Below are positions 1 through 54,473 of a DNA stretch of 54,473 nucleotides, piece by piece. How positions within the stretch are numbered: position 1 is the stretch's first letter; each line of letters opens with the position of its first letter. The notes under the pieces are model-generated. The model was not told the DNA's origin. It made no database searches and saw nothing but the letters and a program-made list of their open reading frames with translations. The translations under genes and the position numbers were made by a program. The stretch comes from an uncultured Pirellulaceae bacterium (GTDB taxonomy: Bacteria > Planctomycetota > Planctomycetia > Pirellulales > Pirellulaceae), in the NCBI GenBank assembly GCA_937921995.1, contig CAKZVF010000051.1, positions 1 through 54,473 of the forward strand, read 5' to 3'.

Positions 1-2
1 CC

Positions 3-176
3 GTCTGCGAACCATGCGAGCAGCAGGAAGTCGTCTCTGATTGCCAGTGCCAAGTCTGCGAAGAACCTGTCGCGTGTGAGGAGTGCAGTAACTGCAGTAA
101 ATGCTGCGGCTGCGGCGGAGCCAACATTAGGCCCAGTGGCGTTTTGTTCCGATTGAAAAATTGGCTACACCGCTAA
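3..176 (+). CDS. 3' end of a giant surface-protein paralogue (Cys-rich C-terminal tail), truncated by window edge
   Basis: The reading frame enters from the left edge and stops at TAA 174-176, leaving 57 residues. They contain 11 cysteines in pairs of the CxxC, CxC and CC type and end in GVLFRLKNWLHR. The tail matches the last residues of the 7996-aa protein at 519-24509, which ends [12 protein letters not shown]. The first 40 bases (1-40) are identical to 24337-24376. This is therefore the end of a second, upstream member of the same family, arranged head to tail with the complete copy. Nothing can be said about its N-terminal domains or length. A strong terminator follows 16 bases after the stop. 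The function is probably that of a secreted or surface structural protein, inferred only from its neighbour. Confidence 0.85.
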   Translation, partial: VCEPCEQQEVVSDCQCQVCEEPVACEECSNCSKCCGCGGANIRPSGVLFRLKNWLHR

Positions 177-518
177 TTTTTACCATAGATCTAAAGGCCG
201 AACGTTCTCGTTCGGCCTTTTTTGATAAATCGACAAAGTTTCACCCGCACAAGTCTACTTATCAGAAACATTTACCAATGCATAAAAACTTGCTCCACCG
301 TGAGAGGAGGCACACTTCGATAAACACCAACTATCTGGGAGTCTGTTTTCGATAAGACGATAGCGATTGTCGCAGGATATGGAGATCCTCTTTTCACTAG
401 CCACCAAATTCATTACCCGGATTCTCCTTTCGAAGACTTCTCATCACTTAAAACTTGACTATCACTAACTGATCGCAGGCCTCATCTTTCCGCAATCAGC
501 AGTGCCTTCTCGAACTGT
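177..518. other. 342-bp intergenic region between the two giant genes
   Basis: Apart from the terminator at 193-223 there is no convincing gene. A TTGACT hexamer at 455-460 could be a -35 element, but no acceptable -10 lies 16-18 bases downstream. No Shine-Dalgarno sequence precedes the GTG at 519. The promoter of the giant gene must lie here if the terminator works, but it cannot be placed from sequence alone. Confidence 0.5.
193..223 (+). terminator. Rho-independent terminator after the upstream giant gene
   Basis: A perfect 12-bp stem (193-204 with 209-220, core GGCCGAACG) closes a 4-base loop TTCT and runs into a T tract at 218-223. It sits 16 bases after the stop at 176 and should separate transcription of the two giant genes, so the downstream gene probably has its own promoter. 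Confidence 0.9.
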
Positions 519-3500
519 GTGAAAATTTCTTTCACCTGCCTTCGCGACTTTTCCTCACTCATCACAGGAACCTCAGTCGTGCAGCCTATTAATCAAAACA
601 ACAACTTCCTTTTCCAGTCCGTCTTCGAAGCTCTTGAAGAGCGCGTTCTTTTTGATGGAGTTCCAGACGCGGCATTTATTCTGCCCGCCGATGCGTCCGC
701 GACGGTTCCTGCACAGGTGCAGAACTTGCAGCAAGCCGACGCGGACCTTCCCCGCGAACTAATCATCGTCGATCCTGGTGTCGAAAACAGTGACGCTCTG
801 TTGACGGAAATTTTGGAAACCCACAAAGGCAGCGCGTTCGAAGTGCGCATGCTTGACGCCGATTCCGATGGTGTCCACCAGATCACTGATTTGTTGGCCG
901 CCAGCAACGGCAAGTACGACGCGATCCACGTGATCTCACATGGTGAACAAGGGCAAATCTCTCTAGGTAATACTGAACTTACCTCAGACTCATTCGGCGA
1001 CTACGTTGATCAATTGGCGTCTTGGAGTGGGGCGCTGACGGGCGACGCTGACATCCTCTTTTACGGTTGCGATCTCGCGGGCAACGCTGACGGTCAGTCG
1101 CTGATTGAATCAATCAGCGCGATCACCGGTGCGGATGTGGCGGCTTCTGACGACTTGACCGGAGCCGAAACACTCGGTGGCGATTGGGACCTTGAGTTCA
1201 CCGCAGGCGTCGTCCAATCGGAGGTGCTTTCGGCTTACGAGTATCAGGGCACACTCGCGTTGGCTGACGCAACACTGAGCATCGTTTCTGATGGAACACC
1301 GACTTGGGATTCCGACAACAATCCTGGAAACGATACCGATGGGGCCAACGGAATCATTCGATCGCATGATTCCCTGTTAATGGAGGTGTTCTATAACACC
1401 GATTCCGGCGGCGCGACCGATTTGAATTTTTCTTCGATTCTCCCTGACGGCTTGGTTTGGGATAACGTGCCAGCGGCCGCCGCCCTAGATTCGAGAACGA
1501 TGGTTTTCGATTCGGTGACCGGACTGCCAGGTGGCGATATGCGCGGGATCGTTGCCTATTTGCCTGATGTCGCAGGAACATTTACGTCAAGCGTCACGTT
1601 TGAGGCGCGGGCGTTGGGCGGTCCCCAGGGAATGGCACTCAATGATGTTCAATTCGAAGTAGCGTCCAATGAAAATCCCGTAGCGATTGAGACCGAATCA
1701 CATGACTTCGTGTTGTCGTCGGCTGCGAACATGGACATCCAACTACTTATACCTACTTTCCGAGGCGTGCATACCGATGCGGCGGGTGCGGTAGATGGCG
1801 TCGTCTACACATACTCTGTTGGCATTTTAGGGGATCACCCCACTCGTACTGGCACAGACGCGGTTAAAGGTTCTGCACCGATCGAGGACAATTTCACCTT
1901 CGACCTAGACTTGTCTAACGTCACTCCCAACGCAACGATCTTTGACTGGGGACCTTCTCTTGGTGGCAATGCCGAACTCGGTGGCGATGGAATCACGCGT
2001 AACTATGAACGATTCACAACGGCAGCCGGCGGCACGTCAACCTATTGGTCACGCAGTACATACCCTGCCGGGCAAACTGGCGAAGCCGGGTCATCTGTCT
2101 GGACGCCTGAGCACTCCACGCCCGATAGCGGTGACTGGACGATCATAAATTCAGCGGGTTCAGTATTCACCGCACAGGTCTCCGGAGCCGACACAACGGG
2201 CTCGCACTTTCCAGATTTTGGAGCAGGTAACCGCGTCCTGCCAGCAGGTGAGAATTGGTTCACCTCGGCACAAGTCTCCGTCTGGATTCCGATTGATGAT
2301 ATTCTCCCCGGAGCCGACGGAATTTCGGGAACACCGGATGACGGCGTTCTGACGATTACTCCTGAAATCACCAACTTTGATCCTGATGATGCTTACGGAA
2401 TAACCAATAACTTTGGTTCGGGTGTGGGTGAAATCGAAGACACGTCGAACAATGATTACGAACACACGATCTTCGCTTTCAACCAAGGTGGAGGGACGAA
2501 GTACAATTCAACAGCGGGGCACCCTACATCGGGAAGGTGGGTTGAAACCTCAACCAATTGGAGCGCTGGAGATGGAGAAACTTCCGTCGGTCACGTCTTT
2601 GATGCCCGCGTAACAAGCGGTAGAAATGGTGGCGTGCTCGCGCTCGAAGGCTCAATTTTTGGAGACAAATTTGACAACACGGCCGTAAAAATCACAGCCA
2701 ACTCATTGCCGTCGGCATCCGGTGACGGCTGGTCACGCGTATACGCTTCGGGTGGGCCAAACAATGGTACTCACCTAACCTACGGCACTGACTACATCAT
2801 CGAATTTGGAACCGGCGGTGTTGGTGGAGCGGCCGGTGGCTGGACCGATTGGGATTCTATGGGCGACGCGACGCTTGCCGATAACGAGTCCATTGGCGGC
2901 TATTGGAGTCAAGATCCTACAGATCCACTACTGGGAGGAAATGCCTACGCTGACGGTGTGCGGGATTCAATCACAAAATGGAGAATCATCGTACTAAGGG
3001 ATGTTGAGCCAGGCGAAACTCTGATTGGTCTTGTGTCTAATGAGACGATCGGGCACTCAACTCTCGATCCGGCGAACAACCCTGGCGGAAACATCATCGC
3101 CAACTTCCATGCCAGTTCGATTGGGTACTTACGCGATGACGCCAATCCGGCCAATGATTGGCGGACATCTGAGTATGATCCACTTAACAACAATGTTTAC
3201 TCTGGCGCGGCCAGCGGACTCAACTCTGGCGATCGACTTTGGATTGTTGACGCGAATGTCGACGTGGACAAAACCGTCGTCGATCTTGGCGCGGGCAGCA
3301 GTTATTTAGCCGGTTCAGCTGCTACGATTCAGCTGGAAGGAACCGTTACGATTCCCGGCCCAGACTCCGGTGCGCCGGCTCAAGACGTCTATATCACCGA
3401 TATGCTTCCCGCTGGCCTGACGGTCGTTGGTGGCAGTGCGTCACCCGCGTCAGGAACCACCTTTACCGCCGGCGATGGATCCACGATCTCAGTCCAAGCA

Positions 3501-6500
3501 GTTGAATACTTCATCCCCGACACCAACTCATGGAGCACAACTTGGAGCTACGGCGCGACTGGAATCCGATGGTTCTATGGAGATGTTCCGCTTAATACCG
3601 TGCTGCCAACGATGACCTTTGACGTTCTGATACCGTTCGACGCGAAGAACGGTGAGTCATGGACCAACACCGCGGTCGCTTCTTCGCCGTCAGACGACAC
3701 CACTGAAGAATTTCGCAGCTCTTCGGCAGGACTTGTCGCTGTCCAAGTCGCGGCGATGTCTGCAGGTAAATTTGTGGTGACGCCTTTGGTGCCCGAAGAC
3801 ACCACCATCGTTTACGAACTTGGAATCGCAAACGTCTCCGATGACAAAGAAGTTCCTTGGTTCGATCTTGTCGATATTTTGCCATACGATGCTGACTTTG
3901 AGGCTTCAAGTATTAACGGCGTCTACACCGACATCTCCGTCAGCGGATTAGATGCGGGGCTTGAGGTCTACGTGACAACAGCATCGGCATCCGCATTGGA
4001 CGCCGCCGATGGAACAGTCGATGGCTTTGCTGACCCAGGTACCGCCGCCGCTGGAGACGCTTGGTTCGTCCCCGAAGGTACCGGAATTTGGCAGTATACG
4101 CTGGCCGATGTACAAGCCGGAGTGCCGGGTGCTCCAACGGACGGTCAGATCACGGCAATTCGCGTGGTCAGCGACAAAGCAATCGACCCGTTGCTCGCAC
4201 CAGGCGAATCCACGAAATTCTTCCTTGAACTCACGCCCAATGGCAACGTTGGAATTCCTTCGGACACTTACACCAATAAATTTGCCGCCAGAACGGATCC
4301 GTCCGCATTGCCACTGCCTGTAACAAGTGCAGCGGTTACCGCTGTCGTTGTTGCGCCAGATATCGAGATCGAAAAAGAAGTCGCCCTTGATGAAACTCAC
4401 GCAAACATTGATCCAACCAACGACGCGCACTGGGGCGAAACGGTCAACTTCGATGACACAGACAAAGCCTACTTCCGTTTGAAAGTTACCAACACAGGTA
4501 CCGCTGATTTCCTCGGCGCGACCGTGACCGACAACTTACCGCCGGGAGCCACGTTTGTTGCCGGAACAGCGGCTGCTTCGGCAGGTGACTTCTCTGGGTT
4601 TCCTGCAACTTGGACTTTCGACCTCGCCGCGGGTGATACAGCGACGTTAATCTATCAGTTGGATGTCGACGATTCTGGAAACTACGTCAACTCAGCCGAC
4701 GTTGAAGCGACCGATCAGTGGGGTGAAACGGTAGACGACACTGACGACGCCGAAGCTAATTTCGTAACGGAAATATCGGCTGCCAAACAACAAACAAATG
4801 CCGTTCGCAGCACATCCAATCCCGACGTTTTCGAAGTCACCTACGAAGTTGAAATTCTTAACTCAAGCATCTTTGATCTTTCCAATCTGACGTTAACCGA
4901 GAATCTTGATGGAGCCTATGGTCCTGGTTTTGCTGGGATCTTGACCCCGCCAGCGGTAACCTCCAGCGTACTGACAGGTGCTGGAGTTGTGCCAACGGTT
5001 AACGGCGGTTACGACGGGGATGGGAACGACCAAGTTCTCAATGGAGATGGATTCCTTGAACCAGGAAATAGTGTCACTCTGACTTACACCGTTTTGGTGG
5101 ATCCGTTGCTGCTTGCTGATCCGGCCAACACGGTCAACCAGGTCGAAGCGGGTGGTCTCACCGGTGGCCCAGGTGGAACACTAACAACAGACCTCTCCGA
5201 TGATGGTAGCGATCCAGCGACGGACAACCCGGGCGCTCGTGGAGATGATGGAGCCGGCGGAACTGACGATCCAACGCCGCTGATTTTACCTTCGATTGAT
5301 TTGACCAAGCAAATTATCGGTTCACCTGTTCCGGCATCCAGCGGCGTCAATGGCAACTTCGATGTGACTTACGAGTTCATGATCGAAAACACCGGAACGA
5401 CAGACCTCGACAATATCTCAATGATCGAGGACTTCATCGCCAACCTTGGCGGAGCATTCCAGGGAATCGTAAATGCTCCACGAGTCACCATGACGACGGC
5501 GACCGACAATCCGGACTTCAACCCAGACTACGACGGTGATACCGACACCAATATCTTCCTCAACGCGCCGACAACGGACTTCTTCGAGTTCGGCGGCAGC
5601 ACGTCTCAGACGTTCGTGGGTACGCAGACTGTCCTTAGTGACATGGCCTACGTCATCGACCCAAATCAAACCGTCATGTTGATGGTTGATGCATTCGCAG
5701 ATGATGGAACTGGTGGGCCCCCGAACCCAGCGTCCAGGCATTTCCTTGGCTTCGCATCCTACGACATCGATGGCAATTTCATCAGCATGTACAACTACAG
5801 CAAGTTGTCCGGCTCTACTGACACAACGTTAGCGGCACCGCTGAATCCTGGTGATACGACGATTACGCTCACCGATGCGACAGGCTGGAGCAACGGTGCA
5901 ACATCGCACCGCCGCAGCATCGTGTGGTACGGGTACACCGATAGCACCGGGTACACTTACCCCGACTACACTTACACGCGCAACCAAGCGATCAATGCTT
6001 GGGATGCGGGCGGAGTATCTGGAAATGTCATCACGCTCAGCTCTCCTTGGAGCGGACCGGCACTGGCAGCGGGCGATGCCATTCGCAACACGAACTCGGG
6101 CGGCAGTTACCAGTACTCGCTTCTGTCCAATGGGCATATTGACGAGGTTGGTGGCACCTATGCCGCCAACATTGGTGGCGGTTTCATTCCCAATGGTGCT
6201 GGAGGTACGAACCTATGGCGACCGGGAACACATTCGATCCGTGCACTCGCATTAGCCAACCGCAACGGAAGTCCAGTCCAGCTGAACCTAACTGATTTTA
6301 AGATTGCTGCCCCCAACGATAATCTCTTGGAAGTGGGCCAGAAAGTGACCTTTGAGATCACTGTTGAGATTGATCCAGATAATCCAGGGGCGGTCTATGA
6401 CGGAATCACCGGAGACGGGGATGGAAGTCTGGAGAACCAAGCTTCGGTAACCGCAGAGGATCCTTACAACGACATTCCCGTCGCAGACACCTCAGATGAT

Positions 6501-9500
6501 CCGACCGACCCAACCGATGACCAATACGGCGATGACTCCGATCCCGATGACCCGACTTCTTTGTTGTTCCCGAACATCGAATTGACCAAGGCGATTATCG
6601 GCGCCCCGGTTCCTGCATCCAGCGGAACCACTGGCAACTTGGATGTCACGTTCGAGTTTATGATCACCAACAGCGGCAACGAAGCAGTCGAAAACCTCTC
6701 GTTTATCGAGGATCTTGCCGCTCAATACGGCGGTGCGTTCCAAGGCATCGTACTTCAAGGCGGAGCAGTCGCGACCACAACCTTTACCGATGCGACCAAT
6801 CCTATTGAGTTCAATTCAGGTTTCGATGGTGGAACTTCTGTTGCAGAACTGATTGACAATACTACCGGTGGTAGCGAATTAGCGATGGGCCAAACCATTG
6901 TCTTCCAGATCATCGTCGAAGTCGATCCTGACAATGCAACGGCGCTTTACACTGCCGGCCAATTGTCCAATCAAGCCAGCGTCTCTGGTACTGGCGTCAT
7001 GTCCGGTGTCATTGTCGACGATGACAGTGACGATCCATCGGACATGTCTAACAATGACAACGACGGAGACAACGACCCGGATGATCCAAACCTATGGTCA
7101 GTTCCGGTTATCGATTTGACCAAAACTTTGGTCGGCGATCCAGTTGCGGCATCCAGCGGCAACCAAGGCAACTTCGATGTGACCTATGACTTCACCATTT
7201 CCAACTTCGGTAACGCACCGCTGGACTCGATGTCATTGCTAGAAGACGTTGCCGCTCAGTATGGAGGGGCCTTTGTTGCGATTGTTCCCCAATCCGGTGT
7301 TCCTGCGTCGATTCAGTTGTCAACAGCGACCGATGCGCCTGAGATCAACGGCAGCTACGACGGCGGACTCTCCGACGCTGAAGTCTTCGATAACACCGGA
7401 GCCAATAGCAATGAACTTGCCATGGGCGAATCGGTTACGATCCGGATCATCTTCGAAGTCGATCCGAACGCTATCGGTGCTAACTTTGATGCCAACAATA
7501 ACTTGGTCAACCAGGCGACCATCTCGGGCAACCACGACGGAACCAGCTACAGTGACGATTCAGATGATCCAAACAACGCCAGCGACGTCGATCCAAACGG
7601 CGACAACAATGCCGATGATCCAAACACATTGTTCATCGCTGATGTTTCGGTCGCCAAAGAAGTCGTCGGAACACCGGTTGCGTTGGGCAACGGCAACTGG
7701 GAAGTAACCTATCAACTGGTCGTCGAAAACACGGGCAACGCTGCGCTTGATGTTTCACTCGAAGATGATCTCGACGCACAGTTCGGTGCCGCGTTTGTTA
7801 GTGCTGGTTCTTTAGCCATGATTGCGCAGCCAGCCGGCAATCCAATCACGCTCGATTCGGCTAACTGGGACGGTGATCTAGTGACCGAAATGGTCAATCA
7901 GACGCAGACCAACATTCTCGAAGGCGGCGACTTCTTTATCGTTCAAATCACGGTCGAGGTCGATCCTGATGCCAGCGGGACTTCGCAGATGCTGAACAAT
8001 CAAGCGACCGTGACTGGCGATGCCGTGGACGAGAACGGCCTCCCATTGACGGACTCAAATGGCGACCCTGTGGTCGTTGATGATCTTTCGGATACCGGTT
8101 CAGACCCTGAGACCAGTAACCCCGGAGAGAACGGAGATTCCGGTGGCTGCGATGACCCAACACCGTTGCTACTGCCAGATGTCGCGATCGCGAAAAGCAT
8201 CGTTGGCGATCCGATCCAGCTACCTAACGGGAACTTTACGGTTCAGTATCAATTTATCGTTGAGAACATCGGAACCACTTATCTGACTGACCTCCAGGTC
8301 GTCGAGGACTTTGCAGCCGAATTCGGAGCGAATGTATTCATTCAGCCAATCGCGCCACCAGCGGTCAACATTCTTCCGACCGATCCGACCAGCGTTGCGC
8401 CTGTTCGAAATATTCCTTACGACGGTGCCACCAACCCGAATCTACTCGATGGAGTTTCCGGATTGCTCGCCCCTGGTGATTCTTATGGAGTAGGCGTCAC
8501 CGTCGAGCTCGATCCAAACGGAGCTGGCGCGATTGTTCCGTTTGAAAATACAGCCGTGACAACGGGCAATGGCGCCAATCCAGACGGCTCTTCAATTACC
8601 GATGGATCCGGCAATCCCCTCGTGGTTACGGATGATTCCGATAGCGGCACCAATCCGAACACCGAAAACTCAGGGGAACCGGGGGATACTGGTGGAACTG
8701 ACGATCCGACTCCATTGTTCATCGCAGATCTCGATATCACCAAAGCCATCGTGGGTGGACCCACGCTACTGAGCAACGGTAACCACGCGATTGACTACTC
8801 GGTCGTGATCGAAAACACGGGTAGCGTTGATCTTGCGAACTTGAGTTTGATTGAAGATCTCCAATCTCAGTTTGGAGCCGGATTCCAGAACGCTTCAGCC
8901 TTGACAATCGGGACGGCACCTTTGGATCCGTCGTCGACGGTCACCTTGGAATCGGGCTGGGATGGCACGACGGCGCTCTCTGAAATGGTCGACCCAACAG
9001 CCGCTTCACTGCTTGCGATTGGCGACTCGTTTACGATCACCTTCACCGTTGAAGTCGACGCTTCGTCGCTTCCTGCGGCTACCGCTCCGGTCATATTCAC
9101 CAGCGAAGCTGCGTTCGCTTCAGCAACACAAGCCACCTTGCGAGAGGACTTCACCGATATCGTTGGCAATACCCCTGTCGACCTCAGTCTTGGTCCATTC
9201 GTATCTACTTTGGGTGGCGTTGAGATCAGTGGTACCATTGTGTCTAGTTTAGGCACGGGAGCCGAAACCCGCGCCGACGAAAATTCGTTCGCAGGAGGAG
9301 CCCCTGACCCAGGCGTATTCGCGATCCGCCAATCCGACGGCGGTTCAGCGAATTTACGAATCACTGTTCCCAATCCTGGAAACGCGATCGGTTTCGTTTG
9401 GTCCGATGTGTTCGATCCAGCCGGTGGCGCTCCCGCCGATCAGTGGTCGGCGTTCAAGGTAACCGCCAGCGATGGAACGGTTCTGTATGACCATGATGAA

Positions 9501-12500
9501 CGAGTCGACGGTGATCTTCCATCGAATTTTGCCCGCTTCATTGGTATCCAGGGAACGGGAAGCCAAGTCTACACCCACCTCGACATCGAATATGAGACTA
9601 GCAGCAACGATAACTGGACGATTGATCACATCTACGATTCCGGCAATCCCAGCAACGTAATCACTAACCAGATCGACGGTAGCGCCGACGCTGTTGACGA
9701 TAGTGGCAATCCCATCACCGATTCCAATGGCGATCCGGTAACGGTTACCGACCTAAGCGACAGTGGCAGCGATCCAGACGACGAAAACAACGGCGAACCT
9801 GGTGACACTGGAAGCCACAACGATCCGACTCCGTTGGTGATTCCAGAGGTCAGCCTGGTCAAAGACGCCGGTGACGCGGTTGCCAACGGAAACAACTGGG
9901 ACGTCCAGTTCACGCTGGTCTACGAAAACACCGGCACCGCAGATCTCAATAACTTGACACTGACAGATGACATCAGTAGCCAATTTGGCAACGCCTTTGT
10001 TTCGGTCAGTGGTTTGACGATTCAGAACTTCTCAGGCACCGGAACTGCGCCTACCGCAAACGGGGCTTGGGTCGGCGGTACAGCAAATATGCTTGTCGGA
10101 GGTGCCGCCGATGTCGGTGACTCGTTCGAAATCGTATTTACCGTCACGATTAATCCCGACAACATCGACAGCATCTCCGAAGCACTCAACAACTCGGCCG
10201 TCGCCGGCGGCGATGCTTTGGATGAAAACGGCGATCCGATTCTTGATGGAAGCGGAAATCCGGTGACGGTCACCGATGTTTCGGATGACGGAACCGACGT
10301 TAACGGCGAAAACGGTGACGACAATATGGATGGCACTTTTGCCAACGATCCAACGCCGATTATCATCGCCGATATTGCCGCCGCCAAAGAAGTCGTCGGA
10401 ACCCCCGTGTTGATTGCCAATGGCAACTACGAGGCGACCTATCAAGTCGTCATCGAAAATATCGGCACCGTTGATCTGGCCAACATTACCTTGGGCGAAG
10501 ACCTTATGGCACAGTTCGGCGCTGCCTATGTTGACGCTCACTCTCTGGCAATCGTTACACCTCCGAGCGATCCCTCCAGTACCGTCACCTTGGACGCCGC
10601 CAACTGGAACGGCGGAAGTTCGACCGAAATCGTCAACACGACGATTCCTTCGCTACTGGCCGTTGGAGATCAGTTTACGTTCGAGTTCACCGTTGAGATC
10701 GACGCGGCGCTGGCAACAGGCGTTCTGTTGAACACCGTCACCGCCGGTGGCAATGCTGTCGATGAGAATGGAAATTCGTACAACGATTTCAGCGGCAACC
10801 CAATCACTGCCACCGATGATTCCGACAGTGGAAACAATCCATCGACCGACAACGGTGGCGAGCCCAACGATTCTGGCGGTACGGACGATCCGACTCCGTT
10901 GTACATTCCAAGTATTGGTTTGGCAAAAGAAGCCGGTGACGCGGTTGCCAACGGTGACAATTTCGATGTTGAGTTCACACTCGTTTGGGAGAACACTGGC
11001 AGCGTCGCTTTGGATAACGTTGAGATCCTTGACGACATCGCAACTCAGTTCGGCAGCCAATTCGTTGCCATCTCCGGCCTAGCAGTACAAAACTTCAGCG
11101 GCACAGGATCCGCGCCGACCGCCAACGGCGGCTGGAACACTGGCGACACATCCACCAGTTTGATCAACAGCACCGGCCCACTGGACGTTGGCGATTCATT
11201 CGAAGTGGTCTTCACCGTCACCATTGATCCCGACGCAGGTGGAACATCAAGTTCGGGACTTGAGAATCAAGCGACATCCACGGGTGAAGCTCTTGATGAA
11301 AACGGCGATCCGTTGACCGACTCAAGCGGCGATCCGATCACGGCCACCGATGACAGTGACAACGGAACTGATCCCGTTGGAGAAAACGGCGAAGACGATA
11401 TGGACGGCACGTTTGGAAACGATCCAACACCGATCATCATCGCTGACATTTCGGTTGCCAAACAGGTTTCTGGTACGCCGACGTTGATGGCCAATGGTAA
11501 CTTCAGTGTGGACTATGAACTGGTCATTGAAAACAACGGCAACGTTGACCTTGCTGATCTGACGCTGGTGGAAGATCTTGCGACACAGTTTGGAACAGCG
11601 CTTGTCAGCGCCGGCAACATCACCCTAACGACGCCGCCAGCCAATGCGTCAAGTAGCGTCGTGCTTGATTCCACTTGGAACGGCAACTCCACGACGGAGA
11701 TGATCAGCCAACCAGCCTCAACGCTGCTGGCCGTTGGCGACTCGTTTGTCGTAACGTTCACCGTTGAAGTTGATCCAGACGCCGTCGGCGCTCCGGGGGC
11801 CCTAGACAACCAAGTCACCGTCGGTGGCGACGCGGTTGATGAAAACGGCGCTCCAATCACCAATTCAACAGGTACTCCGATTGTCGTGACCGATGATTCC
11901 GATAGCGGAACCGATCCAAGCACCACCAACCCTGGCGAAGACGGTGACACAGGCGGCAGCAATGATCCGACTCCGTTGCTAATTCCAGCGATCGGTCTGG
12001 CTAAAACAGCCGGCGACGCTGTTGCCAACGGTGACAACTGGGACGTCGAGTTCACATTTGTTTATGAGAACACAGGTACGGTCGACTTGACCAACCTGAC
12101 ACTGACCGACGATATCATGGCCGAATTCGGTAACGCATTCGTTGGCGTCAGTGGATTGTCAGTCGGGAACTTCAGCGGAACGGGAACGGCACCTGGAGCC
12201 AGCACAACTTGGACATCGGCAAACACGTCAGGCAATATGCTTGACGGAACCGGACAAGTAAACATCGGCGACAGTTTTGAAGTTGTCTTTACCGTAACGA
12301 TTAACCCCGACGGCATCGACAGTGTCTCACAAGGCCTTGAAAACCAAGGTACCGCAACCGGCCAAGGAATCAATCCAGACACCGGCGCGGTCGATCCAAG
12401 TTTGAACGCCACAGACACATCCGACAATGGAACGGATGTCAACAGCGAGAACGGCGAAGACAACGGAGATGGTACCTTTGGCAATGATCCGACGCCGATC

Positions 12501-15500
12501 ATCATCGCCGACATCGACATCGCCAAAGAAGTGTTTGGCGCGCCGACGATGCTGTCCAACGGCAACTTTGAAGTTGTCTACCAATTGGTGGTAGAAAACA
12601 CAGGCACCGTGAACTTGGCAAATCTGACGCTCGGCGAAGACCTTGCCACCCAATTCGGACCGGCCTACATCGATGCATACAATTTGACGCTAACTACACC
12701 TCCAGTCGACGCCGCCAGCAACGTTGTGCTCGACAGTGCCAACTGGGATGGAGATACCGTTACAGAAATCGTCAACACTGCAGTTCCATCGTCACTGGCG
12801 ATCGGTGATTCGTTCATCTTCCAGTTCACCGTCGAAGTCGATCCTGATGCGACGGGTACTTCGATGGCCTTGGACAACCAAGTCACAACCTCTGGTGACG
12901 CGGTCGATGATAGCGGCAACCCAATCAACGATTCCTCTGGAACACCGATCGTTGCCACTGACGACTCAGACAGCGGTACCGATCCTTCGGACACTAACAC
13001 TGGGGAACCCGGCGATACTGGTGGTAGCGACGATCCTACGCCGCTGAATCTACCGGCCGTTGCGCTGGCTAAATCAGCCGGCGACGCTGTGCCAAACGGA
13101 GACAACTTCGATGTCGAATTCACGTTCGTCTACGAAAACACCGGCACCACGCAGTTGACCAATCTTGAGTTGCTTGATGACATCGCCACCGAGTTTGGCA
13201 ACGCTTACGTTTCCGCCAGCGGCATCGCGGTACAGAATTTTGTCGGCACCGGCACCGCGCCGACGGCTAACGGCGCTTGGACCGGCGACACAACCCTGAA
13301 CATGATCTCCGGCGGCACGTTGGAAATCGGAGACTCCTTTGAAGTTATCTTCACCGTCACCATTGATCCCGACGGCGTCGACAGTCTTTCGCAAGGACTT
13401 GAGAACCAAGGCACCGCCAACGCGGACGGCATCGACAACAGCGGCAATCCAATCGCCGTCACTGACGAATCCGACAACGGCGTTGATCCTAACGGCGAAA
13501 ACGGTGAAGACGACGGCGATGGTACTTTTGCCAACGATCCAACACCCATCATCATCGCTGACATCAGCGTCACCAAGGAAGTAACAGGCACGCCGATCAA
13601 GCTGCCTAATGATAACTTCAGCGTGACCTATCAACTGGTTATCGAAAATACCGGAACCGTTGACCTCGCGAATCTTTCGTTGTTTGACGATCTGGCCAAC
13701 CAATTCGGCGGCGCGTTTGTCAGTGCTGGAAACCTGACACTTATATCCGGGCCATTTGCAGGGGGCAGCAATGTTGTTGTCGATTCGGCAAATTGGGATG
13801 GCGACGCCAACACAGAGATGATCAATCAAGCCGTACCCACAGCCTTAGTTGTGGGCGACAGTTACATCGTGCAGTTCACCGTTGAAGTTGACCCTGATGC
13901 CACGGGAACCTCAAGTGGTTTGGATAACCAAGTCACTACTGGTGGCGACGCGGTTGATTCTGCTGGCAATCCGATCAACGATTCTACCGGAACGCCAATC
14001 ACCACTACCGATGACAGCGACAGCGGCGCCGATCCATCAACGGATAACCCAACCGCTCCTGGCGACATGGGAACCACGAATGATCCTACGCCTTTGGAAC
14101 TGCCTGACCTGGCTGTTGGAAAACAAGCCAACGCAGTCACGATCGCAACCGACGGTGCCGGCAACGACCTAACCGGCTCGTTCGACGTTCAATACTTGGT
14201 TGTTCTTGAAAACACAGGTACGATCGAACTGACCAACTTGCAGTTGCTGGATGATCTTACGGCGATAGCAACCTTTGGTGACGCTTATGATCCGACACCA
14301 CTCTCAGGGCCTACCGACCGGTCTGGTTTTGTCACCGCGCCGGCGATCGTTAGCCATACATTGGCCAACCCCGGCGACCTTCCAACCTTGAACGCAGGTT
14401 TCCTAGGTGGCGGAGCTCAAACGGGGCTCTTCGATGGCACCAGCGGCACGTTGCAAACGGGCGAACAGATCGTTGTATCATTTACCATTCGCATCGACAG
14501 TGAAGAACTGATCGACGGAGACGCGACCGATGGATTGGCTCAGAACCAGATCCAAGGCACTGCTGATTCCGACCAAGGCCCTGTCAGCGATCTTTCCGAT
14601 GACGGCCTTAACCCCAACGGTGACAACGGCAGTGGCGGATCTAATGACCCAACACCATTCCAAGTTCCGCAGATTCGATTGTATAAATCGCACACTGATG
14701 CGGTCAACAATGGCGACGGAACATCTACGATCACCGTCACCCTGCGTGTCGACAACAGCGGAACCGTTGACCTTGCCAACTTAACGCTGACTGAGGATCT
14801 GGCAACGCAATTCGGTGCTGCCTTCATCAGCACGACAAACCCTGTGATCGACGCTACTGGTGCTCCCGGCAGTAACATTCCGGCGAACTTGATCAACCCA
14901 GCGTGGGCAGGGGATACGTCGCAAGACCTCTTCGATCCGGCGGTCACGTCGGAGACATTGATTGTCGGCGACGATTTCACAATCACCTTTGACGTTGTCG
15001 TTGATCCAGACCTTCTGGACGCCGATTCAGATTACCTCGAAAACACGGCAACGGTGACCGGCGATGGAACGAACTTCAATGGTGTGACCATCACCGTCTC
15101 CGATGACAGTGGAGCCGACAACGGAACGGGCATCGACACCGACGAACCAACTTCGGCCATTGTGCCTGAAGTCGCGATTGCAAAGACCGCAGGTGACGCG
15201 GTCGCCAATGGTGAAAACTGGGATGTGCCGTTCACACTGGTGATCGAAAACGTCGGCAGCGTGAACCTCGACATGCTGACGCTATTCGACGATGTCGCGG
15301 CTCAGTTTGGCGACGCTTACGTCGGGGCCAGTGGATTAACGCTACAAAACTTCGTCGGCAGCGGCACAGCTCCAACGCTCAACACTGCCTGGGAGGGCGA
15401 CAACTCTCTCACGATGGTCAGCGGCGGATTACTGGAACCCGGCGACCGTTTTGACATCACTTTCGTTATCACGATTGATCCCGATGGCATCGACAGCATC

Positions 15501-18500
15501 TCTCAAGTATTGGATAACCAAGCAACCGTCGCTGGACAGGGCGTCGATCAGATGGGCAACCCTCTGAATGACTCATCAGGCAATCCATTAGTGGCGGACG
15601 ATCTTTCGGATGATGGCACCGATCCAAACGGAACCAACCCTGGTGAAAACGGCGACGAAGGCACCAACGACGATCCGACGCCAATCGTCATCGCGGACGT
15701 AAGCCTGGCGAAGACCATTGTGGGTACGCCAACACTTTTGGCCAACGGTAATTACGCAGTTGATTACTCACTGGTCGCTGAGAACATCGGCACAACGGAT
15801 CTGGCAAACTTGAGTCTAACAGACGATCTAGCGACTCAGTTTGGTCCAGCGTTTATCGGTGTCAGCGATTTATTGTTGACGACACCGCCAGCAAATGCGA
15901 CCTCGTCAGTGACACTCGACCCAACAAACTGGGATGGCACCTCAAGCACCAACATGATCGACACGACGGCGACAAACGTATTGGCCGTTGGTGATTCGTA
16001 TGTTGTCGAATTCACTGTTGAGATCGACGCTAACGCGGCCCTTGGCTACTTGGATAACCAAGCCGTCACCGGTGGCGACGCGGTTGATCCCGATGGCAAT
16101 CCTTACACCGATTCAAACGGTGACACGATCACCGCAGAAGACGACAGTGATAGCGGAACCGAAACGGGTGATTCCAACATTGGCGAACCAGGTGACACAG
16201 GAACCTCGGACGATCCGACACCGCTGCACATCCCAAGCGTGGGTCTGGCAAAGGTCGCAGGAGATGCTGTCGCCAACGGTGACAATTTTGACATCACCTT
16301 TACACTGGTTTACACCAACAATGGAAACGTTGACCTGGACAACTTGACTCTGACCGATGACATCGCGTCTCAGTTTGGCAACGCATACGTCTCGGTCACC
16401 GGGCTAACGGTTCAGAACTTCGTTGGAACCGGCACCGCGCCGACCGCCAACGCGGCTTGGGAAACAGACACCTCCCTGTCGATGATCACCGGTGGAGCGG
16501 CCGACATGGACGATACTTTCGAAGTCGTCTTTACAGTGACCATTGATCCTGATGGCATCGACAATGTCTCTCAGGCACTGAACAACCAAGCCACCGCAAC
16601 TGGAGATGGATTGGATGAGAACGGAAATCAGTTGACCGATCCTTCCGGCGATCCGCTCACTGCGACCGACCAAAGCGACAACGGAACTGATCCAAACGCC
16701 GAAAATGGCGAAGACAATGGCGATGGAACCTTTGGCAATGACCCAACACCCATCATCATTGCTGATGTGTCAGTGGTAAAAGACATCATCGGAACACCCG
16801 TGGCGTTGGACAACGGCAACTTCGAAGTCACTTATGAACTGATCGTTGAAAACACAGGAACCGTCGACCTTGCGAACCTGTCATTGGTCGATGCGTTGCC
16901 GCCACAGTTTGGCAGTGTCTTCGTCAGTGCGGGCAACATCACTTTGATCACACCGCCTGCCCTCGCCGGTAGTAACGTCGTGCTGGACAGCAATTGGGAT
17001 GGCGACGCCACCTCTGAGATGATTGACCAGGCGGCTTCAACGCTTCTGGCAATCGGTGATTTCTACGTCGTTCAGTTCACAGCCGAAGTCGATCCTGACG
17101 CTTTATTGGCTCCGCCTGTTCCGATCGAAAACCAAGTCACCGCAGGTGGCGACGCGGTCGATGAAAACGGAGATCCGATTCAAGATTCGGCAGGCAATGA
17201 AATTACTGCGACGGACCTTTCAGACGATGGATCTGATCCAAACGGTGACAACCCCAGCGATGCGGGTGATCATGGCACCAGCGACGATCCTACGCCGCTG
17301 TTGATTCCAGATATCGGACTGGCAAAGTCCGCTGGCGATGCGGTACCTAACGGCGACAACTTTGACGTAACCTTCACGCTTGTTTACACCAACACAGGCA
17401 CCGTCGCGCTGGACAACTTGGAATTGATCGACGACGTGGCGGCCCAGTTTGGCAACGCTTACGTTTCGGCCAGCAACATCACGATCCAAAACTTCGCTGG
17501 TACAGGGACCGCGCCAACAGCCAACGCGGCTTGGAGTGCGGACACGACCCAGGACATGCTGGTTCTTGGAAACCTAGACGTTGGGGATTCGTTTGAAATT
17601 GTCTTCACCGTCACCATTGATCCCGATGGGCTCGATTCGATTTCGCAAGGTTTGGAAAACCAAGCCGTTGCAATGGCCGACGGACTCAACGATGACGGCA
17701 CAAAACTGCTGGACGATAACGGCGACGTCGTGACCGCTGACGACGTCAGTGACGACGGAACTGATGTTTCCGGCGAGAACGGCTCCGACAATGGCGATGG
17801 CATTGTTGGCAACGACCCGACACCGATCATCATCGCAGACGTCAGCTTGGCCAAGCAAGTCGTTGGTACGCCGACGCTGTTGGGCAACGGAAACTACGAA
17901 GCGGTTTACCAACTGGTAGTAGAAAACACAGGAACCGTTGATCTGGCCAACCTCACCCTTGGTGAAGATCTAGCGACTCAGTTTGGTTCGGCTTTCGTTG
18001 ATGCCTATGGCTTGACAGTGACGACTGCTCCTACCGATCCTGCAAGCAACGTCACCTTGGACACGGCTAACTGGAACGGCGATTCAAACACTGAAATCGT
18101 CAACTCGGCGTTACCTTCACTTTTGGCCGTCGGCGATTCGTTCATCTTCCAATTCACTGTGGAAATTAACGCGGCTGAGGCGACCGGAGTTCTCGAGAAC
18201 ACTGCCACTGCCGGTGGCGATGCTGTTGATGAAAACGGAACACCATTCACAGATTCCAGCGGTGACCCGATCACGGCCGACGACGACAGTGACAGTGGTG
18301 CCGATCCTTCAACTGACAACCCCAGCGATCTGGGCGATCACGGAACGAGCGACGATCCAACACCAATCTACATCCCGAGTATTGGATTGGCCAAAGACGC
18401 TGGTGACGCGGTGCCTAACGGCGACAACTTCGACGTTGAATTTACGCTGGTCTGGGAGAACACCGGAACAGTTGCTTTGGACAACGTCGAAATCTTCGAC

Positions 18501-21500
18501 GACATCGCAGCCCAGTTCGGCGGTCAATACGTTGGCATCTCCGGCCTGACCGTGCAGAACTTTGTCGGAACTGGATCAGCACCAACCGCCAATGCTGCGT
18601 GGAATACCGTGGACACGACCTCAAGCCTGGTCAACAGCACCGGTGCTCTAAATGTCGGTGACACATTCGAAATCGTGTTCACTGTAACTATTGATCCCGA
18701 TGCGAGCGGAACGTCCAGTCCTGGGCTTGAGAACCAAGCAACCACATCAGGCGATGGGCTTGATGAGAACGGCGATCCGTTGACCGATGGAAGCGGTAAT
18801 CCGATCACCGTCTGGGATGACAGTGATGACGGTCTTGACCCCGTCAATGAGAATGGCGAAGACGATGGCGACGGAACGTTTGGAAACGATCCGACTCCAG
18901 TCATCATTGCTGACATTTCCGTTACGAAGCAAGTTACTGGAACACCTGTATTGCTTTCCAACGGCAACTTCCAAGTTGCTTATGAGCTGGTCATTGAGAA
19001 CACCGGGAACGTGGACCTTGCGAACCTGACGTTGGTCGAAGACTTGAACGCTCACTTTGGCTCAGCATTGATCTCCGCCGGCGGCATCGCTCTGACGACT
19101 CCGCCATCGGACGCGTCGAGCAACGTATTGCTTGACGCAAGCTGGGACGGCGATGGTAACAACGAAATGATTGACCAAGTCCCTGCGACGCTGCTGGCCG
19201 TTGGCGATTCCTTCGTGGTTCAGTTCACCGTCGAAGTCGACCCTGATGCGGTCAGTGCTCCGGGAGCACTGGACAACCAAGTCACCGTTGGTGGCGACGG
19301 GGTTGATGACAATGGCGATCCGATCACTGATTCAACCGGCAATCCGATTGTTGTCACCGATGATTCCGACAGCGGAACCGATCCAAACGGCACCAATCCT
19401 AATGAAGACGGCGACACCGGAACCAGCGACGATCCGACACCGCTTTATCTTCCTGCGATCGGGCTTACCAAAGACGCCGGCGACGCGGTTGCCAATGGCG
19501 ACAATTGGGATGTTGAATTTACGTTAGTCTACGAGAACACCGGAACGGTCGACCTAACGAATCTGACTCTATTCGATGATGTTGCCGCTCAGTTTGGCAA
19601 TGCGTTTGTCAGCACCAGTGGGTTGTCGATTCAGAACTTCTCTGGAACCGGAACCGCTCCGGGAGCCAACTCTGCTTGGAACGGTGACAACACCCTCGAT
19701 ATGTTTGACGGAACTGGCCAAGCCAACATTGGCGATTCGTTCGAGATTACATTCACTGTAACGATTGACCCCGACGGCATCGACGCGGTTTCTCAAGGGC
19801 TGGATAACCAAGCCGTTGCCGGTGGCGATGGTTTAGACGGAAATGGAGATCCACTGGTTGATGGCAGCGGAAACCCCGTTACTGTCAACGACATCAGTGA
19901 TGATGGAATCGACCCCAATGGAGAAAACGGTGAAGACAATGGCGACGGAACGTTCGGCAACGATCCAACGCCGGTCATCATTGCCGACATCTCGGTCGTC
20001 AAAGAAGTATTTGGAACGCCTATCGCACTTGCCGACGGAACGTTCGATGTCACTTATCAAATGGTGATTGAAAATACGGGCACGGTTGATCTTGCCAATT
20101 TGAGCTTGACCGATGATATCGCGGCTCAATTCGGAGCACCGTTTGTCAGTGCCGGAGGATTAACGTTGGTCACTGGCCCAACCGATCCTGGCAGCAACGT
20201 GGTTCTGGACGGTGCGAATTGGGATGGCAGTGGCACAACCGAAATGATTGACCAGGCTGCGGCAACGTCGCTGGTCGTGGGTGACTCTTACATTGTTCAA
20301 TTCAATGTGATTGTCGACTTGGATGCAACCGGAACCTCGGAACTGCTTGAGAACCAAGTCCAAACCGGTGGCGACGGCGTTGATGAAGATGGCAATCTGT
20401 ACACCGACTCCAGCGGAAACACAATCACTGCCCAAGACGATTCGGACAGCGGTGCGGATGCCAATGGAGACAATCCTAGTGACCAAGGCGATCACGGCAC
20501 CTCGGATGATCCGACACCTCTGTTGATCCCTGACATCTCGATCGGCAAAATCGCTGGCGACGCTCGACCGCTCGGTGATGACTGGGTGGTGAATTTCCGA
20601 CTGTTTGTCGAGAACACGGGCACCGTGGCGTTAGACAACGTGACTCTGTTTGACGACATCTCCGCCCAGTTTGGCAACGCGTTCGTCGCGGTGGACAACG
20701 TAGCGATTGCTAATTTTGTTGGAACAGGAACCGCGCCTGGCACCAACCCGGCATGGACTGGCGATACGGCTTTGGACATGCTTGATGGAAGCGGGACACT
20801 GGATGTTGGGGACAAATTCCAAGTCGTCTTCCGCGTCACGATTGATCCTGATGGCATCGACAGCATTTCACAAGGCCTTGATAACCAAGCGACCGCTGGT
20901 GGCGACGGGATTAATCCTGATGGCACACCCATGACCGATAGCAATGGCGATCCGGTCAACACCGTCGATGACAGCGATAATGGAACGGATGTTCATGGTG
21001 AAAATGGCGAAGACGGTGGTGATGGCATTGCGAACAACGATCCAACACCAATCATCATCGCGGACATCTCTGTCGCCAAAGAGGCGGTTGGAACTCCGGT
21101 CCAGTTGGCTGATGGCAACTTTGAAGTCGTCTACCAACTTGTTATTGAGAACACCGGCACGGTTGATTTGGCCAACCTATCATTGGTCGAGGATCTGGCG
21201 ACTCAGTACGGCTCTGTGTTTGTGAACGCATCAGGTTTGACTTTGATCTCTGGCCCAACCGACCCTGAGAGCAGCGTTGTCATTGACACGGCGTTTGACG
21301 GGGCAAGCATGGCAGAGATGATCGACCAAACCGCAACTACCTATCTGGCGATTGGCGATTCCTATACCTTGCAGTTCACCACGGTTGTTGATCCTTCGCT
21401 GGCCGTCGGTCCGCTGACCAACCAAGTCACTACCAGTGGCGATGCGACCGATGAAGATGGACCGATTCTGAACAGCAATGGCAATGTAATCGTGGCAACG

Positions 21501-24500
21501 GACGATTCCGATAGCGGAGCTGATCCTAGCGACACTAATCCGGACCAACCGGGAGATACGGGAACCAGTGACGATCCAACGCCGCTTCAAGTTCCATCGG
21601 TTGGACTTGCGAAACTGGCTGGTGATCCTGTCACCAACGGCGACAACTGGGACGTGACGTTCACATTGGTTTATGAGAACAACGGCACCGTTGACTTGAA
21701 CAATCTCACCCTGACCGATGACATCGCGGCTCAGTTTGGCAATGCGTTTGTTTCGGCCACGGGACTAACCGTCCAAAACTTCACCGGCAGTGGCACCGCA
21801 CCGGCAGCCAATACGGCTTGGGAATCGGACACCACTGTTTCCATGATCTCAGGCGGACAAGCCGACATTGGCGATACGTTCGAAGTTGTCTTCACCATCA
21901 CCATCGACCCTGATGGCATCGACGATGCTTCTCAGGCGTTAGAAAATCAAGCCGTCGCCACCGGCGATGGTCTCGATGAAAACGGCGATCCAATTTTGGA
22001 TAGCTCCGGCAACCCAGTTGTCGCAACTGACGACAGTGACAACGGAACTGATCCAGATGGCGAAAACGGTGAGGACAACGGGGACGGAACCTTTGGAAAC
22101 GATCCGACTCCGATCTACATCGCAGACATCTCCGTTGCCAAGGAAGTCTCTGGTACTCCAGTGGCACTGCTCAATGGTAACTTTGAAGTCACTTACGAAT
22201 TGGTGATCGAGAACACAGGTACCGTCGATCTGGCGAACTTGACCTTGGTCGAGGATTTGGCGACTCAGTTTGGAGCACCGCTGGTCACTGCCGGCAACGC
22301 CACCATTATCACGCCACCGGCCGAGCTAAATAGCAATGTTGTGCTGAATTCAGCTTGGGACGGAGCCTCCGTCACCGACATGATCGACGCTTCAGCGGCG
22401 ACCTACTTGGCAATCGGCGATTCTTATGTCGTCAGCTTTACAGTTGAAGTCGATCTGGACGCCGGTGGAACCTCAGCACCGCTGGACAACCAGGTTGTCA
22501 CAGGTGGAGATGGTGTTGACAGCAATGGAGATCCAATCCTTGACTCTAGCGGCACGCCAATCACGGCCACTGACGACAGCGACAGTGGCACTGACACCAA
22601 CGGTACTAATCCGGATCAACCCGGCGACACCGGTAGCAGCGACGATCCAACGCCGCTGTTGATTCCCGATGTTGGTCTGTCAAAAGTGGCTGGCGATGCG
22701 GTTGAAAACGGCGACTACTTCGATGTGACGTTCAGTTTCACTTATGAGAACACGGGAACGGCAACGTTGAACAATCTTTCGATCGTTGACGATGTCGCGG
22801 CACACTTTGGAAACGCTTATGTTGCCGCTTCGGATGTTACCATCGGAAACCTAACGGGCACCGGAACTCTTCCGACTGCTAACGGCAGCTGGGCCGCGCT
22901 AACGTCAGCCAACATGCTGGTCGGTGGTGAATTGGAACCGGGTGCATCGTTTCACGTCGAATTCACAGTGACCATTGATCCTGATGGCGTCGACGGCACC
23001 TCGCAGGCCTTGGTCAACCAAGCCCAAGCCGGTGGCGATTTTCTGGGCCCTGATGGAACGCCGACGACGGTTAATGATCTTAGTGATGACGGCACCGATC
23101 CAAACGGTGACAATATCACTGGCAACGATCCGACACCAATAATCATCGCCGACCTTGGAATTGCAAAGACGATTACCGGCACGCCGGTACTTCAGGCCAA
23201 CGGCAATTACTTGGTAAACTACCAAGTCGTTGTTGAGAACACCGGTACGGTCGATCTTGGCTCCATGAGCTTGATCGAAGATTTGGCGACTCAGTTTGGA
23301 GCAGCCTATGTTAATGCCAGTGGATTAACGTTGACGGTTTCTCCAACAGATTCTGGCAGTAACATCGTCGTTGACGGCTCTGGCTTCAACGGAGGATCGT
23401 CGACAGAAATGTTGGATCAAGCGGTCAACAACGTGTTGGTCGTCGGCGATTCGTTCACGATTGAGTTCACCGCCGAGATTGATCCATTGGTGGTCACCGA
23501 AAGCCTGTTGAATCAAGTCGAAGGTACCGGCGATGCGGCCGATGCCAACGGCGATCCCATTAACGGAGCAGACGGCAATCCAATCATCGCTGATGATGTT
23601 AGCGATAGCGGTACCGATCCTAACGGACAAAACTCTGGCGATCCGGGCGACAATGATTCGCATGACGACCCAACACCGTATACGCCTGAGCAACTGCCTC
23701 TGTCAGAAATCTCGGGTACGGTGTTCGTCGACGCCGACAACGATGGCACCTACGAGATCGGTGAAAACGGTATTGAAGGTGTTGAGATTACGCTGATCGG
23801 CACCGACATTTATGGCAACGCAGTCGAACTGACCGTGTTGACCGACGGCAATGGAGACTATGAGTTCACGGGGCTTAATCCTGGCAACTATCAGATTATC
23901 GAAGGGCAACCTGAGGGATACGACGATGGCCTGGACGAAGCCAACGCAGCGTTCTCTGTTGGCAACGATCAAGTCAACAATGTTGTCTTGGGCTTCGATG
24001 AGAATTTTGGCGGAAACAACTTTGGCGAACGGCTTCAGGGCGCCTCGGGCAACCCATCGCGGCTTCCGCCACTGCTACCCTTTGGTGGTGGCCAACGGTT
24101 AAACAGTAGCATCAGCAATTTTCTTGGTGGACCTGGCCCGATTTACTCTGGCGTTCCAATCGCTTCCAACGGCAACCCGCTAACTTTGGACAGCGGCCGA
24201 CCCGTCACCGGCGGCTATGCAACCGAGTTCGCGACGCCTGATGCTGCCGCCGATTGCGGTTGTCCTGAAGTGGTCGAAACACCATGCGAAGTCGAGGTGC
24301 CGTGTGATCCGTGTGCCGAGGAAGTGATCCAAGAGGCCGTCTGCGAACCATGCGAGCAGCAGGAAGTCGTCTCTGAATGCGAGTGTCAAACTTGTGAAGA
24401 ACCTGTCGCATGTGAAGAATGTAGCGATTGCTGTAATTGCTGCGGCTGTGGCAGTGTGGGCCGAAGCGGCGGATTCCTCTTCCGTTTCAGGAACTGGCTG

Positions 24501-24509
24501 AATCGTTAA
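519..24509 (+). CDS. Giant surface protein: LEPR-XLL motif, DUF4347, about 32 DUF11-type repeats, SdrD_B-like domain, Cys-rich tail
   Basis: This is a 7996-aa protein with a GTG start and no visible Shine-Dalgarno. Residues 36-47 ([12 protein letters not shown]) are a variant of the LEPR-XLL motif found near the N-terminus of giant planctomycete and proteobacterial proteins; no classical signal peptide is seen. Residues about 79-245 match DUF4347, with SHG (H141) and YGCD (C184). Residues about 250-900 are beta-rich and unassigned. DUF11-like segments start near residue 910 and become regular units of about 180 aa from residue 1587 to 7717. The C-terminus has an SdrD_B/Cna-B-like domain (about 7729-7841) and a tail with 17 cysteines. 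The Asp/Asn-rich linkers resemble calcium-binding loops. It is probably a very long calcium-stabilised surface fibre or adhesin. The domains are recognised with good confidence; the role is inference. The start could be further downstream, but the motif at 36-47 favours this one. Confidence 0.93.
753..1254 (+). other. DUF4347 domain in the giant protein, with His/Cys pair
   Basis: Residues about 79-245 read as DUF4347: a start of the LIIVDPGV type, a strand leading into HVISHGEQG, a strand leading into [10 protein letters not shown], then [12 protein letters not shown] and GGDWDLEF. H141 lies at 939-941 and C184 at 1068-1070. The order of beta strand-SHGxxG and then beta strand-YGCD resembles the catalytic His and Cys of clan CD (caspase-like) peptidases. 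Protease activity is my inference; the family itself is of unknown function. Confidence 0.8.
5572..6315 (+). other. About 248-aa domain inserted into DUF11 unit 1
   Basis: The unit 1 strand order is interrupted after [10 protein letters not shown] and resumes at [13 protein letters not shown]. The insert includes [38 protein letters not shown] and [17 protein letters not shown]. From memory it resembles a beta-rich module of marine surface or tail-fibre-like and polysaccharide-associated proteins; this was not confirmed. It might bind a glycan and display on the rod. Confidence 0.6.
9079..9655 (+). other. About 190-aa jelly-roll-like domain inserted into DUF11 unit 6
   Basis: After the [11 protein letters not shown] strand of unit 6 the sequence switches to [48 protein letters not shown] and [11 protein letters not shown], then returns to [16 protein letters not shown], the normal next strand of the unit. 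The F-T-S-x-A-A-F opening and the NWTIDHIY end are typical of exported beta-sandwich domains often found in PEP-CTERM proteins. It lies in a different loop from the insert in unit 1. Confidence 0.6.
23703..24041 (+). other. SdrD_B/Cna-B-like domain near the C-terminus of the giant protein
   Basis: [44 protein letters not shown] and [11 protein letters not shown] are the classical strand sequence of SdrD_B/Cna-B domains (carboxypeptidase-regulatory-like fold), with a DxDNDG calcium-type loop. These domains act as stalk or cap modules in surface proteins. Only one copy is present, between the DUF11 array and the Cys-rich tail. Confidence 0.85.
24250..24509 (+). other. Cysteine-rich C-terminal tail with conserved terminal motif
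   Basis: Seventeen cysteines lie in about 60 residues, spaced as [26 protein letters not shown] and CCGCG, and are followed by [12 protein letters not shown] and the stop. The same arrangement, ending GVLFRLKNWLHR, closes the neighbouring paralogue at 3-176. The rest of the protein has almost no cysteine. It could be a disulfide or metal cross-linking region plus a sorting or anchoring motif; this is inference, and it matches no sorting signal I can name. Confidence 0.7.
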
Positions 24510-24545
24510 ATGCTGCCGAAAGCCGCGTTCGGGATGCAATGACTA

Positions 24546-25379
24546 TCAATCAGTAGTCGTTGCTTCTCTTGCGCCCGCGGCATAGGGCGCGCCTGGGTTC
24601 AGATCCAGCAAATCGCGTTTGGGTTCGACCAGAGATTGCTCAAATTGACAGCTCCACTGCGAATCGGGCACGGTGCCGGCAACGGTCTGTCCCGAATCGA
24701 TGACGGAGCCATTTTCGAAAATGTATTTTGCAGTGCGGAATAAAAGTTGACTGACATCATTAGGGTCGAGGTCACGAAAATGAACTTGCAGATCGTGAAG
24801 ACCGATTTCATCAAGTCCGCGCGTATCCATGAGCATGTCATTGGTCTCGGAATTACTGACGCTGTAAAACCGAACGTTCAATGAACCCAGCCGCTCAATC
24901 GGATCTTTCTCGCAGGATTCTAGGTAGGCCAGCGGATACGCGATCTGTTGGGAGTGCTGAAACACGATCGCGTTGGGTTGAGTGATCTCCACGAATGCTT
25001 GGAGGACGCCGTGAAATAGCCGAAGTCGATCCGCCGGTTCTAAACCATCGGCCAACATCTCGGTAATCAACAAGGACCACTTGCTGGATTCAATCCGCGC
25101 CGCGGCATCATTACAGGCCCACGACTGTTGAATGCTGGCCGTGTAGTCCGCGGGATCGGTTTTCTTGTCGGCGGAAAGGATGGCGGTTTGAGGAGCAACG
25201 TCAACGCCTCCCAGTGGCCTGCTGTGATTCTTGTGGATCAGCAAAAACGTGCCGCTGTTGGAATCCGGAGTGAGCGTCTCGATTCCAGATGCCAACAATT
25301 CCTCGGCGCGTGTTGCGAGGGCCGCCGGATCGTATGACGGGGGTGTGGTGTAGTGAAGCTCCGCCATCTGCATTGACAT
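24546..25379 (-). CDS. DUF4261 domain-containing protein
   Basis: This 277-aa cytoplasmic-looking protein has no signal peptide or membrane segment. The C-terminal part (DPNDVSQLLFRTAKYIFENG, then SVIDSGQTVAGT) matches the DUF4261 signature of a helix followed by G-x-x-I-x-x-G-x-T. The biochemical function of the family is unknown. The ATG at 25379 is chosen because AAGGAT lies upstream on this strand and MSMQMAELHYTTPP is a sensible N-terminus; an in-frame ATG at 25445 would give 299 aa. The gene is convergent with the giant gene, with only 36 bases between the stops, and divergent from the DUF1559 gene. Other members occur near toxin-immunity-like loci, but nothing here shows that role. Confidence 0.75.
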   Translation of the reverse strand: MSMQMAELHYTTPPSYDPAALATRAEELLASGIETLTPDSNSGTFLLIHKNHSRPLGGVDVAPQTAILSADKKTDPADYTASIQQSWACNDAAARIESSKWSLLITEMLADGLEPADRLRLFHGVLQAFVEITQPNAIVFQHSQQIAYPLAYLESCEKDPIERLGSLNVRFYSVSNSETNDMLMDTRGLDEIGLHDLQVHFRDLDPNDVSQLLFRTAKYIFENGSVIDSGQTVAGTVPDSQWSCQFEQSLVEPKRDLLDLNPGAPYAAGAREATTTD

Positions 25380-25554
25380 CGACGACTTATCCTTGGTCTT
25401 GGGGCGATCGTATAGCGGTAAAAGCGGGCATCTTAGCAAAATCATGGGGCGTCATAAACAGCGTGGAGATTTCGGGAGTGCCAAAACGGTCAACCGCCAC
25501 GTGCGGCCGTAAAAAGCTGTCTTTACCCATGCATGTCAAAATATTCGGATTCTT

Positions 25555-25582
25555 TTGAAGTTTCCTAATTACGACCTATACT
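25555..25582 (+). promoter_or_regulatory. Candidate sigma-70 promoter for the DUF1559 cluster
   Basis: TTGAAG (25555-25560) and TATACT (25577-25582) are separated by 16 bp and match the -35/-10 consensus at 4/6 and 5/6. The start codon at 25664 lies about 80 bases downstream. The site is placed by pattern only. Confidence 0.4.
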
Positions 25583-25663
25583 CTTGGGTGCGATCGTTGA
25601 ACATTGAAAATCATCTAGTTTATTCAAGGATTGGCTGCCGTCAGCTCATTTCCGATATACGCC

Positions 25664-26659
25664 ATGAAACATGTATCAAAGAAAAAGTTTAAAGCTTTCA
25701 CGTTAGTAGAACTCTTGGTCGTGATTGCGATCATCGGCATCTTAGTTGGCATGATGCTACCGGCGGTTCAGATGGTTCGGGAATCGGCCAGACAAACCCA
25801 GTGTTTAAATCGGCTGCGCCAAATTGGTTTGGCAACGATGATGTTCGACGATACTCATCAAGCCTTCCCGCCGGCAAGACTTTATCCCAAGAAATATGCC
25901 AGCGCCCCGCTGGATGCTGGTAGTGATCAACCTAGCTGGTTGGTTCGGATCCTGCCATATCTGGAACAGCAAGCCTTCTTCGAGCAGTTTGATCTTTCGG
26001 GATCCTATAAAAACCAACCCACCGAAGCGGTGCAACAAGCCCTGGCAGCATTTGTTTGTCCATCGCGTCGTTCAACGGACAACGCGTTGGCACCTGATTC
26101 GACGGAGAACGTTTTTGTCGTGGCTCCTTGTGGTTGCGGAGGCTTTGTCGAAGTTGACGTCGTCGGTGGAGCTACCGGAGACTACGCAGGTAATCACGGG
26201 GACCTTTCCCCCGGATCCATCGGCGCCGCAACCGACTACTACTACGGCGGCAATGGCACCGGCGTGATCATCTCGTCGCAGGCCAAACGAACCGGCGAAT
26301 CCCATCTGACTTGGGTCGACCGAATCGGTTTTAGAAATATTACGGACGGGTCAAGCAACACCGCGTTGGCCGGCGAGCTTCATGTTTCGCCCGAAAATCT
26401 TAATTCGATTCCCTTCAATGGCCCGATCTATAACGGTGAAGACTTAGCCGCGTTCACACGTGTTGGTGGTCCGGGCGTTCGGATTTTATCCGGTGGCGAG
26501 GAAGGCAATTCGATTCTTGGATTTGGCAGCTGGCACCCGGGAACATGCAATTTCGTCTACGCAGACGGCAGCACCAAAGCGGTCGATAACGATATCGACA
26601 CCATGACGCTGGGGCAGATCTGTAACCGCAGCGACGGCCAAGTGCAGAACGCTCAGTAG
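25664..26659 (+). CDS. DUF1559 pseudopilin-like protein (H-X9-DG)
   Basis: This 331-aa exported protein has a type IV prepilin-like N-terminus, FTLVELLVVIAIIGIL, followed by MMLPAVQ and REAARRxxC-like residues. It then has the DUF1559 body and a C-terminal H-P-G-T-C-N-F-V-Y-A-D-G segment, an exact H-X9-DG motif. The residue before FTLVE is Ala, not the usual Gly. The ATG at 25664 gives a short basic leader; a TTG at 25631 is in frame but adds an unlikely extension. DUF1559 proteins are massively expanded in planctomycetes and thought to be envelope pseudopilins of unknown role. This is the first of five co-directional envelope genes, with a candidate promoter upstream. Confidence 0.92.
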   Translation: MKHVSKKKFKAFTLVELLVVIAIIGILVGMMLPAVQMVRESARQTQCLNRLRQIGLATMMFDDTHQAFPPARLYPKKYASAPLDAGSDQPSWLVRILPYLEQQAFFEQFDLSGSYKNQPTEAVQQALAAFVCPSRRSTDNALAPDSTENVFVVAPCGCGGFVEVDVVGGATGDYAGNHGDLSPGSIGAATDYYYGGNGTGVIISSQAKRTGESHLTWVDRIGFRNITDGSSNTALAGELHVSPENLNSIPFNGPIYNGEDLAAFTRVGGPGVRILSGGEEGNSILGFGSWHPGTCNFVYADGSTKAVDNDIDTMTLGQICNRSDGQVQNAQ

Positions 26660-26732
26660 CACTTTTGCCTTTTGCCCACGAAAGCTTTACGCCAATAGAA
26701 GTCGCTAACAGAAGCACTCATAAGTCTCGAAC

Positions 26733-27236
26733 ATGCTCCCCATGAAAACTAAACCCGCCAGCCAATCGTCGCGATCCGGCCGACTCATTTTTGGGTTGGC
26801 GGCCGCGTTTCTATTTCCGTTGATGTTGGGGTGCGGTTCTGACCAACTGCCAACGTATCCCGTAAGCGGCACGATTGAATTCCCCGACGGTACGCATCCA
26901 ATGTTTGGTGACATCGAGTTTTACAACTCCCAGCACAAGATAAATGCCCGAGGTAAAATCCAGCGCGACGGATCGTTTACCGTTGGAACTTACACCGACA
27001 ACGACGGGGCCGTTGAGGGGAAACATCAGATCATTGCATTGCAAGTGTCAGGCAATTATTTGACGGAGAAGTTGAACGATTCCATCAAACACGATCACGG
27101 CGACTTAATAAATTCGTCATTTTTCGATTATCGAACTTCCGGTTTGGAATGCGAAATCGTCCCAGGTGACAATCAGGTCAATCTGACCGTCAGGAAAAAT
27201 CCGCGACAAACTTCCGAGGGAATGCCGAAAAGATGA
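26733..27236 (+). CDS. Small lipoprotein with carboxypeptidase-regulatory-like fold
   Basis: This 167-aa protein has an N-terminal basic stretch, a hydrophobic run and a lipobox ending LMLGC, followed by the TYPVSGTIEFPDG opening typical of small planctomycete lipoproteins with a transthyretin or carboxypeptidase-regulatory-like fold. Such genes very often sit directly beside DUF1559 genes, as here, 73 bases downstream. The start may be the ATG at 26733 or the one at 26742 (MKTKPA). It is probably anchored in a membrane and exposed to the periplasm-like space. The function is unknown. Confidence 0.8.
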   Translation: MLPMKTKPASQSSRSGRLIFGLAAAFLFPLMLGCGSDQLPTYPVSGTIEFPDGTHPMFGDIEFYNSQHKINARGKIQRDGSFTVGTYTDNDGAVEGKHQIIALQVSGNYLTEKLNDSIKHDHGDLINSSFFDYRTSGLECEIVPGDNQVNLTVRKNPRQTSEGMPKR

Positions 27237-27329
27237 ACTCTCGGCCTTGACCCCGCGTAGCAAGACAAGAATACTTTGTTTCCGCAGGTCAGGCCGTTTC
27301 GACCATTCGTATTGGTTTTCGTTCATCAA

Positions 27330-27725
27330 ATGTTGCCCAAGCAATTAAAAATTTGCTTCTTCGTAGGTTACTTAGGTTTATTGTTAAACCTCGGGCCTTC
27401 GTTGCATCACGCCCCGATCTTTGGCCTGCACGACCATAGCCACAGCACCGAAAGTGCCGGCACCAACTGTCATTCTTGTTGCGGTCACGCATCGCATTCG
27501 CACACGCTGCCCCAGCAAGGGCCCAGCGACGATTCTGTCCCCGATCTCAGTAACGATCACGATTGTTCGTTTTGCAAGTTCTTCGATCAGTACCATGTGA
27601 TTGTTGAGCCTGTTCAAACCATCGAGGCATCCGAATTAGCCGAAACCCGTTCGGTCGTCCGACCTGCTGATGCCTTTACCGTCTGTCTTATTCGGCAGGC
27701 ACGCGGCCCGCCCACATTGGCGTGA
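27330..27725 (+). CDS. His-rich exported protein, DUF2946-like
   Basis: This 131-aa protein starts at the ATG 27330 (MLPKQLKICFF), which puts a hydrophobic signal-like segment at residues about 7-22; an in-frame TTG at 27276 would bury it. The middle is very rich in His and Cys (LHHAPIFGLHDHSHS, CHSCCGHASHSHT), then DHDCSFCKFF and a C-terminal ARGPP. The CxxC-F segment and the terminal R-x-PP resemble DUF2946-type small metal-associated proteins. Binding of zinc or copper is inferred from composition only. It lies between a lipoprotein and a second DUF1559 gene. Confidence 0.65.
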   Translation: MLPKQLKICFFVGYLGLLLNLGPSLHHAPIFGLHDHSHSTESAGTNCHSCCGHASHSHTLPQQGPSDDSVPDLSNDHDCSFCKFFDQYHVIVEPVQTIEASELAETRSVVRPADAFTVCLIRQARGPPTLA

Positions 27726-27820
27726 GAACCGTCTGCGTCTTTGCCTTGGGTTTTGTCCAAGTGTATGCGCGCACCGGATCTCCCTCTCTTTAGCAACTTC
27801 TTCACCGTTTTGCGTCATTG

Positions 27821-27838
27821 TGCTTGAAAGTTCAAGCA
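27821..27838. promoter_or_regulatory. Perfect 8+2+8 inverted repeat, candidate operator
   Basis: TGCTTGAA-AG-TTCAAGCA is a perfect dyad. The 2-base centre is too short for an RNA hairpin loop, which favours a binding site for a dimeric DNA-binding protein. It lies about 100 bases after the His-rich gene and about 307 bases before the second DUF1559 gene. The cognate regulator is unknown. Confidence 0.35.
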
Positions 27839-28131
27839 ATTCGTATGCGGACGATTTCTGTTGCTCTGTATGTAGACAAGCCTTGATTTACTTCTGCGCG
27901 AATTCTGGACGAACCTGTTGTTCGATCCCCAAGTTTGCGCTGTGGAAATTAATCAGCAGACACAAGCTACCGCCGCCGGCGCTATTGCGCGTCCTAGCGG
28001 ACCGACTTATTCGTTGAACCTTTAAGTCAACAGCGTGTGTTTGTAGTGGCTTTAAATTTGCATCTTTTGCTTTGCATTTGATTAGGTGCTACGTCCAATG
28101 GCCAATGCCGCTGGACGATCCACGCCATTTC

Positions 28132-28137
28132 AGGAGA
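28132..28137 (+). promoter_or_regulatory. Shine-Dalgarno site for the second DUF1559 gene
   Basis: AGGAGA lies 7 bases before the ATG at 28145. It stands out because most starts in this window have no such site, and it fixes the start codon. Confidence 0.8.
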
Positions 28138-28144
28138 AGAGACA

Positions 28145-29236
28145 ATGTTTGTTAAACAATCGTCCCGAGATCGTATGCGTGCCGGTTTCACGTTGGTGGA
28201 ACTGTTGGTTGTGATCGCCATTATTGGAATCTTGATCAGCATGTTACTGCCAGCGATTCAATCGGTGCGTGCAGCGGCAAGGCGAACGGTTTGTGCGAAT
28301 AAGTTTCGCCAGATCGCGCTTTCGGTGCACAACTATGAATCATCGAGGATGCATTTTCCCGTGAATCAGATCGGGCCTGGCTTAGAGACTCCAGCAGGAG
28401 ATTTCTCCTCGGGTTACTACAGCTGGATCGTTCCGCTGCTTCCTCATTTTGAGCAACAGAACGTTTACAACTTAATGGATCATTCAATCAGCAACGGTGA
28501 CGGCGATGGTTATAAAATCAGCGCCACTCATCCCAATGCTGAAGCGGCCGGTACATTAATTGAAACGTTGATCTGTCCGTCAGATACTCCTAATTTCGAG
28601 AACTCAGTTATTCTGGGAAGTGCCAACCCAGCGCCGTGCAGCATGGCTGCTAACGCGGGATGGCCTTATCGGTCGACAGGAATTGATGGAGCTGGAAGCA
28701 CCGGTAAGTTTAACGGCGTGATTCCTTTGGTTCATCCCTCAGAAAACATTTCGTGGCATGGAGCCAAACGATTGAGCTTCGGTTCGATTGCTGACGGCTC
28801 TTCGAACACGGCTTTGATATCTGAGCGGCTGATTCAGCAAGGAAACAGCGGCGATGAAATTGACAACGGGGACGATAGGACTCGTTCCTTGCATATTCTC
28901 GACAGAAACGAACCGCTGAGCGCGATCGTCGATCAAATGAGCAGCTCACACGCACATGTGTTCCAGTCAGCTCATATTGGCCGATCTTGGTCCAGTGGTT
29001 CGCCTTTGGTGGCACCTATCTATATGCATGTTTCCCAACCCAACTCGCGCATGGGACATTACGACTCAAGCGTTGAAGAAGGTGATTTTGTTTTTACAGC
29101 CAGCAGCCAACATTCCGGCGGCGTGAACGTCGCGCTGGCCGATGGCTCTGTGCATTTCGTTTCGGATGACGTTTCCCCTATCGTTTGGTGGGCCGTTGGT
29201 GGCCGCAATGATGGGCGCGTCGAAACACTTGATTAA
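28145..29236 (+). CDS. DUF1559 pseudopilin-like protein (H-X9-DG), second copy
   Basis: This 363-aa protein has a prepilin peptidase-type leader MFVKQSSRDRMRAG followed by FTLVELLVVIAIIGIL, with the canonical Gly at -1. The DUF1559 body includes the conserved SDGSSNTALISE-like segment (ADGSSNTALISERL). It ends with an H-S-G-G-V-N-V-A-L-A-D-G segment, an exact H-X9-DG match. The start is fixed by AGGAGA upstream. It differs in sequence from the copy at 25664-26659, so it is not a recent duplicate. It probably acts together with the adjacent PEP-CTERM protein in the envelope. Confidence 0.93.
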   Translation: MFVKQSSRDRMRAGFTLVELLVVIAIIGILISMLLPAIQSVRAAARRTVCANKFRQIALSVHNYESSRMHFPVNQIGPGLETPAGDFSSGYYSWIVPLLPHFEQQNVYNLMDHSISNGDGDGYKISATHPNAEAAGTLIETLICPSDTPNFENSVILGSANPAPCSMAANAGWPYRSTGIDGAGSTGKFNGVIPLVHPSENISWHGAKRLSFGSIADGSSNTALISERLIQQGNSGDEIDNGDDRTRSLHILDRNEPLSAIVDQMSSSHAHVFQSAHIGRSWSSGSPLVAPIYMHVSQPNSRMGHYDSSVEEGDFVFTASSQHSGGVNVALADGSVHFVSDDVSPIVWWAVGGRNDGRVETLD

Positions 29237-29295
29237 CTTTAATACTTTACTTAGACACACTTGCAACTAGACCGTTGCAGAAAGACCCAAATATT

Positions 29296-30072
29296 ATGAG
29301 TAGGTTTACTATTTTTTCCGCAGTGATGATTGCTGCCAGCTTCACCCAATCGGCTTGGGCCCAACACGAGCACTCCGATGTTGAATTTGGATACGACGAC
29401 ATCGCCAATCCGACTGCCCTTGTGCTGGAAAACGACAACGTATCCAGCGAGGGCATTCAATTCTGGGAAGGCGAGTTCGGGGTGTTGGACCCGGCTATTC
29501 CAGGAGACTTCGGCACCGATGACCCAGGCTTCGCAACAGCAATTGGCGAAGGTCTGCAGGTAAATATTGGCGACAATGTCTTCGTTCGCCCGCTCAACGC
29601 AGCAACACATCCAAGCTCTGTTCTTGGAAGGGGTTATGTCAACTATTACAATCCTACAACTCAACTGCTGGAGGCCGCCAATCGAATTGCTGTGAGCGAT
29701 GAATCAGTGGGAACGGTAGATCTTGTCCTCGATGGAGCAACGGCAACTGGTGATCCACTCCAGTTTGTTGGTTCCTTTAGTGGCAGCGATTTGGACGAGC
29801 ACGTCGTTTTTGACTTGCTGGATGACGCAACAGCACCCGATGGAGCGTATGGAGTTCTGTTAGAAATTGAAGTGCAACAGGCAAATGGATCGCCTGCGAT
29901 TGTTTCTGATCCGCTTTGGTTTGTCTTCAATCACAATTTGTCAGAAGAAGTGTTCGAAGGTCCCGCACTGGCCGCTTTTGGAATTGTTGAGTCCGAAGCC
30001 GTTCCAGAGCCAACCTCCTTGGCCTTCCTTTTCGGCGGGGCGACTTGCCTGATGCTGAGAAGACGTCGATAG
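29296..30072 (+). CDS. PEP-CTERM sorted exported protein
   Basis: This 258-aa protein starts at the ATG 29296 (MSRFTIFSAVM) and has a clear signal peptide cleaved after SAWA, exposing QHEHSDVEFGYDD. The C-terminus VPEPTSLAFL, a hydrophobic stretch and RRRR is a textbook PEP-CTERM signal, recognised by exosortase-type systems and usually linked to surface or exopolysaccharide sorting. No exosortase gene is in the window. The mature body (FGVLDPAIPGDFGTDDPGF) belongs to a family I know from planctomycetes, with no assigned function. The His-containing mature N-terminus fits the His-rich neighbour at 27330. Two hairpins follow the gene. Confidence 0.9.
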   Translation: MSRFTIFSAVMIAASFTQSAWAQHEHSDVEFGYDDIANPTALVLENDNVSSEGIQFWEGEFGVLDPAIPGDFGTDDPGFATAIGEGLQVNIGDNVFVRPLNAATHPSSVLGRGYVNYYNPTTQLLEAANRIAVSDESVGTVDLVLDGATATGDPLQFVGSFSGSDLDEHVVFDLLDDATAPDGAYGVLLEIEVQQANGSPAIVSDPLWFVFNHNLSEEVFEGPALAAFGIVESEAVPEPTSLAFLFGGATCLMLRRRR

Positions 30073-30076
30073 TGCA

Positions 30077-30096
30077 GACAGATCTTTAAATCTGTC
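30077..30096 (+). other. Small hairpin directly after the PEP-CTERM gene
   Basis: GACAGAT (30077-30083) pairs with ATCTGTC (30090-30096) across a 6-base loop. It has no T tract, so it is not a terminator by itself. It begins 5 bases after the stop and precedes the strong terminator, and may protect the mRNA 3' end. Confidence 0.45.
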
Positions 30097-30111
30097 GTAT
30101 CAGATATTTTC

Positions 30112-30145
30112 AAATGCAGCCGATAGTATCGGCTGCATTTTTTTT
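30112..30145 (+). terminator. Strong rho-independent terminator
   Basis: A perfect 13-bp stem (30112-30124 with 30128-30140, core GCAGCCGAT) has a 3-base loop and runs into eight Ts at 30138-30145. It closes the five-gene cluster that ends with the PEP-CTERM gene. Confidence 0.92.
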
Positions 30146-30305
30146 GTTTGACTTGATCCGCAATTTCTTAAAAACGTTTTCCCCCGCGGCATCTCTAAAA
30201 ACAAAACGGCACTCACATGTTTAACGACAAACCGGCAGGCGACCGTGAATAGCAGTGCGAACTCCGTCGCCTGAGTGCAAATCATTAAACGATACACTGA
30301 TCGAG

Positions 30306-32000
30306 TCATCCGAAAATATCGTCGATCGTTTCTTCTTTGCGCCCCAGCGAGTCTCGCCGCGCGTGGTCACGATCTTCTTCCAAAACGTGGACAGGCGTCG
30401 CCAGCGCCGTCACGGAAAATTCACGACTGGCGGATAACAATGCGTATCCAGTCGTCAACAGTGCGGTCAGGGCCACTGTCCAATACCCCATGAAACTTGC
30501 TGCCGAACCCCGACTCCAACCAGTGGTTTTTTGCACATCATCTAACGCCGTGTACCAATTGGCGTAAACTAAAAACCCTGAGTCAAAATACCGACCGCGG
30601 TAATCAAATGCCTCGACAACGGCGACAAACACACTGGGCAGAAACATGATGATCCCAAGTCCTAAAACGCCTGCCCAAATCGGAGCCTGCAACGCAAACC
30701 GTCTGACAAACTGGTTGAGGATATAGCAACAGCTGAGAAACAGCGAAAAATAGAACGTGGACAGGATCACCGTGTCAAAATCGAGTGTGTTGTTGAAGGT
30801 TAATAACAGGACCGTCGCCACCACGATTCCAAAGATCCCATTGGTCCACGCAAAAAGAAATCCGCGACCGGGGCCCGGCATCAGCAGTCCACCCAATGAC
30901 TTACCCAATCGCGTGCGCGGCATCGAGCGCCGAACGCGATTGGACAGCCGAGGCGAAGTCATCGTCATCAGGCTGCCCATCAAAAGCCAATAGTGCAAAT
31001 AGAACACCATCAAAACTCGTATCTCAGATTGGCCGACTCCTACCCCGGTCATACCGATCATAAAAGCAATAAAAAGCGTTTGTTGCACCAGCATCGCGAT
31101 CCGCAAATAGGACGCGCGATTTTCTGAGTCGAACGTGATTTGAGCCGTCGCCGCAACCAGCAACAATAAAGCTGTCGAGAGGACTCCACACGTCCAGCTA
31201 GAAATCCAAAAAGATGCCTCGACCGGAAGATTGCCAAACTCCTGAGCCAGGGTATAGGCCATAAAGCACCACATCCAAGCACAGCCCAGCAGAACCAACA
31301 CAAACACCAACTGCATCCCGGCGCTGATAATGCGCGTGTTGCTAACGCTGCCCATCGCCAACCCCAAGCAGCACAATGACACGCTGGATCCAAATGCCGC
31401 CAACAGCGACACGATAATTTGATAGACGTCAACGCCGCGCAGCAAAAATGTGAACGTCACGCAGGGCGCGAGCACCGACATGTAGATCAAAATTTGAAGA
31501 ACGGAGCTGCACAGTTTCCCAAGAATAATTTCTGAGGGGTTCATCGTCGTGATAGAAATCAGCTGCAATGTGCCATCTCCATGTTCGGCCGACAACGACT
31601 GAAACGTGCTGATGGGAACAATGATCATCAAAGGCAAACCCAAAGTGACCAAATAACCCGTCAACAGCGACTGCCCCAACTGATTACTGCTGGACCTGTC
31701 AGAAAGGATCACGAAGGTGACGACCAGCGTGATAATGATCGTCGCGAAAAACGTCCAAACAAAATGCCGACTCTTGGTGGCTTGGCGAGTCTCTTTGACC
31801 AAAATCGAACTAAAGCGGTCACTGGATCTATCTAAAAACGGGTCCAACCGTCCGTCTTTCTCAACGGCAATCCTCAGGTCAACGTCTTCATCAACGGACG
31901 TGTCGCCTCCTAAAGAGCCGGCGGAAAAGATTAAAATTTCATCGGCGTCGTTTTCTGTTTTTTCGGTCGCCGGGTCCGAGTTTGTTTCTTGGTTCGTCAT
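30306..32000 (-). CDS. ABC transporter permease
   Basis: This 564-aa integral membrane protein has an acidic cytoplasmic N-terminus (residues 1-80), then about 12 hydrophobic segments. The first half contains the permease-type sequence SAEHGDGTLQLISITTMNPS, as in NosY/GldF-type ABC-2 permeases, where a cytoplasmic loop contacts the ATPase. The ATG overlaps the TGA of the ATPase gene by 4 bases (ATGA), so the two are translationally coupled. The substrate is unknown. It is the last gene of the operon; no terminator is evident in the 230 bases between it and the convergent PEP-CTERM gene other than the stem at 30112-30140, which could also be read from this strand but lacks a T tract in that direction. 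Confidence 0.9.
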   Translation of the reverse strand: MTNQETNSDPATEKTENDADEILIFSAGSLGGDTSVDEDVDLRIAVEKDGRLDPFLDRSSDRFSSILVKETRQATKSRHFVWTFFATIIITLVVTFVILSDRSSSNQLGQSLLTGYLVTLGLPLMIIVPISTFQSLSAEHGDGTLQLISITTMNPSEIILGKLCSSVLQILIYMSVLAPCVTFTFLLRGVDVYQIIVSLLAAFGSSVSLCCLGLAMGSVSNTRIISAGMQLVFVLVLLGCAWMWCFMAYTLAQEFGNLPVEASFWISSWTCGVLSTALLLLVAATAQITFDSENRASYLRIAMLVQQTLFIAFMIGMTGVGVGQSEIRVLMVFYLHYWLLMGSLMTMTSPRLSNRVRRSMPRTRLGKSLGGLLMPGPGRGFLFAWTNGIFGIVVATVLLLTFNNTLDFDTVILSTFYFSLFLSCCYILNQFVRRFALQAPIWAGVLGLGIIMFLPSVFVAVVEAFDYRGRYFDSGFLVYANWYTALDDVQKTTGWSRGSAASFMGYWTVALTALLTTGYALLSASREFSVTALATPVHVLEEDRDHARRDSLGRKEETIDDIFG

Positions 32001-32989
32001 TGCACTCGTCCTTGGGTAACGTGCAAGAACGCTTCCTCCAATGATCGCTGTTTTGGCTGAAAACTGGAAACACGAATTCCGGCGTGAACCAACTCCGCCA
32101 ACAGGTCGGCCTGTTCATTAACGTCGTCAGAGAAAGCAAACGTCACGGAGCTATCGGTGACCTCAACCGGTTCAATGTGGTGACCGGTCACCAAGAAGTC
32201 AACGCACTTCTGGACGTCTTGGACGACTGAAATCTTCACGGTACTCTGCCGAGAATTTTTTGGCTGTCCCGAACGATCGGTTTCACCTTGTAAAATCTCT
32301 TCGACGGTGCCCACGGCCAACAATTGGCCATGTTCGATGATGCCGACGCGGTGGCACACTTCTGCCAGTTCTGACAGGATGTGGCTGCTGATTAACAGCG
32401 TTTTGCCCATCTGGGCAAGCGCGACGATCATGTCTCTGAGTTCGATGCGGGCTCTAGGGTCCAATCCCGCCGCCGGTTCGTCCAGAATCATCACGCTGGG
32501 GTTGTGAATCAAAGTTCTGCTGAGGCATAGACGCTGCTTCATCCCTTTGGACAGACCCTTCATGGGTTTTTGTGCGATGCGGTCCAACTGGGTAAACGCC
32601 ATTACCTCGCGGAGACACTTCCGGCGGTCGGCCCCTTTGATCCCATAACTGCGAGCGAAGAAATCCAAATACTCTTCACAGGTTACATTGGAATAAGCGC
32701 CAAATTGATCTGGCATAAAACCCAACCGGCGTCTGACGCGATCGGGATCGTCGACCACAGACAACCCGTCAACAAATGCGTCGCCGCGAGAAGGTTGATC
32801 GAGCGTTGCCAAGATCCGCATGCTGGTCGTCTTGCCGGCTCCGTTGGGTCCGATGAAGCCAAACACCTCTCCGGGATAGACCTTGAACGAAAGGTGATCC
32901 ACAGCCCGGGTGTCGCCGAACACGCGCGACATGTTTCGGAATTCGATGGACGGCGTGGTGTTACTGTTGACAGGACTACCATTTACCAT
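31997..32989 (-). CDS. ABC transporter ATP-binding protein
   Basis: This 330-aa ATPase has Walker A GPNGAGKTT (47-55), a Q-loop region MPDQFGAYS (92-100), signature LSKGMKQRL (146-154), Walker B VMILDEP (166-172) and the H-loop His203 in SSHIL. The C-terminal 100 residues form the extra domain usual in NatA/CcmA-like ATPases. It energises the permease encoded immediately downstream, with which it overlaps by 4 bases. It overlaps the 3' end of the preceding 712-aa membrane protein gene by 14 bases, so all act in one operon. Substrate and direction are not visible; similar pairs in bacteria are mostly exporters or involved in envelope processes. Confidence 0.95.
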   Translation of the reverse strand: MVNGSPVNSNTTPSIEFRNMSRVFGDTRAVDHLSFKVYPGEVFGFIGPNGAGKTTSMRILATLDQPSRGDAFVDGLSVVDDPDRVRRRLGFMPDQFGAYSNVTCEEYLDFFARSYGIKGADRRKCLREVMAFTQLDRIAQKPMKGLSKGMKQRLCLSRTLIHNPSVMILDEPAAGLDPRARIELRDMIVALAQMGKTLLISSHILSELAEVCHRVGIIEHGQLLAVGTVEEILQGETDRSGQPKNSRQSTVKISVVQDVQKCVDFLVTGHHIEPVEVTDSSVTFAFSDDVNEQADLLAELVHAGIRVSSFQPKQRSLEEAFLHVTQGRVQ

Positions 32990-35114
32990 GGACGATCACA
33001 CTCCCATCAATTTCTCTGGCACCGGGGACAACCGACGGGACTTCCTTCATTGAATCGAGGATCGCGATGTAGTGGCCATCTTCAAGGCCATCCTGGATCC
33101 CCCTGGCCGAACGGAATTTATCAATTTGCTTAACAGCGACATCCCATCCTCCTTGAGATCGCCCTGAACCCGGATTGTAAAATCGGCCTCGAGGGTTGTA
33201 GCGGTAGTTCTGCGTGTTGGTCGGCAAAAGTTCGGACAACAATTTTCTCACGTCATCCGATTGAACGAATTCATCGTCTGCCGAAGGTACTGCTACCTTT
33301 GTTTCCGAAGAGGCAAGATCGATAACAAAGTACAGTTCTCCATTGTGTTGCACCGCCAATAATTTTAGGGGATCATGAAACTTATTGGTCAGGCTGAGTA
33401 AACTTGACGCCCCTGAATCTTCTGACGGCTTGATTTCAATTCCAGAATCTGTCTTCACGGGGGTGGCAACGAAAACTTGGTGCACATTGCGCGCTGACGC
33501 ATTTCCACCGGTCAGTCGGTATCGGTCATCGGACCAGTAATAAACCGCAGGTGCACCGTCACCTGCACTCTCCAGCGTTGCGAACTGGGCATCGCCGAAC
33601 TGATATGGTGGTGGCTGCAGCGCGGAATAGACGGAATATCGCGCGAAGGTGGCGGCAACTTTTCGGTGCTGATCAAGATCGACATAGACGGTGGGGCGCA
33701 GTTTCGTCCCCACGCCTTCGGACAAAAAGGCGTGCCCTATCAGTGACAAACAAGCCAGCGCTGAAATCAACGGGACCAGCCAGACCTGATAATTGAGTTT
33801 TTGTTTGACTTTGAGATAGGAGTATCCCACCGGGCCAATCAAGGTCATGAACGAGAGCACGACAAAGATAAACAGTCCGATGGGGGCAATACCTACGTTC
33901 AATAATTGCCATTTTTGAAAGGCATCGCCAAAGGAATTCTTTGATCCTAAAACATGATCATACTGCCGCGCGGCAATGCCGAGCAAGCAAGCTTTCAACA
34001 ACCCTTTTCCGTATTTTTTCTTAACAGGAGCAGTATGAAAAATCATTTGCCCCATCCCGAACCGATGCAATAAAAATTCTGTATCGATGCTGAACTTAAT
34101 GCCGCCATCTTTTCCCGGCACACCTTCAACCTCATTCCAGTCGGCTGAGTACCGCAGCCCAGCCAGTCCAATGGTGCGGGTTCCTGATGACTGTGCGTAG
34201 ATATTGCTTAGCCTCTCACACTGAGATACGAGATCTTCATCGGGCATATAAAGAGTCATTTTGGGAGCGATCCCCGATGCTTTATCTTTAAAGTACCGGG
34301 TTAATGATGAAATACATTGAAAGTCGTCTCCGCACTCGCTCACTATCAGCGTGCCCCCCATGGTCACCCATTGAATCAACGCGCTAAACCGCTCTGGATC
34401 CTTGTTCAACGCGACAAGGTCTTTGCTATTTACGATGACTTGTTTAATTGACGAATAGCCGATCCAACGTTTTGGCAAGTAAGCGATCTTACTGTGCGTA
34501 GAAACGAGATGAATTTGCTTTCCCCCGTCACTGTAACGACCGATCTCCTCACGACTGATTGGGCTTTGGGCCGGTTGAGTCGTGCGTCGACTCCGGTTGA
34601 AGGTAACTTTGCTTTCACCAACTCCTACGCCATCGACGATTAAAACGTGATGGCAGTCAACAGCCGAATTCCCCCATGGTGATTCTAACAACTGCTTTCT
34701 GGAGTTGTCTGAAGCAGTCAGTGAAAAACTGACCACTCCAACTGACGGCAGATACAACTCTTTCACCACTCGCACGTCTCCGGCTTTTAGTGTCAAAGGG
34801 ATGGGCTGGATCAATTTCGCAGACCGTCCCCAATTCCCAAACGAACCATTAACATGGCACCAAACCGAAACGTCTTTGGCCGTAGGCAATCCATTGGATG
34901 TCGCGATTTCAACGTACCGATATTGGAAACCTTCATTTGACTGAGAAGAGTGACCAGCCACCTTCAACTGGAAGGTTTGCTGGGCGTCGCTCCTGGCCGC
35001 AGAAATCACGACGAAAAAAATCAGCAGCGCCTGCGTCCAAAGAAGGTGCGAGTTTTGAAAACCCAACAGTGTTTTTGCTCTTGGTCTACTACTGCCCATC
35101 GGTCGCCTCATCAT
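32976..35114 (-). CDS. Membrane protein of the ABC operon, GldG-like arrangement
   Basis: This 712-aa protein has an N-terminal hydrophobic segment (residues about 27-42, cleavage likely after SDA), then a long extracytoplasmic region. A Rossmann-like stretch IQWVTMGGTLIVS lies near residue 270, resembling the glutamine-amidotransferase-like fold in proteins of this type. Two hydrophobic segments lie near residues 425-450 and 460-480, followed by another large extracytoplasmic part. It could be an accessory component that couples the ABC transporter to an envelope target, like GldG; this is inference from context. The start could be 35114 or the ATG at 35099, both inside the end of the preceding gene. 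Confidence 0.7.
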   Translation of the reverse strand: MMRRPMGSSRPRAKTLLGFQNSHLLWTQALLIFFVVISAARSDAQQTFQLKVAGHSSQSNEGFQYRYVEIATSNGLPTAKDVSVWCHVNGSFGNWGRSAKLIQPIPLTLKAGDVRVVKELYLPSVGVVSFSLTASDNSRKQLLESPWGNSAVDCHHVLIVDGVGVGESKVTFNRSRRTTQPAQSPISREEIGRYSDGGKQIHLVSTHSKIAYLPKRWIGYSSIKQVIVNSKDLVALNKDPERFSALIQWVTMGGTLIVSECGDDFQCISSLTRYFKDKASGIAPKMTLYMPDEDLVSQCERLSNIYAQSSGTRTIGLAGLRYSADWNEVEGVPGKDGGIKFSIDTEFLLHRFGMGQMIFHTAPVKKKYGKGLLKACLLGIAARQYDHVLGSKNSFGDAFQKWQLLNVGIAPIGLFIFVVLSFMTLIGPVGYSYLKVKQKLNYQVWLVPLISALACLSLIGHAFLSEGVGTKLRPTVYVDLDQHRKVAATFARYSVYSALQPPPYQFGDAQFATLESAGDGAPAVYYWSDDRYRLTGGNASARNVHQVFVATPVKTDSGIEIKPSEDSGASSLLSLTNKFHDPLKLLAVQHNGELYFVIDLASSETKVAVPSADDEFVQSDDVRKLLSELLPTNTQNYRYNPRGRFYNPGSGRSQGGWDVAVKQIDKFRSARGIQDGLEDGHYIAILDSMKEVPSVVPGAREIDGSVIVHGKW

Positions 35115-35415
35115 TGGAGGCGATATTAGATTCCGGTTCTTGTTCAGGCATCACCGGTTGTCGTTTCACAACGACGTTCACCGCAGCCGAAGTATCTAAG
35201 GGGCCCAGCATTGAGTTCCCCCAATCGCAAAACACTTTCGCAAAAACGGTGACCATCGCGTAGACCATAAACAACACCGGCAACAGCGCTAACGAAGCCC
35301 CAACGCCCCAGCTGAGCGAATTATTTTGGCGAACCCCGATCCCCAAAATCGCAAACAAAACCGCGACACCGGCCGTCGCGATCAGCAGTTGGCGGATTGA
35401 AAATTGAGAAAACAT
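35089..35415 (-). CDS. Small membrane protein, first gene of the ABC operon
   Basis: This 108-aa protein begins FSIRQLLIATAGVAVLFAIL, a pattern (FSxRxLL-x-hydrophobic) common to small planctomycete membrane proteins. A second membrane segment follows at about residues 35-60, and the C-terminal tail is hydrophilic and acidic. The stop overlaps the next gene by 26 bases, consistent with one transcript through the 712-aa protein, ATPase and permease. The function is unknown. Confidence 0.7.
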   Translation of the reverse strand: MFSQFSIRQLLIATAGVAVLFAILGIGVRQNNSLSWGVGASLALLPVLFMVYAMVTVFAKVFCDWGNSMLGPLDTSAAVNVVVKRQPVMPEQEPESNIASNDEATDGQ

Positions 35416-35599
35416 ATTTAATGATAGCGATTGGACGTCGGTGACCGGTCGTGCGGGAAATCGCTCCGCTAACGACAGATTATAACAGATCCTCGTTCGG
35501 CTTTGGCGCTTTCGCCATTATCGACCCTCGGGTTTCTTTATTTACAAACCGTAGTGCTCGATCAGGTACTAAGGTGAAGACTTGGGGCTCAGGATCTGA

Positions 35600-36655
35600 T
35601 TAAGAATCGACCGACGAAACTGGCAGTGGGGCAGGGCGGTTAGGCATGTTGACCTCGGGCTGTTGAAATTCGGCGATGACCGCGCGGTGATCGGAACCGT
35701 AGTTTTCAGAAACTTCGTGAGTGACTGTTGTCAGCGACTGGCTGACCAGCAAATGGTCGATTTGAAGACTGGCGAAGAACGTTGGATACGCGTACCAAGT
35801 TGCAGCCACGCCAAACCCCAACCGCGAGTCTTTTAAATCCCCCGCCGCAAGCACCTCGGAGAAAACAGGGGACCACGGTGTGAGATTAAAGTCACCCGCG
35901 ATCACGTTGTCTTCATTGGGGTCGAGCATTTTGGCCAGCCGGATTAATTGTTGGCTGCGCGAAACGAAGCACGGTTGGCTTAGCGGTGGAAAAGGGTGAG
36001 TCGCAATTAATCGAAACGGACGCCCTGACGGTCCCGTGAAACGCGCGTCAAGCGACATCAATTCAGTGTCGGGAGCGACGATCTGATCGACACTGGCAAA
36101 AGGCAGCTTCGAAATAATTCCGATTCCGAAATTGTGTGACATGGGGATGATGTTTTGATGCGGGTACTTGGTCAACAGCGCCCTCTCAATTTCATTTTTC
36201 CACTCTTGGTTCACCTCCAGAACGATCACAACGTCTGGATCATGCCTGTTTACTGTTTCTATAAACGAGTCATACTGACGGTTTGATGTCAGCACATTGG
36301 CCGACATGATTTTGATCGTCGGAGAACCCGTGGTTACTGGATTGGCTACAAAGTAAGGCATAATCCAAACCGCATTGACCACCAGAAACGTCAACGAAAC
36401 GAACGCCCGCAACTTTTGCTTAAAAAATGCCGCCAACAAAAACCACACCATCAGTGCGATGGTCAGTTGAACTCTTCCATGGCAAAACACTTCGGCGATC
36501 CAGTGTTGTTTGGCGAAAAACGTTGCCAACGTTCCTATCACCAGCCCGATCAGAACTGCTAAGTAAAAACAAGAGAAAAACCTGCGAAGGTATGAGGGGC
36601 GCGGGCGCGGTTTCTCAGAATCAGGTGATGAAGTCATTCTATTTTTCGCAGGCAA
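35600..36655 (-). CDS. Endonuclease/exonuclease/phosphatase (EEP) family membrane protein
   Basis: This 351-aa protein has three N-terminal hydrophobic segments (about 28-47, 63-79, 84-103), then an EEP catalytic domain. The metal and catalytic residues expected for the fold are visible: N120 (SANVL), E147 (VLEVN), H220 (ATHPF), D255 and N257 (AGDFNLTP), D300 (IDHLL) and D322/H323 (GSDH). It probably hydrolyses a phosphodiester outside or at the membrane. The family includes DNases, sphingomyelinases and phosphatases, and the substrate cannot be chosen from sequence. Starts at 36655 (MPAKNRM) or 36637 are both possible. It stands alone between gaps of about 185 and 200 bases. Confidence 0.88.
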   Translation of the reverse strand: MPAKNRMTSSPDSEKPRPRPSYLRRFFSCFYLAVLIGLVIGTLATFFAKQHWIAEVFCHGRVQLTIALMVWFLLAAFFKQKLRAFVSLTFLVVNAVWIMPYFVANPVTTGSPTIKIMSANVLTSNRQYDSFIETVNRHDPDVVIVLEVNQEWKNEIERALLTKYPHQNIIPMSHNFGIGIISKLPFASVDQIVAPDTELMSLDARFTGPSGRPFRLIATHPFPPLSQPCFVSRSQQLIRLAKMLDPNEDNVIAGDFNLTPWSPVFSEVLAAGDLKDSRLGFGVAATWYAYPTFFASLQIDHLLVSQSLTTVTHEVSENYGSDHRAVIAEFQQPEVNMPNRPAPLPVSSVDS

Positions 36656-36857
36656 GAGTACTGACTGAATTTAGACTCATTGAAATCAAAATTAGTTTCA
36701 TAAAAATTGCCTTTTCGGTGGCTCTGAGATGATTTCAAATTGCGTCAAGAAAAGCTCGAAACACAAGCTCCTGAATCCCAAAGGCCATAAATATCCACTT
36801 GCTGGCGCTGCGGGCTTGTACTTTGAATCGCTTCGCGATTCCTTCTGTTCGGCCAAC

Positions 36858-38237
36858 TTAGGGCAGCGGGATGTCGTTGAGTTCGAAGTCGAACGACACG
36901 CTGACGATCGCGGCAGGGGTTTGATAAACTAAATCAAACGGCGCTGGGTCCACTTCAAAATAGTATTCAACAACAACCTCTTGACCATTTTGAGCCACCG
37001 TTTCGTAGGCAACCGTTTCATGGCGGATGCGAGGATTGCTGGGATCGACCAAATAGGCCTCGTTTTCGAACGTCCAACCTTGATGGCTGTCGAGCTCGTT
37101 CGATTGGTCGTCGAACGACAGCCCTACCGTGACACCAAAAAGTTCCTCATTGGCTTTGATGCCACCAAAAGTCACCGTTGCTCCGCTTTTGCTTTGCGAA
37201 GCACCGTCTTCCACTTTCTCCAGTGCGCTAAAACGAAAGGTCTCGGTGCGGCCGGGCAGCACGGCGTCGAGTGTGCCGGTGATCTTCTTGATGCTGTTCA
37301 CGCTGCGATTGATCAACGGAATATTGACTGGAAAACTGAGCTCAGGGATTTCCGTTTGCACCGCCGCCGAGATTGAATTTTGTTTCAGCGGGGTAATCGT
37401 GTTTTCTTGATCGTCGATGATCTTGAGCGTGGCTTGCGAGAGTTCGATCGAGATCGGTTGTACGCGCGGTTCCCAACGGATCAGCATATTTAGGGTCGTG
37501 TGGTTTAAATTCGGCGCGTTCAAAATACGCGCAGCATCAACACGGTTGACTTGCACCGCCAGAATACCGGTTGTGGTCTGCGGAAGCGTGGTTTTTTTCT
37601 CCGTCGCCACCACGTTTCCATCGTCGGCGCGCGGATCAGCAGGGTTTGGCGTGCGGGGAACGAGCACAATCGAATTCGCGGTGCCTCCATAAAGATCGAC
37701 CTCCAAATTCGATTGCTGCATCACACGGTGAATGGCTTGCCAAAACGGAGCATCCTCCAAACTCAAAGTGATTTGGCTTTCAGCGACATCTGGAGACACG
37801 CCTTCACGCAGCGCGATCTTGTTTCCCGTTTGAGAGGAAATTTTCTTAAGCGCCTGCTCCACCGAGAACTCACCCTCCAAAGAAACCTTCGTTGGCTGCG
37901 TTGCTTTTTCGACGGCTTTGGCTTCGAGCGTTTTTCGGACCGCTAAGAGACGTTCGACAAAGTCGGTTGTGGCATTTTTGTCGGGCACGTCGATGTAATC
38001 AAGCGCGTCAGGATCTAGCGCAGCAAGCGCCTCTTGCGCTGAATCGCGATCCTCAATCGCACCCGAATTTAATTGGTCGATCAGCGTTTGGACCTGTTCC
38101 ATCAGGGCGACTTCTTCAGATTGCCCGTACGCGCTATTGGTTGAACTGCAGACTAACAGCCAGCACAAAGCAATCGCGCAAACTGTGGTCGAAAAATAGG
38201 TGTTCAAAGGATGAACTGTGCGCGTCGAAATTTTCAT
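36858..38237 (-). CDS. Exported protein with STN/secretin N-domain-like region
   Basis: This 459-aa protein starts at the ATG 38237 (MKISTRTVHPL), which gives a signal peptide ending near SAYG; an ATG at 38261 adds only 8 residues. A short helical part (about 40-110) is followed by SVEQALKKISSQTGNKI and DAPFWQAIHRVMQQSNLEV, the pattern of STN/secretin N-terminal domains. The rest (about 200-459) is beta-rich and has no secretin pore region, so it is not an outer-membrane secretin. Proteins of this layout are common in planctomycetes and their function is unknown. It is divergent from the DUF1570 gene at 38392. Confidence 0.72.
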   Translation of the reverse strand: MKISTRTVHPLNTYFSTTVCAIALCWLLVCSSTNSAYGQSEEVALMEQVQTLIDQLNSGAIEDRDSAQEALAALDPDALDYIDVPDKNATTDFVERLLAVRKTLEAKAVEKATQPTKVSLEGEFSVEQALKKISSQTGNKIALREGVSPDVAESQITLSLEDAPFWQAIHRVMQQSNLEVDLYGGTANSIVLVPRTPNPADPRADDGNVVATEKKTTLPQTTTGILAVQVNRVDAARILNAPNLNHTTLNMLIRWEPRVQPISIELSQATLKIIDDQENTITPLKQNSISAAVQTEIPELSFPVNIPLINRSVNSIKKITGTLDAVLPGRTETFRFSALEKVEDGASQSKSGATVTFGGIKANEELFGVTVGLSFDDQSNELDSHQGWTFENEAYLVDPSNPRIRHETVAYETVAQNGQEVVVEYYFEVDPAPFDLVYQTPAAIVSVSFDFELNDIPLP

Positions 38238-38391
38238 GACGATGTTTCTTTTTTGCATCAATTACGATCTGTTAAATTCATTTTATCGGATTCGGCCTCC
38301 AAAGACGAAGTCCCGTTTGTGATTTGTCGCAAAATTGATGATCGCGGGAACATAATTTTGCCAATTCCCGTGGGTGACCTACAGTTCAACA

Positions 38392-39537
38392 ATGCTCCGT
38401 GAATCCTTGGTCGTCCCGATGCACATCCACTTTACCGTTTTCTTGATTTTCAGCTTCGCGATTAGTCTTGCGCCAACCGAAGCATTGTTTGCGCAGAGCA
38501 AAAAACGTGAGATGACCATTAAGATCGAAGTGAACGATCGCACCTACATTGGCAAACCGCTGGTGTGGGACGGCGAAAACATGCAGCTTCTTCGACGCGA
38601 CGGGCGGATGACGTTTTTGCCGGTTAAATCGCACGAAGATTACAAAGTACTATCCAGCGATTTTTCGGTGATGTCTCGAAAATTGATGGTGGCAAAGCTG
38701 AAGAAAGAGTTTGGCAAACGCTACACCGTTTCCACCACGTCAAGCTTTCTGGTGGTGCATCCGCATGGTGAATATCACAAATGGGCCAAACCGTTTGAGG
38801 ATTTGAACAATCGGTTTTCTGCGTTCTTTTCTTCTCGCGGGCACAAGCTGGAGAAACCGCGTTTCCCCATGGTTGCGGTGGTGCTGAACACACGCAGCGA
38901 GTTCGATCGTATGCTCAAAGGTTACTATCAGGCCAACCCAAACATGCTGGGGTATTACTCGCCGCGCAGCAATCGAATCATCACCTACGATCAGACCAAA
39001 AACGACGAAGACTCGATCTTCGACACCAATACCGTCATTCACGAAGCGACCCACCAAACGGCCTTCAATCGGGGCGTTCACAATCGATTTGGGGACTACT
39101 CGTCTTGGCTGGTCGAAGGACTGGCCTGCCTATTCGAAGCCAAAGGCATCCACAACAGTTATATTCACACGCAACGAAAAGACCGAATCAATTCCAGCCG
39201 ATTGTTGGCGATTCAATACGAGATCAAGCAGGGCAAAGCCAAAGGAACGTTGGAGAAGATCATCCGCGATGATGATCTGTTTCGATCCGACGATCAACTA
39301 GCGTACGCCTACGCGTGGGGGCTGACGTTTTACTTATCTGAGACGAAGCCGCGCGAATATCTGAGATATTTAACCAACGATGCCAAACGCAAAGACTTTA
39401 CCGCTTACGGGGCCGGCGAACGTTTGGAGCTTTTTGCGAAAGCGTTTGGCAGCGATTTCGACAACCTCGAATCCCGAATGTTCAACTTTCTAATGAAACA
39501 GAAAGTGACGTTACCCAAGGGCTACACACTGAAGTGA
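38392..39537 (+). CDS. DUF1570 exported protein, HExxH metalloprotease-like
   Basis: This protein of about 381 aa has a signal peptide ending ALFA|QSKK. The zinc-type motif HEATH is at about residues 217-221, followed 21 residues later by E242 in WLVEGLACLFE, the gluzincin pattern HExxH...E. This matches DUF1570, a planctomycete-abundant family of putative peptidases. The start is uncertain: GTG 38374, ATG 38392 or ATG 38419 (MHIHFTVFLI); the last gives the cleanest signal peptide. The length is complete to the stop. It is divergent from the STN-domain gene, and its 3' end is 17 bases from the convergent LuxR regulator gene. The substrate is unknown. Confidence 0.85.
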   Translation: MLRESLVVPMHIHFTVFLIFSFAISLAPTEALFAQSKKREMTIKIEVNDRTYIGKPLVWDGENMQLLRRDGRMTFLPVKSHEDYKVLSSDFSVMSRKLMVAKLKKEFGKRYTVSTTSSFLVVHPHGEYHKWAKPFEDLNNRFSAFFSSRGHKLEKPRFPMVAVVLNTRSEFDRMLKGYYQANPNMLGYYSPRSNRIITYDQTKNDEDSIFDTNTVIHEATHQTAFNRGVHNRFGDYSSWLVEGLACLFEAKGIHNSYIHTQRKDRINSSRLLAIQYEIKQGKAKGTLEKIIRDDDLFRSDDQLAYAYAWGLTFYLSETKPREYLRYLTNDAKRKDFTAYGAGERLELFAKAFGSDFDNLESRMFNFLMKQKVTLPKGYTLK

Positions 39538-39554
39538 GCCAAGCCACCGGTCCA

Positions 39555-40190
39555 CTACAACCACCCATTTTGGTGCGCTTTGACGGCGGCCTGCGTCCGG
39601 TCATTGACCTGTAATTTTCGCAAGATGTTCTGCACGTGTTCCTTGACCGTTTCCACGCTTATGCCCAAGGAAGTTCCGATCTCACGGTTCTTCAAACCCA
39701 TGGCGATATGCCGAACCACTTGCATCTCCCGCGCGGTCAACAGCGATTGAGCGTTCACTGGAAGGCGCGTGTCTTTCAATCGTTTTTGGGCTGTTTGCAA
39801 AAGACTGTTCTGCATTCGAGGCGATCGACTGATGCCATTTTTTGCAGCGGTCACCAATGCCTCACAAGGAAGATTTTTAGGAATGTACTCGTAGCATCCC
39901 AATGCATCTGCCCGTGCAATGTTGAACGAATCTACATGATCAGAGAACACAAGCACGACCATTTCTTGATGTCGATCCATGACCTGTTCGAGCGTTTTCA
40001 AAGCGTCTTTTCCGCCGATCCGCGCCTCGGTAATTAGCAAGTTGGGCTGGTGACGCTGCGCTTCCTGCAATATTTGATCTGATCTTGTTATCGCAGATAC
40101 GATCTCAAAATCGGGTTCTCGCGCAAACGCGGACCGGACTCCCAGATGGATAATGGGTTGGCTGTCGGCCAGTAGAATTTTGTAGGGCAT
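39555..40190 (-). CDS. NarL/LuxR-type response regulator with atypical receiver
   Basis: This 211-aa protein has an N-terminal receiver-like domain (1-120) and a C-terminal LuxR HTH (LTAREMQVVRHIAMGLKNRE, then GISVETVKEHVQNIL). The usual acidic pair is D9-S10, and the phospho-acceptor Asp is replaced by E55 (LLITEARIGG). S83 and K105 (YIPKN) are kept. It may therefore be permanently active-like or phosphorylation-independent; this is inference. It binds DNA as a dimer through the HTH. It is divergent from the sigma-54 activator at 40487, with 296 bases between the starts. No partner kinase lies in the window. Confidence 0.9.
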   Translation of the reverse strand: MPYKILLADSQPIIHLGVRSAFAREPDFEIVSAITRSDQILQEAQRHQPNLLITEARIGGKDALKTLEQVMDRHQEMVVLVFSDHVDSFNIARADALGCYEYIPKNLPCEALVTAAKNGISRSPRMQNSLLQTAQKRLKDTRLPVNAQSLLTAREMQVVRHIAMGLKNREIGTSLGISVETVKEHVQNILRKLQVNDRTQAAVKAHQNGWL

Positions 40191-40486
40191 GAAGGGTCTT
40201 GGAAGAAGTCAAACAGAGCATTGCACCCGAAATTGAACCTCGCCCGAGGAGCATTCATTGTGCAGCAACATGTTAAGCTATTTCGCACCAAATTTCACCT
40301 TCGTTTTTTCCCGGTGGTCCTGATCAATCCAGCATTGCGGGGTTTGCGGGTCAGGCAATGTGGCAAAAACTCCTCAAATGTGTGATTTTCGCCGGATAAT
40401 TCGCAAAAACCCCACGTCTGGCTGACTTATGACCTAAATACACAACAGATGTTTCCTTTTTCATTTGCTCCCCCCCGACACACGTC

Positions 40487-41914
40487 ATGTCCAAAAAACA
40501 ACAAAGCCGTACTCAACGAATCCTCTTGGTCGATGATGATCAACACTTGCTTCAGTCTCTGGCCGGATGGCTGCAAGACCAAGGTTTCGACGCGGGTATG
40601 GCCAACGACACCGCCTCGGCACAGAAGGAACTTGCCAACAAAGAATACGACCTCGCCTTCGTGGATCTACGGCTCGGCTCCGAAGACGGCATGCAGGTTC
40701 TCGCCCATTGCCGCAAGCATCATCCGAATGTTGTCGTGATTATGATGACCGGATATGCCACCGTTGACACGGGTGTCGAAGCGATTGGTGCCGGCGCGTT
40801 TGACCTGATGACCAAACCCCTGATCGACGATGAAATTTTGATCGCGATTGATCGGGCTTTGTCTCAGCAACAGGTGCTCCAAGAAAACGAACAACTGAAG
40901 GCTCAACTGGACAAACGGTTTGGGAAAGAAAGTATCGTTGGCAACGACCAGCGCATGCAGAAGGTTTTTGATACCGTCGACAACATCGCCAATACAAAAG
41001 CGACCGTTTTGATCACCGGTGAAAGTGGTACCGGAAAATCACTGATCGCGCGTGCGATTCATCAACGTTCAAAACGGAAGAAGGCCCCATTCGTCGAAGT
41101 TGCCTGTGGCGCGCTTCCTGAAAATTTGCTTGAGAGCGAATTGTTTGGCCACGTAGCAGGATCCTTCACCGGTGCGTCAACGAATAAAGAAGGTAAGTTC
41201 AAACAGGCTGACGGGGGAACGATCTTCCTTGATGAGATCGGCACCGCATCTCCGAGCATGCAAGTCAAACTACTGCGCGTGTTGCAGGAACTTGAATTTG
41301 AACAAGTCGGCGGGACGGAAACGTTTCGTGTAAATACTCGGATTGTGCTGGCGACCAATGAAGACCTTTCCCAAGCCGTTGCCGAAGGTCGATTTCGCCA
41401 AGACCTCTACTACCGCGTTAACGTAATCAACATTGAACTTCCTTCACTTCGTCGTCGTGTTTCGGATATCCCGATGCTGGCGAACCACTTCTTCGAGAAA
41501 GTGTGTTTAGAAGAAGGCAAGGAATTGGAAGGCTTTGACCCGATGGCGATGCAGGTGCTGCAAAGCTATCCATGGCCAGGAAATGTTCGAGAGCTTCAAA
41601 ACGTCGTCGAACGGGCGGTGTTACTCGGCCGCGGCCCACTGCTGACGACGTCTGATTTGCCAGCGCATGTTTGCGAAGGCAATCACGTCCCGATCATGGC
41701 GACGACGCAATCATCCACTCCGGGAGTCAAACAAACGCTCAAGGAAGCACTCGAAGGTCCCGAGCGCCAGATCATTTTGCAGTGCTTGCGTGAAAACAAC
41801 TGGAACCGGAATGTGACCGCCGATCAATTGGGCATCAACCGCACGACGCTGTATAAGAAAATGAAGAAGCTGGGTGTGGAAGATCCACAAACGGCTTCAT
41901 CAGCGGGTTGGTAA
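40487..41914 (+). CDS. Sigma-54-dependent response regulator (NtrC type)
   Basis: This 475-aa protein has a receiver domain with acidic residues D16-D18, phospho-acceptor D60 (AFVDLRLG) and K110. The AAA+ domain has Walker A GESGTGKS (178-185), sigma-54 contact loop GSFTGA (225-230) and Walker B GGTIFLDE (243-250), with arginine-finger region RFRQDLYYR. A C-terminal Fis-type HTH lies at about 440-466. The loop is GSFTGA instead of the usual GAFTGA. It activates sigma-54 promoters by ATP hydrolysis after phosphorylation; no cognate kinase is nearby and no convincing -24/-12 promoter was seen in the gaps. No Shine-Dalgarno precedes the ATG. Confidence 0.96.
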   Translation: MSKKQQSRTQRILLVDDDQHLLQSLAGWLQDQGFDAGMANDTASAQKELANKEYDLAFVDLRLGSEDGMQVLAHCRKHHPNVVVIMMTGYATVDTGVEAIGAGAFDLMTKPLIDDEILIAIDRALSQQQVLQENEQLKAQLDKRFGKESIVGNDQRMQKVFDTVDNIANTKATVLITGESGTGKSLIARAIHQRSKRKKAPFVEVACGALPENLLESELFGHVAGSFTGASTNKEGKFKQADGGTIFLDEIGTASPSMQVKLLRVLQELEFEQVGGTETFRVNTRIVLATNEDLSQAVAEGRFRQDLYYRVNVINIELPSLRRRVSDIPMLANHFFEKVCLEEGKELEGFDPMAMQVLQSYPWPGNVRELQNVVERAVLLGRGPLLTTSDLPAHVCEGNHVPIMATTQSSTPGVKQTLKEALEGPERQIILQCLRENNWNRNVTADQLGINRTTLYKKMKKLGVEDPQTASSAGW

Positions 41915-41948
41915 ACGCCGACCTGTGGAACCCAATTATCTCCCAGGC

Positions 41949-43034
41949 TTAACCTGCCGCCGGGAAATCTGTGTAACCCACGGCTCCTTTGGGCGTGTAC
42001 CAATCTTCCATCGGTGCGTCGGGGGCCAGTTCGATGCCTGCGGCGAAACGATGGACAAGGTCGGGGTTGCTGATGAACGGCCGACCGAAAGCGATCATTT
42101 CTGCATCGCCTGATGCAACCGCCCCCGCTGCGGTGGACTGGATGTATCCGCAATTGCCCATCACCGGCCCGTCGTAGACCTTCTTCACATCGGCCAACGT
42201 GAAGGGCTGGCCAAGTTCATGGAATCCGAACGCCAGCCCATCCATGACGTGCAAATAAGCCAGATTGAACTTATTCAATTCTGAAATCACGTACGTAAAT
42301 TGCTCTCGGTAGTCCGGCGATCCCATATCGTTGAAGGCCCCATTGGGCGAAAGCCGAACGGCGACTCGGTTGGCCGGCCAGACTTCAGTGACCGCCGTGA
42401 CCACCTCACCCAGCAATCGGTAGCGGTTTTCGATGCTGCCTCCGTATGAGTCGTCGCGCTGGTTGGTCTTGGATTGCAAGAAGCTGTCCAAGAGGTAACC
42501 ATTGGCGGAGTGAATTTCAACGCCGTCAAAACCGGCGGCTTTTGCATTGCTGGCTGCGGTGACATAGTCTGCGACGATTCCCGGTAGTTCAGCCGTGTCC
42601 AAGGGCCGCGGTGTTTCGTGAGGTTTCTTTCCCTCGGGCGTATGCGTCCCGTCGCCTTGGATTGGAATCGCGGACGGCCCCACCGGAAGGTCACCGCCCA
42701 GAAAATCGCTGTGCGATGCGCGACCGGTGTGCCACAGCTGCATAAAAATCTTCCCGCCGGCATCATGAACCGCAGCGACAACCGCTTTCCAGTGCTGGAC
42801 CATTTCATCGGTGTAGATGCCCGGCGAATTCACCCAACCGTTGGCTTGCGGACAAATCGTGGTGGCCTCGGAGATGATCAACCCTGCTGAGGCGCGTTGA
42901 GAATAATAAGTCGCCATGATTTGGTTAGGGATTCGGTTTGGACCGGATCGGCCGCGCGTTAGCGGGGCCATCGCAACACGATTGGCCAGTTCAAGATCAT
43001 GAAGATTGAAGGGGGAAAGTAGTTTGGAAGCCAT
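41949..43034 (-). CDS. Old Yellow Enzyme-type alkene reductase (NADH:flavin oxidoreductase)
   Basis: This 361-aa FMN-dependent TIM-barrel enzyme has APLTRGRS near residue 23, LWHTGRASH (100-108), and H175, N178 and Y180 in HSANGY, followed by LLDSFLQSKTNQRDDSYGGS. The spacing of H, N and Y matches the substrate-binding and proton-donor residues of OYE1. It reduces activated C=C bonds of enones, maleimides or nitro-compounds with NAD(P)H in the cytoplasm. It is usually a stress or detoxification enzyme. The start at 43034 (MASKLLSPF) fits the family. It is divergent from the methyltransferase gene and convergent with the NtrC-type gene. Confidence 0.95.
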   Translation of the reverse strand: MASKLLSPFNLHDLELANRVAMAPLTRGRSGPNRIPNQIMATYYSQRASAGLIISEATTICPQANGWVNSPGIYTDEMVQHWKAVVAAVHDAGGKIFMQLWHTGRASHSDFLGGDLPVGPSAIPIQGDGTHTPEGKKPHETPRPLDTAELPGIVADYVTAASNAKAAGFDGVEIHSANGYLLDSFLQSKTNQRDDSYGGSIENRYRLLGEVVTAVTEVWPANRVAVRLSPNGAFNDMGSPDYREQFTYVISELNKFNLAYLHVMDGLAFGFHELGQPFTLADVKKVYDGPVMGNCGYIQSTAAGAVASGDAEMIAFGRPFISNPDLVHRFAAGIELAPDAPMEDWYTPKGAVGYTDFPAAG

Positions 43035-43376
43035 ATTTTCTGGTTCTCGATAAGGTTTTTAAAATGCGGCCTTCAAAACGCCGTATTCGTCTTAAATGTT
43101 GACTGATTGCCACATGGTCGTCCATCGGTGGCCGATTGGATGATGCAAAAATCAGACAACGATAGATGCTGAAATCTTACGATTCTCAATCATCGCTAGC
43201 GAAAACGTGAAAAAACGCCGTTTTATCGCAAAAGGCGGCAACTCGTAACAAGAGAAAATTTTATTGGAACAAACTTTGCACTGCATCGCCGTATGGCAAC
43301 TGTGACAATCCGCAACGATCATTGCCATCCATTTTTTTTTCTTTGCGTGTTTTACAAGATAAAAGGTAGCGAAACG
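43035..43376. other. 342-bp divergent region between OYE and methyltransferase genes
   Basis: It should hold promoters for both directions, but no hexamer pair or palindrome stands out. AAAAGGT at 43361-43367 is the probable ribosome binding site of the methyltransferase and supports the start at 43377. No further gene was seen. Confidence 0.4.
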
Positions 43377-44231
43377 ATGAATAAAATACTGGCCATCGAG
43401 GACGCCGAAAATTACGGTATCAAACAGAGAGCAAAGATTTCGTTGGGCAAGTTGGCCGCGAAAGCCGCACCCGGTCGCGCGAAGCAACTGATACGGTCCC
43501 CGCTCAGCGCGCCCAAAGGTCTCCGTGATAAATCGTTGATGGCGTTTCTTAAACACCAAGCGCGTTTAGAGCAACGCGCGGAATTCTTCGAAGCACTGCA
43601 TAAGGATTTCTGGCGCGGAAAAGGCGGGAACGTTTTCGCAGAAAATTGCGACCATCGTTTCGAGCAAATGTTTATAGCTAACCAGAAGCCTGACTTTGAG
43701 CAACTATTGAAAATTTGTGCGACTCGAAAACCCAAGAAGATTGTCGAATTCGGATGTAACTCTGGCTTGCTATTGAACTACATGGTGAAACAGATTCCCG
43801 GCATCGAATCGGCGATCGGTATTGATATCAACCAACAACAGATAGAACGCAACCAACAGGCGGACCACTTTGAACCAATCATTCAATTCCTGGTCCACGA
43901 TGGGGTCCAATGGGTATTGGACAGCGCAGAGGAAGACACTCTATTCGTCACCAATGGCGGCGTGATGGAGTATTTCCGACGGGAACGTTTGGATCAAATG
44001 TTAAACCATATCGCAACGCATCTTCCCCCCGCAATATTTTTTGCGATCGAACCCAATGCCAGCGATCACGATTTAGATCACGAGCTCGATTCGATCCCGT
44101 TCGGGCAAGAGCTCTCGTTTTCGCACAACTACAAAGACCGATTTGAATCCAACGGATTCGATGTTGTACATCAACGATCAACCACCTTCGAAAGCTGGAA
44201 GATGATGGCGACGATCGCTATGACGCGGTAA
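43377..44231 (+). CDS. Class I SAM-dependent methyltransferase
   Basis: This 284-aa protein starts at the ATG 43377 (MNKILAIEDAENYG), preceded by AAAAGGT; a GTG or ATG start further upstream would add an unlikely extension. SAM motif I EFGCNSG is at about 124-130 and the acidic end of strand 2 is D150 (GIDINQQQ). Residues downstream (VTNGGVMEYF) match the motif IV area. The N-terminal 80 residues are basic and helical and have no motif I can name. The substrate is unknown. It lies alone between a divergent OYE gene and a co-directional NADH dehydrogenase, 212 bases away. Confidence 0.85.
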   Translation: MNKILAIEDAENYGIKQRAKISLGKLAAKAAPGRAKQLIRSPLSAPKGLRDKSLMAFLKHQARLEQRAEFFEALHKDFWRGKGGNVFAENCDHRFEQMFIANQKPDFEQLLKICATRKPKKIVEFGCNSGLLLNYMVKQIPGIESAIGIDINQQQIERNQQADHFEPIIQFLVHDGVQWVLDSAEEDTLFVTNGGVMEYFRRERLDQMLNHIATHLPPAIFFAIEPNASDHDLDHELDSIPFGQELSFSHNYKDRFESNGFDVVHQRSTTFESWKMMATIAMTR

Positions 44232-44239
44232 ATCAGGAC

Positions 44240-44251
44240 GGAAATATTTCC
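44240..44251. other. 12-bp perfect palindrome after the methyltransferase gene
   Basis: GGAAATATTTCC lies 9 bases after the stop at 44231 and about 190 bases before the NADH dehydrogenase start. It could be a binding site or simply chance; no T tract follows. Confidence 0.2.
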
Positions 44252-44443
44252 ACCGCTGAGCGTTTTTACGGCGAACCGCTGCAGAGGAGAAAGCTCCTTT
44301 ATACCGTAGGGGTACGCCAGTTTGCCGGCGGTGGATAAAAGACTCATTTCCTGCTCAAATTTAAGTCTTACTTGTTGCTCAGGTTCTGCTGCGTCGCCCC
44401 AGCGTCTTTCCATTGAAATCTCCGAAGCACGAAAGCATCGTCG

Positions 44444-45820
44444 ATGGTAGGTAACCATAAAAAGAGTCACGTCGTCATTGTCGGTGGTGGGTTTGGTGGA
44501 ATGCAAACCGCCCGTTCGCTTGCGAAAGAGGATGTCGATGTGACGCTGATCGACCGAAGAAACTTCCACCTTTTCCAGCCGCTGTTGTATCAAGTCGCAA
44601 CTGGAGGACTCTCCCCGGCGAATATCGCTGCCCCCATCCGTTCTATTTTTGAACGCCAGAAGAATGTTTCGGTGGTCTTGGGTGAAGTGCTGGACGTTGA
44701 TCCGCAGCAGCAGACGGTTGAAGTGAAACTGACCCCAACCGACCGTTTCGAAAACGAAGTCGATACGATCCAATATGACTACTTGGTCGTCGCGGCGGGT
44801 TCTACCAACAGCTATTTCGGCAACGAACATTTTGAATCACACGCACCGGGTCTGAAGTCAATCGAAGACGCGACTGAAATCCGCAAACGCATTCTCTCGG
44901 CGTTTGAAGCCGCCGAACTCGAGGACGACGCCCGCCGCAGGGAGCGTCTGTTGACGTTTGTCGTCGTTGGGGCTGGACCCACGGGCGTGGAATTGGCGGG
45001 GGCGATCGCTGAACTGGCGCGTCACACCCTGCGTCATGATTTTCGGAATATCAATCCCCAAGACGCGCGCGTGATCATCGTCGATGGAGGTGACCGCGTG
45101 CTTGCTGGCTTTAACGAAAAATTATCTGCCAAAGCCCAAGCCTACTTGAAAAGGCTCAAGATAGAATTTCAATTCAACAGTCACGTGACCGACATCAAGC
45201 CAAACTTGGTCAAGGTAAAACACGACGATAAAATTGGGGAGATCGAAACCGAAACGGTGTTGTGGGCGGCGGGTGTGGCAGGTGTGCCGCTAGGTAAAAG
45301 AATTGCTGCGGCAACGGATGCTAAACGTGACAAGGCGGGGCGGGTTGTGGTTGAGAGCGATTTGAGTGTCAACCATTTCTCCAACGTGTTTGTGATTGGC
45401 GATTTAGCACACTTTGAAAATGATGAAGGTGATTTGCTGCCCGGCGTTGCTCCTGTCGCAATTCAACAGGGCGCTTATGTTGGCAAAATGATTGCCGAGG
45501 AAGTCATCGGTGATGCAGAACTGATGGATCGCCAAGCGTTCGTTTATAAAGATCGTGGGCAACTGGCAACGATCGGTCGCAGCGCCGCGATCGCTGATTT
45601 AGGCAAACTGAAATTCGCGGGTATCATTGCGTGGCTATTGTGGTTGTTTATTCACATTCTTTCGTTGGCAAAGTTCCAGAACCGTGTACTGGTCCTTTTC
45701 CAGTGGGGGTTTAACTATTTGACGTTTAACCGTTCGGCGCGATTGATCACCGAACCCGGCAATGGCAACGATCTTCGTGCCGAAGTCGGTAAAAGTGACC
45801 TCGATCAACCGCAGTCCTAA
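44444..45820 (+). CDS. ndh: Type II NADH dehydrogenase (NDH-2)
   Basis: This 458-aa flavoprotein has an N-terminal FAD dinucleotide motif VIVGGGFGGMQTARSL, HLFQPLLYQVATGGL typical of NDH-2, a second (NADH) dinucleotide motif VVGAGPTGVELAG, LWAAGV, the FAD-binding GDLAH, and a C-terminal hydrophobic amphipathic part (about 390-430, AWLLWLFIHILS) for peripheral membrane binding. It transfers electrons from NADH to quinone without pumping protons. The length is normal for the family. It is convergent with the APC permease gene, with 70 bases between. No Shine-Dalgarno was seen before the ATG at 44444. Confidence 0.95.
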   Translation: MVGNHKKSHVVIVGGGFGGMQTARSLAKEDVDVTLIDRRNFHLFQPLLYQVATGGLSPANIAAPIRSIFERQKNVSVVLGEVLDVDPQQQTVEVKLTPTDRFENEVDTIQYDYLVVAAGSTNSYFGNEHFESHAPGLKSIEDATEIRKRILSAFEAAELEDDARRRERLLTFVVVGAGPTGVELAGAIAELARHTLRHDFRNINPQDARVIIVDGGDRVLAGFNEKLSAKAQAYLKRLKIEFQFNSHVTDIKPNLVKVKHDDKIGEIETETVLWAAGVAGVPLGKRIAAATDAKRDKAGRVVVESDLSVNHFSNVFVIGDLAHFENDEGDLLPGVAPVAIQQGAYVGKMIAEEVIGDAELMDRQAFVYKDRGQLATIGRSAAIADLGKLKFAGIIAWLLWLFIHILSLAKFQNRVLVLFQWGFNYLTFNRSARLITEPGNGNDLRAEVGKSDLDQPQS

Positions 45821-45890
45821 GTAACCGACGATGTTGCAAACGACTTATTCGAAGCAGACATTGAGGTCATCAAGCAAATCCTCATGGTCT

Positions 45891-47246
45891 TCAACGATCA
45901 ACGGTTTCGCTGTCGGCCATTGGGCTGCTGACGGGATCATTTTTTTGCCGGTGGCGGGCGGCAAAAAACCAAACCAACCCCAGCGCGACGCAGCCCAATC
46001 CTACCAGCCAGACATTCCGATCAACCCAAAAGGCTAAAGTTAGACAAGCCAACAGCCCAATCCCGGCGGTCCAGATCGGGAAGATTCTTTGTTCTTGCTT
46101 CAGTTGCAGCGCGCATAGATTGGTGATTGAATAATAGATCAACACCGCGAATGCGCTGAAAGACCAGGTCAGCTTGATGTCGCCGATGAGTATCAACACG
46201 CCAATGATCACGGCAACGGCAATGGTAGCGGGTATCGGTACGCCGCTGGATTGCGATACCGACGCGCATCGCTGGGGCATATCTTTTCGTCGCGCCATCG
46301 CCAACATAACGCGCGACAATCCCAGGATTAGATTCAACAGGACGCCCAACATCGCCGTAATCGCTCCCAGCGAAACGACCGGCCCTACCCAGGCGTGCGG
46401 GAACTGGTCTGCCACGACTCTCAAAGCCGCAATGTGATCTTGGGAGGCCGTTGCAAACGCTTCTGTGCCAACGGTTCCTACCGCCACCAGCGCGACGGCG
46501 AGGTACAACAGCATCGAAACTGCCAGCGTTACTATCACTGCCAGCGGTATCGTGCGATGCGGATCTTTCACCTCTTCACCTAGTGTCGCGATTCTGCCGT
46601 ATCCTGTGTAAGCGACGAACATCAGCGCTGTTGCGTGCAGCAATGACGCGCCGGCGTCTCCCGGCTGAAAAAGTTCCTGCAACGAAACCGCGATGGCTAA
46701 ATTCTCCGTAGCATTGGCAACCGCGATTGGCATCCCCATTAAGACGAAACACAGTAGCGTCGCCAAGGTCACTGATACGATCGCGATGTTGATGCCACTT
46801 GTTCTCTTCATTCCAATCAGCGTCAGCATGGTCAGCAATATCAGTACGCCCAGCGCGAGCGCGGTCGTCGCGAACGACCCGCTTTGATCAGCGCTCAGTA
46901 ATATATATCCGCTCAGCCCCAATGCCGCCGTCGCAGCAGACGCAGATTTGGCCAAAAGAAACATCCACCCAGCCACAAATCCCAACACTTGAGGCAGCAA
47001 GCGGTAACCGTACTCATAGGTTCCCCCGCTGACGGGATAATTTGCCGCCAATTGAGCGCTACTTAGTCCGTTACAGATCGCGACGACCGCAGCCAATCCG
47101 ATCGCAAAGACGACGTTGGACCCCGCGATGCCTGCTGCGATCGCGATGCTGACAAATACACCGGTCCCGACAATGGATCCCAACCCCATCATCACGGCGC
47201 CCCACACCCCTAAGGCGCGATGAAGTTGTTGCTGTTGATTGGTCAT
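45891..47246 (-). CDS. APC family amino acid permease
   Basis: This protein of about 451 aa has 12 predicted membrane helices. The first helix contains GLGSIVGTGVF, the APC substrate-binding consensus (G-S-I-x-G-x-G-x-F). The next conserved part is YPVSGGTYEYGY, and LGEEVKDPHRTIPLA is the helix 6-7 loop of the family. It takes up or exchanges amino acids or polyamines with a cation or counter-substrate; specificity is not visible. The start is taken as ATG 47246 (MTNQQQQ); a GTG at 47267 would add seven residues. It is divergent from the TPR gene, and that gap of about 283 bases shows no clear promoter. Confidence 0.93.
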   Translation of the reverse strand: MTNQQQQLHRALGVWGAVMMGLGSIVGTGVFVSIAIAAGIAGSNVVFAIGLAAVVAICNGLSSAQLAANYPVSGGTYEYGYRLLPQVLGFVAGWMFLLAKSASAATAALGLSGYILLSADQSGSFATTALALGVLILLTMLTLIGMKRTSGINIAIVSVTLATLLCFVLMGMPIAVANATENLAIAVSLQELFQPGDAGASLLHATALMFVAYTGYGRIATLGEEVKDPHRTIPLAVIVTLAVSMLLYLAVALVAVGTVGTEAFATASQDHIAALRVVADQFPHAWVGPVVSLGAITAMLGVLLNLILGLSRVMLAMARRKDMPQRCASVSQSSGVPIPATIAVAVIIGVLILIGDIKLTWSFSAFAVLIYYSITNLCALQLKQEQRIFPIWTAGIGLLACLTLAFWVDRNVWLVGLGCVALGLVWFFAARHRQKNDPVSSPMADSETVDR

Positions 47247-47529
47247 AGATGGCCTAAACCTGTGCACCCTTTCGAAATCGAATCATCAACATTGACCGGC
47301 GCGCTTTCGACGGCGTCCAAGGCCAGCCACCACCATGGAGCCTTAGGTAAGATGGGGAATACATAACGTGTTGAGTTTTTCGCCTACGCAACAAAACCGG
47401 CCTGAATTATTGGACAAATCCGAATAATCAGCAGATTCGGCACAATCTTAACAGTTCTCATTGACGAAGAAAGGATATACCGAACCATCGGTTTTCACGA
47501 TTTTACGCGCAGACATTCAGGTTTTTAAA

Positions 47530-49425
47530 ATGCGACAATCATCCACCCGTTCAGCAATTTATGTTGTCATCGGACTCGGGCTTCTCATTTTAACGGTGTC
47601 TTCATTAAGACGCGGCGATGAGGCTTCCAACGCATCATTTGTTGCCGACTCGAGTCCGTTCGAGGCCTTAAAAGACTATCAACCCACCGCTCCCTTGGCC
47701 GAAATTGCGCAGGTGAAAGACGACATCGTTGAAGCCGCGCGGGCATTGCCGCCGGTATTTTCGCAAGAGATTATCACGCCAGAGAGCGTCCCTTCAGACA
47801 CAGTCTCGTTGGATAACGCCGCATTAGATAACGCCGCATTGGAAAATATGGCCGCCGCGCTTCCTGTTGAAATCCCCGCAGACATCATCGAAAACGGCAT
47901 TAATATCACAGCAAATTTTGTGAACACACCCAAATCGGTAGAGATGCCTTCGACGCCTGCTGAGGGTGAAGATTCCTACTACAACTTGAGCCTCGACGAT
48001 TCGGAAACGCATCTGCCTGAGTTCAACGACGAAACGGCGACCTCTGCCACACTCGATTCACCCATCACTGAACCTGTTGAAATCCAACAAGAGACACCGG
48101 CGATCACCCAACGAGCTTCGACAGAGATGCCGGCGTTCAGCAGCATCGGCAACAACCGACGCGGAAAAATCATCAACAACCACTTAGCTTCTCCGGCTGG
48201 AGAAGCAGCAGACGCCAACCTTCCAGCAGACGCAAATCTTTCCAACTCCGCTTGGAAGAAGAACCCTTTCCTGACCGATGCTCCGATCCAATCGCCATCT
48301 ACAGAAGTCTCTTCTGCTGACGCGATTGCAACAGATATTCTTCCGCTTAAGGCTGAATCAATGATTCTTCCTGAGTTCGCAGAGACAGCTGAGGAACTTA
48401 CGATCATCGGCGATCTAGATCCTTCATCAGCCACTCCTGTCCAAACGTTACTCCCATCGGTTGATCACCAGACCATGCAAACAGTGGTCGCAGCCAATGA
48501 AAACCTTGAGGTGCATTCACCTTCAATCAAAATCGGCATCTCGGAATCTGACGCTCAGAAAGCCGTGCACAACATCGAATATGGAAAGTCACTTTCCCGC
48601 CGAGGTGCCGCCTACGCAGCTCGCCAAGAGTTTTACGCTTCCCTGCGAATCTTGGCTCAGTCGCACGATAAACAGGCCGGTGGAACGGCTTACACTGAGG
48701 CCCTGCGAAATGGCATCTTGGCCATCAAAGAGGCCCAGGACTTTATCGTCACCGACACCGAAGCACAAATCGGGCTTCGCGTGTCCAACGTGATAGAAAC
48801 GCATTCGACAGAAATCATCTCAGCCGAATCGGCAGAGGGAATGACCGCGATAGAAGCTGCCCAACGATACTTTGCTTACGCCAGTCATCAATTGAGTCGT
48901 TGCGGTGGTCAAAACGTAGTTGCTGCTGAGGCACTTTACTGTTTGGGAAAGCTGCATTCGGTGCAAGCAAAATCCGGTTCCAATGACTCAAAACTGGATC
49001 TTGCTAAAGCGATGATCTACCACCAGGCCGCCATTTCGTCAAACGATTCGAACTTCCGTTCGCTTAACGAGCTGGGTGTCTTGTATGCCAACAGCGGTAG
49101 ATTCGACGAAGCGAAACGAATGCTAAAGAAAAGTTTGCGGATCAAGCCACTTCCGCAGGCGTGGCAGAACCTTGCCGTAATTCACCAGCGGATCGGCGAA
49201 CATCAGTTGGCTCAATTGGCCATCCGCGAATTCGAAATGACCTCAACCCAAGCTCCCATTTCAGTCATTCGCTGGACGCCCGTGGAAGAGTTCAACGAAA
49301 ACGCTCCGCTGGAACAACACAGGGCATCTCAAGCGAGTGCGACGCTGCCGGTTGCCGAAGACACCAAACCAACGAAGTCCAGTCTGAAGTCGCTGGGCAA
49401 CCGAATCCTCAACAGCATTCGCTAA
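47530..49425 (+). CDS. Membrane-anchored TPR-repeat protein
   Basis: This 631-aa protein starts at the ATG 47530 (MRQSSTRSAIY), which puts one membrane segment at residues 9-22; a TTG at 47461 would add 23 residues. The stretch 30-350 is acidic, low-complexity and probably disordered, with a small repeat DNAALDNAALENMA (about 95-108). The C-terminal part (about 360-590) has helical TPR-like units, including SLNELGVLYANSGRFDEAKR, MLKKSLRIKP and AWQNLAVIHQRIG. It lies 59 bases before the polysaccharide-export gene on the same strand and is probably in one operon. An assembly or scaffold role in export is inferred from context only. Confidence 0.8.
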   Translation: MRQSSTRSAIYVVIGLGLLILTVSSLRRGDEASNASFVADSSPFEALKDYQPTAPLAEIAQVKDDIVEAARALPPVFSQEIITPESVPSDTVSLDNAALDNAALENMAAALPVEIPADIIENGINITANFVNTPKSVEMPSTPAEGEDSYYNLSLDDSETHLPEFNDETATSATLDSPITEPVEIQQETPAITQRASTEMPAFSSIGNNRRGKIINNHLASPAGEAADANLPADANLSNSAWKKNPFLTDAPIQSPSTEVSSADAIATDILPLKAESMILPEFAETAEELTIIGDLDPSSATPVQTLLPSVDHQTMQTVVAANENLEVHSPSIKIGISESDAQKAVHNIEYGKSLSRRGAAYAARQEFYASLRILAQSHDKQAGGTAYTEALRNGILAIKEAQDFIVTDTEAQIGLRVSNVIETHSTEIISAESAEGMTAIEAAQRYFAYASHQLSRCGGQNVVAAEALYCLGKLHSVQAKSGSNDSKLDLAKAMIYHQAAISSNDSNFRSLNELGVLYANSGRFDEAKRMLKKSLRIKPLPQAWQNLAVIHQRIGEHQLAQLAIREFEMTSTQAPISVIRWTPVEEFNENAPLEQHRASQASATLPVAEDTKPTKSSLKSLGNRILNSIR

Positions 49426-49484
49426 TTGCTTGTAACGCTTAATCCGACAGATTTTAATTCTGAATTATTGAAGTAGTCCAAACC

Positions 49485-50987
49485 ATGAAAATCAACCGAA
49501 ACAACTCGCTGTTAATAGGCTGCATTGCCTTGATTACCTGTGGCGTAAGTTACTTCGCGACCAGCGAATCTGTCGAGCAACAGAATCAAACGCAACAAAC
49601 AAATCAGGCTGCTCAGTCGTCCGCCACTTCGCCAGATGGTGCAGTGGTAATGGCCAGCAATCAAGCTCCCATCTCTACCGGCGTGCGTACTTTGGCCGCT
49701 CCACGTCAGGCAACGGCACCACGGGTTCACCAAGCGATTTTTACCGACAGTGGGGAATTCCAAAATGACGGACAAGTCATTCGGGACAGCCAAATTCGAT
49801 TGTGCCAAGGTTTTGCACCCTGCAATACCTGTGGAACCGACGGTGGATGTGGTTGTAGCGGCGGAGGTTTCGCATCTCAAGCGGGATTTGCATCGGCACC
49901 GACGGCGACTGGGTTTAAAAGCAATCGACAGCCCTACAAAACTTCTCCCGTGAAGTACTTCGCCGGCGTAGACGAAAATACCGCTCGCGGCATTGGCGGA
50001 GAACCCCAATGGAAAAACGCCGACATGATACCGTGGGAAGCGTTCGCTTATGGCGAATACATTGGACCGCATCGCCATCCTCATGTTGCGGAATACCGCT
50101 TGCGTGTTGATGACCAGTTAGAATTTGTGTTCATCCTGACGCGTGAACGTTCGACGGAGCCCTATCGCTTTTACGTTGGCGATACGATCTCGATCACGTC
50201 AGCCATTGACGACAGTATCAATCAAGACGAAATTGCAATTCTCGGTGACGGCACGATCTCGCTGTCACTGATTGGGCAAGTCCGTGTCGCGGGAAAAACA
50301 ATCCGTGACCTCCAACGCGAACTGAACGACCGTTACGCCAAGTACTTTCAGAACCCATCGGTAGTCGTGCAAGTGCTCCAAGGGGATACGCCACTTCGGG
50401 ATCTATTGGATTCTGTTGACGCTCGATTCGGCCAGGGTGGACAATCTAGACTCGCGGTAGTGTCGCCCGATGGGACCATTCAGCTTCCGTTGATTGGCAG
50501 CGTGCCGGCGATCGGCCTGACCCTGAAAGAAGTCGCGCGTGAAGTCAACGCTCGGTACAGAAATCGCGTTCGCGGCATCGAAGTCACTCCTGTTCTTACC
50601 GAACGTGCACCTCGATTCATTTATGTTGTTGGGGAAGTGGATCAGCCAGGTCAGTTTGAACTGACAGGGCCGACGTCTGCAATGCAGGCGATTGCGCTGG
50701 CCGGCGGATTCAACTCCGGTGGCAATCTTCGCCAGATCATCGTGTTTCGACGGGATCAGAACTACAAACTAATGGCAACCAAGCTGGATCTCGCGGGAGC
50801 CCTGTTCGGCAAACGACCGCATCCCTCGGACGAAATCTGGCTGCGTGACTCAGACATCGTTTTGATCCCGCCACAACCGATCCAGCGACTTTCCGAACAG
50901 GTCAACCGCTACTTGGTTCAGACGCTGTATGCGATTTTCCCCCAACAGGGAGTTGCATTCAACTTCGACAACTTCACGTCACTTTAA
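49485..50987 (+). CDS. Polysaccharide biosynthesis/export (Wza-like) protein with SLBB domain
   Basis: This 500-aa exported protein starts with MKINRNNSLLIGCIALITC and a hydrophobic segment; LIGC at residues 10-13 and LITC at 16-19 are imperfect lipoboxes, so lipidation is uncertain. A Cys cluster lies at 107-124 (C107, C113, C116, C122, C124). The poly_export domain begins near 203 (YRLRVDDQLEF) and has DGTISLSLIGQVRVAG, followed by a second copy (DGTIQLPLIGSV) and SLBB-like FIYVVGEVDQPGQFEL near 380. The family forms an outer-membrane or cell-surface channel for exopolysaccharide. Partner genes for a full export locus are not in the window, so this pair with the TPR protein may be an orphan unit. 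A terminator follows at 51105. Confidence 0.92.
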   Translation: MKINRNNSLLIGCIALITCGVSYFATSESVEQQNQTQQTNQAAQSSATSPDGAVVMASNQAPISTGVRTLAAPRQATAPRVHQAIFTDSGEFQNDGQVIRDSQIRLCQGFAPCNTCGTDGGCGCSGGGFASQAGFASAPTATGFKSNRQPYKTSPVKYFAGVDENTARGIGGEPQWKNADMIPWEAFAYGEYIGPHRHPHVAEYRLRVDDQLEFVFILTRERSTEPYRFYVGDTISITSAIDDSINQDEIAILGDGTISLSLIGQVRVAGKTIRDLQRELNDRYAKYFQNPSVVVQVLQGDTPLRDLLDSVDARFGQGGQSRLAVVSPDGTIQLPLIGSVPAIGLTLKEVAREVNARYRNRVRGIEVTPVLTERAPRFIYVVGEVDQPGQFELTGPTSAMQAIALAGGFNSGGNLRQIIVFRRDQNYKLMATKLDLAGALFGKRPHPSDEIWLRDSDIVLIPPQPIQRLSEQVNRYLVQTLYAIFPQQGVAFNFDNFTSL

Positions 50988-51104
50988 TTTGTAAACCATG
51001 CACCTGATTGTTGAAGATTAACTGAGTTAACGTGTTTCAGACACCAGCCTAAATCAATCGGGCAAATAAAAGAGCCGACGGTTTTCGGGAGCTGTAAAAT
51101 TTTG

Positions 51105-51133
51105 AAGCGTACGTCTTTCGACGTATGCTTTTT
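51105..51133 (+). terminator. Rho-independent terminator after the polysaccharide-export gene
   Basis: An 11-bp stem (51105-51115 with 51120-51130, core GCGTACGTC, one G-T wobble) has loop TTTC and runs into Ts at 51129-51133. It lies 118 bases after the stop at 50987. Confidence 0.8.
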
Positions 51134-51281
51134 CTATGCGCCTTCAGAACAACCGAGAAAATGCACCGCGCCAATTCAAACTTGGTGCGGCTATTGATCC
51201 CAAACAGGGATTCCTCGTCATCTTTAGAGCGGTAAATAATAAAAAAGAAGTCACTTCGCTACTTCCAAACAACTAATACGT

Positions 51282-51309
51282 TTGCATGTCGATCACAAAC
51301 TGACATAAT
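51282..51309 (+). promoter_or_regulatory. Possible sigma-70 promoter for the OxyR-type gene
   Basis: TTGCAT (51282-51287) and CATAAT (51304-51309) are separated by 16 bp; the -10 matches 5/6 and the -35 only 3/6. Transcription would begin about 200 bases before the ATG and include the hairpin at 51323-51354. Weak evidence. Confidence 0.25.
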
Positions 51310-51322
51310 GAGTCAACCCTCC

Positions 51323-51354
51323 GAGGTGGCTCTCACGTTCCTCTTTGCCACCTC
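51323..51354 (+). other. Leader hairpin upstream of the OxyR-type gene
   Basis: GAGGTGGC (51323-51330) pairs perfectly with GCCACCTC (51347-51354) across a 16-base loop. There is no T tract, so it is not a plain terminator. It could be a leader structure or a protein site. Confidence 0.4.
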
Positions 51355-51519
51355 TGAAGAAAATTATGCAACTAAGTCAATCCAATTCGACGTGAGTCCG
51401 CATCGTTTCTCTTCGAGAACAAATTGCTCACCATCAACGTCCTGTTGTGCACTAACTGTCTAACTTCAAATGCGAATGTTAGTTTTCATTTGCATAGGTT
51501 GATCTTTTGGGGAGACAAA

Positions 51520-52497
51520 ATGGATCTGGGGCAACTTCGTTACTTTACAAAGATCGTTGAGCATCGCAGCTTCACCAAAGCCGCCCAAGACTGCTCCGTG
51601 TCTCAACCTGCGCTCAGCCAACAAATCAGCAAGCTGGAAAAAGAGCTCGGCCAGCCGCTATTCGAACGACAAGGGCGTTCCATCCGTCTGACTCCCGCCG
51701 GACAAATGCTCCACCTACAAGCCGACAAGATTCTCCAGCTGGCCGACGATGCCAAGAAACAAATCACCGACGATGGGGAAACCGGACGAATTTGCCTTTC
51801 GGCGATCCCCACGATCGCCCCGTATCTTCTCCCCATCATTCTCAAAAGTGCGGGGGCTCTATTCCCAAAAGCAAATTTTGTCATCAGTGAAGACACGACC
51901 GAAGATTTGCTTAAACGATGCTCAAACGGCGATGTCGATGTTGGAATTTTGGCATTGCCGGCATCCGCAAAGTACCTGACCATCGAACCGTTGTTCGAAG
52001 AGGAACTGATGCTGGCGTTGTCGCATACGAATCCCTTGAGCAAGAAAGCAAAACTGGTTTCCTCCGATCTTCAGGACGAACCATTTGTTCTTTTGCGCGA
52101 TACCCATTGCTTGGTTAACACAATCGAATCGTTCTGCAACAGCAAGAACTTTCAACCATTAACGGCGTCGCGTATCGAACAGTTGACAACGATCCAGCTA
52201 TTGATTTCGCTGGACCATGGAGTTTCTTTCATCCCTAAGATGGCCTCTGCGATAGATCTCAACGGGAAGATTGTCTACCGCGACATGCACGAAGATCCAC
52301 CCAAACGAACGATTGCCATTTGCTTCAATCCCTACCGATATCAAAGCAAATTGCTGGGCAAATTTATTGTTGCGGTGAAAGAACTATGCAGTGATGACTT
52401 CTCGCCAAGGCAACAGATCTTCAGCCGTACCGACCAAGCCGAAACGGCCTCTAAAGGCGAACATTATCGCTCGAAACCCACAACCAAAAAGACTTGA
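51520..52497 (+). CDS. oxyR: OxyR-type LysR-family redox regulator
   Basis: This 325-aa protein starts at the ATG 51520, preceded by GGGGAG (51509-51514); the longer in-frame start at 51424 adds an unlikely tail. An N-terminal winged HTH (MDLGQLRYFTKIVEHRSF, AAQDCSVSQPALSQQI) is followed by the LysR effector domain. In THCLVNTIESFC, C197 and C206 are eight residues apart, the spacing of the two peroxide-sensing cysteines (C199/C208) in E. coli OxyR, and the preceding His is kept. It probably forms a disulfide on H2O2 and controls antioxidant genes, none of which lies adjacent. The C-terminal extension of about 30 residues is basic and unstructured. Confidence 0.9.
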   Translation: MDLGQLRYFTKIVEHRSFTKAAQDCSVSQPALSQQISKLEKELGQPLFERQGRSIRLTPAGQMLHLQADKILQLADDAKKQITDDGETGRICLSAIPTIAPYLLPIILKSAGALFPKANFVISEDTTEDLLKRCSNGDVDVGILALPASAKYLTIEPLFEEELMLALSHTNPLSKKAKLVSSDLQDEPFVLLRDTHCLVNTIESFCNSKNFQPLTASRIEQLTTIQLLISLDHGVSFIPKMASAIDLNGKIVYRDMHEDPPKRTIAICFNPYRYQSKLLGKFIVAVKELCSDDFSPRQQIFSRTDQAETASKGEHYRSKPTTKKT

Positions 52498-52625
52498 CGC
52501 TAGAATCTCGATGGAAGCTGGAATTCATAGCCTGAAGTCAATTCACAATCCGAAGCCGAATCCAAAACATCCAGGCGGAATAATTCACGCCGATGGCATA
52601 CTTTATTCGGATCTAAACATGGCTG

Positions 52626-54170
52626 CTATCGCAGGTCGACCAGAGTTTCAATATCGCGATCGTACCGCGTAGGATCAAGATTCGATTGGACCATGTTTCC
52701 ATTGTGGTCGATTGCCATTAAGTGCGGAAAGGTGGTCACGGGATACATGCGGGCCAATTCAGGGGGTTGGCCGCCGTTCCATCCAAAGTAGTGAACGCGG
52801 GATTCTTTAAAGCTCTCCGGCAAACTTTCTTCGAACGGTTCATTCTCCGAAGGCACGGCAATGACCCGAACCGGGAATCCAAAACCAGCATAGCGCTTGG
52901 CCGATCGTTCCAACAAACTCAGCATTTTCATCGATGCTGCTTGATTAGGTTTGAAGAACATTGCCAGTATGATACGTCCATCGAAGTCACCTTCCTCGAT
53001 CTTCTTACCCGCCATTGTTGTTCCCGAGATTGGAATTTTCTTCCCAAGCAAATCCATCCGTTTGACACCTGCTTTTCCGATTTCCGCTAACAATTCCTTG
53101 GTTTCGGGAATACTTCGATTCTGTTGCCCGGCTTCCACCATCGCTTGGTAGATTTCGTCTGCATCGTCAAACTGCCGCCGCCTTTCGAACCAATTGGCAA
53201 CTTCGCTCACCTTGTCCACCACCAATGGCCCCGAGTCAGGATTATTAATCAGCTGCAGCGACGTCTTTTGAAGTTCTCGTAAACCAACATCACCGTTGAC
53301 GAAACGATTGACAAACATTTCGTCGTAGTTCGTCTTGATGATTTGATAATGATCCAGCACGAACTGCATAAACCCAGCCGACTTTTCATCTTTTAAGCTG
53401 TCTTTTCGTAAGATGTCTTCCGCCAACTCTTTGGCAAGAGTGACATCGGATTCAACCGCCGCTTTGAACTGCAGACGAATAGTGGACGCCACGCGATCAT
53501 CGTCAGGAAACTTCTTAAGCGTGTCACTTAAAAAATGGGATACGTCCTCGGCGGTACGTTTGCCTTTGATACATTCAAACAACACGTGGCTCACTCGCGC
53601 AAGATGAGCTTCGCGATACACGTCTTGATCGGTGTCATTGAGAAACCGCGTGAAACACGCTTCGAAGTCTTCGGCGACAGTGGGCGAATTCATTTTACCA
53701 AGGAAATCGATCCCGTACTTTGCCTTCTCGCTTTGGAGCCACTCGAGTTTGGCAAATTGCTTAATTTTCTCCGACGTCTTTTTCCTTAGCAACCGTTTAC
53801 ACAGCTGGATACGCTGGTTGCTTTCGGTCACCTTCGCGGGAGACAATTTGGGAGAATTCGAGTTCTTCAGCTTGTTCAGTCGCGCAACAACTTGATCTGT
53901 ACTTGCTTCTTTCAAGAACTGTTCAAAACTGGCCGACTCCATCAGAATCGCAGAAGCTTTCGCTCCCCGTTTGACCGTTTCTTCTTTCTTTCCACTTGCA
54001 TTGGGGTTGAAGAAACTGGCGATAAATAGAACCACCATCAAAGAAGCCGTCATCCCGATCATCATCGGAAAGAAACCACCCTTTTTTACTTCATCTTCTG
54101 CCGGACCATAGGAAGAAGACGAACTTGATCCTTTAGATCGAGATCGGCTTTTGCTGCGTTTTGAACTCAT
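52626..54170 (-). CDS. Membrane-anchored protein with C-terminal thioredoxin-like domain lacking CxxC
   Basis: This 514-aa protein has a basic Ser/Arg/Lys-rich N-terminus (1-30), one membrane segment (about 34-54), a long helical part (about 80-370) and a thioredoxin/TlpA-like C-terminal domain from about 370. In that domain the strand GRIILAMFFKP leads not to WCxxC but to NQAAS (409-413), while TTFP (479-482) keeps the cis-Pro loop position. So it probably binds or scaffolds but cannot do dithiol exchange. It is probably anchored to the inner membrane with the domain outside. It is next to, and 62 bases downstream of, the DUF1844 gene on the same strand, which suggests one operon. Confidence 0.75.
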   Translation of the reverse strand: MSSKRSKSRSRSKGSSSSSSYGPAEDEVKKGGFFPMMIGMTASLMVVLFIASFFNPNASGKKEETVKRGAKASAILMESASFEQFLKEASTDQVVARLNKLKNSNSPKLSPAKVTESNQRIQLCKRLLRKKTSEKIKQFAKLEWLQSEKAKYGIDFLGKMNSPTVAEDFEACFTRFLNDTDQDVYREAHLARVSHVLFECIKGKRTAEDVSHFLSDTLKKFPDDDRVASTIRLQFKAAVESDVTLAKELAEDILRKDSLKDEKSAGFMQFVLDHYQIIKTNYDEMFVNRFVNGDVGLRELQKTSLQLINNPDSGPLVVDKVSEVANWFERRRQFDDADEIYQAMVEAGQQNRSIPETKELLAEIGKAGVKRMDLLGKKIPISGTTMAGKKIEEGDFDGRIILAMFFKPNQAASMKMLSLLERSAKRYAGFGFPVRVIAVPSENEPFEESLPESFKESRVHYFGWNGGQPPELARMYPVTTFPHLMAIDHNGNMVQSNLDPTRYDRDIETLVDLR

Positions 54171-54232
54171 AGTGATGCCGATGGAGCGAATTTCAAAATT
54201 AGTAGTCGTTGATGGTCAGAGGTCAATTAAAT

Positions 54233-54472
54233 TCAAGGAAGCTCAATCGTCGGCGCTGGCGGTTCAGCTTCTTCGGCTCCAACATCGGGACCGCCTTGGG
54301 TGTACTGCACATACGCCATACGGAATTGATGTAGACTTTCGGTCATCATGGACTGTTCTTCTTCGGTCAAATTCCCTTTGGTCTTTTCATCCAACACCGC
54401 CAGAAGATCAATGAAGTGTTTCGCCAACGGAAGATCCACCGGTGGCTGCTGTCCGTCGGGCGTTGGCAGAAA
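54233..54472 (-). CDS. DUF1844 protein, N-terminal part cut by window edge
   Basis: The frame enters from the right edge and stops at 54233-54235, giving about 79 residues. The part IDLLAVLDEKTKGNLTEEE followed by LHQFRMAYVQYTQ is the C-terminal signature of DUF1844 (IDxLxxLxxKTxGNLxxEE). A Pro/Gln-rich linker LPTPDGQQPP precedes it. Family members are small cytoplasmic proteins of unknown function. The upstream part lies outside the window. A GTG at 54439 is in frame but inside the domain, so it is not the start. Confidence 0.85.
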   Translation of the reverse strand, partial: FLPTPDGQQPPVDLPLAKHFIDLLAVLDEKTKGNLTEEEQSMMTESLHQFRMAYVQYTQGGPDVGAEEAEPPAPTIELP

Positions 54473-54473
54473 A

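Follow-up and report, generated by a model that had tools for sequence, protein, structure and literature searches.

A probable tandem of giant surface-protein genes at a contig edge in a Pirellulaceae genome, and a candidate exit route for their products

Giant genes are common in Planctomycetes, which raises the question of how proteins of 5,000-8,500 residues are brought out of the cell. The contig considered here raises a second question, namely whether it begins within one such gene that stands in tandem with another. The window, i.e. the whole stretch of 54,473 nucleotides analysed, is the entire contig C51 of an uncultured Pirellulaceae genome assembled in 329 contigs with 77% completeness. 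Its left edge probably holds the 3' end of another gene of the giant family, standing in tandem with its downstream neighbour by local duplication, the two forming separate transcription units whose tails have probably exchanged sequence.

The junction at the left edge

The 3' end of the upstream gene (3..176, + strand) comprises 57 codons and a stop, is Cys-rich, and terminates in VLFRLKNWLHR. The gene is cut by the contig start, up to which the frame is open in the translation of window 3-176. Aligned with the end of the downstream 7996-aa ORF, this tail scores 249, whereas 2000 composition-keeping shuffles reach at most 81; the protein identity is 73%. The resemblance of the two ends described in an earlier note on this DNA is confirmed, although 'nearly the same' slightly overstates it, with about half of the final ~20 residues differing. 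At the DNA level, the tail is a mosaic: bases 1-116 track the downstream copy (99/116 identical), while the end and the terminator track the counterpart in a relative, G018 (110/142). The first 40 bases, at the contig edge, are exactly those of 24337-24376, and bases 41-176 diverge from the downstream copy. Such a mosaic suggests conversion between the copies.

The upstream gene is followed by an intrinsic terminator (193..223, + strand), consisting of a hairpin (193-220) and a T-run, with a counterpart after the giant on G018:C40. The hairpin has a folding energy of -21.3 kcal/mol (z -6.4; counterpart z -4.0) and is absent from the list of a simple terminator scan. A terminator between the genes had been noted before, and it is found here; because it stands between the copies, they would be separate transcription units. 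A promoter scan of window 1-700 found none. The sole inverted repeat of at least 14 bases in window 1-1300 is 19 nt long with 79% complementarity, which lends no support to the alternate expression once proposed for the pair.

The start of the upstream gene was found on none of the contigs of its own genome, where three DUF4347 heads were checked: that of the window giant itself and those on C318 and C17. The C318 head, together with a tail on C247, was set aside. The former is 90% identical to the head on G018:C394, and the latter and its 3' flank (90-96%) match the same gene; because both pair with G018:C394, they appear to be two pieces of a single different giant. The C17 head lies outside the clade of LExRVLFDG heads.

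The downstream giant and its head

The giant gene (519..24509, + strand) is a 23,991-bp ORF of 7996 codons from GTG 519, as previously reported, although the in-frame GTG 579 (7976 codons) appears the likelier start, with AGGA ahead of it at 566-569. A 13-residue N-terminal motif common to the family is encoded at 621..659 (+ strand). The LExRVLFDG motif presumably resembles the LEPR-XLL N-terminal domain; the first 300 aa, however, have no NCBIfam match, LEPR-XLL included, at E 0.001. No strongly hydrophobic, signal-like stretch flanks the N-terminal motif, the best 15-aa mean being 1.39.

The DUF4347 domain (759..1232, + strand) matches PF14252 with 162.5 bits (gathering cut-off 24.6). Its structural model has a mean pLDDT of 78.5, with blocks of residues 41-180 at 82-97, and the top Foldseek matches are mostly caspases (E about 1e-4), although with TM-scores of only about 0.3-0.45. 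H107 (SHG) and C150 (YGC) are invariant in 55 of 55 aligned head rows. The head thus models as a caspase-like (clan CD type) fold with the His and Cys of a putative dyad. The fourth match of the model is Tce1/PA0256 (PDB 9qpe), for which the sequence profile gives only E 0.12. Tce1 is described as carrying DUF4347 (PMC8262886) and as a putative cysteine protease with a His-Cys dyad (PMC13323088), two features that it has in common with the window giant. In contrast, it is a small T6SS cargo and not the head of a giant.

The giant has 31 repeat units of the DUF11/DUF7507 type (5265..23663, + strand), 28 of them 161-188 aa long, mostly alternating between types A and B. Mean identity is 57% for A-A, 63% for B-B, and 41% for A-B, as calculated from 14 A and 11 B units with the six other units left out. 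The repeats are of the Ig-like beta-sandwich kind. They are followed by an SdrD_B-like domain (23709..23927, + strand; domain search) and by a C-terminal block (24081..24506, + strand) with an 11-residue motif and, after it, SGRPVTGGY, a Cys-rich spacer, and 11 terminal residues, which belongs to a tail family of the same genus. The convergent DUF4261 gene (24546..25445, - strand) has an orthologue directly 3' of the giant tail on G018:C40. The predicted protein combines a caspase-like DUF4347 head, a rod of Ig-like repeats, and a Cys-rich tail whose end is conserved. The rod may serve adhesion, and the tail may be cross-linked or surface-anchored.

By length (23,991 bp) and by domains (DUF11, SdrD_B, Ig-like repeats), the gene fits the planctomycetal giant surface-protein genes, its product being a putative surface protein. 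The closest named records, among the best 80 of 405 matches, are Pirellulaceae MAGs and Mariniblastus sp. Giants of Fuerstia NH11 and Stieleria varia are encoded by genes over 15-20 kb, and these large proteins are read as adhesion-type (PMC7717043, PMC5177795). Three giants of S. varia are tagged 17480, 17490, and 17500, and the tags suggest that they are neighbours (PMC7717043, PMC5177795). The passages on these giants name cadherin-like, Tandem-95, and other domains, and do not speak of a DUF4347 head, a DUF11 rod, or a Cys-rich end. A row of giants is also described in Apilactobacillus kunkeei, whose five giant surface-protein genes, Giant1-5, follow one another in a cluster that shows recombination (PMC12863079). 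In contrast to the present bacterium, this is a lactic acid bacterium, and its giants have beta-solenoid heads (Giant1-4) and other domains.

Tandem and dispersed giants in relatives

Of 28 same-genus genomes, 27 have DUF4347 heads, and most of these heads do not stand in tandem. Of the 67 head rows found, 29 (mostly of the LExRVLFDG type) were taken for analysis of the flanks and 38 were left out. A family tail lies directly upstream of three of the 29, namely the window giant and two in G019; the window is counted from its translation, since the motif scan for upstream tails misses its own tail. In the closed genome G001, three tailed giants lie more than 0.8 Mb apart. The expanding family suggested by the earlier note is therefore upheld as lineage-specific duplication, but not as tandem growth in most copies.

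G019 has two junctions of a giant tail with a giant start, most plausibly a row of three giants. Because its three heads form one clade (100/100), this row would represent a recent local amplification. In the visible parts, the giant on C39 has 19 DxDGDG stretches and that on C116 has three, together with DUF11-type domains; different inserts in neighbouring copies, another earlier suggestion, are thus seen in G019. No giant was recognised beside the DUF4261 orthologue of this genome (C111), in a rearranged region. The tandem copies look like local duplications, and such rows show how giants may multiply, by local duplication, tail exchange, and a change of repeats in between.

In G018, the last 24 residues of the upstream tail recur on C40, where they close an ORF of at least 725 aa with DUF11 repeats. 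The genes 3' of it share 77-94% identity with their counterparts behind the window giant, except for one small ORF (60-72%). A single giant precedes the syntenic DUF4261 gene, and no joined giants occur in the visible part of this genome (5 heads, 4 tails). The head at the contig edge of C362 is preceded by a VKOR gene and another gene, not by a giant. The same is true of the C394 head, for which the 467 preceding bases are 75% identical to their C362 counterpart.

From these relatives, the upstream gene is likely a giant paralogue, and its product is expected to resemble the downstream giant, although only 57 codons of the upstream gene are visible. Two giant paralogues in tandem, as originally proposed, are thus favoured by the family of giants, the G019 junctions, and the ending of the G018:C40 ORF, with the upstream body itself unseen. 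That the upstream gene is instead a short protein or a relic with only the family tail is improbable. The few visible codons would allow it, and G007:C80 holds a degraded relic, in which a 128-aa frame carries the tail and the contig strand lacks a giant ORF; a marginal match (E 0.004) in a 182-aa frame occurs at G001:C1:3815089. However, only these two of 24 tail matches (excluding the contig-cut one of the window) lie in frames shorter than 600 aa, and the same ending on the G018:C40 ORF also makes unlikely the short unrelated protein, sharing only its end, against which the earlier note had set its reading. It is very improbable that the junction is an assembly artefact with a contig edge copied from the downstream repeat, because, although the 40 identical bases lie at that edge and a chimeric-looking edge is known in a relative (G019:C42), bases 41-176 depart from the downstream copy, ending in a match to the G018 giant end and terminator, and G019 has tandem junctions.

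Within the tandem reading, the tails of the copies have probably exchanged sequence. The head and tail trees conflict, but with just 3 of 21 inner branches starred in the weakly resolved tail tree, this gives no more than a hint of exchange. A search for the tail gave no match among named genomes with one sequence, and of the 119 family genomes sampled for it beyond the genus, none but the own genome matched.

A candidate exit route

The giant would be made without a normal signal peptide, and may exit via a module of SecA_DEAD, HlyD, GAF-HlyD, M50-HlyD, and TolC genes that often adjoins such genes, with the DUF4347 head as the putative recognition or self-cleaving part of the giant. A secondary SecA_DEAD/HlyD/GAF/M50 module was described by Kamneva, Poudel and Ward (2015), who called its broader role completely unknown (PMC4452313). 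Its gene kinds, as described there, are those of the block divergent to many DUF4347 giants, and the main text nowhere uses the terms 'giant', 'cadherin', 'DUF4347', or 'large protein' (PMC4452313). No paper linking DUF4347 giants to the SecA_DEAD module was found in the open-access literature. Because they often, though not always, adjoin a module of published-unknown role, the giants are candidate cargo of it, judging from gene neighbourhood.

Module genes lie near 11 of the 29 same-genus heads; the other 18 have no visible module, some flanks being short (several are <6 kb). Outside the genus, at least two module markers lie near 22 of 54 DUF4347 loci, 13 of these 22 with a SecA-like gene, while 32 have fewer than two markers and nine of the 22 have no SecA-like gene within reach. 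The two-marker counts include the GAF-HlyD and M50-HlyD queries, which have a common HlyD part and ~21-30% identity to the outside loci. The 79 loci of relatives, taken from the best 80 of 405 matches, are biased towards window-like heads. Among 13 high-identity SecA-like clusters, four have no adjoining DUF4347 giant and one is unscored. No module is visible beside the pair in the window, and those of the own genome (C323, C253, C103) have no adjoining DUF4347 head.

We tentatively propose, as a possibility, that the module is a dedicated exporter of DUF4347-headed giants, from Planctomycetota to Gamma-/Deltaproteobacteria and Myxococcota, with the head as an entry ticket that would cut itself off after export, and with tandem giants multiplying behind one exporter, as in G019. 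If so, an orphan module gains a candidate cargo and the giants a candidate exit. A doubtful, though not negligible, alternative is that the module carries other cargo and ordinary Sec or type I secretion exports the giants. The loci without visible markers or SecA-like gene (18/29, 32/54, and 9/22, respectively) are in its favour. In contrast, the N-terminus lacks a strongly hydrophobic stretch, GGxGxD has four matches in the 7996-aa giant, and a short, simple pattern for the ABC signature (SGGQ, then R, Q or K, then QR) is matched in two of the 79 loci of relatives. The repeated adjacency of DUF4347 giants to the module, which recurs in several phyla, also counts against this alternative. In G019, the module and the first giant of the row are divergently oriented. 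Elsewhere in the order, outside the genus, an M50-HlyD gene lies within 9 kb of three of six DUF4347 genes, where about 0.1 would be expected by arithmetic from module number and genome size.

The left edge of the contig

The window is a complete contig of an incomplete genome, and its positions 3-176 can be read as 57 residues followed by a stop codon, with no start inside this contig. The earlier note had described a Cys-rich end resembling that of the following 7996-codon gene and a terminator between the two genes, and both are borne out. The 57-residue tail is 73% identical to the end of the ORF at 519-24509, the alignment being far above shuffles, and a terminator hairpin lies at 193-220, 3' of the upstream stop. 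The giant ORF may start at GTG 579 rather than at 519.

A related site is found in the same-genus genome G018, where contig C40 starts within a 725-aa ORF with DUF11 domains. This ORF has its last 24 residues in common with the window's upstream gene, has a related terminator 3' of it, and is followed by orthologues of the window genes from 24546 to about 35000 (77-94% identity; 60-72% for one small ORF). An extra 808-aa ORF in G018 there received no counterpart in the window comparison. The shared ending, terminator and synteny make the end of the upstream gene an orthologue of the end of a DUF11-type protein that is 725 aa or longer; at this site the window thus holds one giant more than is seen in G018. 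The proposed tandem of two giant paralogues at the left edge is therefore likely; the accompanying suggestion of alternate expression is unsupported.

The upstream tail is mosaic. Its first 116 bases agree with the window's downstream copy at 99 positions (the first 40 are identical), while its last stretch agrees with G018 at 110 of 142. Judged from sequence, gene conversion between tandem copies would be the simplest reading; a contig break within a long identical stretch would also account for the contig ending there. The DUF4261 gene at 24546-25445 (minus strand) is present in only three of the 28 same-genus genomes (its own, G018 and G019), and the G019 match has two TAA inside, according to the search output.

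Rows and single giants

Giant genes in rows are already known in principle. Further tandem copies are seen in the same-genus genome G019, where contigs C116 and C39 each carry a family tail (the Cys-rich end) with a family head (the DUF4347 region) about 0.6 kb downstream of it. G019 has three heads (C121, C39 and C116) and three tails (5' of the C39 head, 5' of the C116 head, and on C42). Since the C39 gene and the tail 5' of the C116 head have repeats in common (81% at the amino-acid level over 178), and C42 agrees with the end of the C116 contig (97% over 141 bases), a three-giant row C121-C39-C116 is the simplest order, its first giant, C121, being divergent to a putative export module (see below). 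Against this order, an alignment over 294 aa (51%) also links the C42 ORF to the C121 giant, the tail 5' of the C39 head matches the C116 giant at 69% over 83 and the C121 giant at 37% over 82, and the C42 contig edge is chimeric in appearance. At this edge (L105, 1-1229) a transposase-like sequence, which we take to resemble the Tc1/mariner type, is fused to the giant's frame; the edge is likely chimeric or foreign. Different inserts in neighbouring giants, as the earlier note had supposed, are seen in the G019 row. Because the three G019 heads form one fully supported clade in the head tree, this row arose separately from the window's pair.

A family tail lies directly 5' of the head in three of the 29 heads examined in the genus. 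G018 has no tail-head junction among its five heads and four tails: no giant occurs in the 6 kb upstream of the heads on C414, C450 and C205, those on C362 and C394 are each preceded by a non-giant gene, and no head occurs in the 6 kb downstream of the four tails. At the C362 and C394 loci (L304 and L101), the DUF4347 heads closely resemble each other and the genes upstream of them are of one kind, reflecting either a duplicate locus or a strain mix in the assembly. In the closed genome G001, three tailed giants (frames of 7368-7791 aa) lie far apart. Outside the genus, in Rhodopirellula sp. Ww632 (L255), the frame of a DUF4347 giant lies about 170 bases downstream of the end of a 3199-aa ORF, which is itself open at the edge of the locus.

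At about 4036-4782 of L147 (G007:C80), the 3' part of a giant persists in degraded form, as a family tail on a 128-aa frame. In L248 (G016:C64), a 1190-aa DUF4347 frame (9878-13447) is followed by an overlapping 4153-aa frame with the family tail, in a different frame, possibly owing to a frameshift within one giant.

Architecture and spread of the family

The complete giant comprises a short motif (LEERVLFDG), a DUF4347 domain (residues 81-238), DUF11/DUF7507 repeats, an SdrD_B-like domain and the Cys-rich tail, with 1260 Asp/Glu against 122 Lys/Arg. Cutting at DPTP-like borders gives 31 repeat units, 28 of them 161-188 aa long, with two kinds, A and B, in largely alternating order. Mean identities, from 14 A and 11 B units with six other units excluded, are 57% (A-A), 63% (B-B) and 41% (A-B). 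The model of two units shows a pair of beta-sandwiches whose nearest structural matches are integrin alpha chains, with a biofilm-associated protein and clumping factor A ranked lower; TM-scores are all low. The predicted structure of the head has a caspase-like core, and His107 and Cys150 (numbering of a 213-residue stretch) are invariant in all 55 head sequences. The head matches the sole DUF4347 chain in the PDB copy in sequence at E 0.12.

Heads occur in 27 of the 28 same-genus genomes (1-5 matches per genome) and in six of 57 other sampled genomes of the order. Tails occur in 11 of the 28 and, in a sample of 119 genomes from the family that includes at least four from this genus, only in the window's own genome. 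Therefore, the head is widespread, and the tail is so far seen in this genus only.

A putative export module beside many DUF4347 giants

Genes divergent to many heads encode a TolC-like channel, a short SecA-like ATPase, an HlyD-type adaptor, a GAF-HlyD protein and an M50-HlyD protein. Genes of the same types are found in the module described by Kamneva and co-workers, and the relevant passages of that paper do not name its substrate (PMC4452313). Such genes lie near 11 of the 29 same-genus heads, counting G022:C56 with only the TolC gene visible, G018:C205 without a visible SecA-like gene, and G016:C64 and G016:C154 with other gene orders or directions.

Fourteen SecA-like matches at 52% identity or more form 13 clusters, the two on G020:C166 being merged. 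Eight adjoin a DUF4347 giant, four do not (G021:C6, G023:C213, G000:C323 and G018:C207), and G007:C212 was assigned neither way. Five SecA-like genes are at 41-44%, G020:C114 and G027:C54 among them; of the three whose neighbours were checked, G016:C154 and G021:C95 adjoin a giant and G000:C253 does not. The G015:C20 gene (two pieces, 44% and 36%) has a DUF4347 head on each side; none of the ten stretches around SecA-like genes at 33-38% contains one.

Outside the genus, at least two module markers lie within about 10 kb in 22 of 54 DUF4347 loci (from the best 80 of 405), recorded as Planctomycetota, Gammaproteobacteria, Deltaproteobacteria, Myxococcota and Campylobacterales; 13 of the 22 have a SecA-like gene. 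In a separate sample of other genera, an M50-HlyD gene lies 0.7-8.6 kb from three of six DUF4347 genes. No module is visible near the window's own pair. The repeated adjacency makes the DUF4347 giants candidate cargo of the module, short of proof, and this link is a more novel point than the giants in rows.

The neighbourhood of DUF4347 giant and module recurs within and outside the genus at L098 and L188 (both G001), L129, L128, L121, L190, L191, L244, L260 and other loci. A gene of another kind also lies beside some heads. In the window's own genome, a VKOR-thioredoxin fusion gene (L041, 397-1932, minus strand), a disulphide-forming enzyme type adjoining a gene of this Cys-tailed family, is divergent to the C318 giant. 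It is found again 5' of the G018:C362 head, and a 33% relative lies near a DUF4347 gene of Rhodopirellula baltica (L297).
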